A stretch of 64,000 bases of DNA from Inonotus obliquus (lineage: Eukaryota; Basidiomycota; Agaricomycetes; Hymenochaetales; Hymenochaetaceae). Made by a program: the position numbers and the translations under genes. The notes under the pieces are model-generated. The model made no database searches, was not told where the DNA came from, and was given only the letters and a program-made list of their open reading frames with translations. Positions 1-64,000 of the stretch are shown in pieces. Location: assembly GCA_032164295.1 (NCBI GenBank), contig JAJHTX010000012.1, positions 930,001 through 994,000 of the forward strand, written 5' to 3'. Every line of letters begins with the position of its first letter. Position 1 is the first letter of the stretch.

Positions 1-682
1 TGTAAGTTTCCAAGTCTGGTTTGAGGAATGCAAGGTCTTTCTTGTATCGTCTCCTCGCTTGCTGTTCTTCATCTATTCGAAAGTTATTCGATACTCAGTC
101 CTAAATTCAAACTGGGTCTGAATCGACAGACAGAACGTACCATGAAACTCAAAATCTGCATTCCTCTCTTTCCGTCTCTTCTTCTTCTCCCATTCTTCAT
201 TATCCTCGATTGTCCATTCCCAATTCTTACTTCTCTCAACATCTTCACCACGTTCTTCAGCTTCTTGTTTTAATCGTAACGTTTCTGCTAATCGAAGTTG
301 TTTCTCTCTACGAGCTGTTTCTCGTGCTGTGTTTTTGGCCTTGGTGGATTCCGTGAGGAGGGCGGTTCGGTTTTGTCGAGTTGAGTCGCGCTAGAGGGAA
401 GTCAGTTGGTTGTGAGGATGAGTTGTATGGATTGCGACGTACCATTCTGTTCCGTAACTCGTCTAGTTTCTTCTTGCGCTCCTCCAGTGTCATCTTTTGC
501 CCATTCTCCTCGGATTTTTGTTGCTCGTCACTCCCGCTTCCGTTCGCAGCATCACTCTGACTGTCAACAACGCCGTCTCTACTCTCGACGGCCTTTGTAC
601 TTGTCAACTCCTCCACAAAGTCAGCCGCACCGTGTAGAACATCCATTGAGGAGTCCTTCAAGTTGTCCACCGCCGCCTGCAT
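1..682 (-). CDS. SYF2: Pre-mRNA-splicing factor SYF2 (partial, 3' end beyond window)
   Basis: SYF2 is a component of the Prp19-associated spliceosome complex (NTC) and acts in the nucleus. On the minus strand the first exon seen ends in LEERKKKLDELRNRM. A 52-nt GT..AG intron (about 391-442) follows, and the next exon reads RDSTRQNRTALLTESTKAK, then EEWEKKKRRKERNADFEFH before another donor near position 140. The basic, Lys/Glu-rich helical core and the W-E-W stretch are typical of SYF2. An in-frame ATG lies at 682, but a splice acceptor just upstream (near 705) suggests a further 5' exon, so the start is uncertain. The C-terminal half lies off the window. The gene is divergent from the amino acid transporter at 1233. 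Confidence 0.85.
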
Positions 683-848
683 CTGTGATGCCGAAAGAGT
701 TGATAAATCACTGCAAGCGAAAGCACGTTGAGAGAGTGATAGATTTGTACCGGAATAACGGGGAGAGAAGAGAAATAAAGAAAATAAAAAGAGTATTTGA
801 GTGACAGAGTGACAGGAAACACGTTGAACACGTCGTCACGCTGATCCA

Positions 849-1232
849 TGCACGTGGTCAGTAAATCACGAGACACTTCAGGCACCTCTACTTTTTAAAT
901 ATAATTTCTTTTTCCCTCCTCGACTACCTTCTTGACACGACAGAGGTCACTACACCGCAGAAGTTACCATGTAACAGTGCCTCTGAAAGGTGCAATGCAG
1001 TCACTGGCCGACTAGAAAGCTACGCGGAGATAATTACTAGGATGTGAGAAGTAGCATATGCTTCGTCCACTTCTCCCATCGTATCCCGGATTTTTTCTCT
1101 ATTTTTGCCTATTTTTTTTCAATGACCTATGTGTGATTTATTTTTCACAGTCCGATTCTTTAAGTAGTCCTCCTCTCACAGCTCTCCTCTTTCTCCACTC
1201 CCTCCTCTTCACTCCTAACTAACGCTTATACA
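849..1232. promoter_or_regulatory. Intergenic region between divergent SYF2 and transporter genes
   Basis: About 380 bp shared 5' region. It is pyrimidine-rich just before the transporter ATG (CTCCTCTTTC-type tracts), as is usual in fungal promoters. No convincing TATA box or other gene was seen. Confidence 0.4.
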
Positions 1233-4200
1233 ATGGCCACAGCCCTTGAACTTGCTGCAGATCGCAAACATGTCGAGCTAGACGAAAAGCATACTCATGT
1301 AACTGGTACTGGCTCGTCCATCTCAACTGCCGATCACGGTACGTCCTCTTCACGGCATCCTTATGCGCATACATTCACTCATGCCGAGTCTAGGAGGAAC
1401 CCCAACCCTCGCAGATTACGTCCACCAAGCAAAGATCTGTCGAGAGAGGGAAGACAAACTTGCACAGGCGGCCTCTGGTGCTGCGGGTGATGCTACTACA
1501 GATTCCGAGTGCGTACACAACTTCACCGCATTATCTTATCCAGTATCGTATAACTCACCACATTATGTACCCGGACATCGATGATGTTTTCCACTTTGTC
1601 CAGTCGCACATCCCCGGACAAACCCGATATCGAGGACGAACTAATCACAGCTAGGAGGGCTCTACGAAATGCCAGGTACGCCAAAAAAAAAAAACTCCTC
1701 CCCGCGGTTTTCAAAAAGTCCGAAACTAACCGATATGTCTTTTTCCACCGATGTCATCTACTTATCATCGTATAGCTGGGCAGCTATTTTTTACCTTATC
1801 ACAACGGATATCCTCGGGCCTTTTAATGCCCCCTTTGCATTTAGTCAGGTCGGTTATGTACCCGGCGCGATTCTCTACATCGTCAGTGAGTATTGGTACC
1901 TTGATTTTTAATTCGTTGTTATTCATATCCTTCGTTTCTTCGCGCGTTCGTATCTTCGCATTCTACGTCCCACGCACGCCCTGCATGCGCCCCTTGATCT
2001 TCTTCCCTTTTTTTATCTTTGATTAATTCAAATTTCTGTTTGTTCCCTATCTATTTATCAATATTGATTCTTTCTTTCTTTCTAATCCCACGTATCTGTG
2101 ACTTTTGACGACGACGATTGATAGTGGGCGGAGTCGCTTGTTATACGGGATTGATACTGTGGAGATTGTTCTGCATGCTTGACTCTGATGCGTATCCGGT
2201 AAAGACGTATTCGGATATTGCGGAAAGGGTCATTGGGAAATGGTTCAAACATATGTGCTCGGCGTTACAATCTTTACAGCTTATTATCAACGCAAGTCCC
2301 TTCCTTCCTCTTGACAGCATTACATCTCATATTCTAAATCATTTTTTTCTCTGGTTTTCCTTGGACGGATTGGACGTTGGACGATTGGACATTGGACGAA
2401 AATAGGTCGGAACGATATGCCTCGGGAACGCACAGAGCGTTGAACAAATCGCGAGGAACAACCAGTTTTGTTTCTCTGTTGCTATTCTCATATGGGCGTT
2501 TGTCGGTATGGTCATCGGTCAAGTACGATCACTCAAACAATACGGTTGGCTAGCAAACTCGTACGTCCTCCTTTTTCTCCTTCCCTTCCCTTACTTCACC
2601 ATCTCTCAACACCTCTTTTTTTAAAAAAAAACAGCGCCGTATGGCTCAACCTCCTCGTCATCTTCATAACAATGGGCGTAGTCTCACACTCCCCTCCCAA
2701 CTTCATTTCCGCCCAACACGCCTTTGGAATCTCCCCATCACCAATCCAACACGCAGCATTCGTAGAAGGACCGTTGTTCAGTAAGGTGAACGGGATTATG
2801 CAGATGGTTTTTGCTTACGGAGGAGCTATGATTTTTCCGGAGTTTATGGCTGAGATGAGGAGACCGATGGATTTTTGGAAGGCTATGGTGAGTGTCATTC
2901 TTGTTTGGTTTGGTTTGATTTGATTTGTTGTTGAGAAGAGATGGGAAGCTTACATTGAGTTTCATTTATATCCGTTGCTGTTTCCGTCGCCGACTTCTCA
3001 CCCCTCTGAAAAATACCTCCGCTCCGTTAACGAAAACATCAATTTCCCGCCTCCCGCCTTGTGCCTCGTGCCTCGCGCATCGTATTCCCGCGCTCTTCCC
3101 AAACTCAAATAAAAATCATCCGGTTCGAAAAACCGAATTCTTTCGACACGCATTTCCCACTGCCTTACTCACCAACTCACCAACTCACCGCCTTCTTTCA
3201 TTCTCACTGCTCTTACTGTTCTCACCACTCATCATTCTTTCCACTCACAACTTACGACTCCATATTAACTAACCACTAACCACTCCAATCTCCAACCCGC
3301 CAACCTCAACCGCTAAAAAAAAAAAATGGTAGTGCTGCGCCCAACTCCTCATAGCAACAGCCTACATGCTCTTCGGGGTCTTCGTCTACTCATTCCAAGG
3401 CCAATTCACTCTACCCCTCGCATTTCAAGGTCTAAGTGAATTCGCTTGGCAAACGGTTGGGAATGTGATTGCGCTTGTTACGGGGATCATCGCTGCTGGG
3501 TTGTATGGGAATATCGGGATTAGTGAGTGTGGTATTTTATTGTTGGATCGTGGTTTTTGCAAAATATATAATTTCTGACTCGATGGGGTTTTTTGATAGA
3601 GGTTGCGTATTATCATATTGTTGAACAATGGTTTAACGGTCCGCCTCTCATGAGTAAGAAGGGACGAATAGTCTGGACGTGTACGTACTCTCTTCCTCCT
3701 TCCTCCCTCAAAACCCTCACTAACCATACCTTCTCCTCCCCCTCCCCCTCCCCCCACACACCAAAACATACGACACCCTACACACCAACCAAAAAAAAAA
3801 GTCATGGTAATCCTCTACTGGTCCCTCGCCTTCCTCGTCGGCTCCGCAATCCCCCAAGTCCAAACAATCTCAGGCCTAGTAGCAGCAGTCTGCATAATGC
3901 AGTTCACGTATACGTTCCCTCCCTTGTTTTTCACGGTGTTTTGGATGAGGATGGATGCGATGAGGGATGATCCGGGGGATACGTGGTTGGAGGTGAGTAG
4001 GTGGAGGAGGGGGTTGTTTGGATCCGGATCGGGTGGATCGGTACGGGGATTGGGATTGGGATTGGTTGGGTCTTCTGATGAAGGGGAGGGGGAGAAGGTG
4101 AATTCGAATTCGACGTCACCGTCCCTACCAGGCGCTTCTTCATCCGAGTCGAATTCGTCCAAGTCTTCCGAGTCGTCGAATAGTCACGAAGGTACAAAGC

Positions 4201-4505
4201 CCTTAACTTCCACCTCCTCCCCTCCAACCACCTCCCAATCCCCTCCAACCACCTCCCCTCAAACCCTCCTAAACAACCCATCCCTCCTACACAACCCATC
4301 CCAAAACACCTCCCCTCCAACCCTCCTAAACAACCCGACACGAATCCAAAGAAAAATGACGCTCTACAAAATCCTCAACATCCTCCTCTTCCTCGGCTCA
4401 CTCTCAATGGCCTGTCTAGGGATGTACGGGTCCGGAAAATCCATCAAGGAGACGTTTGAGAGCGGCGGTGCGGCTACTTCTTTTGGGTGTGGGGCTCCTG
4501 TTTAA
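1233..4505 (+). CDS. Amino acid transporter, Aa_trans family (AAAP)
   Basis: Polytopic membrane protein of the amino acid/auxin permease superfamily (Aa_trans), the group that includes fungal vacuolar and plasma-membrane amino acid transporters. Exons joined by eye give a soluble N-terminus (PTLADYVHQAKI), then SWAAIFYLITTDILGPFNAP, GGVACYTGLILWRLF, SLKQYGWLANSAVWLNLLV, YGGAMIFPEFMAEMRRPMDF, YMLFGVFVYSFQGQ, NVIALVTGIIAAGLYGN and GLVAAVCIMQFTYTFPPLFF, so about ten membrane segments. About ten exons are needed. One intron (about 2887-3342) is some 450 nt, far longer than its neighbours. A Ser/Pro/Thr-rich low-complexity insert (about 4080-4350) separates the last two membrane segments and is unusual. 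Stop is at 4503-4505. Substrate is not predictable. Confidence 0.85.
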
Positions 4506-5903
4506 GTTTGATTTTGGGTTTTTTCGAGGTTGTTTGGAGGTTGGGGTTTTTTTGAGGGTGTGTTGAGTTTTCGAGGTTTTTTCGAGGTTGTTTTTGACGT
4601 TGTGTTGATGAAGTTGCGTTGTTTTATTTCGAAGTTTCTATTCGAAAGTTGTTTCAGCGATGTACATATATATATATGTTTTATCTTTCGTTCCAAATTC
4701 GTGTCGAGCCTTTTACATACACTCTTCGATTATGAAGATTATGAAGAAATGTTGATATCACCTTATTCCTTATTCCTTCCTCCTCATCGAGTCCTTCTTC
4801 CGTATCCCTTACTCCTTACTCCTTCCTCCTCACTCCTCACTCCACTCCTCATACCTCATCACGAATCACCCATAATCCCCATAATCCATAGCCCATAGCC
4901 CATGATACCTGGTCTGTATATGCCATGCCACGTCTCTCTCCTTCCCCCCTTCCCCCCTTCCCCCTTCTTCTCCTCTCCTTCTCCTTGTACACATATAACC
5001 GTAAATACAAATAATAATCACATCTCATCACACATTACGATTCCTTTGGAATTCGTTCATCTACATCTACACCTACACCTCCACCCCTGCACTAACTCAT
5101 ATTCGTAATTGTAAGTGTATTACGTCATCTCACACGGACGAGCGAGCGCCTACATGGCTACCATGGAGACCGGCTTCGAAAGCGAAAGTAAGCAAAGACA
5201 AAGACGAAACGAAAATAAACCGAGAATTTGAGTAATTGAGAATTTGAGAATTTGAAGAATTGAGTAATTGAGACGAGATGAAACGAGACGAGGTGAGATA
5301 AGATGAGATGATGATCATTCATCGTCCATCGTCCATCGTTCATAGTTCATCGTATTAACTGTTGTTGGATAATGGATAACTAGACTAGAGGAAGTGAATA
5401 GAATACAGATGATACAACGATGCATGATGCACGAGGCACGATATACGATGCACGATGCACGGTGTGCGATGCAATGGTGCAGAGAGAGAACTTTGGAGGA
5501 AAGAGAAAGAGAATGAGGAGAGAACGGAGTCCGGACAGAGAGGGTGGGGAGGGAAGAGGGATAAGAGATAAGGGATAAGGGATAAGGGATAAGCGAGGGA
5601 ATTGGGAATTGGACTAGGGAAGAGGAGGTATGGTTCGATGGTTCGATGGTTCGATGGTTGGCTTTTGGTGAAGAAATACGGGGGGAAGGGACCCGGGAGA
5701 GGAAAGAGTGTAACGAGCAGGAATGAGGAGGAAAGAAATACATCGTAGAAAAAAGAGAAAGAATTAAAGAATTGTTTATTATTCCCTCCCTCCCTCCTTC
5801 CTCCAATCCTCCTATCATCCAATCATCCAATCATCCTCTCGTCCTCCGCCCATACAAATCCATCCCATCCTATCACCCAAGCCAAGTCAAAAAACCCTAA
5901 AAC
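4506..5903. other. Intergenic region between convergent genes, low complexity
   Basis: About 1.4 kb between the 3' ends of the transporter (plus) and the dehydrogenase kinase (minus). It holds simple-sequence tracts: TATATATATA near 4667, pyrimidine runs at 4780-4860 and 4930-4985, GGGATAA repeats at about 5565-5595 and TTCGATGG repeats at about 5634-5660. Open frames here are low-complexity Ser/Pro/Leu runs and I do not call them genes. Confidence 0.6.
5571..5661. repeat. Short tandem repeats (GGGATAA and TTCGATGG)
   Basis: Four near-perfect 7-bp GGGATAA units at about 5569-5595 and four 8-bp TTCGATGG units at about 5634-5661, seen directly. They lie in the 3' intergenic region and have no evident coding role. 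Confidence 0.7.
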
Positions 5904-7785
5904 CTACTGAAGCGGTTCACGCGAACTCGAAAGCCGGTTCAGATGAATATACACATCCGTACCATACCCTTCCATACTAATAAGCTTAAGATCTCCTCCG
6001 AAATACCGTGCGTACTGAAAAAAAAGGTATATAGTATCAGTCGTCAGGCTTCAGGTGTGCATCGCGAGACAGCAAAGCATAAAAAAAGGCGGAAAAGCAG
6101 AAAAAAGGGGGCAAAGGAACGAAGGGAAATAAAGAGGAGAAAGGAGGACAGGAAAGAGAAACATACCAATCGCGAAAGCGGCAACCCATACCCAAACCCA
6201 GCCATAGGAGCTTTAAAATCCGAATCCGTAAAATCCTCTTGAATCCCCTGACTAGCCATCGTCGTATACATATACGTCCAAACAAGAGGAATAGCACTCC
6301 TCGGTATCCCCCCTCCTTCATCACTAATCTTAACCGTAATATCCTCCTTCCCTTCGCTTACAATCACCTTTATAGGTGGTAATTTCTCCGGCGCCGACAC
6401 AGCTTCTGCTACCCCGAATCGTTCTATAACAGCTCGTAAAGAGTTTTTGAGGAGTTCGAAACAGATATGGGAGAGATGCCCTGGAACGTAGGGAAAATGT
6501 AAATCGGTTTTACATATAAGTTGAACAGGGGGTCCAGTAAACATTCCATAATGTTCTTCACAAACGAATCGAGCGTTTTCGATAGCTTCATGTACGATAT
6601 CACGAACGTTTGCTCTCGTACAGATTATACCAACATAATCCGGGTGTGGTTCGAGAGTGTTTAGAGCGACGTGTTGGCCTATAAGGAATCGTATTCCAAT
6701 ACGAGATAGATAAAACCTATCAAGCCACTGTTGTACGTCCATCCCGATATGAGTTTCGCGAGGATCCCCACGCGAGCGTTTCCATTCGAGCACACCTTGT
6801 GCAACGGTTGTGACTGTCGGATCGTGTCTTCGTTTGATCTTTTGTAGTAGGTCCGTGAATGTAGAGTTGTACGAGTGCATCTCCGGTGGCCATTTCATAT
6901 CTGGTACACCCGGTGGGGCGTAATATCGGCGCTCTATCGGAATTCTCAGTTTCGGATGGTGATGATGGTGATGAGAATGATGGTGCGTATGTTGTTGCTG
7001 ACTCTTCATTGACTGAATGCCACTACTCCCGAACGCGTTCCCACTCCCATTGCCGTAGAAATCGTAATGAACATCCTCCTCGGCGGGACTATCCACTAAA
7101 CTCGGATTCGGTATCGATTCGGGGAATTTATGCTTATGGTGTGCGTGTTGGGCATACAAAGCCTTCTTAATCTCTGATGTGAGCGAAAACTTTGGGAAGT
7201 TGATGAGTTCCTGAGAGATAAATGAAAGGTAAGACGTTTTGCTTTAACTCCGCAAGCGCAACAAAACGCAAAATAATTGAGCGAGTGTAGAGAGGGGTTA
7301 GAATCTCACACCGCGAAAGCAGCCGTGACACGTCAGTGGACATAGAAGAATGATGGTGGAAAGCGGAACGCAGAAGGAACGAGATGAACGACGTACCTCG
7401 AAAGATTGACAATACCAGTTCTTAACCTTCTTTATGGATGGCATGTCTGAGAGGTTATGCGGTAGCTCGTCTAGCTCTTTTGCGCGATGTGCCAGCCGGA
7501 CAGGCAATTCCTCTAGTTTCACACATGAGCACAAGTCAGAATATCCCTGTGAAGAGAGGAATGAAGTGTCACACGCACCTAAAAGAAACTGCGACCCCTT
7601 GAACAACGTGCCCTGTGAGGGGTTCTGTCCAAAAAGGACCATCTGCTGCAACGATACTATATAGACATGCTCAGCCACATCCATCCACCACATCATTCAA
7701 AGTGGCACTGACCTCCAGTTTGAGGGAAGCTAGCGAAATGGTGTATACGATCCCACAGGGCTGCACTTATGCGAAAGGACGACAT
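5904..7785 (-). CDS. Mitochondrial pyruvate / branched-chain 2-oxoacid dehydrogenase kinase
   Basis: Protein kinase of the GHKL type that phosphorylates and inactivates the E1 subunit of a mitochondrial 2-oxoacid dehydrogenase complex. Five exons fit: 7713-7785, 7579-7656, 7397-7512, 6167-7210 and 5904-6014, totalling 1422 nt (473 aa plus stop). The N-terminus is WDRIHHFASFPQTGVSLQQM, then EELPVRLAHRAKELDELP (regulatory four-helix domain). The ATPase part has the N box FELLKNSLRAVIE, the G1 box DEGGGIP and the G2 box GFGYGLPLSRLYARYFGGDL. It ends in GTDVYIHLNRL. Unusual is a spacer at about residues 125-175 with a Gln/His-rich run (HHHSHHHHHH) between the regulatory and catalytic parts. PDK and BCKDK cannot be told apart with certainty here. 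Confidence 0.92.
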
Positions 7786-9493
7786 GGCTATTGAGTTGGA
7801 ACTACTTGGGTCGCTTGTGCCACTCTTTTCTCGCGTTCTTCGTGGTTGGTGCCAGCTTCAAGTAGTCGCGGGTGATGTGAGGGAAGAGGAATGAGCTCGA
7901 GTTTAAGTTGTAGTTGTGGATGACCCCTCGGGCTGTTGGCTGTACTGACCCGGAATTAGAGCTCTGTCTGAGAATCATGTGCCTAGACCCGCTTATCTCA
8001 CGTGCTATTCCCGCCAATCACACCGCACCATTTTCATCCTTATCTAATATCTACGTTGCCTTGCAAGACACCACAAACATCCATCTCTTTTCTCTATGTT
8101 TATTCGTATGTTATTTTCCCAAATATTTGGATAATGTTCCTCTGTGCGTTGACTGATGACCGGAAAGCACCCGGAAGTCCGACCCGCTCCGGGAAGAGTA
8201 TAAAACTTGGTTCCGTGCCCGAGCCCGTCCTCCTCCCCTCCCCATCGTCCTCCGTCTCCGTTCATCTCATGTTCACAGTTCCCAGCTAGAACGGCAGAAC
8301 AAAGTCGACCCGAGTTTACCCGTCAATACACGAAATTCGACTGATAATCTAATCATGATTGTTACATAAGGCGATCTATGGCGTAGGAACGAGGGTGCAC
8401 TATCAATGCTAGTTCTTTCTGGACAACATGGCACAACAGAACAGAAGTCGCTCAATCGGTGATACGCTAGTCTGGTCGAAAGTTGATCATCCAAAACATA
8501 GTGAGGATCATCTGTTCGATGATCCATAAAGATCCATCACGCCCATTCGCCTCTTCTTTGCTGATGAGCCACGAATGTTCCCCGTGTGTACGACAGGTTG
8601 GAAAAGCATATACAATAGGAAGCTTGGCGAGCATTTGATGCGGTGCAAAAGTTAAGGAGGAGAGAACAGAACAACGAGTCAAGCTGAGACTAGCCGTAAC
8701 GTAGCCGTTCCGATCAGTGACGATTCAAGCTTCGCCTTGGTTTTGCCACAATGCGAGTTCAACATCAGCATGCTCAAACAAGAAATCGTTGATACAATAT
8801 TTCTTGAAGATTGCGCCGCTACCATCTGTATCATTCACACAGCAACACGCCGCTGGTTCTCACATGCGATGATTCATGACAGTTCGCTGTTGGGCCACTC
8901 AGATCAGACCAGATCACTGATCAGTGACTGAATGTTCTCCGCACTTTTGTATGATACAAGTCTTGAAGTTCTTCGCCGTAGCATCTCCATTCATTTGTTC
9001 TCTTGGCTCTCTTGGAAATATTCTGGGGCTGGGGACCAGGTCAGTCTCCTCTATGTTTTGATTACACTGGACTGACATGACAGATGGTCTCTGAAGCTGT
9101 ACTATACATTGCGGGATAATTCATTGCAGTGGCGTATCGGCGTTTACCATGCCATATAATATGATATTGATGTCTGAAGATGGTGGCAAAACGGACGCAG
9201 CCAAGTACACTGTTCTGTCTCACTCACGTTGCATAAAGAAGCCGATCAGATCTGGTCGCGAGGTAAGGGTCGATACCTTCTCTTCTTTCTGATGCAAGGA
9301 TCTAACACTATTTGCATTTTTCCCCTGAGATGATAAAACGTCATCATATATAGCTGGAGTGTTTTCATATCATTACCCCTATATCAAGCTTCACACTCCA
9401 TATCATATCAAAGCTGCCCACGCTACCCTGCATCCTCCTCTCCACACTCTCCACGCTACTGAGCTATTCGGCATATCTTTGGTAGAGGAGACG
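7786..9493. other. Long intergenic region, no gene recognised
   Basis: About 1.7 kb between the kinase start and the DUF6533 gene start, so both 5' ends face it. A TATA-like GTATAAAAC lies at about 8199-8207 with a pyrimidine tract after it, but no recognisable reading frame follows. A second TATA-like site, CATATATAGC, at about 9346-9355 lies about 140 bp before the DUF6533 ATG and may be its promoter. The short open frames inside show no family resemblance. Confidence 0.45.
9346..9355 (+). promoter_or_regulatory. TATA-like box of the DUF6533 gene
   Basis: ATATATAG about 140 bp upstream of the ATG at 9494, on the same strand. Assigned by position only. Confidence 0.35.
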
Positions 9494-11397
9494 ATGCAAG
9501 ATCCTAGAGGCCTGCTGAATCAACTACAACTCACTCGTGTAGGTACTTATTTTCTCCTTCTGATTCCACTCCAAAAGCTAACTTAACATTGAATCAAGTT
9601 TACTCTAGTCGCGACCCTCGCTCTGTTGGTGAGTCGCTTCTCAACGTATCTTATCTCCATACTCTTACAGCTGCGAAGGTCTATGAATATCTCATTACTT
9701 TCAAAGATGAGAAGCGTTTGGTCTGGCCTTCGAAATTATCAACTATAAAAATCGCCTATATGTTGAACCGGTATCTCCCCTTTGTCGCCACGAGTGGATT
9801 GACTTATGGTATGTACGAGGAGCAATAAATGCCACTTACCTGGCTGCTAGCTGAAATCACAAAAACAAATCATTTCAAGGTTTGGTTTCTGCGAATGTCG
9901 AGCAAAGTCATAGTGTCAGTAAGAGTGATAACCTCTTGCCATCGATTCATGAACCAGGTTTTAAATCTCTTGGTATAGGCATGCAAACCAGGTTTCCTGA
10001 TTTTCGGAAGTATGTCATCAACTTCGTCACCATCAATTTCTGTTTTTCGTGACCAATCTTCTTACAGGCCTGGTATTCTTGACTTATGTTATCGCGGAAT
10101 GTTCGTCTACATCGCTTTCTTCAACAGTTCAGTTTTATAACGGTATTGGTCCAGTCATCCTCTATATAAGAGCTTACGCGGCTTGGGGAGGAGAACGCTC
10201 CATAGGGATCGTTCTATTAATCGTATTTCTCGTACGTAGTTCCTCATCCATACTTCCAAGCTTCTCTCCAATCATATCAATATTCTACTCAACCAGGGAG
10301 TGGTTGCAATGGGAGCTACTTTTATCGCCCGTTTCTTCCGATCCCTACAAGGTAAGTTGAATTTGCGATTCCTTTCAAACACCGCTCACAAAAACACGCT
10401 TATCGCTCTTCTCAGTTGTGACGACTCCTTTTATAACCAATGGATGTATATATGAGTTCCGGAATCAAGTTGCATGGGTATCTATGGTTACTCTCATAGT
10501 TTCTGAAACCTGTGAGTGCGCATAATCGCAATGGTCCCCCGTCTGATGAAGCGTTCTCGTTTTCAGTTGCTTTGGCTGTTCTTCTGGCTAGAGCTCGTAA
10601 GATCGTCTACCATACCATCCAACTCGCTTTCGTTAAAAAAAGACTTACCTATTTCACTTGCTGGCTAGCGCGACTAGGACGATCAAAAATGATACGGATA
10701 TTGATAGCAGATGGTAAGTCTGAGCATAAAAGTGCCCTCAACATCCTTGACCCAGTCTAATGAAAATGACAGGAATATTTTACTATGTTTTCGTTTTGCG
10801 TAAGCAAATCTCTCTCTCTCTCTCTCTCTTTCTACCAAGAACAATCCCGCCCTCCCTTTCGCTGCCTTACCGGCCCGATCCAATCTGACCCGATCTATTG
10901 ATTCTAGTATCGTCGCTGGTGAATACCATCGTATTACGACTAGCCCCACCAACGCTCTGTAATTTCCTACTCGCGTGCGTCGCCCACTCTTCCTATCTAA
11001 GTGGATACAATACTAATAATCTCTCTCTCTTCTCCCCCCTCCCCAATCACGACCAAATATAATATAAAAAAGAACGCAAGGCGTGTTACACAGTATATTC
11101 TGCAACCGATTACTATTAAATATCCGAGGTGCATACGTGTACGACTCGACTTCGAATTCAGGGCATAAGTCTCAGAGTGTACTATGTACCACTGATATGG
11201 GTATGGATACGGGTACGAAAGAAGGGTTAGGTGACACTGATATGGATATGGACTTGGATTTGGACTTGGATATGGATTTGGATTTGGAGGGGACACAGGT
11301 TTTGGATACGACTGTTTCTGTTTCGGCGTTTCAAGCTATTAGTAATTTGACGATGCAGAGTCGAGGTCGAGAGGGTACAGAGTCGAGGAGTTGTTGA
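9494..11397 (+). CDS. DUF6533 domain membrane protein
   Basis: Member of a very large agaricomycete family of seven-helix-like membrane proteins of unknown function (DUF6533). The start MQDPRGLLNQLQLTRV joins through short introns to AAKVYEYLITFKDEKRLVWP and IKIAYMLNRYLPFV, which is the diagnostic DUF6533 core. Later exons give GLVFLTYVIAE, ILYIRAYAAWGGERSIGIVL, GIFYYVFVLR, SSLVNTIVLRLAPPTLCNFL and VLHSIFCNRLLLNIRGAYVY. The cytosolic tail contains an Asp/Leu/Met repeat (MDMDLDLDLDMDLDLEG) and ends at the TGA 11395-11397. Exons 1 to 3 are about 9494-9542, 9599-9628 and 9671-9808; later joins are less certain. Function is unknown and no substrate or partner can be inferred. Confidence 0.75.
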
Positions 11398-12476
11398 GTT
11401 TATTATTTCTGATTTCTGATTTCTGATGTGTAGTCATGTAGTTGTAGTTGTAGCATCCAAATCGAAACATCGTACTCTACATTCGATTCGTTTTTGCATT
11501 TGTCGTCGTAACGAAAAGATTGTGGCTTAGTCTACGGAATACGATATTCAGAATACGTAGTACCAGAGTCTGTAGAATCTGTAGAATCATAGATATGGAT
11601 ATGTAATGCGACCGGCCGACCAAGACCAAGATCATATGAAATTATCAAAAAAAAAAACACGTGCCCGAAATTAGGTGATGCGATGGTTGACGGTGTGATG
11701 GATTATGGATATATGGTGAACGAACGGCAGAATGCAGGACGAACGAAGAGCAAGAACAATTTCTTGGAGTCCCAAATCCAATAGCCGATAGCCTTTATTG
11801 AAAGCCAGCCATGTTTCCTACTACCTACATACTCACAAAGTCCAATAACGAATTTATGAATATCGGACTCGGAATCAATATTCTATAAATTTCTTTGGAA
11901 TCAACTGGACAACTGGAATTTTGAATTTGATATTTGATAAAAACGGCTCATACCCTACGATACGAACGAATCGTAGGAAATTCTCCAAACAACCCACCGA
12001 ACGCCAAAGTAAAGAAACAATAATCAATAATCAAGAAAAAAAGGAATTACTACTCCGCACAAAACCATTGACGAATGATGACCGGCGACGAATGACATTC
12101 AACATACAAGTAGGTTATAGGGTTATGAGGTTACGTATGATAGGCAAAAAACTGTCCGCAATTGATCATATACAGTGAACATGTAGATGTTGAAAAACCT
12201 CCAAAGCGAACTAGAGTGACGTTACGTGTACATGTTCCGATGATCATACCTGAAACCTGAACCTAAACCTGAACCGAAAGAAATGAAGCGAACGTTTAGA
12301 TCGGAATCGAGGATTCACTCATCGTCAGCAGCAGATGCGAAGAAATTTGTTCTGTATGTGAGGTATTGTAGTCGGTTGTGGGGTTAGGGTAGGATGGGAT
12401 AAGAATCAAGATACGAATGAGACTTGGGATATGATGGGTTGTTGTATGGGTCATATGGTCATATAGGCAGACGAGC
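11398..12476. other. Intergenic region, nothing recognised
   Basis: About 1.1 kb between the convergent DUF6533 and GPI-protein genes. AT-rich, with small direct repeats (GATTTCTGATTTCTGAT near 11408, TGTAGAATCTGTAGAATC near 11570). The open frame at 11921-12178 shows no family resemblance and is not called. Confidence 0.5.
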
Positions 12477-13358
12477 TTAGAACGCAACTGCAAACAACGC
12501 AACAACAGCACCAACAAATCCGACTCCATTCGCAAACCCAACACGACTCGCCGAATTTGCCGAATCAGCCTCAGCAGACTCTGACTCCGTATTGGCAGCC
12601 GTAGTCCTACTCGTTGCCGGGGTCGTTGTTGGTGAGCTGGTGGGAACGCGCGTAAGACCTGAAGTCGTCGCTGCAGGAGTGGATGAAGGTGCAGCGATAG
12701 CAGTACCATCAACAGCGTCAATTTGAGCTTGGACGGATTCGTTAAATTGTCCAGCCATGTTGGCTAGACTGAAATGAGCGGAGAAGGCTTGGTTTGGTAC
12801 GGAGCCGTTCCTGCTCGTGAGAGAATCGAAACGAATGAAGCTGTAATATTATAAAGTAAATGGTCAGCTATCGAGAACTGCAAGTCGTCAAAGATGCAGA
12901 AATGATGCTTACTAGATAGAATCATCCGGTCCAATATTAGGATCAACGGTGAAATCGATAGACTGGGTCGTTTCAACGTTGACAGAGTCGACAATCAACT
13001 GTAGCAAGGTCTATTCCACCCATCACATAAATTCGTTAATAAACGTCTTGTCTCATTTGTTATTGACGCAGTCGGACTTACCTGCTGAATCACATTTCCG
13101 ACATACAGACCAACGCTAGCATCACCAAACTCTTCAAGCAACGGCTCAACATTATCTTCTTGCCAGGTGATGGTGCAGGTTTCGCCGCCGGTGCAAACGG
13201 TACCCTCAACCGGCGACGTCAACTAACCCCCACCACAGAATCATTCCCCAGAAAAGTCAGCATATACTTCTCGTCAATAAAAGAACGAAGAGACGTACGA
13301 AGGGCTTTGCGACGCCAGAGGCAACGAGTGAGCCAAGAATTACGAGAGTTGTGAACAT
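12477..13358 (-). CDS. GPI-anchored Ser/Thr-rich cell-surface protein, Kre9/Knh1-like N-terminal domain
   Basis: Secreted wall or membrane protein. Four exons fit exactly: 13299-13358, 13082-13222, 12913-13010 and 12477-12840, 663 nt, 220 aa. Exon 1 is a signal peptide of 20 codons (MFTTLVILGSLVASGVAKPF). Next comes the Kre9/Knh1-like Ig-type domain: LTSPVEGTVCTGGETCTITW, the VGLYVG strand, SIDFTVDPNIGPDDSIYFI and FSAHFSL. A Thr/Ser/Ala-rich stalk (STPAATTSGLTRVPTSS) follows. It ends in a hydrophobic tail, VGFVGAVVALFAVAF, preceded by small residues, as expected for GPI attachment. Such proteins are common in fungi and often called Ser-Thr-rich GPI-anchored membrane family. The specific role is unknown. 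Confidence 0.85.
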
Positions 13359-13622
13359 ATTTTCGAAAATTTCTCTTGTCAATTTACTTGGTTGCAAAAG
13401 AAAGGAGTGTGTGTGCTAAAAGAGCGGCAAGAGTTGTGTTAAAACACGAAAGAACAGAGGGAGAAAAGATTTGAGAGCGCTGAACGACGATGGGTGTTGA
13501 TGGGAAGAACAACCTCACCCGCGCTGATGAATTTTATATAGCGGAGTATGAAAATTTCAGGCACGAGAACAAATCCAATTTCTCGGAATTTTCTTGTGAT
13601 ATTTGATCGCATCATCAAATCC

Positions 13623-16600
13623 TCAAGTATAATCTGGTAAATCATACACGGTTTTCTGTACATGGTCCACCTTCCTTCCAGTATGCTTGATAAAGCCCAA
13701 CAAATCCAGCTCCTGCACAGAGCGAATAAAGCGCGTCTGAACCTCTGCTTCCCATCTGTCACGTTCCTCAGGGCTCAGGTCGTCTTCATTACCGTCCAAT
13801 TCACTCTCATCCTCACTACTGTTGCTCTCCGATTCCTCCATAATTCGCCCTCCATTCTTACTTCCCCTCTTCCCTCTTTGTCCCCTTCCCCTCGTTCCTC
13901 TTCCCCTCCCTCTTCCCCGGCCCCGGCCTTTCGTCGGACTCGGACTAGGCGATATAGACCTTTCATTCTTTCGAAGGCCCAGCCGCTTCACAGCCTTCTG
14001 TCGATCCTTCTTCCCTCGCGTACGTGCACGCGAATTCTCTTCTGCTGGACGTTCCAAGCGTCGCCGAGCGTCTAGACTTTCCTTAAACGACATGTACCAG
14101 TCGTATACGTTCACCATCCGTCCGCTCTCCAGATAGCCCTTGAACAAAAGTGCCGTGTCCGGGAGTAAGTTTTCTACATCAGCGCCCTGTGATGACTTGC
14201 CCTCGCGGCTTTTTCTCCCCCTTTCGGATGAAGTAGGTTTTGGAGAATATGTATTGCCAAGGTATCGCTCTGAGTGTATGAGGGCGTTGATGATGACCGC
14301 TCGGGGCGCAGGATTGATAAGCTACACAATAGAAAATTAGCTCCAGGTCATCACTATGTATCTGCGGAACACTGACCTCTTCAATACCCGTCGGATTACT
14401 CGTAAACCAAACGTCCCATAACTCCATCTCCGTAAAATCGCGCGTGTTCTCACTATGATCAAAGTTCGGTGACTTAAATCCAGCATTCACAAAAGACAGC
14501 GAACCTGATATATTCCTGGAGCCACTTGCACATGTCCTCCTCAATTCTGAGTCTACCATCTCTTATGTCGTCGGAGTCCATTCCGCAGTCCTGAGCAGCT
14601 AGCAGGTCATCCATTTCTTCAGACCATTGGGTAATCATCTCCTGCATTTTGCTATCGTCTTCGCGCGATTCCTCACACCATTCATCGAAAGTACGCTGTA
14701 ATGTCGATGGAAGGATCTTGCACGCTTCGAAATGAAGGTCACTAAACGAGTAAGAATGTACATGTTTATTAGCGCGTATCAGGTGAACCAAATCGGCAAA
14801 AACAAACTGGAACTCCTCCACAATCACCTTTCCCTCTCTACTGGGGACCGTTCCGCGGAACCATACGCATATCAAGTCAACCTCCGTCCCAACGCCCTTT
14901 CGATGCCTCGGGTCTTCCGCGACGCAGCCTTTCTTGAGTAGCAGGTTCCTTATCTCGCTTATAACATGAAACGCCACTCGACTTGCTCGTAGTCGTTTCT
15001 CATGCCTTCTACGAAGCTCGCGAACGCGCGTAAGTACTCCTCGTACCATCTTCTTATCGACTTGGATTGCGCTAGAATCAGAAGCTTTGTCCTTCCCCTT
15101 CTTCGTACTACCTCTTTTTGGTCGACTGAATTCTGGCATATCGTCAAAACCGTTTACCCCGTTGGTAACATGCTCAGCTGTTTTGTCGTCTTCCTCGGAA
15201 TGTTGCAGTCTTGCGAGAAGCGCAAGCAAAAATTGTCGACTAGAGGACTCAGATAGCTTCTCGGCTGCCTCTTCAATGCTCGTCGTTCCCAGCAGTTCAT
15301 CTTGAGCCAAGATGGATAAAGGATCAACGAAATGCCGGAGGTGTATGAGCTAACAAACAAACAAATGAGAAGGCTAAGACCGAGGGACGTTAGCCTACGA
15401 GGACGGACCTGCAAAAGAGACAAAACGAAGTCCATAGACTGGGTCGTTCTCGTGAATTGCTGAACGATGAATGATAGTACTGCAGGACTTGGCACAATCG
15501 TTGGTGCAAAGGAAGGGTCAAAGAATGTCTAGTATCAACGTCATGTCAGGAAAGTCCCGAATTTACCGGTACAAGGTTCCATACCAATTTTAAGACATGC
15601 TTGAGGACATCTAATCCACCAGAGACCTCAACTTGCGTAAGTCGGAGTAACGCGAGAGTTTTGCGCGGGAAGGCTGAGTGCAGATAAGATGGTGTTGGAG
15701 GAGTCGAAAGGCCGAGAACGAGCACGAAGGGGAGCTGTGGAATGTGTAGACTTAAAGGCGGAAGCTTAATAGGGCGTACCAACAGCCGGAGACATGCAGT
15801 AAAACATACCTGCAGATATAGAAGATATCTTGCAAAACAGACGGTTCGATTCTCTCAAGTTCTGGCACGAGGATGACAAGTTTCGGAAGGTCCGTTTCGT
15901 CTTGTTATGCGAGAAACTAAGCCAGTGAAGTCACTACTGTAAGCGTAGAACGCACCTCTGGACCGTCTAAGCTTATTGTACCAGATTTTAACAAGATTTA
16001 TATCATAAGGCGCAAGCTTCCGCTTGTCCTGCCCTTCCTCATCCCCAACATTACCTAAGCGCGATTGTAAGAACCCACTGACAAGGGCTTTCATAGCAGA
16101 TGTAAGGTTCGAGCAGTCCGAAGGGGTGAGCGTCGACGCGACTACAGGAACCTTCAGTCGCAGCTCATCCTCTTCAGCCGCGTCCTCTTCGAGTTCGCTT
16201 GTCTTGGGAAAAGGTTGTTCAAGTATACATCGTACATCATTTAAAACTGATGAATTTTCTCCTCTGTCGGAACCTCAGGAAACGAAACAGGTTTGAGAAC
16301 ATAGTCCAGAGATTGTGAACTACAGAAAGAAAAACACACCAGAAATAGCTATAGTCCGTAACTCAGTATACGGCATAAGCCTATCCTCCTCCCGAACCAC
16401 ATATGCATCTTCAACAGCCTCTACCACACGTTTCACCGTCGGCGTGCGCAACGTTCGCAGAACTTCCTAAGCCATAAAACCTCTGAGAACCAATGCGGCT
16501 AGTTGGAAAAGAAACATGAAATGGAGCTCACTTGTATCCTATTCCTACACCGACCAAACGCTTCATGATACGCATTCATACGTAGACGTGGCCCATCGAG

Positions 16601-16878
16601 TAGATCTCGAGATGTAAGTTCCGGGGGCGTGTACATCCTACACGGAAAGGAGAATCCTTCCTCTGGGATACCTTCATCTTCAAAGTCGTCCTCGTCGTCT
16701 AGTAGTCCTCATTAGCGTTCCATTATCCGAGAGCGTCAGGGACAGGTTACCTGAGCCTCCGAAAGGAATAGAGATGACTGTCTAGTCGATACCATACGTC
16801 AGCGCGATCCACCATGCCCTCAAAAAACGAAGGACTCACCTCTGTGACAGACTCAAGCTTTTGTTCATTGTCTTGCAT
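13623..16878 (-). CDS. ORC3: Origin recognition complex subunit 3
   Basis: ORC3 is an AAA+-like subunit of the six-protein complex that marks replication origins in the nucleus. The proposed start is MQDNEQKLESVTE at 16878. Following exons read DDEDDFEDEGIPEEGFSF, RMNAYHEAFGRCRNRIQ, then the AAA+-like part with KLVILVPELERIEPSVLQDI and QLPFVLVLGLSTPPTPSYLH. The long exon 15310-14474 carries the helical insert region. Toward the C-terminus are INPAPRAVIINALIHSERYL, the family-typical LFKGYLESGRMVNVYDWYMS and the winged-helix end LGFIKHTGRKVDHVQKT. A Gly-Arg repeat (GRGRGRGRGRGTRGRG) plus an acidic Ser/Glu stretch is inserted before the winged helix. About ten exons; the exact 5' end is uncertain. 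It borders the repeat array. Confidence 0.82.
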
Positions 16879-17599
16879 GTTCCCCGTGTAGCAGAGAGAA
16901 GATAGTCCTGGTTCGCGCCTTGCGCTAGTATTCCCTGACTTCGTGAGCAAGATAAAGAAAGAATAATGGTGAACGGACGGATGACATCGTCCCTTCCTTC
17001 GACGCGACGCGTCGGGTCCACATGATCAGGCTAGCACGTGATGCTGATGCAGTAACTAAATTTCTCTTTCGAGCATAGCACCACGAGCATAAGTAACCAG
17101 AAGGTATGCGCTTCATAATATGCTAGTGATCGTACGCCTACAAGGCAATCCGGCTCACATACTCATGATAAGGTTGGGCGTGTACAGTATAGGTATAGGG
17201 ACTTAAATTACGAAAAGTATCTTGTTCTCAATCCTATTTTCCCCTCCTAGTATCTGGCGCTCCTCTCGGTCAAGAGGCTTTGTCACGGAGAAGTGACCAA
17301 TGCACACTGGCTCCCTTGAGTGAGTAAGTAAAGGTGAAGCCACTTTGTCACGTGTCACTTACGAAGAAATGACCACGAAAGCTTAATGAGCGTGGCCTAA
17401 GCCTCCTTCTTCTTCATCGGCTCACTGTACCCACTACAAACACCCCAATGGACATGTACCAGCTGTCCTTCGATGTAATTGCCCCTTTGAGGCTCACAAT
17501 CTATAACCGCTACAGCGGGAAAAGATGGGTACATATACATTCCTACTTCACCGCATCTGTTACAGTACACTCTTCTCAAGGAAGACCATTCCGTGATGA

Positions 17600-18122
17600 T
17601 CAGTTAGCGCGACCTAGCTTCACGATGTCTTTTGCGACATCGAAGACGTCCTCTAATATCTCCTTCTCTTCAGCCTCCTTTTCTTTCAATTCCCGGAGTT
17701 CTTCTTCCGCCATGCGATCCATGGAGAAGCGGGCTAAACTCTTAGCCTTGTACGACTTCAAAGCTGGAGCAGACCGTCGGAGGTGGTCGATGCGCGCTTT
17801 CACTCTTAAGAGTGCCTGGACCTTGGTCGCATAGCTGTCTGAAAGCTGCTTGAAAGCCTCGAGAAGCTGTTGGCGATGGATCGTCTCTTGCCAAGGCACC
17901 GCAGAAAATGGCTCTGGTCCTGAGATTCTTTTATGGTTCTCACTAATGGTTAAATCGTGAGCGGATTTTAAGTTTTGAGCGATTGAACAAAGATCATACG
18001 CACAGGAGAAACTTCGAAGCCTCATGCTCGATTCTATCGCACATGCTCCAGGAAGACATGAATGTTGCGTCCTCGTGTGGCTTTGAGCTTGCAGATTCGG
18101 GCAGATTAAATCCAACGGGCAT
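17600..18122 (-). CDS. Helical charged protein, array family copy A
   Basis: Not recognised. Two exons, 18004-18122 (119 nt) and 17600-17942 (343 nt), split by a 61-nt GT..AG intron, give 153 aa plus stop. The N-terminal part contains SKPHEDATFMSSWSMCDRIE. Exon 2 begins ENHKRISGPEPFSAVPWQE, then a helical region DHLRRSAPALKSYKAKSL and a charged, probably coiled-coil tail ELKEKEAEEKEILED, ending in AKDIVKLGRAN. No signal peptide, membrane segment or known fold is evident. Copy A is the most divergent of the seven (it starts MPVGFNLPESA where the others start MRVRF). A TATA box lies about 135 bp upstream. Confidence 0.7.
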
Positions 18123-18253
18123 GTTTGTTTTCTGTACTAGAAGTGAAGATGTTTGCTCAGAAATGAAATGGATAAAATACAGCCTCGAAATACGCACGAG
18201 CCAGTCGGGAGAGTGCAAGGAGGATGATTTCTACAACCACACACCGCTCACAC

Positions 18254-18263
18254 TTTTATACTG
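18254..18263 (-). promoter_or_regulatory. TATA box of family copy A
   Basis: Minus-strand GTATAAAAGTG about 135 bp before the ATG at 18122. The same box stands at about the same distance in the other copies. Confidence 0.5.
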
Positions 18264-18309
18264 TAAACACCAGCACGCGCGACACGCTTTGACATTAATC
18301 ACAGTTGTG

Positions 18310-18950
18310 GCCTACTCGCCTTTGACAGCGAGGACAGAGCCGATGGGCAAAAGGTTTCGGCGGCTTTCTGTTTGCTTGACGCGACGAATGTCCAGGATTC
18401 AAACCACTAGCACTCTTACTGGCTGCAGGCCTCTCGACCTCCCGTTTATAGTAGCAGCCTTCCTGGGCGGTCGGTAGCACCCCCCCCAACGGCCACAGAC
18501 CGCTACATAATATCCGACAATGGCCCTGGCGAAAGCGAGTTTCTAGGCCACTTCGTTGCTGTTCATTGGCTAGTTAAGTTTCATTACATATGTAGGCCAT
18601 GCCGTCCGATCGCTCTGATACGTCTGCGGTGATACCGCTTGGTTCCTAAAAATTGGACCCTTGCTTTGAGGCAACTGTAGACTCTAGGTTGCCTCCGATT
18701 CCCGAGTCCATGGGTTTACAGAACAATCGTGTGCTAGTGATCGTACTCCTACAAGGCAATCCGGACTCTTTTCTCTCACGATAAGGTTGGGCGTACACAG
18801 TAGAGGGTGTCAGGGACTTAAAATCACGAAACTCAGTGTGTTCTCAGCCCTATTTTTCCCTCCCAGTATCTGGCGCTATTCTTGGTCAAGAGGCATTGTC
18901 ACGGAGAAGTGACCAGTGCACACTAGTTATATTGGAATATTCTAAATAAG
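18310..18950. repeat. Decayed array modules beyond copy A
   Basis: Contains a remnant of the oppositely oriented ORF module (GATGGGCAAAAGGTTTCGG at 18341, matching the 3' end of the copy at 22.2 kb) and then a second piece of the 3' flank (ACGGAGAAGTGACCAGTGCA near 18,900). No intact frame. Confidence 0.6.
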
Positions 18951-19123
18951 ATCATTTACTGAATAATATGTAACTTTACTGAGCGGCGCCGAAGTGTTTG
19001 CAGTTTGATTGACCATTATTACCAGGCGTCAATTGAATTCGAATTTCGGCAAAAAGCGACGTGTCTGTCACGTGGTACATCTTCTCGATACCGTGGGACA
19101 TGACTTCTGTATTTTACTATTTA

Positions 19124-20144
19124 TGGTGACTGGCAATTCCCTGTTGCGCACCGTGCGTTCCCACGGACCTGCCGCGTCGTGCCGGCGATCGACGCAGCAC
19201 TACGCGTTTACCGGTTTTTGAGACCCACATTCAACTTTGTCTTCCTCCATCCACAATGCAGAGACAGCCATTTTTTATGCATTTATGTATTTTAATGCAT
19301 CACTGGAGTAATTCATATAGATTTATTTTGTAATTCTACAAAACCTCACTGAGATACTGGGTATTTATACCCAATATCTCAGGAAGCACACAGTTTATTC
19401 GAAATTTTTTCTATATGAATTGAAGACTTGATTGAGAAAAAAAAGACCATGCTTTGTGCTGGTTGATTCTTCAAGTGGTCGTTGAATAAAGCAACTTGCA
19501 CTGCTCAGTTTGGCCGATGTAAATTGTCCTAATTAGGAAGAAAGAGATCACGTGCTGCTTCAGAAATGTGCTCGACTCACTTCAGATCACTCAAACTGAC
19601 CAGGACTTGAAGCCAAAAAATCACAAAATTATCATTAAGGGCGTTAAATACACGTGGGAGTATTTTGCATCAATATAGAAAGATATATAGTCATGCACTG
19701 AGTCGATATTGCTGCTCATTGATTTGGACAGCCTGTAATTGTCCAATAGAATTAGCAGCAGTAACTGGATGTGCACAATCTTGATGGTCACAGATGACAT
19801 TAACAACCTCATTCAGATCAAGGACACAAATAAGAGAGAAAGATGTTCTGTATTGTCTGTATTATTGGCTTTATAGTTGGTTGTGCAGCAAGGGATTCAT
19901 GCATCTAGCATATATACACGTCAAAATCAGCAAGAAATTGAATACTTTCTATTTTTGTGACATGAGAGGCAATGCCATCTATATACATGAGCGAATGTCA
20001 AAGAAAAGCTAGCTTGGGAGTTGTAGATGTGAGGACAGAAAGGCGGTAAACGCAGATGGTCTTTCATAGCCATATATAGTAAGGTTTGTAACTCCGACTC
20101 AAAAAAAATATCACGCGCGGCAATAGGGGATTGCCAGTCACCAC
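19124..20144. mobile_element. About 1.0 kb insertion with terminal inverted repeats, nonautonomous DNA transposon
   Basis: Shared flank sequence (CTTCTGTATTTAGATAAAGG in other copies) is interrupted here. The insert begins TGGTGACTGGCAATTCC and ends GGATTGCCAGTCACCA, an imperfect inverted repeat. TATTTA stands directly outside on the left (19118-19123) and right (20145-20150) and may be the target duplication. The left side has an extra 8 bp (TATTTTAC), so the exact ends are uncertain. The interior is AT-rich with no transposase frame. A strong hairpin lies at 19349-19382. Superfamily not assigned. Confidence 0.6.
19349..19382. repeat. Near-perfect inverted repeat (hairpin)
   Basis: CTGAGATACTGGGTAT followed by ATACCCAATATCTCAG, with one mismatched pair in a 15-16 bp stem and a two-base centre. 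It lies inside the 1 kb inverted-repeat element. Role unknown. Confidence 0.7.
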
Positions 20145-20492
20145 TATTTAGATAAAGGAAAGGGGAAGCCGGCTTATCACGTGTCACTTACGATGAAACG
20201 ACCGACCACGACCACGAAACTTAATGATTAGGGTACTAGTAGTGTCTTCTTCTTCACCGGCGCCTTCCTGAGACGAGGGCTCACTGGACATACTATAAAC
20301 ACCTTGATGGACACGGTTCAGTTGTCCTTCGACGTGCCAAAGGCTCGTTCGTGTTTGTTCTCTTCTTTCTCTTTCCCGTCCTCAGTGATCGCCCCATTGA
20401 GGCTCACGGTCTATAACCGCTGCAGCGGGAAAGGTATACATTTTTACTTCACCACATATGTTACAGGACACTCCTCTCGCGGAAGACCATGA

Positions 20493-21016
20493 TCAGTCAG
20501 CGCGACCTAGCTGCACGATGTCTTTTGCGACATCGAAAATATCCTCTAAAGTATCCTTCTCTTCAGCTTCCTTTTCTTTCAACTCCCGAAGTACTTCTTC
20601 CGCCTTGCGGTCGATGGAGAGGCGGGATAAACTCCTAGCCTTGTACGACTTCAAAGCTGGAGCAGACCGTCGGAGGTGGTCGATGCGCACCTTCAGTCCC
20701 AAGAGCGCCTGGACCTTGGTGTCATAGCTTTCTGCAAGCTTGCTGAAAGCCCCGAGAAGCAGTTGGCGATGGATCTTCTCTTGCCAAGACAGCGCAGAAA
20801 ATGGCTCTGGTCCTATTATACGTTTATGGTTCTCACTAAGGGTGAAATCGTAAGCGGATTATAGGTCTTGAGCTATTGTACAAAAGATCGTACGCACCAG
20901 AGAAACTGTGAGGCCGCATGTTCGATTCTATCGCACATACTGCGGGAAGACATGGTCGTTGTATCCTCGTGTGGCTTCGAGTCTGCAGACGCGGGCAGAG
21001 CAAATCGCACGCGCAT
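20493..21016 (-). CDS. Helical charged protein, array family copy B
   Basis: Not recognised. Exons 20898-21016 and 20493-20835, 119 + 343 nt, 153 aa. It starts MRVRFALPASADSKPHED and the first exon ends RIEHAASQFL. The intron has donor GTGCGT and acceptor CCCTTAG at the same codon as in all other copies. Exon 2 runs ENHKRIIGPEPFSAL to DIVQLGRAD. It belongs with C, E and F in one subfamily (GLKVRIDHLRRSAPALKSYK). The frame is fully open, although neighbouring modules are broken. Confidence 0.7.
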
Positions 21017-21160
21017 TGTTATTTTCTGTACTAGAAGTGAAGATGTGTTTGCTCAGTGATGAAATGGATAAACTAGAGCCTCAAAAACACGAACGAGCCA
21101 ACCGGGAGAGTGGAAGGAGGATGATTTCTACATCCAACCAATGCCGCGCACCGCTCACCC

Positions 21161-21168
21161 TTTTATAC
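21161..21168 (-). promoter_or_regulatory. TATA box of family copy B
   Basis: Minus-strand GTATAAAAGG about 148 bp before the ATG at 21016; conserved with the other copies. Confidence 0.5.
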
Positions 21169-21385
21169 TGCAAAAAACAGTACACGCGACACGCTTTGAC
21201 ATTAATCACAGTTGTGGCCGAGTAGCCTTTGACAGGGTCCTATTATCTGTTCATTGTGTTGGTTTCCAGATTCGGAAGCCTCGTGTGAATGACTCCGGTT
21301 GCTTGGCAACTGCACCTCTTGATTTTATCACTCTCATCGATAAGTATTAGTGGCTGGACTGCGTAATCTACGAATTTTCTTGGAT

Positions 21386-21577
21386 TTAACGTGATTTCCC
21401 TTTTTCTTTTGCCATGAATTCAAGCCATTCGGTCCACGCAAATAGCGCGTGAACTGACCTCGCCTGCATAGCAAAGTTACTGACAGTCGCCCGGTACTGG
21501 TCGTCGACCTCGTCATGGAGTTCTTGAATACAATGTGTAGCCCTCTGAGTGTCTCTGCAACCATTATAATGGCCCAT
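21386..21577 (-). CDS. Array ORF family 2 (63 codons), copy near B
   Basis: Not recognised. A 63-codon frame with C-terminal helix-like text ELHDEVDDQYRATVSNFAMQ and ALFAWTEWLEFMAKEKGKSR. Related frames lie upstream of D, E, F and G at 25.2, 47.2, 50.2 and 53.1 kb, always in the same orientation as the helical gene and 360-400 bp before it. It may be the last exon of a longer gene: the homologous DNA extends upstream, but the frame there closes quickly. Whether it is translated is unknown. Confidence 0.35.
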   Translation of the reverse strand: MGHYNGCRDTQRATHCIQELHDEVDDQYRATVSNFAMQARSVHALFAWTEWLEFMAKEKGKSR

Positions 21578-21849
21578 GTGCTCCAGTGAATTTCACAATA
21601 TCCCGCTCGACTATGAAAGATCAAATGAGTGAGTGAGTTTATCGCCCATGCGTTACCGTATGGTTTTCGTTAGTCAAATTGCCTCTTCGACCTCGAATCA
21701 GCTATCGAGATGGTACTACTTGAACACCTCGCCCTGTTAAGTGGATTCTCTCTTCTACTATTTTTCTATATCCACAAGAGTATAATTTTCCGTCCTCTTT
21801 GTATATTTGCATCGCGTCGAAGGAGTGGAGACTCCAAAAGATCACGATG

Positions 21850-22343
21850 ATTGCAACCTCCGGCAAAGGCTGACTCGTACGTCCACATCCTTCCAAAGTC
21901 CAATACCACGCTCATTCTACCTTCTTGGCACGGATTCAAACATATCTGCGTGTACTTCCTAGTAAGTTCTTACCGACTCTCATGATTTCATCTCTATCCT
22001 CGAGGTTTCGGCGTGAGTCTCAGAGGAGGGTTAGGAAGACTATGTGCGAAGCAGACGCAGGAGTCTTGTTGACTATGACCCGTATGAAGGGGATTATGAT
22101 TCCAGAGAGGAGTCCCACGAGTCGAGCTGGGTTGAGATCATTCGCGACTTCCCCGCAACCACATGGATTGAAAGGCCTGAGACCGGATGGAACTGGGTCT
22201 CCTCCCTCCAGTATTGCGTTTCCAGGTATCGTAGAGACTGGCTCAGACGAATGAGGATGGATCCGATGGGCGAAAGGTTCCGGAATATTACTACGGCGAA
22301 TTTCTGTATGCTTGATACGATGGATGCCATTTGTCGGGCCTGA
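21850..22343 (+). CDS. Array ORF family 3, most complete copy
   Basis: Not recognised. The open part from 22044 reads RSRRRSLVDYDPYEGDYDSR, then ESSWVEIIRDFPATTWIERP, WNWVSSLQYCVSRYRRDW and MDPMGERFRNITTANF, ending at a TGA after AICRA (22341-22343). An upstream exon (..RIQTYLRVLP..) ends at a possible donor, and an acceptor would lie in CAGAGGAGGGTTAG; here that join leaves a TAG, so this copy may be broken. It is rich in Arg, Asp and Trp with no signal peptide. It faces away from ORF family 2. Other copies (24.6, 46.7, 52.5 kb) are truncated or frameshifted. Confidence 0.35.
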
Positions 22344-22800
22344 GGTTCCGCCTTGTCTCCTCAGGATTCAAATCACTCACTCATACTAGCAGCAGACCTC
22401 TCAACCTCCCGTTTACAGTAGCAACCTTCCTATGCGGTCGGTAGCACTCCCCCGCAAACGGCCACAGAGCGCTACAGTATATCCGACAATGGCCTTGGCG
22501 AAAGCGAGTTTCTAGGCCACAAGGTAGTACTTCATTGGTGTTCATTGGCTAGTTTAGCTTCATTGTGCCGGTCATGCCGCCCGTTCTCGACTCCCGCCGC
22601 CCGGTCCCTGTAATTTGATGCATCTGCGTTGATACCGCTTGGTTTCTCGATCATGAAACGGTCCCTCGCTTTGAGGCTTCTTTAGACATTGCAGTGTACT
22701 ATATCGTCGGTAGATTATGTACATGTAAAATCTTTCGCATGCACGATCCAGTGTGTCTCTGTTACCACGGGAAACTATGTTAAGCTAAAGAAATGCGTTG
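22344..22800. repeat. Junction between inverted array halves (B and C)
   Basis: The leftward A/B units and rightward C to G units meet here. The stretch holds the 3' flank of ORF family 3 (GAGGCTTCTTTAGACATTGCAGTG near 22,670, also found reversed near 46,230). After it the C-unit module starts abruptly at about 22,805 (CTCAGCTCGGCCACTAATAT). No gene seen. Confidence 0.5.
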
Positions 22801-23006
22801 TATTCTCAGCTCGGCCACTAATATTGCTTATCGATGAGAGTGATATAATCAAGAGGTGCAGTTGCCAAGCAACCGGAGTCATTCACACGAGGCTTCCGAA
22901 TCTGGAAACCAACACAATGAACAGGAATAATAGGACCCTGTCAAAGGCGAGTCGGCCACAACTGTGATCTATGTCAAAGCGTGTCGCGTACTTGTTTTTT
23001 TTGCAG

Positions 23007-23013
23007 TATAAAA
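23007..23013 (+). promoter_or_regulatory. TATA box of family copy C
   Basis: TATAAAA 149 bp before the ATG at 23156, in the conserved context GCAGTATAAAAGGGTGA. Confidence 0.5.
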
Positions 23014-23155
23014 GGGTGACCGGTGCGCGGCATTGGTTAGTTGTAGAAATCATCCTACTTGAACTCTCCCGACTAGCTCGTGCGTATTTTTGAGGCTCTA
23101 GTTTATCCATTTCATCACTGAGCAAACATCTTCACTTCTAGTACAGAAAATAACA

Positions 23156-23679
23156 ATGCGCGTGCGGTTTGCTCTGCCCGCGTCTGAAGACTCGAAGCCA
23201 CACGAGGATACAACGTTCATGTCTTCCCGCAGTATGTGCGATAGAATCGAACATGCAGCCTCACAGTTTCTCTGGTGCGTACGATCTTTTGTACAATCGC
23301 TCAAGACCTATAATCCGCTTACGGTTTCACCCTTAGTGAAAACCATAAAAGAATTATAGGACCAGAGCCATTTTCTGCGCTGCCTTGGCAAGAGAAAATC
23401 CATCGCCAACTGCTTCTCGGGGCTTTCAACAAGCTTGCAGAGAGCTATGATAGCAAGGTTCAGGCGCTCTTGGGACTGAAGGTGTGCATCGACCACCTCC
23501 GACGGTCTGCTCCAGCTTTGAAGTCGTACAAGGCTAGGAGTTTATCCCGCCTCTCCATCGACCGCAAGGCGGAAGAAGTACTTCGGGAGTTGAAAGAAAA
23601 GGAGGCCGAAGAGAAGGAGATTTTAGAGGATATCTTCGATGTCGCAAAGGACATCGTGAAGCTAGGTCGCGCTGACTGA
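23156..23679 (+). CDS. Helical charged protein, array family copy C
   Basis: Not recognised. Exons 23156-23274 and 23337-23679, 153 aa. It starts MRVRFALPASEDSKPHEDTT; exon 2 begins ENHKRIIGPEPFSALPWQE and ends KDIVKLGRAD. Very close to copies E and F. A family-specific change is GLKVCIDH where B, E and F read GLKVRIDH. The intron is 62 nt with donor GTGCGT and acceptor CCCTTAG. No frame damage. Confidence 0.7.
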
Positions 23680-24549
23680 TCATATGGTATGGTCTTCAGC
23701 GAGAAGAGTGTCCTTTGACAAATTTGGTGAAGTAGGAATGTATATGTACCCATCCTTTCCCGCTGTAGCGGTTATAGATTGTGTGCCCCAATGGGGCGAT
23801 TACTGAGAGAAAGAAGAGAACAAACACGAACGAGCCTTTGGCACGTCGAAGGACAACTAGTCCGTGTCCACTGAGATGTTTATAGTGTGTCCAGTGAGCC
23901 CTCGTCTCAGGAAGGCGCCGGTGAAGAAGAAGACGCTACTAGTACCCTCATCATTAAGTTTCGTGGTCGTGGTCGGTCGTTTCATCGTAAGTGACACGTG
24001 ATAAGCCGGCTTCCCCTCTCCCTTTATCTAAATACAGAAGTCATGTCCCACGGTATCGAGATGATGTACCACGTGAAAGACGCGTCGCGTTTCACCGAAA
24101 TTCGAATTCAATTTTAAACCGCGATGCCTGGTAATAATGGTCAATCAAACTGCAAACACTTCGGCGCCGCATAGCAAAGTTCTATATTATTCAGTAAGCG
24201 AATTTACTTAGAGTCTCCCAAGGGAGCAATATAGTCAGTGTGCATTGGTCACTTCTCCGTGACAATGCCTCTTGACCAAGAATAGCGCCAGATACTAGGA
24301 GTGAAAAATAGGGCTGAGGACACACTGAGTTTCGTGATTTTAAGTCACTGACACCCTCTACTGTGTACGCTCAACCTTGTCGTGAGATAGTCTACAGAAG
24401 CCTCAAAGAAAGGGTCCAATTTTTGATTGAGAAACCAAACGGTATCAACGCAGACGAATCAAGTCACAGGAACCGGACGGCATGGACTACATAATGATAC
24501 AAAGCTAGCCAATGAACAGAAAATGAAGTGGTCTTTAAACTCGCTTTCG

Positions 24550-24591
24550 TCAGGGCCATTGACGGATATACTGTAGCGCTCTGTGGCCGTT

Positions 24592-24622
<31 letters not shown>

Positions 24623-25037
24623 GGTCTGGGAGGAGTGCTACTGACCGCCCACGAGTCGGCTATGTCCTCACCAGGCTGTTCAATCCAGGTGGTTGCGGGG
24701 AAGTCGCGAATGATCTCAACCCAGCTCGACTCGTGGGACTCCTCGCTGGCATCATAATCCGCTTCATACGGGTCATCGTTAACAAGACTCCTGCGTCTGC
24801 TTCGCACATAATCTTCCTAACCCTCCTCTGAGACTCGCGTCAAAACCTTACGCATAGAGATGAAATCATGAGAGTCAGTAGGAAGTGCACGCAGATATGT
24901 TTGGGCCCGTGACAAGGAGGTAGAATGAATGTGGTCCTGGACTTTGGATGGATGTGGATGTACGAGTCAGCCCTTGTGAGTGTTGGAAAAGGTAGAGAAG
25001 AGAATCCATCTAGCAGGGCGAGGAGTTCGAGTATCAT
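24550..25037 (-). pseudogene. Array ORF family 3, truncated copy with poly-G tract
   Basis: Minus-strand frame RSRRRSLVNDDPYEADYDAS and SSWVEIIRDFPATTWIEQP matches the copy at 22.1 kb. The rest of the C-terminal part has been replaced after about 24,660 by a GT repeat and an 18-base G run (24,607-24,624). An upstream piece with SRAQTYLRALPTDSHDFISM is present (about 24,850-24,920). Confidence 0.5.
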
Positions 25038-25167
25038 CTCGATAGCTTATTCGAGGTCGAAGAGGCAATTTGACCAATGAAAGCTATGGCAACGCATGGG
25101 CAATACACTCACTCAGTCATTTGATCTTACATAGTCGAGCAGGACATTGTGAAACTCACTGGATCAC

Positions 25168-25359
25168 ATGGGCCATTATAAGGGTTGCAGAGACACTCAG
25201 AGGGCTACATATTGTATTCAAGAACGCCATGACGAGGTTGACGACCAGCACCAGGCGGCTGACAGTAACTTTGCTATCCAGACGAGGTCAGTTCAAGCGC
25301 TTCATGCGTGGACCGAGTGGTTTAGATCCATGGCTAAAGAAAAAGGGAAATCATGTTAA
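25168..25359 (+). CDS. Array ORF family 2, copy before D
   Basis: 63 codons, MGHYKGCRDTQRATYCIQ to WFRSMAKEKGKSC. Same frame and length as the copies at 21.4 and 50.2 kb. Function unknown; expression not assured. Confidence 0.35.
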   Translation: MGHYKGCRDTQRATYCIQERHDEVDDQHQAADSNFAIQTRSVQALHAWTEWFRSMAKEKGKSC

Positions 25360-25592
25360 TATAAGAAAATTTCCTAGATTCCGCAGTCCGGCCACTAATC
25401 CTTATCGATGAGAGTGAAAAATTCAAGAGGTGTAGATGCCAAGCAACGGAGAGCGGAGTCATTCACACGAGGATTCCGAATATGGAAACCAGCACAATGA
25501 ACAGATAATAGGACCCTGTCAAAGGCTACTGGGCCACTACTGTGATTAATGTCACAATGTCTAAGCGTGTCGCGTGTACCGTTTTTTTACAG

Positions 25593-25599
25593 TATAAAA
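25593..25599 (+). promoter_or_regulatory. TATA box of family copy D
   Basis: TATAAAA 142 bp before the ATG at 25735. Confidence 0.5.
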
Positions 25600-25734
25600 A
25601 GGTGAGCGGTGTGCGGCATTGGTTGGTAGTAGAAATCATCTTCCTTCCACTCTCCCGACTGGCTCGTGCGTATTTTCGAGTTTATCCATTTCATCGCTGA
25701 GAATACATCTTCACTTCTAGTACAGAAAATAACA

Positions 25735-26252
25735 ATGCGCGTGCGATTTGCTCTGCCCGAACCTGCAGACTCGAAGCCACATGAGGATGCAATGTCTTCC
25801 TGGAGAATGTGTGATACGATCGAGCACGAGGCTTCACTGTTTCTCCGGTACGTACGATCTTTTGTGCAATCGCCCAAGACCTAAAATCCGCTTATGATTT
25901 CACCCTTAGTGAACAACATAAACGAATTATAGGACCAGTGCCATTCCATGCGGTGCATTGGCAGGAAAAGATCCATCTCAAACTGCGTCTCGAGGCTTTC
26001 ATCCAGCTGTCAGAGATTTATGTGATCAAGGTCCAGGCGCTCTTAAGAGTGAAAGCGCGCACCGAACACCTCCGTCGCTCCGCTCAAGCTTTGATCTCGC
26101 GCAAAGCTAAGAGTTTAGTCCGCTTCTACATGGATCGTATGGCGGAAGAAGTACTCCGGGAGTTGAAGGCAAAGGAGGCTGAGGAGAAGGAGATTTTAGA
26201 GGATGTCTCCGATGTCGCAAAAGACATCATGAAGCTAGGTCGCGCTGACTAA
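25735..26252 (+). CDS. Helical charged protein, array family copy D
   Basis: Not recognised. Exons 25735-25847 (113 nt) and 25910-26252 (343 nt), 151 aa. Two codons shorter in exon 1 than copies A, B, C, E and F, without loss of frame. It starts MRVRFALPEPADSKPHEDAM. Exon 2 has HKRIIGPVPFHAVHWQEK and ARTEHLRRSAQALISRKAKS. It forms a subfamily with copy G. The donor is GTACGT instead of GTGCGT. Downstream, its 3' flank is interrupted at 26,621 by the CACTA-like element and resumes at 42,157. Confidence 0.7.
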
Positions 26253-26621
26253 TCTTCACGGAATGGTCTTCCTTGAGAAGAGTGCACTGTAACAGATGTG
26301 GTGAAGTAGGAATGTGTATGTACCCATCCTTTCCCGCTGCAGCGGTTATAGATTGTGTGCCTCGATGGGGCGATTACTGAGAGAAACAAGAGAACGAGCC
26401 TTTGGCACGTCGAAGGACAACTAGTCCGTGTCCATCAAGGTGTTTATAGTATGTCCAGTGAGCCCTCGTCTCAGGAAGGCGCCGGTGAAGAAGAAGACGC
26501 TACTAGTACCCTCATCATTAAGTTTCGTGGTCGTGGTCGGTCGTTTCATCGTAAGTGACACGTGATGAGCCGATTTCCCCTCTCCCTTTATCTAAATACA
26601 GAAGACATGTCCCACGGCCAC

Positions 26622-27135
26622 CACGGCGGGCAAATCAGAATGGAGGTGAGGTCGGAATTTTAAATGTTTTTTTTGCCGTCATTTTATGTAAATGCCGGTA
26701 AGCATATTGACCCGTAAGATATTTTAAATATAAACCACGTGTCGATATTTTAAATGTCGATTTGCATATCAACTTCACTCTGATATTTTAAGTATCGATA
26801 GACTTATATTTTATATATCAATTAGGATATCTACTTGGCAATATTTTAAATATAAATTAGTATATCTACTTGGCTGATATTTAAAATATACAATAGAATA
26901 TCATCCTGGTTCATATTATAAGTGTCGTCCGGGTAGATATTGAGCGGGCAATGGGAGGGCAATGGGAGGGCGAGGGGAGGGTGAGGGGAGGGTGGTGAGC
27001 AGGCGACGGGAGAGCGATGGGCAGGTGATGAGAGGGCAACGAGAGAGCAAGGAGTGGGCGATGAGAGGGCAACGAGAGGGCGATGGGAGGCGATGAGAGG
27101 GTGATGGGAGGGCGGTGAGCAGGCGGTGAGTGGAA
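26622..27135 (+). repeat. Left terminal inverted repeat with subterminal repeats
   Basis: From 26,650 to 26,935 the motif ATATTTTAAATAT and variants (GATATTTTAAATGTCGAT) recur about every 30-50 bp. From 26,940 to 27,130 a G-rich minisatellite of GGGAGGGCGATG-type 10-12 bp units follows. The complement of both parts forms the right end. Confidence 0.85.
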
Positions 27136-27161
27136 GCCATCCTCACCACTTTCACTGTCAT

Positions 27162-27545
27162 CTAATCTAGTGCCGCAATGTGCTTGTTCATTCTGTTGCT
27201 TCTTTGGTGTAGGTCTCTCCAAGAGCTGCTCATAGAATCCAGGTAAACTTCCGTCAAACAGATGCAATTTCCTTCTTTCCAGAAATGATCAATGCACCGT
27301 ACGCGATAATTCTCTTCTGACCTCACAAAGGGATTACCCTCAATCCAAACTTCCTGTGTGTTTGGAAGATCGGCCAGCCTTCCAACTTCGCCGCTCTCGT
27401 CGATAAGATTATATTGTAAATCGCAATGTTCCAATGCCACGAGTCTCCCGAACCCCCATAGTGAGTCTAATCGATTACGCGCAAGATTAAGAGCGAGTAT
27501 CCGTCCTGATTTGGTGTAAATACCCAGGACGGAGTCAACCATGTT
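27162..27545 (-). pseudogene. Captured LRR-protein gene fragment, C-terminal part
   Basis: Minus-strand frame MVDSVLGIYTKSGRILALNL, ARNRLDSLWGFGRLVALEHC, then LPNTQEVWIEGNPF and NYRVRCIDHFWKEGN; after a break comes DGSLPGFYE. These are leucine-rich repeats capped by a conserved end found in a fungal LRR protein. The fragment directly follows the cyclin piece; the junction is near 27,545. The N-terminal part of what looks like the same gene lies at 28,990-29,265 and 40,920-41,031. The identity of the parent gene is inferred from memory of the family. Confidence 0.6.
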
Positions 27546-28985
27546 GGGCTCATCGTAAATCTGTCAGGGTTTCCTGGCAAATGTGACATGCAAATATGAA
27601 CGATGCGAGAGCAAGAGCAGAGGGCGAGAATTCGGTGAAGTTGCGATAGAAAAGGGTAACTTCCATAAGAAATCTTGCGACATGCTGAACCTTCATACTC
27701 TCTTCAAACGAGCCATGGCAATAGAATCGAAGCCAAGCTTCTGTGGTTGGATGACCCGACGTCCACTGAATGGTAGTAAGAACGTGCCCTTCCATCTGGA
27801 TGAAGGCGGATTCGTCATAGGTCTCATGGCAGTGTTAGGATGGACGAGGTGGCGGTGCACACTCGAGGCCTGTTCTCACAAAGATTGTCTGGTTAAACCA
27901 AGACAACCTCTACACTGTCTTTGAGGGGGAGTACACAGTCATCGGCGACGTACGTCTAAGGTGGAGGACCTTGAGTAATGCGCGCGTCTAGGAACAGTAT
28001 ATGACTAAGACATCGTGGTGGTAAGTAGATTGAATAAACTAAGTAAGTACAAGAGAGGAATACCTAAGACATTGTGGTGGTAAGTAGAAGAGTCAAGTGG
28101 GGAAGACGAGACAAGATCTATCTACTTATATACACCTGGATTGTGGGAAGGTATTACTCTAAGAAGGTGCTGCGCAGCAGCATAACAATATAAACAAACA
28201 AACAATGGGGCCCGATGAGTCAGCAAGAATGAGTAAGGGTGAGTAAGCGTCGTCAGGTTGGGGTGGAATTAGTAATGCAGTATTAGTAATATATCGGGAT
28301 GGGGCGGAGGGAGTCATAAGGTATTAGTAATGAAAGGAACTTAGTAATATAATGGAATACGAAAAATAAGAAAAGATGAAAAAAGGAAAAGCGTTCTTAC
28401 AGGCAGATCACAGCCAGGTCAGTTGGATGGCACGCATTCTTTCGCATCCTCGAATTTTGCAGCTATCCACAACGCCGCACAACCAACTGGTTGGTAATGC
28501 TTTGTATACACAATACGATGCAAAACATATCGGTCGACGATGTTCATGGTAAGGTAAAGAGTCTTGAGTCGAATTCGGAAAGTAAAATGAATCTCAATAA
28601 GAAAGTCGACAAGACAAGGCCGTTTGATTTCTAGTTGCTGATCCATAGCTGAAGCAGAGCCCATTGTGTAGTTCTATGCATTGACACTTGGCATTTAGAA
28701 TGGGAGTGAGTCACGTAAGCAAGTCACTTTTCAATGACTGACCTCCATTTCTCACATATAACGGCATATCTCTTCGCGGTACTTGTTCTCAACGTAAATG
28801 CCTTCTCTCCTGAAGGCGGCTCGTTAAGCCTCACAGTGTCACATCCGCTGTAGCTTGGCCTTCAAGATAGCTGGAATCTTGCGAGAAGGGGCTGGAGAGT
28901 CCTTGCAGTGGGATTTCTGAATACTGTCACAGTGAGGAGATGGTCGCTTCTTGGAATAGAACTGGTTCCTATCAGGATGAGTGGA
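27546..28985 (-). pseudogene. Captured cyclin gene (B-type-like), frameshifted and split by a solo LTR
   Basis: Minus strand. The N-terminal cyclin box is MDQQLEIKRPCLVDFLIEIH, RLKTLYLTMNIVDRYVLHR and VGCAALWIAAKFEDAKECVP. After the solo LTR it continues ICHETYDESAFIQMEGHVL, TIQWTSGHPTTEAWLRFYC and QHVARFLMEVTLFYRNF, then a stop. Just before the LTR, VPSN is followed by TGA where one base appears lost. Upstream YREEICRYM and a probable intron (about 28,650-28,740) show capture from genomic DNA, not from mRNA. Cyclins activate cyclin-dependent kinases; this copy cannot encode a full one. Confidence 0.75.
27833..28401 (-). mobile_element. Solo LTR of a Ty3/gypsy-related element
   Basis: 569 bp, TGTTAGGATG at the left to CGTTCTTACA at the right, flanked by the 5-bp duplication GGCAG (27828-27832 and 28402-28406). 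The reverse strand resembles the LTR of the gypsy element at 29,266: both share ACTCATTCTTGCTGACT, CGGGCCCCATTGTT and CTGCTGCGCAGCA. It sits inside the captured cyclin gene. Confidence 0.85.
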
Positions 28986-28989
28986 AATA

Positions 28990-29265
28990 GAAGATACGTC
29001 CTTCATGCTGAGAAAGGATGGTTTTGAAACTGCGGGAAATGAGGAACAAAATGACTCCACAATGGAAAACGTGCCAGACTTATCCTTGCCAGGGCCCAAA
29101 TGAATATAACTAAAGGGTCGCGAGAGATTATCCAGTTGGACGTGGGGAGTACCGACATCGATTCTGAGTGCTTCTGATCGCATCAGAAGATAGAATAAGT
29201 GGTGGGTATCGATTGAGAGGACGACCAGATTTACGAAACCCAACCAAGCGGATTGAGCATGCAGC
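28990..29265 (-). pseudogene. Captured LRR-protein gene fragment, N-terminal part (second piece)
   Basis: Minus-strand frame SAWLGFVNLVVLSIDTHHLF, YLLMRSEALRIDVGTPHVQL, SRPFSYIHLGPGKDKSGTF. It continues, across the gypsy insertion and its GCAGC duplication, the frame at 40,920-41,031. After about AVSKPSFLS the text changes character and leads in frame into KKRPSPHCDSIQKSHC, probably the start of the cyclin piece, so the element may have made an LRR-cyclin fusion. Confidence 0.5.
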
Positions 29266-29819
29266 TGTTACAACACCTTTTCCATTTCCTTTATACGGCC
29301 TTTCTTTTATTTTCGTCAAATGCATATTTACATTCCTTACTTAATATATACAGGCTTAGCTAATTACAATCTATAACAACTTTATCCCGCCATTCCCTTT
29401 TGTTCTATTTCCCATTCTATTATTACTCATTCTTGCTGACTCATTATTCTTCTTTCCGTTTAACCCAACGATGCTTACTCATCTTTACTCATTCTTGCTG
29501 ACTTGTCGGGCCCCATTGTTCATTTGTTCATATTTGCTTACTGCTGCGCAGCATCTATTTAGAGTAGAACTTACCCGCGACCAAAGTGAATGTAAGGCTG
29601 GATCAGAGAGCTAGGGATTCCCCACTCTCTTGTTCTAGTACTATCACCAACGTCGCAGGTAAGTCGTACAAATACTTGTACCTTAGTTAGACATGCTAAT
29701 CTAGTACTATCACCTACGTTGCAGACTCCGGTCTCTTGTGATTAAGTGGTAGCTCGTCTTCTTGCTTGTCGACATCTCCAATCCTGTGATCGACGTCTCT
29801 GACTGCGCAAGGCGTAACA
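29266..29819 (+). repeat. 5' LTR of the gypsy element
   Basis: 554 bp, TGTTACAACACC to GGCGTAACA, with a perfect 6-bp terminal inverted repeat (TGTTAC/GTAACA). Confidence 0.92.
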
Positions 29820-30141
29820 TAACAAGAGAGTCTTTTAACTCGTGTCGTAGTTGTCGACGTTAACAACAACTAACTCGTACATGTCTCTGACATCCTCCGT
29901 TCCACCTCTGTTTCTCTCGTTGTCGAAGTCGGTCAGTGGATAGTCGTCGAACCCCTGAGACGTTCGTATACCTACTGTCGTGAAGTGTTGCCCTACGTCC
30001 TTGTTCGACGTAGACAAGACACCTCTCTCTGACAGCGCTACCGTCGGTTGTCGCTTGCGACAAGAAAGTCCAGTAGTGTCTAGCAGTTACTAAATGTTGG
30101 AAAGTCATTCTTTGAAGTGTTGCTGAACCCCCTGAGACGAC

Positions 30142-30963
30142 GTGAGAGTTCACGTGCTATCTGAACGTCGAGTCGATCGACGTTGCATGTCTGGTGTACC
30201 GCGTTCCCTCCGCGAGTATATCAGTTTAATCGAGCTTCATCCCACCCACACTATCTTCGGGTACTACCTCGACGATAACAAACATCTAGTTCCGTTTGAC
30301 GTTGGTATCTACTTCGACGACCCACGTCACTTTCATCGAGTACTCATCTCCTGGGCGCCAACTTTTTGCATTGACGAGCTGTGGACGCCAACGTTAAACG
30401 AATACTCCTCTAATCTTCGACGTTAAACAATCTGGCTCCTCAACGTCGTCGTCGACAATACAAAAAACCCAAGTTGTACATCATCCCTTTCAATTGGCTT
30501 GACTACGATCCAAACGACATTGTTGTAACGACTGACAAATACGGACATTGCCATCCAGTAAAACTCAAATATCGCCCCCAACGTCCAATCGTTGAAGTAA
30601 AACAGGAGGAGGTCGAAGTAAAACTTGAAGAGCTCGACGTCAAGATCGAAGTGAAGGAGGAAGACCTCCTATGTCGACAAAGTGCCTCTAACCCAGGAAC
30701 AGCTAGCCGCACTTCCAAACGGAGCGAAAGTAGACAACTCAGATGACGTTACCGTCACTGACAACGGCAGAGTCCGTGCTTCGTGGTGGTCGGAAAATCT
30801 TAGGTGTTGGACGTCGTGGGCAGACGTAGAACATACGAAGGTTATTAGGTGGAAGCCGAAAGAACCAAAACCGTCAACATCTGCACCAACACCACCTCCC
30901 CAATCTCCCGCTCCCTCGTCACTGTCTCTACCGTCAACGTCAACTGCATTTGGTTTACAGTGA
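30142..30963 (+). pseudogene. Gypsy 5' ORF region upstream of gag, frameshifted
   Basis: Three successive open frames: 30142-30426 (ISLIELHPTHTIFGYYLDDN, SWAPTFCIDELWTP), 30474-30680 (IIPFNWLDYDPNDIVVTTDK, then a Glu/Lys/Val repeat EVKQEEVEVKLEELDVKIE) and 30671-30963 (VPLTQEQLAALPNGAKVDNS, WKPKEPKPSTSAPTPP). They look like one former ORF broken by frameshifts. It lies between the 5' LTR and gag, where gypsy elements usually have only a leader. No family recognised. Confidence 0.5.
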
Positions 30964-30987
30964 ACCCCGTCAAATCCACAAACAACG

Positions 30988-33728
30988 ATGTCGTCGTTCA
31001 CCCAACAACAACTAAAAGACTTCGCTACGCTTATTGCGACGGCAATGGCTACCCAATCCAAACCACCTAAGTTGTCAACGATGAAAGATCTTGGGATCGG
31101 CCGGTATCAGAAGTACCAGACGAGGGGGGTACGATTTAGATGCGTTGGGAGGGCCGGTACGTGGCGGTACTAAGTCGTACAGTCACAGACAAGTCATCAA
31201 GAGAGAATAGTAGGGCCTGGCTGGATTGTTGAGTACAGGAGGCTATAGGTGCCCGCTCAAGAGGCGAAGTATCAGGAGACGATCGATACCGAGACGAATC
31301 CGTCGATACCGAGTCGTCTGGTGTCCGGTATTGCGGTAGAGAGAACGAAGCAGTAGAGAAGACGAGCTGAGGGGGTGTTTCTGATGGGACTAGTTGTGAG
31401 ACGAGAGGCAAGGGCGACGAAGATGATAACGATGACTACTGGTATCGATACCGGCGACTACGAGACGAGACGAATGAACGGGGGCTTGAACAAGATGAGC
31501 AAAACCTGGACCTTCACTCTGGAAGTTCCTCTCAGATTAGCTGGTTCGCTACAGTAGAACATGCAGGCTATAAATACCATAATACCGTAGCCATTCAAGA
31601 TACCAAATGGGGAGTTTTACAAGTCGAATCGTACCACAATCCGGTACAAGAAGGGGAACATAAGATCGAAATGAATGTAAAAATAAAATCAGGGGAAACA
31701 TAAGATGATGAATAAATAAGAAGTTTTATCAGGGGATGGCTAAGAATAGGGTGGGACGAAACAAGAACCCAATGAAAACTCACGACGAGTGATACCGAGG
31801 TAGGGTGGCAGTACCGACGTCGACCAGCGCTAAAATAAGAACATGTCTCAAGCTACTGCATGGGCGCTCCTGGCGATGGCCCTGTTGTCCCCTTCTCCGG
31901 AGAAGCACGTCATCCTGATTTACCTTTGTTCCGGTATCATGATCCGTGTGGCGTCAGTCTGGGCATCTACCGATCGATTGGACGGTGTGCTCCGATGTTG
32001 ACATGTTGGTACAACCTAACCTTAGCAATGGAGTACTCTATCGCTCGGTACCAATCAGTACGCTGGTGATCGTCCCTGGGCATCAATGAGATCGCTTGAG
32101 CCCCTCGATATTGATCGGTACGTGTGGCCTGACTCGACTGGGCATTGCTTGGCTTCCCCTCCGAGTCGGATCAATGGCCTCCTCCGATATCGAAGCAGTG
32201 TATGGCAGACCTGATTCATTTCCCAACCTTCCTCTCGACGTAGATCTCCGAGGGTGTGGTCTCGACCTAGCTCACGTTACGAACTTCGGTACTGGAGTGG
32301 ACCATCGGTATCAACACCAGTATCGTCGGTATCGATGTATGGCGGTTCAGAAGGGCATACCGACAATGATCCAACTCTTTGCAGCAACGTATGGCAGACC
32401 GATCGTATCTTGTGAGCCTTTCCCTCTGGTATAGGCCGTCGAGGGCGTAGTATTGACTAGACGTGGACTATTAGGCATCAATATCAGGATGGGTGGACGG
32501 TACTGTATCGGTATCATCGGTATTGAAGTCTGGTGGTCCGGTACTGTGAGGGAAGACGGGCGTAGGGATTGGTGATTTGGTATTGGCGCAGAAGTCAGGG
32601 ACCAGTTCTCAATCGTTCTTAGCCTTGTCGAATCGCAGAAGCCTCGTACTTTGTTGGAACCATAGGTGTAGATAGGACGGCAGAAGTACCATGGTCCGAA
32701 GAGAAGTAAGAAGCGGTAGAATTGCAGAATTAAGCCCATATCGATCGTAGCCTCCGGTATTACCCTTTATCGCACCACCGACACCATTCACAGGAGGCAA
32801 GAATTACCTCCAATTCCGTCAAGAATGCCTGGCGTACATAAGCGCCAATGACACAAATTCGATCTTCGCTACGGACAAAAAGAAGATCTCATTTGTCCTT
32901 TCATATATGAAGGATGGAACAGCGTCGACGTGGGCTCAGAACTACTACGACGGAATAACGGATGCAAAGGGAACAATTGCGATTGTCGACGCCTTTGACA
33001 AGTTTCTCGAAAAACTCGACCAGTCGTTCAAGGACCCTGGCGAAAAGGACCGGGCTTACACACGATGGGCAGAGATGCATCAAGGAAATGCCGACGCTGG
33101 CGTATTCCTAGCGAATTTCGAAATAGCCATGAGCCAGGCAGGAATTGTAACGATGGACGTCAATGTTGTCCTCCCACAGCTAAAGAAGGCCCTTCGTGAA
33201 GAAGTCGCAACGGCGATCATTCGTCTCCCCAAAACCCCAACAACGTATGATGAAATGAAAGGCTATGCGATAGTCTTTGATGCAAAGGAAAAAGAAGTTC
33301 GTCAGCTGAGACGACAGAATCTACCCTCACAACCACCTCTGCGTCGACAAACCCTCCAGCCGGCACTGCAAAAGCCGACATTGTTCGACCCGTCACACGG
33401 TGACAAAAAGGATGCAACAGGCGTCACTTTTGGCGGTCAAGGCGAACCGATGCAAGTAACTCTTCAACGTCTCCAACGTGATGGAGTGTGCTGGGAATGT
33501 GGCAAGCCAGGTCACATTGCAAGGTGGTGCAAGATGCCCAAGACCCAACAAGCCATCCATGCCGTCGTCGCTGAATTCTCCGACGAAATGAAGGAGCTGC
33601 TGCGAGGTGTGTTGTTTGCGGAAGCAGACATAGCGTCAGCTGCTACGGCTGCGGCACGTCGAATGGAAGAAGAAGAGATTGTCGAAGAAAGTCATACTGA
33701 CGATCAGGATTTTTTGGACAGCCAGTAG
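30988..33728 (+). pseudogene. gag: gag of the gypsy element, split by a 1.67 kb insertion
   Basis: 30988-31098 and 32772-33728 read in one frame when the insertion and one copy of ATC are removed (..STMKDLGI / APPTPFTGG..). The capsid-like region has KNYLQFRQECLAYISAND, SFVLSYMKDGTASTWAQ and WAEMHQGNADAGVFLANFE. A CCHC zinc knuckle CWECGKPGHIARWC lies near 33,490-33,535. The stop TAG is at 33726-33728. It would form the nucleocapsid shell of the particle; here it is interrupted. Confidence 0.85.
31099..32768 (+). mobile_element. GGTA-motif-rich insertion, copy 1 (in gag)
   Basis: 1,670 bp beginning GGCCGGTATCAGAAGTACC and ending CTCCGGTATTACCCTTT, with ATC on both sides (31096-31098, 32769-32771). 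It is dense in GGTA, GGTATC and GGTACC words in both orientations. Contains GGCTATAAATACC, a TATA-like site, near 31,567. No coding region, no clear TIR, no LTR-like TG..CA ends. It is closely related to the insertion at 36,938. Class unknown. Confidence 0.65.
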
Positions 33729-33769
33729 ATGACGTCGATGTCTCTGGCTTAAAATTCTCGGACAATTCG

Positions 33770-34360
33770 TTACACTCCCCAGTAAATTATAATTCGTCAA
33801 ATGTACCACTATTAGATGAGACATTTTCAAATAAAACTGGCAAATTAAAAAACCAAACACAGAGCGAACAATCTGAAGAAAAAGAATTCGACGATGATGA
33901 CTTTGGACTTCTCCTTGACGAACTTGTCAAAGGTCCAGTCGTTAGAAAAGTGGAAGAAGAAAACAAGATAGGATATCGGCAGGAGCTAGACCTATACGTC
34001 GACTTGATTCTTGATGATGGAAGAGTGTTAGACGCCCATGCATTGATACACTCGGGTTGTACAGATTCTTACATCGATGCTGGTTTTGTCAAATGTTACC
34101 AGATCCCGACAAAGGAGCTTCCGTATTCAACGAATGTCATGAATGCTGATGGGACAGTAAACGAAGGGGGCAAGATGACACAATATGTCGAGCTTAACCT
34201 TCGAATTGAGGACCATGAAGAACGGCTGCGTTTACCTGTTCTCACTATTGCGTTGACAAATCTGTTTCTTGGATATTCATGGTTAAATAGGCATAATCTG
34301 TCAATCGACTGGAAATCTGGATGCATCGATTTTGACGATTGTCCAACATCGTGCAAGTGA
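33770..34360 (+). pseudogene. Retroviral-type aspartic protease region of gypsy pol
   Basis: LDLYVDLILDDGRVLDAHAL leads to the active-site loop, which reads IHSGCTDSYID where an Asp-Ser/Thr-Gly is expected, so the catalytic Asp has been replaced by His. Then come the strands VELNLRIEDHEERLRLPVL and LFLGYSWLNRHNLSIDW. The frame ends at a TGA (34358-34360); RT starts in another frame, so pol is frameshifted here. Confidence 0.8.
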
Positions 34361-34423
34361 CATGACACTCCGAAAGCTCGGTATGTTACTCCTCAGTGCA
34401 GAGAATCATCGTGGCCAACATAT

Positions 34424-36721
34424 TTGGATGAATACGCTGACGTTTTCAGTGAGGAGAACTTCGAACGGTTACCTGAGCACAGAATATGGGATCACATCAT
34501 CAACCTCAAACCGGACTTCAAACCATCCGACTGTAAGGTTTATCCACTAAACATGAAGGAACGTGAGGAACTACGCACCTTCATCGACGAAAACCTAAAG
34601 TCAGGTCGTATACACGAATCATCGTCACCTATGGCATCCCCCTTCTTTTTCATTAAGAAGGTGGATGGTTCGTTACGAGCTATCCAAGATTACAGGAAGC
34701 TCAACGAAGGTACGATAAAGAACAAGTACCCGTTACCGCTCATTGGCGAACTCGTCGACAAGGTCAAAACAGCTCGGTTTATCACGAAACTCAACGTCAG
34801 ATGGGGGTACTACAATGTCCGTATCAGGGAAGGCGACAAATGGAAAGCAGCTTTCAGAACAAACAAGGGACTGTTCGAACCCACCGTCATGTTCTTTGGT
34901 TTATGCAACGCACCTGCAACCTTCCAGACGTTTGTCAATAACATCTTTAGGGACTTGATAGGACAAGGAAAAGTCGTCATTTATCTCGACGATATCCTCA
35001 TATTCTCAAACAACCAGGATGAACATCGACGGCTGGTTAAGCAAGTATTCAGTGTGCTGAGGGAGCATAGACTGTACTTGAAACCGGCGAAGTGTGAATT
35101 CGAAGTGTCAACCATCAAGTTTCTCGGTTATATCCTTGGCAATGGAGAAGTGCATATGGACCCAGCCAAAATTGAGGCAGTCACAAACTGGCCCCCTCCA
35201 AAGAACAAGAAACAATTACAACAGTTTCTTGGTCTGAGAAATTGGCTTCGACGCTTCGTCAAAGGGTATAGTGCTGTCGTCAAACCGCTCACTCGTTTAA
35301 CCGGAGACGTTGTCTGGGAATGGACTCCACAGGAGCAATCAGCTTTCGAAGAGGTCAAACGAAGACTGACAAGCGCTCCCGTCCTGACAATCCCAAATGA
35401 CAATGGACCTTTTTGGGTGGAAACTGATGTGTCGGACTTTGCAACTGGAGGGGTTTTACTCCAGAAACAAAACGACGAATGGAAAGTGGTGGCTTATCGA
35501 TCCCAGACATTGTCAGAGGCAGAGCGAAATTATCAGATTTACGACAAAGAACTTCTAGCAGTCGTTCAGGCATTGACAGAATGGAGACACTATCTCCTGG
35601 GAGCAAAACATCCTGTCGAACTATGGACTGACCATGCAAACTTGACGTACTTCAGGAAGCCGCAAGATTTAAATCGTCGACAAGCTCGTTGGTCATTATT
35701 CCTGTCAGAATTCGATTTCGCATTTGTCCATAAACTGGGAACAACAATGACGAAAGCTGATGCACTCTCCCGTCGGTATGACTACGACAAAGGAAAGGAG
35801 GATAACCAGGGGCTGATGTTGTTAAAGGAGGAATGGTTTAGGGCAAGGTCTATGGTGGAAACTTCGCGAACAATGCTGGAACAACGGATTAAGGATGCAG
35901 GCAACAGTTTGAACCCTAGGATGGATGGTCGACTTGTCATCCCAATAGAACTTGTTGAAGACGTCCTAAAAGAATACCATGACTCCCCATTGTCTGGACA
36001 TCCAGGACAAACGAAGACATGGAGATCTATTGGTCAGAAATACTGGTGGCCAGGATTAATCCAAGACATCGTCAAATACGTCAAAGGATGCGATGTTTGT
36101 CAGAGAACCAAACCATCTAGGCAACCTAAACGATGTATTTTACATCCACACGACGTTCCTGAAGGTCCATGGCAAACGATCTCTGTTGACTTCATTGGTG
36201 AACTCCCGGAATCGAATGGCTACAATACAATCTGTGTTGTTGTTGACAAGTTTTTGAAACAAATACACGCAATCCCAACGACAACAAAGATCACAGCTCA
36301 AGGAACAGCGAAACTCTACCGCGATCATGTTTTCAGACTGCATGGACTTCCAAAGAAGATCATCCATGATCAGGGACCTCAATTCGACGCTGATTTTATG
36401 AAGAAACTGTACAAGCTACTTCGTATTGAAGGAAACCCATCGACGGCGTACCATCCTCAAACTGACAGACAAACAGAACGAGTCAATCAAGAACTTGAAC
36501 TGTACCTGAGGATGTACGTTAACCATCGACAGTCGGATTGGTCAGAGTGGCTAGCCCTTGCAGAGTTCGCATACAACAACCGGGAACATTCGTCAACTAA
36601 GATATCTCCTTTCTTCGTTAATACTGGTCTTAATCCTCTCGATCCAGGGACAATCCACACGACGTCCAATAATCTGTCAACTGAAGAATTTGCTAAAGAA
36701 CTTAAACAAGCGCATTCTTAA
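34424..36721 (+). pseudogene. pol: pol of the gypsy element: reverse transcriptase, RNase H, integrase
   Basis: 765 codons. RT: KVDGSLRAIQDYRKLNEGT, then ITKLNVRWGYYNVRI, where the motif A Asp is Asn, FGLCNAPATFQTFVN and VIYLDDILIF (YxDD intact). RNase H: VETDVSDFATGGVL, YDKELLAVV, WTDHANLTYF. Integrase: zinc-binding SGHPGQTKTW with CDVCQRTK, core SVDFIGELPES, HDQGPQFDADF and HPQTDRQTERVNQELE (D, D, E all present). A premature TAA at 36719-36721 separates it from the C-terminal part. The element could not be copied by its own product. Confidence 0.92.
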
Positions 36722-39075
36722 GCAAAGGACAATCTGGTGAAGGCAAATGACGTGATGAAAAAGGCGCATGATCGACAAGCGGCTGATGTCGTAGAATATA
36801 TGGTTGGAGACAAGGTTATGCTGGAAGGACGAAACATCACTACGGTCAGGCCCACTCGAAAGTTTGCGGATAAATGGTATGGTCCCTTCGACGTCATAGA
36901 AAAAGTTGGAGCAGCTGCGTTGAATGTGCGCAAATGCGGCCGGTATCAGAAGTACCAGACGAGGGGGGTACGATTTAGATGCGTTGGGAGGGCCGGTACG
37001 TGGCGGTACTAAGTCGTACAGTCACAGACAAGTCGTCAAGAGAGAATAGTAGGGCCTGGCTGGATTGTTGAGTACAGGAGGCTATACGTGACCACTCCAG
37101 AGGCGAGGTATCAGGAGACGATCGATACCGAGACGAATCCGTCGATACCGAGTCGTCTGGTGTCCGGTATTGCGGTAGAGAGAACGAAGCAGTAGAGAAG
37201 ACGAGCTGAGGGGGTGTTTCTGATGGGACTAGTTGTGAGACGAGAGGCGAGGGCGACGAAGATGATAACGATGACTACTGGTATCAATACCGGCGACTAC
37301 GAGACAAGACGAACGAACGGGGGCTTGAACGAGATGAGCAAAACCCGGACCTTCACTCTGGAAGTTCCTCTCAGATTAGCTGGTTCGCTACAGTAGAACA
37401 TGCAGGCTATAAATACCATAATACCGTAGCCATTCAAGATACCAAATGGGGGGTTTTTACAAGTCGAATCGTACTGCAATCCGGTACAAGAAAGGGAACA
37501 TAAAGTCGAATAGAATGTAAAATTATAATCAGGGGAAACATAAGATGATGAATGAATAAGAAGTTTTATCAGGGGGTAGCTAAGAATAGGGTGGGACGAG
37601 ACAAGAACCCAATGAAAACTCACGACGAGTGATACCGAGGTAGGGCGGCGGTACCGACGTCGACCAGCGCTAAAATAAGGACGTGTCTCAAGCTACCGCA
37701 TGGGCGCTCCTGGCGATGTCCCTGTCGTCTCCTTAGCAGGAGAAGCACGTCATCCTGATTTACCTTTGTTCCGGTATCATGATCCGTGCGGCGTCAGTCT
37801 GGGCGTCTACCGATCGATCGGACGGCGTGCTCCGATGTTGACGTGTCGGTACAACCCAACCTTGGCAATGGAGTACTCTACCGCTCGGTACCAATCAGTA
37901 CCCTGGGATCGTCCCTGAGCATCAACGAGATCGCTCGAGCCCCTCGATATCGATCGGTACGTGTTGCCTGACTCGACTGGGCATTGCTTGGCTTCCCCTC
38001 CGAGTCAGATCGATGGCCTCCTCCGAGATCGAAGCAGCGTACAGCGGACTTGATTCATTTCCCAACCTTCCTCTCGACGTAGATCTCCGAGGGCGTGGTC
38101 TCGACCAAGCACACGTTACGAATTCCGGTACCGGAGCGGACCATCGGTATCAACACCGGTATCGTTGGTATCGATGCATGGCGGTTCAGAAGGGCATACC
38201 GACAATGATCCAACTCTTTGCAGCAACGTATGGCAGACCGATCGTATCTTGTGAGCCTTTCCCTCTGGTATAGGCTGTCGAGGGCGTAGTATTGACTAGA
38301 CGTGGACTATTAAGCATCGGTATCAGGATGGGTGGGCGGTACGGTATCGGTATCATCGGTATCGAAGTCTGGTGGTTCGGTACTGTGATGGAAGACGGGC
38401 GTAGGGATTGGTGATTCGGTATTGGTGCAGAAGTCTGGCTAAACGTATGTAGGACCAGTTCTCAATCGTTCTTAGCCTTGTCGAATTGCCGAAGCCTCGT
38501 ACTTTGTTGGAACCGCAGGCGTAGATAGGACGGCAGAAGTACTGTGGTCCGAAGAGAAGTAAGAAGCGGTAGAATCACAGAAGTATTGTTAATTGGAAGA
38601 AGCGGTAGAATCGCAGAATTAAGCCCATATCGATCGTAGCCTCCGGTATTACTCTTTAGCGTACAAACTAAAGCTGCCCAAGACATGGAAGAAGGTACAT
38701 CCGGTTTTCAACGAAGTACTCCTCAAACCATATGTCGAACCAACTTTCGAAGGGCAGAAGAAACCGCCTCCACCGCCGCCAGAACTCGTCGACGGAGAGG
38801 AAGAATATGAGGTCGACGAAATTCTGGATTCACGTGAACACCGAGGAAAGCTTCAATTCCTCGTCAGATGGAAGGGGTACGATGAAAACACTTGGGAACC
38901 ACGCAATAATCTCATTCCGAATTCTAATGAGGCTATCAACGACTTCTACAAGAAACACCCAGGGGCTCCCCGAGCTTTCATCGCACGAGGAATGAAGACA
39001 TTTAAACCAATCTTCCAGTACACTGAGCCGGATCGTTCGAAGGGTTGGTCAGGACGCCCAACCTTGAAGAGGGGG
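36722..39075 (+). pseudogene. Integrase C-terminal region and chromodomain, split by a 1.72 kb insertion
   Basis: 36,737-36,934 reads KAHDRQAADVVEYMVGDKVM, KFADKWYGPFDVIEKVGAAA and LNVRK. After the insertion it resumes AYKLKLPKTWKKVHPVFNEV and LLKPYVEPTFEGQKKPP. A chromodomain follows (EEYEVDEILDSREHRGKLQF, LVRWKGYDENTWEPRNNL). Stop near 39,076, just before the polypurine tract. Chromodomains in this retrotransposon clade guide integration to chromatin marks. Confidence 0.85.
36938..38657 (+). mobile_element. GGTA-motif-rich insertion, copy 2 (in pol)
   Basis: 1,720 bp, same start (GGCCGGTATCAGAAGTACC) and end (CTCCGGTATTACTCTTT) as copy 1, nearly collinear. The differences are largely C/T and G/A, with copy 1 having lost more CpG. 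The flank reads TGC on the left and AGC on the right, consistent with a slightly altered 3-bp duplication. It also holds GGCTATAAATACC. Confidence 0.65.
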
Positions 39076-39078
39076 TAA

Positions 39079-40914
39079 TGTTACGACACCTTTTCCATTT
39101 CCTTTATACGGCCTTTCTTTTATTTTCGTCAAATGCATATTTACATTCCTTACTTAATACATACAGGCTTAGCTAATTACAATCTATAACAACTTTATCC
39201 CACCATTCCCTTTTGTTCTTTTTCTCATTCTATTATTACTCATTCTTGCTGACTCATTATTCTTCTTTCTGTTTAACCTGACGACACTTACTCATCTTTA
39301 CTCATTCTTGCTGACTCGTCGGGCCCCATTGTTCATTTGTTCATATTTGCTTACTGCTGCGCAGCATCTATTTAGAGTAGAACTTACCCGCGACCAAAGT
39401 GAATATAAGGCTGGATCAGAGAGCTAGGGATTCCCCACTCTCTTGTTCTAGTACTATCACCTACGTCGCAGGTAAGTCATACAAATACTTGTACCTTAGT
39501 TAGACGTGCTAATCTAGTACTATCACCTACGTCGCAGACTCCGGTCTCTTGTGATTAAGTGGTAGCTTGTCTTCTTGCTCGTCGACGTCTCCGATCCTGT
39601 GATCGACGTCTCTGACTGCGCAAGGCGTTAAATGTGCAAGATCGCGGCCGGTACCGGAGGTACCGGTCGAGGGGTGTATGGTATAAGAATACGGGGAGGG
39701 CCAAATGAGGCAGTACTTATCCAGTACGCTCACGGTACTTGTTGTCTGTAGAAGGGGGATGTAAAGAGAGCCAAAGGAATGGTAGAAAGGGGTGCTGGAT
39801 CAGCTAGATGTCGGGGGGAATGTGTTCTTGTCTGGAATCGAGAGGGTCGGTACCGTGGGAAAAACGTCGGTACAGGTCGGTACTTGAACGAACGGGATCG
39901 GTATGTGCAGAAATGTTGTAGAACAAAAGCTCAGTACAGAAACGAAAGGTGGACGTGCAGAATACGAAGAATAACAAAACGTCGGTACCGTGGGAAAAAC
40001 GTCGGTACAGGTCGGTACTGCAAGGAAACAACTGGCACGGGGTGGTATAGCAAGAAACTGAATGGGAGAGACTGGTGGCTGAGAGTGTTGACTGGACCGG
40101 GAAGGAAACCTGAGCCCTCACACGGGAGGCTAACTCTGAAGGTTCACTTGAGACGGTACTGAGATGGGACTGGGACGAAGCTTGAGAGGAGACTGAGACG
40201 GAACTGAGAAGGGGGTGAGGAAACCTGAGCCCTCACACTAGAGGCTAGCTCCTAAGATTACCTGGAGAGCTACTACGTACAGGAGGAGATATTTATACTA
40301 CTGTACCGTAGTTAGCTCATAAGTCCAAAAGGAGAAAGTAAAAAAGGAAGATCAAAACAAAGAAAAATGTCATAAGAAGAATGATTACAGTAGAGCCATC
40401 AGGGGGACAACAAGAAAGGGTTAGGGAGGACAAGATACCAATGAAAACGTAGCATATAGTACCCCTGAATGAAAAGTCCCCAGGACAAGAGATTTGAACC
40501 CCTGCCAAACGATACCGACGCGTTCCTGGTGGTACCGGACCTGAAAACCTTAACGGATACCAACCCTGAGCTTCCCCAAAGAACCGGCATGCATACTCCA
40601 ACCATCAGGAATGAATACCAGAGAGGGAGACGTCCGATCCATGTCATGAGAGCATGTTGAATTGTCAATTTGTCTCGGTACCGGGTTTCTCGGCACTCGG
40701 TACTCTCGGTATTCTCGGTACCGGGTTTCTTGGCACTCGGTACCGGTACTCTCGGCGTTCGGTACTTCGAGAAATGGGACTGACGGTTTCTCTGGGTGTG
40801 CTGGTGGATACTGGAAGGTGTAGATGGGACTGTACCATAGCATGGGGTAAGCGTAGAATGGGATACCGGGCTTGATACCAAGCTCAGCTGCACGTAGTTC
40901 TCTTCAGCGTAACA
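39079..40914 (+). repeat. 3' LTR of the gypsy element, interrupted
   Basis: 39079-39628 matches the 5' LTR to within six bases of its end. The last bases, (CGT)AACA, are found at 40908-40914 after a 1.28 kb insertion, followed by GCAGC. Confidence 0.85.
39629..40907. mobile_element. GGTA-motif-rich insertion, copy 3 (in 3' LTR)
   Basis: About 1,279 bp, with CGT (possibly GCGT) on both sides. Shares with copies 1 and 2 the GCGGCCGGTA start region, many GGTACC words, a TATA-like GATATTTATAC near 40,290 and a segment with CCAATGAAAAC. It is clearly more diverged. The first 17 bp (TAAATGTGCAAGATCGC) have no match inside copies 1 and 2, but resemble the pol sequence flanking copy 2. Confidence 0.6.
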
Positions 40915-40919
40915 GCAGC

Positions 40920-41031
40920 GACAACTTGGGCTTTGCATCTTCGACTAACGCCTGCCTGAGAGCCTTGACCCATTATGCCTGATGAACGTTGCTATCCATC
41001 TGATATAGTCGTCACCTGCATCATGATCCAT
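40920..41031 (-). pseudogene. Captured LRR-protein gene fragment, 5' end
   Basis: Minus strand from the ATG at 41031: MDHDAGDDYIRWIATFIRHN, then a frameshift, then KALRQALVEDAKPKLSL, which joins across the gypsy element to HAQSAWLGFVNLVVLS at 29,26x. This restores one exon of an LRR-type gene cut by the retrotransposon. Confidence 0.55.
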
Positions 41032-41161
41032 CCATGGTGAGTATCAGGAATAAGGAAGATTGAGCTATCCTGGTATCGTGTGACATGACCAGATATAGAA
41101 ATTACCCTATATGATGGCCGTCCTCTGCGCTCCCTTTATCCTTTCTGAACACGACACCGAA

Positions 41162-41490
41162 ATGATTGAACTCACTATCAAAAACTCTGCAAGGAAAGGT
41201 CTTTGAGGTCAACATCTCGGCTGTGCTGCTGGTTGATTCCTTATGGATTGGTCCCGCAGATCAATGCAGATGAGAAGACTTCATTGCGGTGGTGAAATCT
41301 AAGAAAAAATATCTGAAGACCTACCGGAACACTACGCAGTTGACCTGCAGAAACTGATTTACTCTGGTGAGTCTTTAAGGACTTGGTACATAATGTAGTT
41401 TAATGCAAATACAGGCAAGATGCTCCAGGGCAGGGAGTCCATCAAGTCTTTCAATATCAAGAACACAGACTTCATTGTTCTCATGGTACT
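41162..41490 (+). pseudogene. Captured RAD23 fragment (ubiquitin-like domain)
   Basis: From ATG 41162, frames with indels read MIELTIK, then LPEHYAVDLQKLIYSG, a 48-nt spliceosomal intron (41367-41414) and KMLQGRESIKSFNIKNTDF followed by IVLMV. This is the N-terminal ubiquitin-like domain of RAD23, the nucleotide-excision-repair and proteasome-shuttle protein. At least one frame break lies in the first half. The retained intron shows DNA-level capture. The rest of RAD23 is absent. Orientation is opposite to the LRR and cyclin pieces. Confidence 0.65.
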
Positions 41491-41635
41491 GTCCATTGCT
41501 GCGACATTTTTTTACATGTTAGTAGCCCAAGCCAACACTAAATGCTACCCCTGCAACAACAGAACGGATGCCCACTCTGGCTGCTGCAGTTGCACCTTCT
41601 ACCACAACTCGCTATGTCCATAGATGTTGCTCCTG

Positions 41636-42156
41636 TTCCCTCTCATCACCTGCCCGTCACCCTCTCATCACCCTCTCATCACCCCCTCACTGCCTGCCTG
41701 TCGCCTGCTCACCACTTGCTCACTACCCATCGCCCTCTCATTGCCCACTCACTGCCCATCCATCGCCCGCCCATTGCCTGCCCATTGCCCTCCCGTCACC
41801 TGCTTGTCGCCCTCCCATTGTCCTCTCATTGCCCACTCAATATCTACCTGGACGACACTTATAATATGAACCAGGATGATATTCTATTGTATATTTTAAA
41901 TATCAGCCAAGTAGATATACTGATTTATATTTAAAATATCGCTAAGTGGATACTTAAATATGTCAATTTGTGTATCACAACCCAACTGATATTTAAAATA
42001 TCAACCCTGTTGATATCCAAATCGATATTTAAAATGCCAGCATGTAATTTATATTTTAAATATCGACCCGTCAGATATCCTTATCGGTATTTTAAATGAC
42101 AAAGAAGAAAACATTTAAAATTCCGACCTCACCTCCATCTTGATTTGCCCGCCGTG
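41636..42156 (-). repeat. Right terminal inverted repeat with subterminal repeats
   Basis: Complement of the left end: a C-rich minisatellite (CATCGCCCTCTC-type units, about 41,640-41,850), then ATATTTTAAATAT-type repeats to 42,120, then the terminal 15 bp. Confidence 0.85.
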
Positions 42157-42400
42157 CACGGTATTGAGATGATGTACCACGTGACGAAATTCGAATTCAA
42201 TTTTAAACCGCGACGCCTGGTAACAATAGTCAATAACTGCAAACACTTCGGCACCGCTCAGCAAAGTTTTATATTCGTTCATCCAAGGGAGCAATATAAC
42301 TAGTGTACATCGGTCACTTCTCCGTGACAATGCCTCTTGACTGAGAGGAGTGCCAGATACTAGGAGGGAAAACAGGGTTGAGAACACAATGCCTTCTGTG

Positions 42401-43955
42401 TAGGGTTCCGCAGCGTACGTATACAGATACGCGCGTAAAGACAAGACACAGTACGGATTACGATCCGTGCTTTACGCTCCGTATTTTTTATTTTGGGGTG
42501 AGCTACGGAAACGCACCGGGAGTATACGGCAATACGCCGTATATACGACACCAAGAAGGAAGTACACACTATAATAACAAGAAATAAGAGAGATAATTTA
42601 AGAAGTGTGTGATCTGTCTTTCGAACGTAGCCATTGTTTCACCAGCATAAGGGTTGTGATGGTCTCTGACCCCAGACGGGCACGACGGAGTGCAATAGTA
42701 TCTCTGCCTCCCGAGAATACATGTTCGACGGCGACTGAGGAGCCTGCAAAGATCATCAATTATATATTCCACATATTATTATGTCAAGAAGAAAGTTTTC
42801 GACTCACCTGGAATGGCACGGATCTCACACGCAAACTTTGACAAGTGCAGAAACTGAGCACGGCGTGCGGACCACCATGGAATTGTTTCTCCAGCATCCC
42901 AAGACTTTTCGCGTTTCACACTGAAGTAAGTGTCGAGTTCGTCTAATGGAATAGTATCCTCCTCACTGCCATAACCTGCCATGAAAGCAAATATCATGCT
43001 CTTGGACGGGGATAGAGCATCATCGTTTTGGACAGTATCCATATTTGCACCCTTAGCGATTACAATGTTTCGATGGCTCTGGTCCTTTGCTGAAGTACTT
43101 GAAGGAGACCGAGCTGCAAAGCGATGTTCAAGTGATGACCTTGAGTCTTCAGTGACTAATTATTAAGATAAGTATCAATTAGAGCGAGCAGAAGGGTCAA
43201 TTAGACTCACGGGCAGCCCACATAAAGAATGGCGAGGTATTGAAAAGAGTGAAGTAGTCTGAGAGTTTGCGTTGTGCAGGAGTAAGACCTTTCGAAGAAA
43301 GGAAGGTGAGTCGGGTGGTAGTTCCTTAAGATAGTGTCGAAGTGCATCGCTTTTCGACTGTGGCTCATGTTCTGCAATGCGACGTGCATTGTGTCTCTCC
43401 AAGACTCATGTTCTGCAACGCAATATGCCATGAGCATCCACTTCATGTGGACTGTGTGATGTAACTACACACCTTCCAGCCACATATTCCAACACCTCTT
43501 ACTACCAAACACCGGGTCTGCAACGTGCGATCAGGATGACCAGAGAGATAATGTTGCGAACACGACGTGATGGATACATGATCTTCAATGTGGAATAATA
43601 TCAGTAAAACAATGTCCATTCTGTTCAATAAAAAAGCTACTACTTACCTTTTGAGAGCATTCACAGTGACCCTAGCCTTGCGGACACGCCAACGAGAAGA
43701 TAGCAGCATGTGGGAGAGAACAAGGAGCTGCGGCATGTCATGGACAGAGCAGATCGCGCAGCTGATCATTATCACATGACCGTATGCCGTATGGGCCGTA
43801 TGCGGTCGTTTACGCCTAAATTTGGATTTCTTGATGCGGAACACGGACCGTGCAATACAGATCCGTAAAGTAAGTCCTATTCCTTCATACGAGTACAGAG
43901 CGTTCCGTATACGTACGGCCCATTTCCGTACTTTACGCTACGCTGCGGAACCCTA
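42401..43955 (-). mobile_element. hAT-superfamily DNA transposon, 1,555 bp
   Basis: Inserted in the array 3' flank. The ends are TAGGGTTCCGCAGCGTA and its complement, flanked by the 8-bp duplication CTTCTGTG (42393-42400, 43956-43963). The uninterrupted site is seen near 54,800. An 8-bp duplication is diagnostic of hAT. It encodes a decayed transposase on the minus strand. Confidence 0.9.
42600..43450 (-). pseudogene. hAT transposase remnant with C-terminal dimerisation domain
   Basis: Minus strand: LSDYFTLFNTSPFF-like text near 43,230; then PLDELDTYFSVKREKSWD, WWSARRAQFLHLSKFACEI and, after an intron near 42,745-42,810, SVAVEHVFSGGRDTIALRR with ITTLMLVKQWLRS. This is the hAT family dimerisation region. 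The N-terminal zinc finger and catalytic DDE part are missing or unreadable, so the copy is not autonomous. Confidence 0.75.
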
Positions 43956-43963
43956 CTTCTGTG

Positions 43964-44780
43964 AAAATTAAGCTCCCATACCGTACACGCCCAACCTCAT
44001 CGTGAGAACGCGAGCCCGGAGTATTACCTTGTAGGCGTACGATCACTAACACACGATCGTTCTTGTATTTTTGAAGCAGCATGCAGCAATGACTCCATCT
44101 TACTGCTTCTCGTTCTATTCCAATAGGGCATAGTACGTGAGAACCCTTCTGCGCTTTCTCGGTTTGGCTCCAAGAATATTCTAGTTTGTTGCACTGTAGC
44201 AACTTCCGTAGGCATAGGGAGAAGGATGGATGGGTGCTGGCTGCCAGTGCCTCTATCAGCCCCGGCTCCCAGTCTCCAGAGTCCGCCCGACATCGTGCTT
44301 CGTGCTTCGAGCTGCTCGGCGGGCGAAAGGACTCTGCAGGAGCAAAGTCTTAAGGGAGTGGGCGAGTAGCTATTTTTTTTGCTTGAGAGCACTGATGTTA
44401 GCAGGTGGCGGTTTGAGAACATGAAGTTTTCGGCTACTCCCGCCACCTCTGAGGCGCAGACTACAAACTTCGGTGGCACACCACCAAAGTATTTTTAACT
44501 CTCAAGATACACTTGACTCGGAATTTTCTACGCGTCTGCGCAAAGAAAAGAAAGAAAGAACGACATGCTCACGATTCCCGCTTTCGTAAAAGGAGAGATT
44601 CGGCTTACACGTACTTTGCGGGCGGGAATAAGCGTAGGGTATCAGTGGAACTTTATTTGAATATATAATTAGATATACGGTGCCAAAGTGTTGTACAATT
44701 GCGGGGATTCGTTTTTGATAGGTATGAGAATCTATAGAGAGGCCTAGGTAGCCAGATTCGTTGTCCAACCGAGAGCAAAC
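43964..44780. repeat. Array 3' flank module, copy 1
   Basis: Homologous to 48,910-49,786 and 54,790-55,652. Minus-strand frames (SQTEKAQKGSHVLC, FSNRHLLTSVLSSKK) are shared but shift relative to each other between copies, so coding is doubtful. Confidence 0.55.
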
Positions 44781-46185
44781 TTAGAATCTGGTAATGTCGC
44801 ACCCAAATATCCCTTTACAGATTCCAGTTCAATCAATCCAAGGTACTGACGATGATGAGAGGAAGATTGAACTCACAGTTAAGGAACCAATAATAGGGCA
44901 CGGTAATTCTGCATGTCAAGGAACAAGTAAGTTGCCTATATCTGTATCTATGATGAATTCAAAAGGAAAGCGTGGCGCACTTGTTTCGTATACTGAGTGT
45001 CTGAGTGAAGTATGCAGAACGCCAGAGGAGCCATGCAAGGCGACTACGTTGAGTCGATGAGTAGCCGTACTGATATCGACGGTAGTAGAGGATCTCACCC
45101 AGTTTCGCTTTCCTTTGGACCAGATTCGATCTTCGAGCGGTCGTACAGCGCTTTCCTGAGTGACAATCCGATAATTAGGATCCCGTGTTCCCCAATGTAT
45201 TGAACGGATGGATAACTCACCAGTCTCCTAGGTACGCAAGACTTCCACGGTTATGGAACTGGAACGGCTCTTCATTGGGCTTGTTACGTACAAGGCGATT
45301 CAAGACACGTGTAACGTATTTCGCATTTTGCGAAGCAACTGTACCTAATACACTATCAGAACCAGAACGTTGATTGCATGGTAACAGACCCGCGTACCTT
45401 GAGCTGTAGCAGGTAATGACTCGTCCTTGATAATCGCACAATCTCCAATAGCCCAGACACTTTCGTTGACGGTCCAGTCACTGCGGATGACATTCAAGTT
45501 CTTGTCTGTGTAGAGACTTCAGGTAGACAGAAAGTGACGAAGAGTCAGAATGCTGGGATCGACACGCTTAAAGGAAGTTACCTTCCGGTCTTTCCGTCCT
45601 TATCCACCTCTCCGATGGATTGAATGAGTGGGTTGGGAGCGAGCCCCGTACTCCAGACGAGAATCCCAAAAGGTACTACCCTCGATTCAGACCAATAATA
45701 AGTCGCAACACGCGCAACAGTTATGAATGCATCGCATACCTTCCCCTTGTTCCTTGACGTACAGCACACCCTAAATCGATAATCGTATGAACCAGCGGGT
45801 AAGTTATCTCGCAAAACCAATACATACCCTCTACACGTTCCACGTGGTGTTGAAGTCTAAGATTGATCCCATCTCTGGCAAACTTCCGTTCTGCGTACCT
45901 AAAAGTCAGTTAACTTGAAGGTACACGATCCGAAAGCAGCACCTAGCTCTAGTTTAACTGAATGATAGACGCACTGAGCCAATCCACGTTCGAATCCTCC
46001 AAGTACACGATCCGCGACATCATACAGATTGATTCGCGCGAATCGCGCGAGTTTATCTCCATATTTCCTTCTAATATCCGATTTGATCAAATCATGGAGC
46101 TCTGCAGCGAATTCGATGCCTGTAGAACCTGCACCGACAATACAGAAGTTGAGCAAGTTCCTTCAGTCGATACCCGAGAGTGCAT
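44781..46185 (-). pseudogene. NADH dehydrogenase 3' fragment, large copy
   Basis: About 1.4 kb, matching the 3' half of the gene at 55,653-58,179 including introns: [67 protein letters not shown] and the terminal exon ending at the TAA complement 44781. The homology stops at about 46,185, so the FAD-binding N-terminal half is absent. The ScTGIEF site has Ser-Thr for Pro-Thr. Confidence 0.8.
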
Positions 46186-46559
46186 GCGAAAGATCTCACT
46201 AACATGAATAACTTATAATATTACGAAAATGCACTACAATGTCTACAGAAGCCTCAAAGCAAGGGTCCAATTTTGATCGCATCAGATTACAGGGACCGGG
46301 TGGCGGGAGTTGAGAACGGGTGGTATGTCCCGCATAATGAAACTAACTAGCCAATGAGCAGCAATGAAGTACTGCTTTGTGGCTAGAAACTCGCTTTCGC
46401 CAGGACCATTATTGGATATACTGTAGCGGTCGTGGCCGTTTGGAGGGGAGTGCTCCCGACCGCCCAGGAAGGTTACTACGATAAACGGGAGGTTGAGAGG
46501 TCTGCAGCCAGTATGAGTGAGTGATTTGAAACCTGAGGAGACAAGGCGGAACCTCAGGC

Positions 46560-46990
46560 CCGACAAATGGCATCCATTGTATCAAGCAGACATAAATTCG
46601 CCGTAGTAATATCCCGAAACCTTTCGCCCATCGGCTTTGTCCTCATTCGTCTGAGCCAGTCTCTACGATACCTGGAAACACAATACTGGAGGGAGGCGAC
46701 CCAGTTCCATCCGGATCCAGGCCTTTCAATCTAGGTGGTTGCGGGGAAGTCGCAAATGATCTCAACCCAGTTCGACTCGAGGGACTCCTCGCTGGTATCA
46801 TAATTCCTTTACCCGGACCGTCGTCAACAAGAATCCTGCGTCTGCTACGCACATAGTCTTCCTAATCCTCCTCGCAGATAGAGATGAAATTATGAGAGTC
46901 GGTGGGAAGAGCACGCAGATATGTTTGGGCCCGTGACAAAGAGGTAGAATGAATGTGGTCCTGGAGTTTGGATGGATGTAGATGTACGAG
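46560..46990 (-). pseudogene. Array ORF family 3, frameshifted copy
   Basis: RSRRRILVDDG is followed by a frameshift; the downstream text in the other frame matches the 22.1 kb copy. Confidence 0.5.
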
Positions 46991-47179
46991 TCAGCCCTTG
47001 TGAGTGTTGAAAAAAAGTAGAAGAGAGAATCCACCTAGCAGGGCGAGGAGTTCGAGTATCATCTCGATAGCTGATTCGAGGTAGAAGAGTCAGTTTGACC
47101 AACGAAAGCTACGGTAACGCATGGGCAATAAATCACTCGGTCATTTGATCTTGGCTAGTCGAACGGGACATTGTGAAAT

Positions 47180-47381
47180 TCACTAAGGCACATGAGTCAT
47201 TAAAAGGGTTGCAGAGGCACTCAGGAGGCTACATAGGGCATTCAAGAAGGCCATGACGAGGTTGACGACCAGTACCAGGCGACTGACAGTAACTTTGCTA
47301 TCCAGACGAGGTCAGTTCAAGCGCTTAACGCGTGGACCGAATGGTTTAGATCCATGATTAAAGAAAATGGGAAATCATGTT
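47180..47381 (+). pseudogene. Array ORF family 2, copy before E, stop-containing
   Basis: GCRGTQEAT, a TAG, then GIQEGHDEVDDQYQAT and AWTEWFRSMIKENGKSC. The in-frame stop marks it as broken. Confidence 0.5.
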
Positions 47382-47618
47382 AAATCCAAGAAAATTCGTA
47401 GATTCCGCAGTCCAGCCACCAATGCTTATCGATGAGAGTGATAAAATCAGGCGGTGCAGTTGCGAAGCAACGGAGAGCGGAGTCATTCACACGAGGCTTC
47501 CGAATATGGAAACCAACACAATGAACAGATAATAGGACCCTGTCAAAGGCTACTGGGCCACTACTGTGATTAATGTCACAATGTCAAAGCTTGTCGCGTG
47601 TACTGTTTTTTTTGACAA

Positions 47619-47625
47619 TATAAAA
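47619..47625 (+). promoter_or_regulatory. TATA box of family copy E
   Basis: TATAAAA 149 bp before the ATG at 47768. Confidence 0.5.
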
Positions 47626-47767
47626 GGGTGAGCGGTGCGCGGCATTGGTTGGATGTAGAAATCATCCTCCTTCCACTCTCCCGACTGGCTCGTGCGTATT
47701 TTCGAGGCTCTAGTTTATCCATTACATTCCTGAGCAAACATCTTCACTTCTAGTACAGGAAATAACA

Positions 47768-48291
47768 ATGCGCGTGCGATTTGCTCTGCCCGCGTTTGCA
47801 GACTCGAAGTCACACGAGGATGCAACGACCATGTCTTCCCGCAGCATGTGCGATAGAATCGAACATGCGGCCTCACAGTTTCTCTGGTGCGTACGGCCTT
47901 TTGTTCAATCGCTCAAGACCTATAATCCGCTTACAGTTTCACCCTTAGTGAAAACCACAAACGTATTATAGGACTAGAGCCATTTTCTGCGCTGCCTTGG
48001 CAAGAGAAGATCCATCGTCAACTGCTTCTCGGGGCTTTCAACAAGCTTGCAGAGAGCTATGATGCCAAGGTCCAGGCGCTCTTGGGACTGAAGGTGCGCA
48101 TCGACCACCTCCGACAGTCTGCTCCAGCTTTGAAGTCGTACAAAGCCAGGAGCTTAGCCCGCCTCTCCATCGATCGCAAGGCGGAAGAAGTACTTTGGGA
48201 GTTGAAAGAAAAGGAGGCCGAAGAGAAGGAGATTTTAGAGGATATCTTCGATGTCGCAAAGGACATCGTGAAGCTAGGTCGCGCTGACTGA
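47768..48291 (+). CDS. Helical charged protein, array family copy E
   Basis: Not recognised. Exons 47768-47886 and 47949-48291, 153 aa. It starts MRVRFALPAFADSKSHED; exon 2 begins ENHKRIIGLEPFSALPWQE and includes ALKSYKARSLARLSIDRKAE. Its frame is open although the flanking ORF family 2 and 3 copies carry stops and frameshifts. Confidence 0.7.
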
Positions 48292-48909
48292 TCATACGGT
48301 ATGGTCTTCAGCGAGAAGAGTGTCCTTTGACAAATGTGGTGAAGTAGGAATGTATATGTACCCATCCTTTCCCGCTGTAGCGGTTATAGATTGTGTGCCT
48401 CAATGGGGCGATTACTGAGAGAAAGAACAGAACAAACACGAACGAGCCTTTGGCACGTCGAAGGACAACTAGTCCGTGTCCACTGAGATATTCATAGTGT
48501 GTCCAGTGAGCCCTCGTCTCAGGAAGAAGAAGAAGACACTACTAGTACCCTCATCATTAAGTTTCATTTCGTGGTCGTTGGTCGGTCGTTTCATCGTAAG
48601 TGACACGTGATAAGCCAGTTTCTCCTTTCTCTTTATCTAATTATAGAAAGCATGTCCCACGGCGACGCGTCGTGTTTCCGTCGAAATTCGAATTCAATTT
48701 TAAACCGCGACGCCTGGTAACAATAATGGTCAATCAAACTGCAAACACTTCGACGCCGCATAGCAAAGTTCTATATTATTCAGTAAACGAACTTACTTAG
48801 AGTCTCCCAAGGGAGCAATATAGTCAGTGTGCATTTGTCACTTCTCCGTGACAATGCCTCTTGACCAAGAATAGCGCCAGATACTAGGAGGGAGAAATAG
48901 GGTTGAGAA

Positions 48910-49786
48910 CACAATGCCTTCTGTGAAAGATCCCATACCGTACAGACTCAACCTCGTCGTAAGAACGTGGGTATGGATACCTTGTAGGCGTACGATCACT
49001 AGCACACGGTTGTTCTGTAAGCCCATCGACTCGGGAGTCGGAGGTGACCTATAGGCTATAGCTACCGGTATTGTTGATGCAGCATGCAGCAATGAGTCCA
49101 TTTTACTAGTGCTTCTCATTCTATTCCCACAAGGCATGGTACGTGAGGACCCTTTTGCGCTTCCTCAGTTTGGCTCCAAGAATATTTTACTTTGCTGCAC
49201 TGTAAGAAACTTCCAGAGGGAGAAAGATGGATGGGTTCTGGCTGCCAATGCCTCTAGCAGCCCCGGCTCCCAGAGTCCGCCCGACATCGTGATTCGTGCT
49301 TCGACATGCTCGACGGGCGGAAGGGCTCTGCAGGGGCAAAATCTTGAAGTAGAAGTGAGTGGGTAGCGAATTTGCTTTGTTTGAGAGCACTAGTACTGAT
49401 GTTAGCGTACGGACTGCGGAGGTGGCGGTTTGGGAACAAGAATTTTTCTTCTATTTCCTCCACTCCGCGGAGCAGACTACAATCTTCGGTAGCACACCAC
49501 CAAAGAGTTTCTGACTCTCAAGATACGATTGACTCGGACGTTTCTACGCGTCTGCACAAAGAAAAGAAAGAAAGAACGATATGCTCACGATTCCCGCCTT
49601 CGAAAAGTGAGAGATTCGCCTTACAGGTACTTTGGGTGCGGGAATAAGCGTAGGGTAACGATGGAATTCTAATTGAGATATACGGTGCCAAACTGTTGTA
49701 CAATTGCGGGGATTCGTTTTTGATACGTATGAAAATCTATGGAGAGGCCTAGGTAGCCAAGTTCGTTGTCAAAGCGAGAGCAAGTT
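48910..49786. repeat. Array 3' flank module, copy 2
   Basis: Same order of sequence as 43,964-44,780 and 54,790-55,652, with indels. No intact gene. Confidence 0.55.
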
Positions 49787-50090
49787 AGAATCTGGTGATG
49801 TCGCGCCCAAATATCCCTTTACAGATTCCAGTTCAATCAATCCAAGGTACTGACGACGATGAGAGGAAGACTGAACTCACAGTTAAGGAACCAATAATAT
49901 GGTACGGTAATTCTGTATGTCACGACACAAGTAAGTTGTCTATGTATATGTCTATGATGAAGTCAAAGGAAAGCGTGACGCACTTGTTTCGTATACTGAG
50001 TGTCTGAGTGAAGTATGCAGAACGCCAGAGGAGCCTTGCAAAACGACTACGCTGAGTCAATGGGTAGCCGCACCGCTGTCGACGATAGTA
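49787..50090 (-). pseudogene. NADH dehydrogenase 3' fragment, small copy
   Basis: About 0.3 kb: the terminal exons only ([18 protein letters not shown] and the last exon). The homology breaks at about 50,090, where an array module begins (GATAGCTGATTCGAGGTCG). Confidence 0.75.
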
Positions 50091-50219
50091 GATAGCTGAT
50101 TCGAGGTCGAAGAGGCAATTTGACTGACGAAAACCATACGGTAACGCATGGGCGATAAACTCACTCACTCATTTGATCTTGCATAGTCGAGCGGGATATT
50201 GTGAAATTCACTGGAGCAC

Positions 50220-50411
50220 ATGGGCCGTTATAATGGTTGCAGAGGCGCTCAGGGGGCTACATATGCCATTCAAGAATGCCATGACGAGGTTGACGACCAG
50301 TACCAGGCGGCTGACAGTAACTTTGCTATCCAGACCAGGTCAGTTCAAGCGCTTAATGCGTGGACCGAGTGGTTTAGATCCATGGCAAAAGATAAAGGGA
50401 AACCATGTTAA
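50220..50411 (+). CDS. Array ORF family 2, copy before F
   Basis: 63 codons, MGRYNGCRGAQGATYAIQ to WFRSMAKDKGKPC. Same reading frame as the copies at 21.4 and 25.2 kb. Unknown. Confidence 0.35.
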   Translation: MGRYNGCRGAQGATYAIQECHDEVDDQYQAADSNFAIQTRSVQALNAWTEWFRSMAKDKGKPC

Positions 50412-50647
50412 ATCTAAGAAAAATTCCTGGATTCCGCAATCCGGCCACTAATCCTTATCGATGAGAGTGAAAAATTCAAGAGGTGCAGTTGCGAAGCAAC
50501 GGAGAGCGGAGTCATTTACACGAGGCTTCCGAATACGGAAACCAACACAATGGACAGATAATAGGACCCTGTCAAAGGCTACTGGGCCACTACTGTGATT
50601 AATGTCACAATGTCAAAGCTTGTCGCGTGTACTGTTTTTTTTGACAA

Positions 50648-50654
50648 TATTAAA
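50648..50654 (+). promoter_or_regulatory. Degenerate TATA box of family copy F
   Basis: The position of the conserved box reads TATTAAA, so copy F may be less active. Confidence 0.4.
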
Positions 50655-50795
50655 GGGTTAGCGGTGCGCGGCATTGGTTGATTGTAGAAATCATCCTCTT
50701 GAACTCTCCCGACTGGCTCGTTCGTATTTTTGAGGCTCTAGTTTATCCATTTCATCACTGAGCAAACATCTTCACTTCTAGTACAGAAAATAACA

Positions 50796-51319
50796 ATGCG
50801 CGTGCGATTTTCTCTGCCCGCGTCTGAAGACTCGAAGCCACACGAGGATACAACGTCCATGTCTTCCCGCAGTATGTGCGATAGAATCGAACATGCGGCC
50901 TCACAGTTTCTCTGGTGCGTACGACCTTTTGTACAATCGCTCAAGACCTATAATCCACTTACGGTTTCACCCTTAGTGAAAACCATAAGAGAATAATAGG
51001 ACCAGAGCCATTTTCTGCGCTGTCTTGGCAAGAGAAGATATATCGCCAACTGCTTCTCGGGGCTTTCAGCAAGCTTGCAGAAAGCTATGACACCAAGGTC
51101 CAGGCGCTCTTGGGACTGAAGGTGCGCATCGACCACCTCCGACAGTCTGCTCCAGCTTTGAAGTCGTACAAAGCCAGGAGCTTAGCCCGCCTCTCCATCG
51201 ATCGCAAGGCGGAAGAAGTACTTCGGGAGTTGAAAGAAAAGGAGGCCGAAGAGAAGGAGATTTTAGAGGATATCTTCGATGTCGCAAAGGACATCGTGAA
51301 GCTAGGTCGCGCTGACTGA
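50796..51319 (+). CDS. Helical charged protein, array family copy F
   Basis: Not recognised. Exons 50796-50914 and 50977-51319, 153 aa. It starts MRVRFSLPASEDSKPHED; exon 2 begins ENHKRIIGPEPFSALSWQE. Near-identical to C and E in exon 2, whose charged tail ELKEKEAEEKEILED is unchanged. Open frame throughout. Confidence 0.7.
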
Positions 51320-52379
51320 TCATACGGTATGGTCTTCAGCGAGAAGAGTGTCCTTTGACAAAATTGGTGAAGTAGGAATGTATATGTACCCATCCTTTCC
51401 CGCTGTAGCGGTTATAGATTTTGTGCCTCAATGGGGCGATTACTGAGAGAAAGAAGAGAACAAACACGAACGAGCCTTTGGCACGTCGAAGGACAACTAG
51501 TCCGTGTCCACTGAGATGTTTATAGTGTGTCCAGTGAGCCCTCGTCTCAGGAAGGCGCCGGTGAAAAAGAAGACGCTACTAGTACCCTCATCATTAAGTT
51601 TCGTGGTCGTGGTCGGTCGTTTCATCATAAGTGACACGTGATAAGCCGTTTCCCCCTCTCCCTGTATCTGAACACAGAAAACATGTCCCACGGCCACGGT
51701 ATGGAGATGATGTACCACGTGAAAGACGCGTCGCGTTTCGCCGAACGAAATTTCGAATTCAATTTTAAACCGCGATGCCTGGTAATAATGGTCAATCAAA
51801 CTGCAAACACTTCGGCGCCGCATAGCAAAGTTCTATATTATTCAGTAAACGAATTTACTTAGAGTCTCCCAAGGGAGCAATATAGTCAGTGTGCATTTGT
51901 CACTTCTCCGTGACAATGCCTCTTGACCAAGAATAGCGCCAGATACTAGGAGTGAAAAATAGGGCTGAGAACACACTGAGTTTCGTGGTTTTAAGTCCCT
52001 GACACCCTCTACTGTGTACGCCCAACCTTATCGTGAGAGAAAAGAGTCCGGATTGCCTTGTAAGTACGATAACTAGCACACGATTGTTCTGTAAACCCAT
52101 GGACTCGGGAGTCGGAGGCAACCTATAGTCTACAGAAGACCTCAAAGCAAGGGTCCAGTTGTTGATTGAGGAACCAAGCGGTATCAACGCAGACGAATCA
52201 AGTCACAGGGACCGGACGGCATGGCCTACATAATGAAACTAAACTAGCCAATGAGCAGCAATGAAGTGGTCTTTAAACTCGCTTTCGTCCGGGCCATTGT
52301 CGGCTATACTGTATCGCTCTATGGCCGTTTGGGGAGGGGGGGGGGGGGTCTGGGAGGAGTGCTACTGACCACCCACGAG

Positions 52380-52830
52380 TCGGCTATGTCCTCACCAGGC
52401 TGTTCAATCCATGTGGTTGCTGGGAGTCGCGAATAATCTCAACCCAGCTCGACTCTAGGGACTCCTCGCTGGCATCATAATCCCCATCACACGGGTCATC
52501 GTCAACAAGACTCCTGCGTCTGCTTCGCACATAGTCTTCCGAATCGGGCTCTGAGACTCACGTCGAAAGCTACTCACGCATAGAGATGAAATCATGAGAG
52601 TCGGTAGGAACTTACTACGAAGTACACGCAGATATGTTTGAACCCGTGAGAATCTCAGGTCGATAGGCGGGCCACCGAGTGTTCAGATGATGGGTACGTA
52701 GTACATCTCGGAATAGATTTCACGCGTCCAATCTCAACTCCAAGGAGGTAGAATGAGCGTGGTCTTGGACTTTGGATGCACGAGCCCATAGCGACGTATT
52801 GACATTTTCAACATCTTTCACCATGATGTT
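52380..52830 (-). pseudogene. Array ORF family 3, truncated copy with a better-preserved 5' part
   Basis: Minus-strand EPDSEDYVRSRRRSLVDDDP and SLESSWVEIIRDS, then a one-base loss. Upstream, MVKDVENVNTSLWARASKVQ (from about 52,823) may be the true first exon. Its 3' end is cut by a G run near 52,334-52,349. Confidence 0.45.
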
Positions 52831-53070
52831 TCTGGAGTCTACACTCCTTCGACGCGATGCAAATATAAACAAAAGAGGACAAAAAATTATGCTCTTGTGT
52901 GTGTAGGAAAAGATAGAAGAGAGAATCCACTTAACAGGGCGAGGAGTTCGAGTATGTAGTATCTACTATCATCTCGTTAACTGATTCAAGGTCGAAGAGG
53001 CAATTTGACTAACGAATAAATGGTAACGCATGGGCGATAAAATCACTCGATATTGTGAAACTCATTGGAG

Positions 53071-53265
53071 CACACGGGCCACGAAAAGGGTTGCAGAGGC
53101 ACTCAGGGGGCTACATATGCCATTCAAGAACGCCATGACGAGGTCGACGACCAGTACCGGGCGACTGTCAGTAACTATGCTATCCAGACGAGGTCCGTTC
53201 AAGCGCTTAATGCGTGGACCGAGTGGTTTACATCCATGGCTAAAGAAAAGGGGAAATCATGTTAA
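53071..53265 (+). CDS. Array ORF family 2, copy before G (no ATG)
   Basis: GCRGTQGATYAIQERHDEVD to WFTSMAKEKGKSC, open, but lacking the ATG found in the other copies. Probably not translated alone. Confidence 0.3.
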   Translation, partial: HTGHEKGCRGTQGATYAIQERHDEVDDQYRATVSNYAIQTRSVQALNAWTEWFTSMAKEKGKSC

Positions 53266-53500
53266 ATCTAAGAAAAGTTCCTGGATTCCGCAATCCGGCC
53301 ACTAATCCTTATCGATGAGAGTGATATAATCAAGAGGTGTAGATGCCAAGCAACGGAGAGCGGAGTCATTTACGCGAGGCTTCCGAATATGGAAACCAAC
53401 ACAATGAACAGATAATAGGACCCTGTCAAAGGCTATTGGGCCACTACTGTGATTAATGTCACAATGTCAAAGCTTGTCGCGTGTACCGTCTTTTTTACAG

Positions 53501-53507
53501 TATAAAA
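53501..53507 (+). promoter_or_regulatory. TATA box of family copy G
   Basis: TATAAAA 149 bp before the ATG at 53650. Confidence 0.5.
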
Positions 53508-53649
53508 GGGTGAGCGGTGCGCGGCATTGGTTGGTTGTAGAAATCATCTTCCTTCCACTCTCTCGACTGGCTCGTGCGTATTTTCGAGGCTCTAGTTTAT
53601 CCATTTCATCACTGAGAATACATCTTCACTTCTAGTACAGAAAATAACA

Positions 53650-54166
53650 ATGCGCGTGCGATTTGCTCTGCCCGAGTCTGCAGACTCGAAGCCACATGAG
53701 GATGCAATGTCTTCCTGGAGCGTGTGCGATACGATCGAGCACGAGGCTTCACTGTTTCTCCGGTACGTACGATCTTTGTACAATCGCCCAAGACCTAAAA
53801 TCCGCTCACGATTTCACCCTTAGTGAAAATCATGAACGTCTTTTAGGACCAGTGCCATTTCATGCGGTGCATTGGCAGGAAAAGGTCCATCTCAAACTGC
53901 GTCTCGAGGCTTTCATGAAGCTGTCAGAGATCTATGCGATCAAGGTCCAGGCGCTCTTAAGAGTGAAAGCGCGCACTGAACACCTCCGACGCTCCGCTCA
54001 AGCTTTGATCTCACGCAAAGCTAAGAGTTTAGTCCGCTTCTACATGGATCGTATGGCGGAAGAAGTACTCCGGGAGTTGAAGGCAAAGGAGGCTGAAGAG
54101 AAGGAGATTTTAGAGGATGTCTCCGATGTCGCAAAAGACATCATGAAGCTGGGCCGCGCTAACTGA
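53650..54166 (+). CDS. Helical charged protein, array family copy G
   Basis: Not recognised. Exons 53650-53762 (113 nt) and 53824-54166, 151 aa, with the same two-codon shortening as copy D. It starts MRVRFALPESADSKPHEDAM; exon 2 includes GPVPFHAVHWQEKVHLKLRL and ends IMKLGRAN. It lies nearest the NADH dehydrogenase gene, with one 3' flank module between. Confidence 0.7.
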
Positions 54167-54789
54167 TCTGCACGGAATGGTCTTCCTTGAGAAGAGTGTC
54201 CTTTAGCAGATGTGGTGTAGTAGGAATGCATGTATCCATCCTTTCCCGCTGCAGCGGTTATAGATTGTGTGCCTCAATGAGAGAAACAAGAGAACGAGCC
54301 TTTGGCACGTCGAAGGACAACTGGACCGTGTCCATTGAGGTGTTTATAATAGGTCCAGTGAGCCCTCGTCTCAGGAAGGCTCCGGTGAAGAAGACGACGC
54401 TACTAGTACACTCATCATTAAGTTTCGTGGTCGTGGTCGGTCGCCTCAGATTCATCGTAAGTGACACGTGATAAGCCGGTTTCCCCTTTCTCTTTATCTA
54501 AATACAGAAAATATGTCCCACGGCAGCACCACGTGACAGAGGCGTCGCGTTTCGCCGAACGAAATTTCGAATTCAAACAAATTTAAACCGCGATGCCTGG
54601 TAATAATGGTCAATCAAACTGCAAACACTTCGACGGCGCATAGCAAAGTTCTATATTATTCAGTAAACGAACTTACTTAGAGTCTCCCAAGGGAGCAATA
54701 TAGCTAGTGTACATTGGTCACTTCTCCGTGACAATGCCTCTTGACCGAGAGGAGTGCCAGATACTAGGAGGGTAAATAGGGTTGAGAAC

Positions 54790-55652
54790 ACAATGCTTTC
54801 TGTGAAAATTGAACTACCATACCGTACACGCCCAACCTCATAAGAACATGGGTCTGGATTACTTTGTAGACGTACGATCACTAACACACGGTCGTTCTGT
54901 AAGCCCATGGAGTCGGGAGTCGGAGGTGACCTATAGGCTATAGCTACCTGTATTGTTGATGCAGCATGCAGCAATGACTCCATCTTACTAGTGCTTCTCG
55001 TTCTATTCCCATAAGGCATAGTACGTGAGAACCCATCTGCGCTTCCTCGGTTTGGCTCCAAGAATGTTTTAGTTTGCTGCACTGTAAGAAACTTTCAGAG
55101 GAGAAAGATGGACGGGTTCTGGCTGCCAATGTCTCTATCAGCCCCGGCTCCCAGAGTCCGCCCGACATCGTGATTCGTGCTTCGAGATGATCGACGGGCG
55201 GAAGGGCTCTGCAGGAGCAAAGTCTTAAGGGAGTGGGCGAGTAGCGATTTTTTTTGCTTGAGAGCACTGATGTTAGCAGGTGGCGGTTCGGGAACAAGAA
55301 GTTTTCAGCTATTTCTGCCACCTTTTTGGCGCAGACTACGATCTTCGGTGGAACACCACCAATGAATCTCTAACTCACGAGATACGATTGACTCGGACTT
55401 TGCTATGCGTCAGCACAAAGAAAAGAAAGAAAGAACGACATGCTCACGATTCCCGCCTTCGAAAAAGGAGAGATTCGGCTTACGGGTACTTTGAGGGCGG
55501 GAATAAGCGTAGGGTAACGATGGAACTCTATTTGAATATATAATTAGATATACGGTGCCAAAGTGTTGTACAATTGCGGGGATTCCTTTTTGATAGGTAT
55601 AGAAATCTATAGAGAGGCCTAGGTGGCCAGATTTGTTGTCACTGAGAGCAAG
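54790..55652. repeat. Array 3' flank module, copy 3 (next to the intact NADH dehydrogenase gene)
   Basis: Likely the source arrangement for the two other copies, since here the module abuts the complete gene. Confidence 0.55.
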
Positions 55653-58179
55653 TTAGAATCTGGTGATGTCGCGCCCAAATATCCCTTTACAGATTCCAGT
55701 ACAATCAATCCAAGGTACTGATGATGATGAGAGGAAGACTGAACTCACAGTTAAGGAACCAATAATACGGCACGGTAATTCTGTATGGCAAGGAACAAGT
55801 AAGTTGTCTATGTCTATGATGAAGTCATAAGGAAAGCGTGACGCACTTGTTTCGTATACTGAGTGTCTGAGTGAAGTACGCAGATCGCCAGAGGAGCCAT
55901 GCAAGGCGACTACGTTGCGTCAATGAGTAGCCGTACTGATATCGACGGTAGCAGAGGATCTTACCCAGTTTCGCTTCCCTTTGGACCAGATTCGACCTTC
56001 GAGCGGTCGTACAGCGCTTTCCTGAGCGACAAACGGTTAAACAGGATCCCGTATGAACAGAAGGATAACTCACCAGTCTCCCAGGTACGCAAGACTTCCA
56101 CGGTTATGGAACTGGAACGGCTCTTCATTGGGCTTGTTACGTACAAGGCGATTCAAGACACGTGTAACGTATTTCGCCTTTTGCGAAGCAACTGTACCCA
56201 ATACACTATCAGAAACAGAACGTTGATTTCATGGTAACAGACCCGCGTACCCTGAGCCGTAGCAGGCAAAAGCTCGTCCTTGATAATCGCACAATCTCCA
56301 ATAGCCCAGACGCTTTCGTTGACGGTCCCGTCACTCCGGATGACATTCAAGTTCTTGTCTGTGTAGAGACTTCACGTATACAGAAAGCGATGAAGAATTA
56401 GAACGCCGAGTAAGACACGCTTAAAGGATGTTACCTTCCGGTCTTTCCGTCCTTTTCCACCTCTTCGATGGTTTGAATGAGTGGGTTGGGAGCGAGCCCC
56501 GTACTCCAGACAAGAATACCAAAAGGTACTAGTCTCGATTCAGGCCAATAATAAGTCGCAACAGTTATGAATGCATCGCATACCTTCCCCTTGTTCCTTG
56601 ACGTACAGCACACCCTAAACCGATAATCGTATGAACCAGCAAGGAAGTTATCTCGAAAAACCAGTACATACATCCTCTACGCGTTCCACGTGGTGTTGAA
56701 GTCTAAGATTGATCCCATCTCTGGCAAACTTCCGTTCCGCGTACCTAATAATTGAAAGTCAGTTAAGGTACAGCCCGAAAGCAGCACCTAGTTTAACTAA
56801 ATGATATCTATACGCACTGAGCTAATCCACGTTCGAATCCACCAAGCACACGATCTGCGACATCATACAGATTAATTCGCGCCAATCGCGCAAGTTTATC
56901 TCCATAGTTCCTTCTTATATCCGATTTGATCAAATCATGGAGCTCTGCAGCGAATTCGACGCCTGTAGGACCTGCACCGACAATACAGAAGTTGAGCAAG
57001 TTCCTTCGATCGATATCCGAGATTGTAGGTTGCGATGCTTCCTCGAAGCCTTTGATTGGATATGATCAGGACATAGGTATTAGGGAGAGTCTGTGAAGGA
57101 ATGCGCGTACATTCAAGTACGCGAGATCGAATCGCGCGTGCATCACGTATGTCCTTCAGGAAGTAGCCATACTCTTTAACTCCAGGAACACCAAAGGCTG
57201 AAATTCGATTTACCGTTGTCAGTGAATACTATTATTTCGTGGAAAGATCTTGCCGTACTTTGAGCATAACATCCAACAGTAATAATAAGCTTGTCGAAGT
57301 GAATCGTGAATTCCTTGCGAGGCTTCGCTGAAATGGCCTGAGCCTGAGTTGCAAGTCTGAGTCTCGGGTTTGTTGTCAGCGGGTCCATAATTGATGTCAC
57401 AACTTGTTGCGGCCGTTCAAAGTGAGAGGGTAAGGGCGTTGCCGGGACCTAAGTGCATTCGATTTCGAGTGTCAAGGGACTTGATTCGCTCATCGAGGAG
57501 GTACAAAAGTAAAGCTTACGCAGGTAAGCGTCTTTTGTTTGAAATCTGTAATTGATCTCGGTCAAAAAATGTGGGATGAATACTCCAGGTGGAGACGTAC
57601 CAATTTTATCGCACCACGCTTGATATGTCGTCTAAACCAAAATATCATCAGCGTATATCTTTTTCCGCAATCCGAGGGTCAAAACATACAGCCTCCGGAG
57701 TATATCTCCGCACCTAGAAACAAACATTCATCCAATCAGACTTCAGACATTCAATGCCCCCAAATTTCGGAATCTCGAAATAACCCATCCAGAACAAGAC
57801 GCACCGGTTCGACCGCACACCTAAACTCAAGAGTCCCAACCGCACAGCTTGCAAGCAAAGGCGTAAAGTTGAAATACGAATTTGGAGAAACCATCGTCAC
57901 ATCTTTTTTTGCGAATTTTCTTTCGTCAACCAATAGCTCGCAGCGTAAAGACATGATAAACATACCCCAACGTTTCTTATCCACCTTACGCAAAATCTCA
58001 TATCCACCCCACCCCGAACCAAGAATGACAAGCCTCTCCTTCGCACACGACGTACTCGCCGAAAACAACCTTTTCTGCGTTTGCGGTTGATATGCTGGAC
58101 GAAGACGCCCGAACGACGTCATTCCGTTACCCGAAGCACGCATCCGACCAACCATGCGCGTCGTCGACACTGTCGACAT
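55653..58179 (-). CDS. External alternative (type II) NADH dehydrogenase, mitochondrial
   Basis: Rotenone-insensitive FAD enzyme that passes electrons from NADH to ubiquinone at the inner mitochondrial membrane without proton pumping. Start at 58179; the N-terminus [19 protein letters not shown] is Arg/Ser-rich as in a presequence. First Rossmann site [20 protein letters not shown], then [20 protein letters not shown] and [17 protein letters not shown]. Second nucleotide site [18 protein letters not shown]. Then [68 protein letters not shown] and [18 protein letters not shown], the usual end, with TAA complement 55653-55655. Ten or more exons; some inner joins are approximate. No EF-hand was seen. 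Confidence 0.88.
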
Positions 58180-59083
58180 TATCGTCGCGATTACGTCGAC
58201 CTGACCTGGAAAAGTCGGAGGGTCCAACTCACGGTAAAGAGTCAAATACCAAGGCAAGTTTGAGAACGCAAGGCTAAGGTTAAGTGAGGATCCAAGCCCG
58301 GTCTTTCCGTGACGCAACCCCAAGCGTCAGACATTAAGTACTAGCGCATGAGCGGGAATAGAACAAAGAACGGTCACCGCCTCCACCAATCGCGTATTTC
58401 GTTTCATGTATGTATCTTTAGATTCAGGCTTATACGGCGAGCGTGGTTATCGCATCTGATAGTGACCATGATATGCGGAAGAAAGGCGGTAAACGATGTC
58501 CTTTCCTAGTTTCCCCTTGGTGCTTGCGTACGTGATACTCCTCAATTCACATGGCCCCATCACCGATACATTTAGACGACACGCAATCTTGTAGGAGGGA
58601 TGTTTTATTGAAAGGTAGATAGAAACCCGAGTCCCGACAGTCGAGGCGGCGGGGCAGACAAATTATGGTTATGTAAATGGTGATCCATCATTACGTCAGA
58701 TTACCCGATAAAGGCAGTTTAGTCAAAAGCCACCAAGCTCGGTATTGTGGTCCTCTTCCCCTTCGAGTCAGTTTCAGGCGCAAACGTTTGGAAATTATGG
58801 AGATATAGATATTAGCCCGGAACCTTCGTAGTCAGATACTCAAGCGCTCAAATTTAACAACAATGCAATGTTCATAATACCGCGCGAACCACGACAATCA
58901 CAGTGCGATACATGACATGATAGATAATTATAATACGTAGTAATAATATAGATGCCTGGTAAGGACTGTTCCTAAATCTGCCCAGATAATGTCAACTGCT
59001 GACGATAATTTACTTGCGATAGTCCATGCAATAATAACCTCCATCACCAACGTCCGAAAGTGGATTGTCCTGCGAGTGGAATC
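58180..59083. other. Intergenic region upstream of the NADH dehydrogenase gene
   Basis: About 0.9 kb between the 3' end of the first peroxidase gene and the NADH dehydrogenase start, both on minus. No gene recognised. Confidence 0.5.

Positions 59084-64000
<4,917 letters not shown>

Follow-up and report, generated by a model that had tools for sequence, protein, structure and literature searches.

The wood-decay fungus Inonotus obliquus carries a family of small two-exon genes that very probably is a real, selected protein-coding family. Its protein exists in two distinct versions; what separates them lies mostly in the gene body and includes many amino-acid changes. Seven of the genes lie in the window, that is, the whole 64-kb stretch analyzed here (positions 930001-994000 of contig C12, within a genome of 36.07 Mb and 30 contigs), and the fact that ten frames are open amid decaying DNA suggests that the protein has been kept by natural selection. 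The explanation of the whole that we consider rather likely is that of a selected and narrowly distributed family, the gene bodies of which would have been exchanged while the two classes were kept apart, and the product of which may act by self-assembly or by binding a partner.

The seven open two-exon frames proposed in the original prediction, made from the sequence of the window, were recovered with the same coordinates, the same exon/intron structure, and products of 151-153 aa (Table 1). Exon 1 measures 119 nt (113 nt in copies D and G), exon 2 measures 343 nt in all seven window copies, and the intron between them, of 61-62 nt, starts with GTGCGT or GTACGT and ends with TTAG. The only length change, attributed beforehand to two codons in D and G, is indeed a single 6-nt in-frame difference, which gives 151 aa in these two copies and 153 aa elsewhere. 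The shared TATA-like box was also found: the alignment places it about 140-150 bp 5' of the ATG, at the same position, in all ten intact copies of the genome, as TATAAAA in nine and as TATTAAA in F. Because the motif TATTAAA is common genome-wide (1823 + 1784 occurrences), only its fixed position before the ATG carries weight.

A protein search detected at least 11 copies in the genome, namely, the seven of the window, two more on contig C12, one on C9, and one on C2, and the 1595 bp DNA of unit E, used as a query, returned the identical set of at least 11 loci. Ten of the 11 copies have intact frames.

Table 1. Members of the gene family, their upstream boxes, and neighboring blocks. Positions refer to the 64-kb window unless a contig is named.
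Feature	Position	Strand	Exon 1	Intron	Exon 2	Product	Remarks
Copy A	17600-18122	-	18004-18122	17943-18003 (61 nt)	17600-17942	153 aa	intermediate between classes
Copy B	20493-21016	-	20898-21016	20836-20897	20493-20835	153 aa	class I
Copy C	23156-23679	+	23156-23274	23275-23336	23337-23679	153 aa	class I
Copy D	25735-26252	+	25735-25847	25848-25909	25910-26252	151 aa	class II
Copy E	47768-48291	+	47768-47886	47887-47948	47949-48291	153 aa	class I
Copy F	50796-51319	+	50796-50914	50915-50976	50977-51319	153 aa	class I
Copy G	53650-54166	+	53650-53762	53763-53823 (61 nt)	53824-54166	151 aa	class II
Copy H	C12:1056001-1057822						insertion (about 1.3 kb, related to window 39625-40909) interrupts exon 1
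Copy I	C12:1070656-1071177						class II; intact
Copy J	C9:592894-593417						class II; intact
Copy K	C2:2399530-2400053						outgroup to other copies; intact
TATAAAA box of copy E	47619-47625	+					149 bp 5' of ATG; position conserved in alignment
TATTAAA box of copy F	50648-50654	+					from sequence and alignment
TATAAAA box of copy G	53501-53507	+					from sequence and alignment
Block X between B and C	21864-22621	+					decayed ORF 2
Block X upstream of E	46278-46995	-					decayed ORF 2, reading away from E
Block X upstream of G, truncated	52210-52652	-					G tract at break
Duplicated block	43957-46182						86.7% identical to 54798-57025; its junction with block X present at E and J

Selection on the protein, one of the two possibilities raised in the original prediction, is supported by several kinds of evidence, among them a homologue in another genus. 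The dN/dS check was run over the ten intact copies and gave values clearly below 1: the pooled NG86 estimate is 0.39 (45 pairs, bootstrap 0.29-0.51), and a codon model fitted to the tree of the coding sequences yields omega = 0.42, which differs from omega = 1 with LRT 44 and p = 3e-11, this and the other selection p-values being optimistic since copies linked by exchange are not independent. The site classes of the codon model assign omega 0.21 to 66% of the sites and treat the remainder as neutral, and no positively selected sites emerged under M2a on the ten-copy coding tree. Codon-position bias is present in class I and in class II. In the true forward frame there are no stops across the ten copies, against 67 and 82 in the other two forward frames, where dN/dS is about 1.3; one of the three reverse frames likewise has a dN/dS of 0.39, yet it contains 28 stops. 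Furthermore, gap runs in the alignment of the ten intact copies are unevenly placed, with a single one in the 462 nt of exons, 23 in the 330 nt before the gene, and 28 in the 320 nt after it; exon 2 is gap-free, the flanks have 7-9 gap runs per 100 nt, and the lone exon gap is the 6 nt of D and G in exon 1. A neutral simulation, scored for stops only and run without indels, left on average 1.33 of ten frames open at the coding-tree branch lengths; none of 3000 runs kept all ten open at these lengths, compared with 7 of 3000 at half and 32 of 3000 at 0.35 of them.

The other possibility that had been raised, a very recent spread with conversion, was not sustained in its first part: dS is 0.09-0.16 among the members of class I and 0.12-0.28 among those of class II; across the classes it is 0.31-0.41, and to copy K 0.45-0.72. 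As for conversion, exchange among the copies is plausible, but any such exchange left the two coding classes distinct instead of erasing their difference.

The proposed profile search did find a homologue in another genus. With a profile built from ten sequences and a database of 5.77 billion proteins (3926 candidates scored), the protein FOMMEDRAFT_152761 of Fomitiporia mediterranea (158 aa, uncharacterized) was retrieved with E = 2.5e-19, and no further homologue was found in that search. Its identity is 36% across 82% of the query, and the alignment crosses the exon junction and covers both exons. The homologue supports the gene model independently of the host genome. Together with a peroxidase, it also suggests a white-rot agaricomycete, perhaps of the Hymenochaetales. 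When five copies are aligned with it, 31 of 160 columns are invariant. FOMMEDRAFT_152761 is thus a full-length homologue and is also predicted to be helical; it is the sole match in its species and carries a 7-residue insert. The locus name is not mentioned in the literature searched. Judged from these sequences, the family appears to be fast-evolving and, as far as searched, narrowly distributed.

Trees of the whole coding sequence and of exon 2 separate class I (B, C, E, and F) from class II (D, G, I, and J) with support of 99-100, and the exon 1 tree places J beside class I with a support of 51. Copy A lies between the classes and K is the outgroup; the other eight of the ten intact genes fall into one of them. 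The classes are interspersed in the array, D and G of class II standing amid class I neighbors. On average they differ by 0.188 in exon 2 and by 0.151 in exon 1, compared with 0.069 from -330 to -151 and 0.055 from +121 to +320, values which are about the within-class level of those flanks. Fixed class differences follow the same pattern, exon 1 having 6, exon 2 having 29, and the intron 2, with 1 from -150 to 0, none from -360 to -151, 2 in the first 120 nt downstream, and 1 in the following 200 nt, that is, 35 of 462 exon sites versus 4 of 680 flank sites (p = 1e-10). Whichever 3|5 or 4|4 split of the copies is taken, each flank region has at most three fixed differences, and the exons have 8 for the next best split versus 35 for the class split. 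The fixed differences comprise 27 nonsynonymous and 6 synonymous changes, against 63:56 within classes (p = 0.003; ambiguous changes, two fixed and one within-class, are omitted). However, neutrality alone would give about 2.6 to 1, and since 27:6 does not lie far from that ratio, a relaxed constraint during the class split could also have produced this excess. The same test applied to copy K versus the rest gave 24:14 against 102:65, which is not significant (p = 0.86).

The copies sit among transposon-like repeats on three contigs. The content, boundaries, and orientation of the blocks vary from copy to copy, and some blocks include a piece of a neighboring gene; this variation and these gene pieces fit segmental duplication plus ectopic recombination better than transposition. 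The duplicated block and its counterpart at 54798-57025 likewise point to segmental duplication, and the counterpart runs into an apparent NADH-dehydrogenase host gene (named by eye; Pfam returned nothing in the one frame scanned). Decay of the neighboring ORF 2, also part of the original prediction, was confirmed, as its matches on C12 and near J on C9 contain stops or are short fragments, and it is open, over 265 codons, only at the C2 copy.

Copies E and J have in common the junction of the duplicated block with block X, and nothing else in the regions searched spans it, yet E is a class I gene and J a class II gene. In AU tests the classes are not rejected by the trees of the flanks (p = 0.34 upstream and 0.053 downstream), and the case for exchange of gene bodies therefore rests on the counts of fixed differences and on the E/J junction. 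The simplest reading of these sequences would be a swapping of gene bodies from block to block, with selection holding the two protein types apart. Copy K was also compared with the rest. The coding sequence differs by 0.178 at the first codon position, 0.188 at the second, and 0.346 at the third, and the noncoding DNA by about 0.17 in block X (in which codon periodicity is absent), 0.16-0.18 upstream, 0.114 in the intron (62 nt), and 0.44 in the 3' flank beyond +120. Coding divergence thus equals or exceeds that of the neighboring upstream DNA, and only the 3' flank beyond +120 is higher. This excess exon divergence, which a simple tree does not explain, may tentatively be read as older coding lineages residing within younger flanks.

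Pfam recognized no family at E <= 1 in copies A, C, G, J, and K, five of the ten intact ones, or in the Fomitiporia homologue, and Mug135_C (PF08593), WTF, and other driver domains were absent from the same six proteins at that threshold. The N-terminus, MRVRFALPASEDSKPHED, has, by eye, no long hydrophobic core. The structural models were made with AlphaFold2 and rest on 10-11 sequences. Exon 2 alone is predicted as a single unbroken helix from residue 17 to 112 (pLDDT 87, pTM 0.38), and the homologue as three helices (residues 19-56, 63-113, and 117-157) that follow a short one of low confidence (pLDDT 74, pTM 0.55). Structure comparison gave generic matches, among them, for residues 62-158 of the latter model, antiparallel coiled coils like those of the LSD1 tower and of prefoldin. 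From these models we infer a helical, coiled-coil-like protein. Its fold is probably a hairpin, as the helix break at 113-117 and the antiparallel coiled-coil matches suggest, whereas the exon 2 model shows an unbroken helix instead.

If the molecule is divided accordingly, 18 of the 21 class-specific residues fall in arm 1 (residues 50-117; p = 2e-4, for arm limits picked after inspection of the data). Agreement with the Fomitiporia protein is 19/35 in arm 2 (the last 36 residues) and 20/67 in arm 1, and agreement with copy K, 25/36 and 44/68, hardly differs between the arms. In copies C, G, and K, arm 2 shows an amphipathic period near 3.55, which is absent from the Fomitiporia arm 2. The models and comparisons suggest that the C-terminal arm (about residues 118-151) is conserved and that the other arm (residues 50-117) is variable and might confer specificity.

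These observations can be assembled into the following scheme. The family would have spread via segmental duplication into blocks of differing content, and ectopic recombination would swap gene bodies between the blocks, with selection keeping the classes separate. The object of this selection could be a class-specific self-assembly, or a class-specific binding of a partner, through the variable arm, to the benefit of either the host or the gene itself; self-assembly as the mechanism is our guess, and we place it slightly short of an even chance.

Among the other explanations, the one that survives best, though we regard it as unlikely, is an ordinary host family retained for dosage or for two sub-functions, for instance, a cytoskeletal, chromatin, or stress-related coiled coil, to which the repeat setting would be incidental. 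Purifying selection and codon-position bias within both classes agree with it, as do the conserved upstream region with its TATA box and the homologue in another genus. However, the distribution, narrow as far as searched, and the fast divergence (dN 0.17-0.25 to copy K) would be odd for housekeeping genes, and the lack of a Pfam family in the proteins scanned also argues against it.

A killer meiotic driver or poison-antidote family, in which spores without a given class would be killed and arm 1 would match poison to antidote, is less probable still. Driver families such as tdk (PMC12930445), Spok (PMC6660238), and wtf have several members and evolve rapidly. The wtf drivers of fission yeast, for example, are present in many copies, and recombination among these has shaped the family. 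Their products are multi-span membrane proteins, the poison and the antidote being separate forms. Pfam includes a WTF model, which is unmatched at E <= 1 in the five intact copies and the homologue. The I. obliquus genes share with drivers the multiple copies, the apparently patchy distribution (one homologue), the location among repeats, the two divergent classes within shared flanks, and the clustering of class residues in one arm. The tdk killer drivers are likewise reported to be multi-copy, patchily distributed, and fast-evolving, with homologues also in a wood-decay basidiomycete (PMC12930445). Their proteins are bipartite, and the family domain (IPR013902, PF08593) occupies residues 269-340 in Tdk1. 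High pseudogenization is named as a tdk signature (PMC12930445); the 10 of 11 intact copies weigh mildly against a driver, and PF08593 was not matched by the proteins scanned here. The Spok killers of Podospora are reported from several chromosomal locations, a large block containing two of them (PMC6660238), and have predicted nuclease and kinase domains; here, there are predicted helices in 151-153 aa and no such Pfam match. Moreover, the proteins scanned contain no driver domain of any kind looked for, and separate poison and antidote products left no sign. The somewhat different proposal of a small coiled-coil killer-driver or self-recognition family, with two classes kept apart by selection amid reshuffling of gene bodies, strikes us as a shade more doubtful.

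It is improbable that the gene is the cargo, or an own gene, of an undescribed mobile element and was copied along with it: the copies do lie on three contigs amid transposon-like repeats, but their blocks differ in content and orientation and some carry a piece of a neighboring gene, as in segmental duplication, and no common ends were seen in the block comparisons. Finally, recent noncoding amplification of a chance open frame, to which the decayed adjoining ORF 2 might have pointed, has almost no chance of being correct in view of omega < 1 (p = 3e-11, optimistic as noted above), the few exon indels, the simulation, and the homologue.

The favored reading, a selected family with exchanged gene bodies and separate classes, concerns proteins that, in the copies scanned, matched no Pfam model and of which the sole homologue found is uncharacterized. 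Few papers in the literature searched deal with drivers in mushroom-forming fungi, and one of them proposes tdk homologues as possible actors there (PMC12930445). The genes described here provide a candidate, and testable, selfish or self-recognition family in a mushroom-forming fungus, and they illustrate that genes in transposon-rich arrays can stay under clear selection while their neighbors decay.

In the exons of copy K, the outgroup to the other copies of the small two-exon gene family, 0.346 of third codon positions differ from those of the other copies, twice the divergence of the adjoining decayed block X (about 0.17), the repeated block found near the copies, while the lowest value is that of the intron, 0.114. 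Copy K lies on contig C2 of the same genome, the sole place where block X has an open ORF 2, which is flanked by copy K on one side and by an eIF4E gene (Pfam IF4E) on the other. This frame encodes a hydrophobic stretch and, after it, an acidic region; comparison with the other copies of block X revealed no codon periodicity in it.

Features in the window and on contig C2
Feature	Position	Strand	Remarks
Open frames, cohesin subunit-like	13623-15349	-	by eye
Gypsy-type retrotransposon	29266-39628		LTRs and several separate frames
1.7-kb repeat, two copies inside the Gypsy-type element	31098-32775 and 36937-38664		
Two adjoining class II peroxidase genes	59118-62802	-	
Open ORF 2 of block X	C2:2398020-2398796 (= L029:8020-8796)		

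The LTRs of the Gypsy-type element are 96.4% identical, and its last frame looks chromodomain-like by eye; its inner repeat also occurs, complete or partial, at C12:1014472, 1046307 and 1062688 of the window's own contig. The frames that appear to resemble a cohesin subunit gene gave only Pfam matches below the cut-off when one of them (14474-15349) was scanned. The peroxidase genes share 78.7% identity over part of their length, and the one at 61511-62802, compared as a join of two exon frames, has the versatile peroxidase VPL2 as its best solved-structure match.

Fragments of a further repeat block, Z (49068-50092), all of them from its first 450 nt, were found on contigs C3, C4, C5, C9, C11 and C13, and block Z therefore contains an older dispersed repeat.
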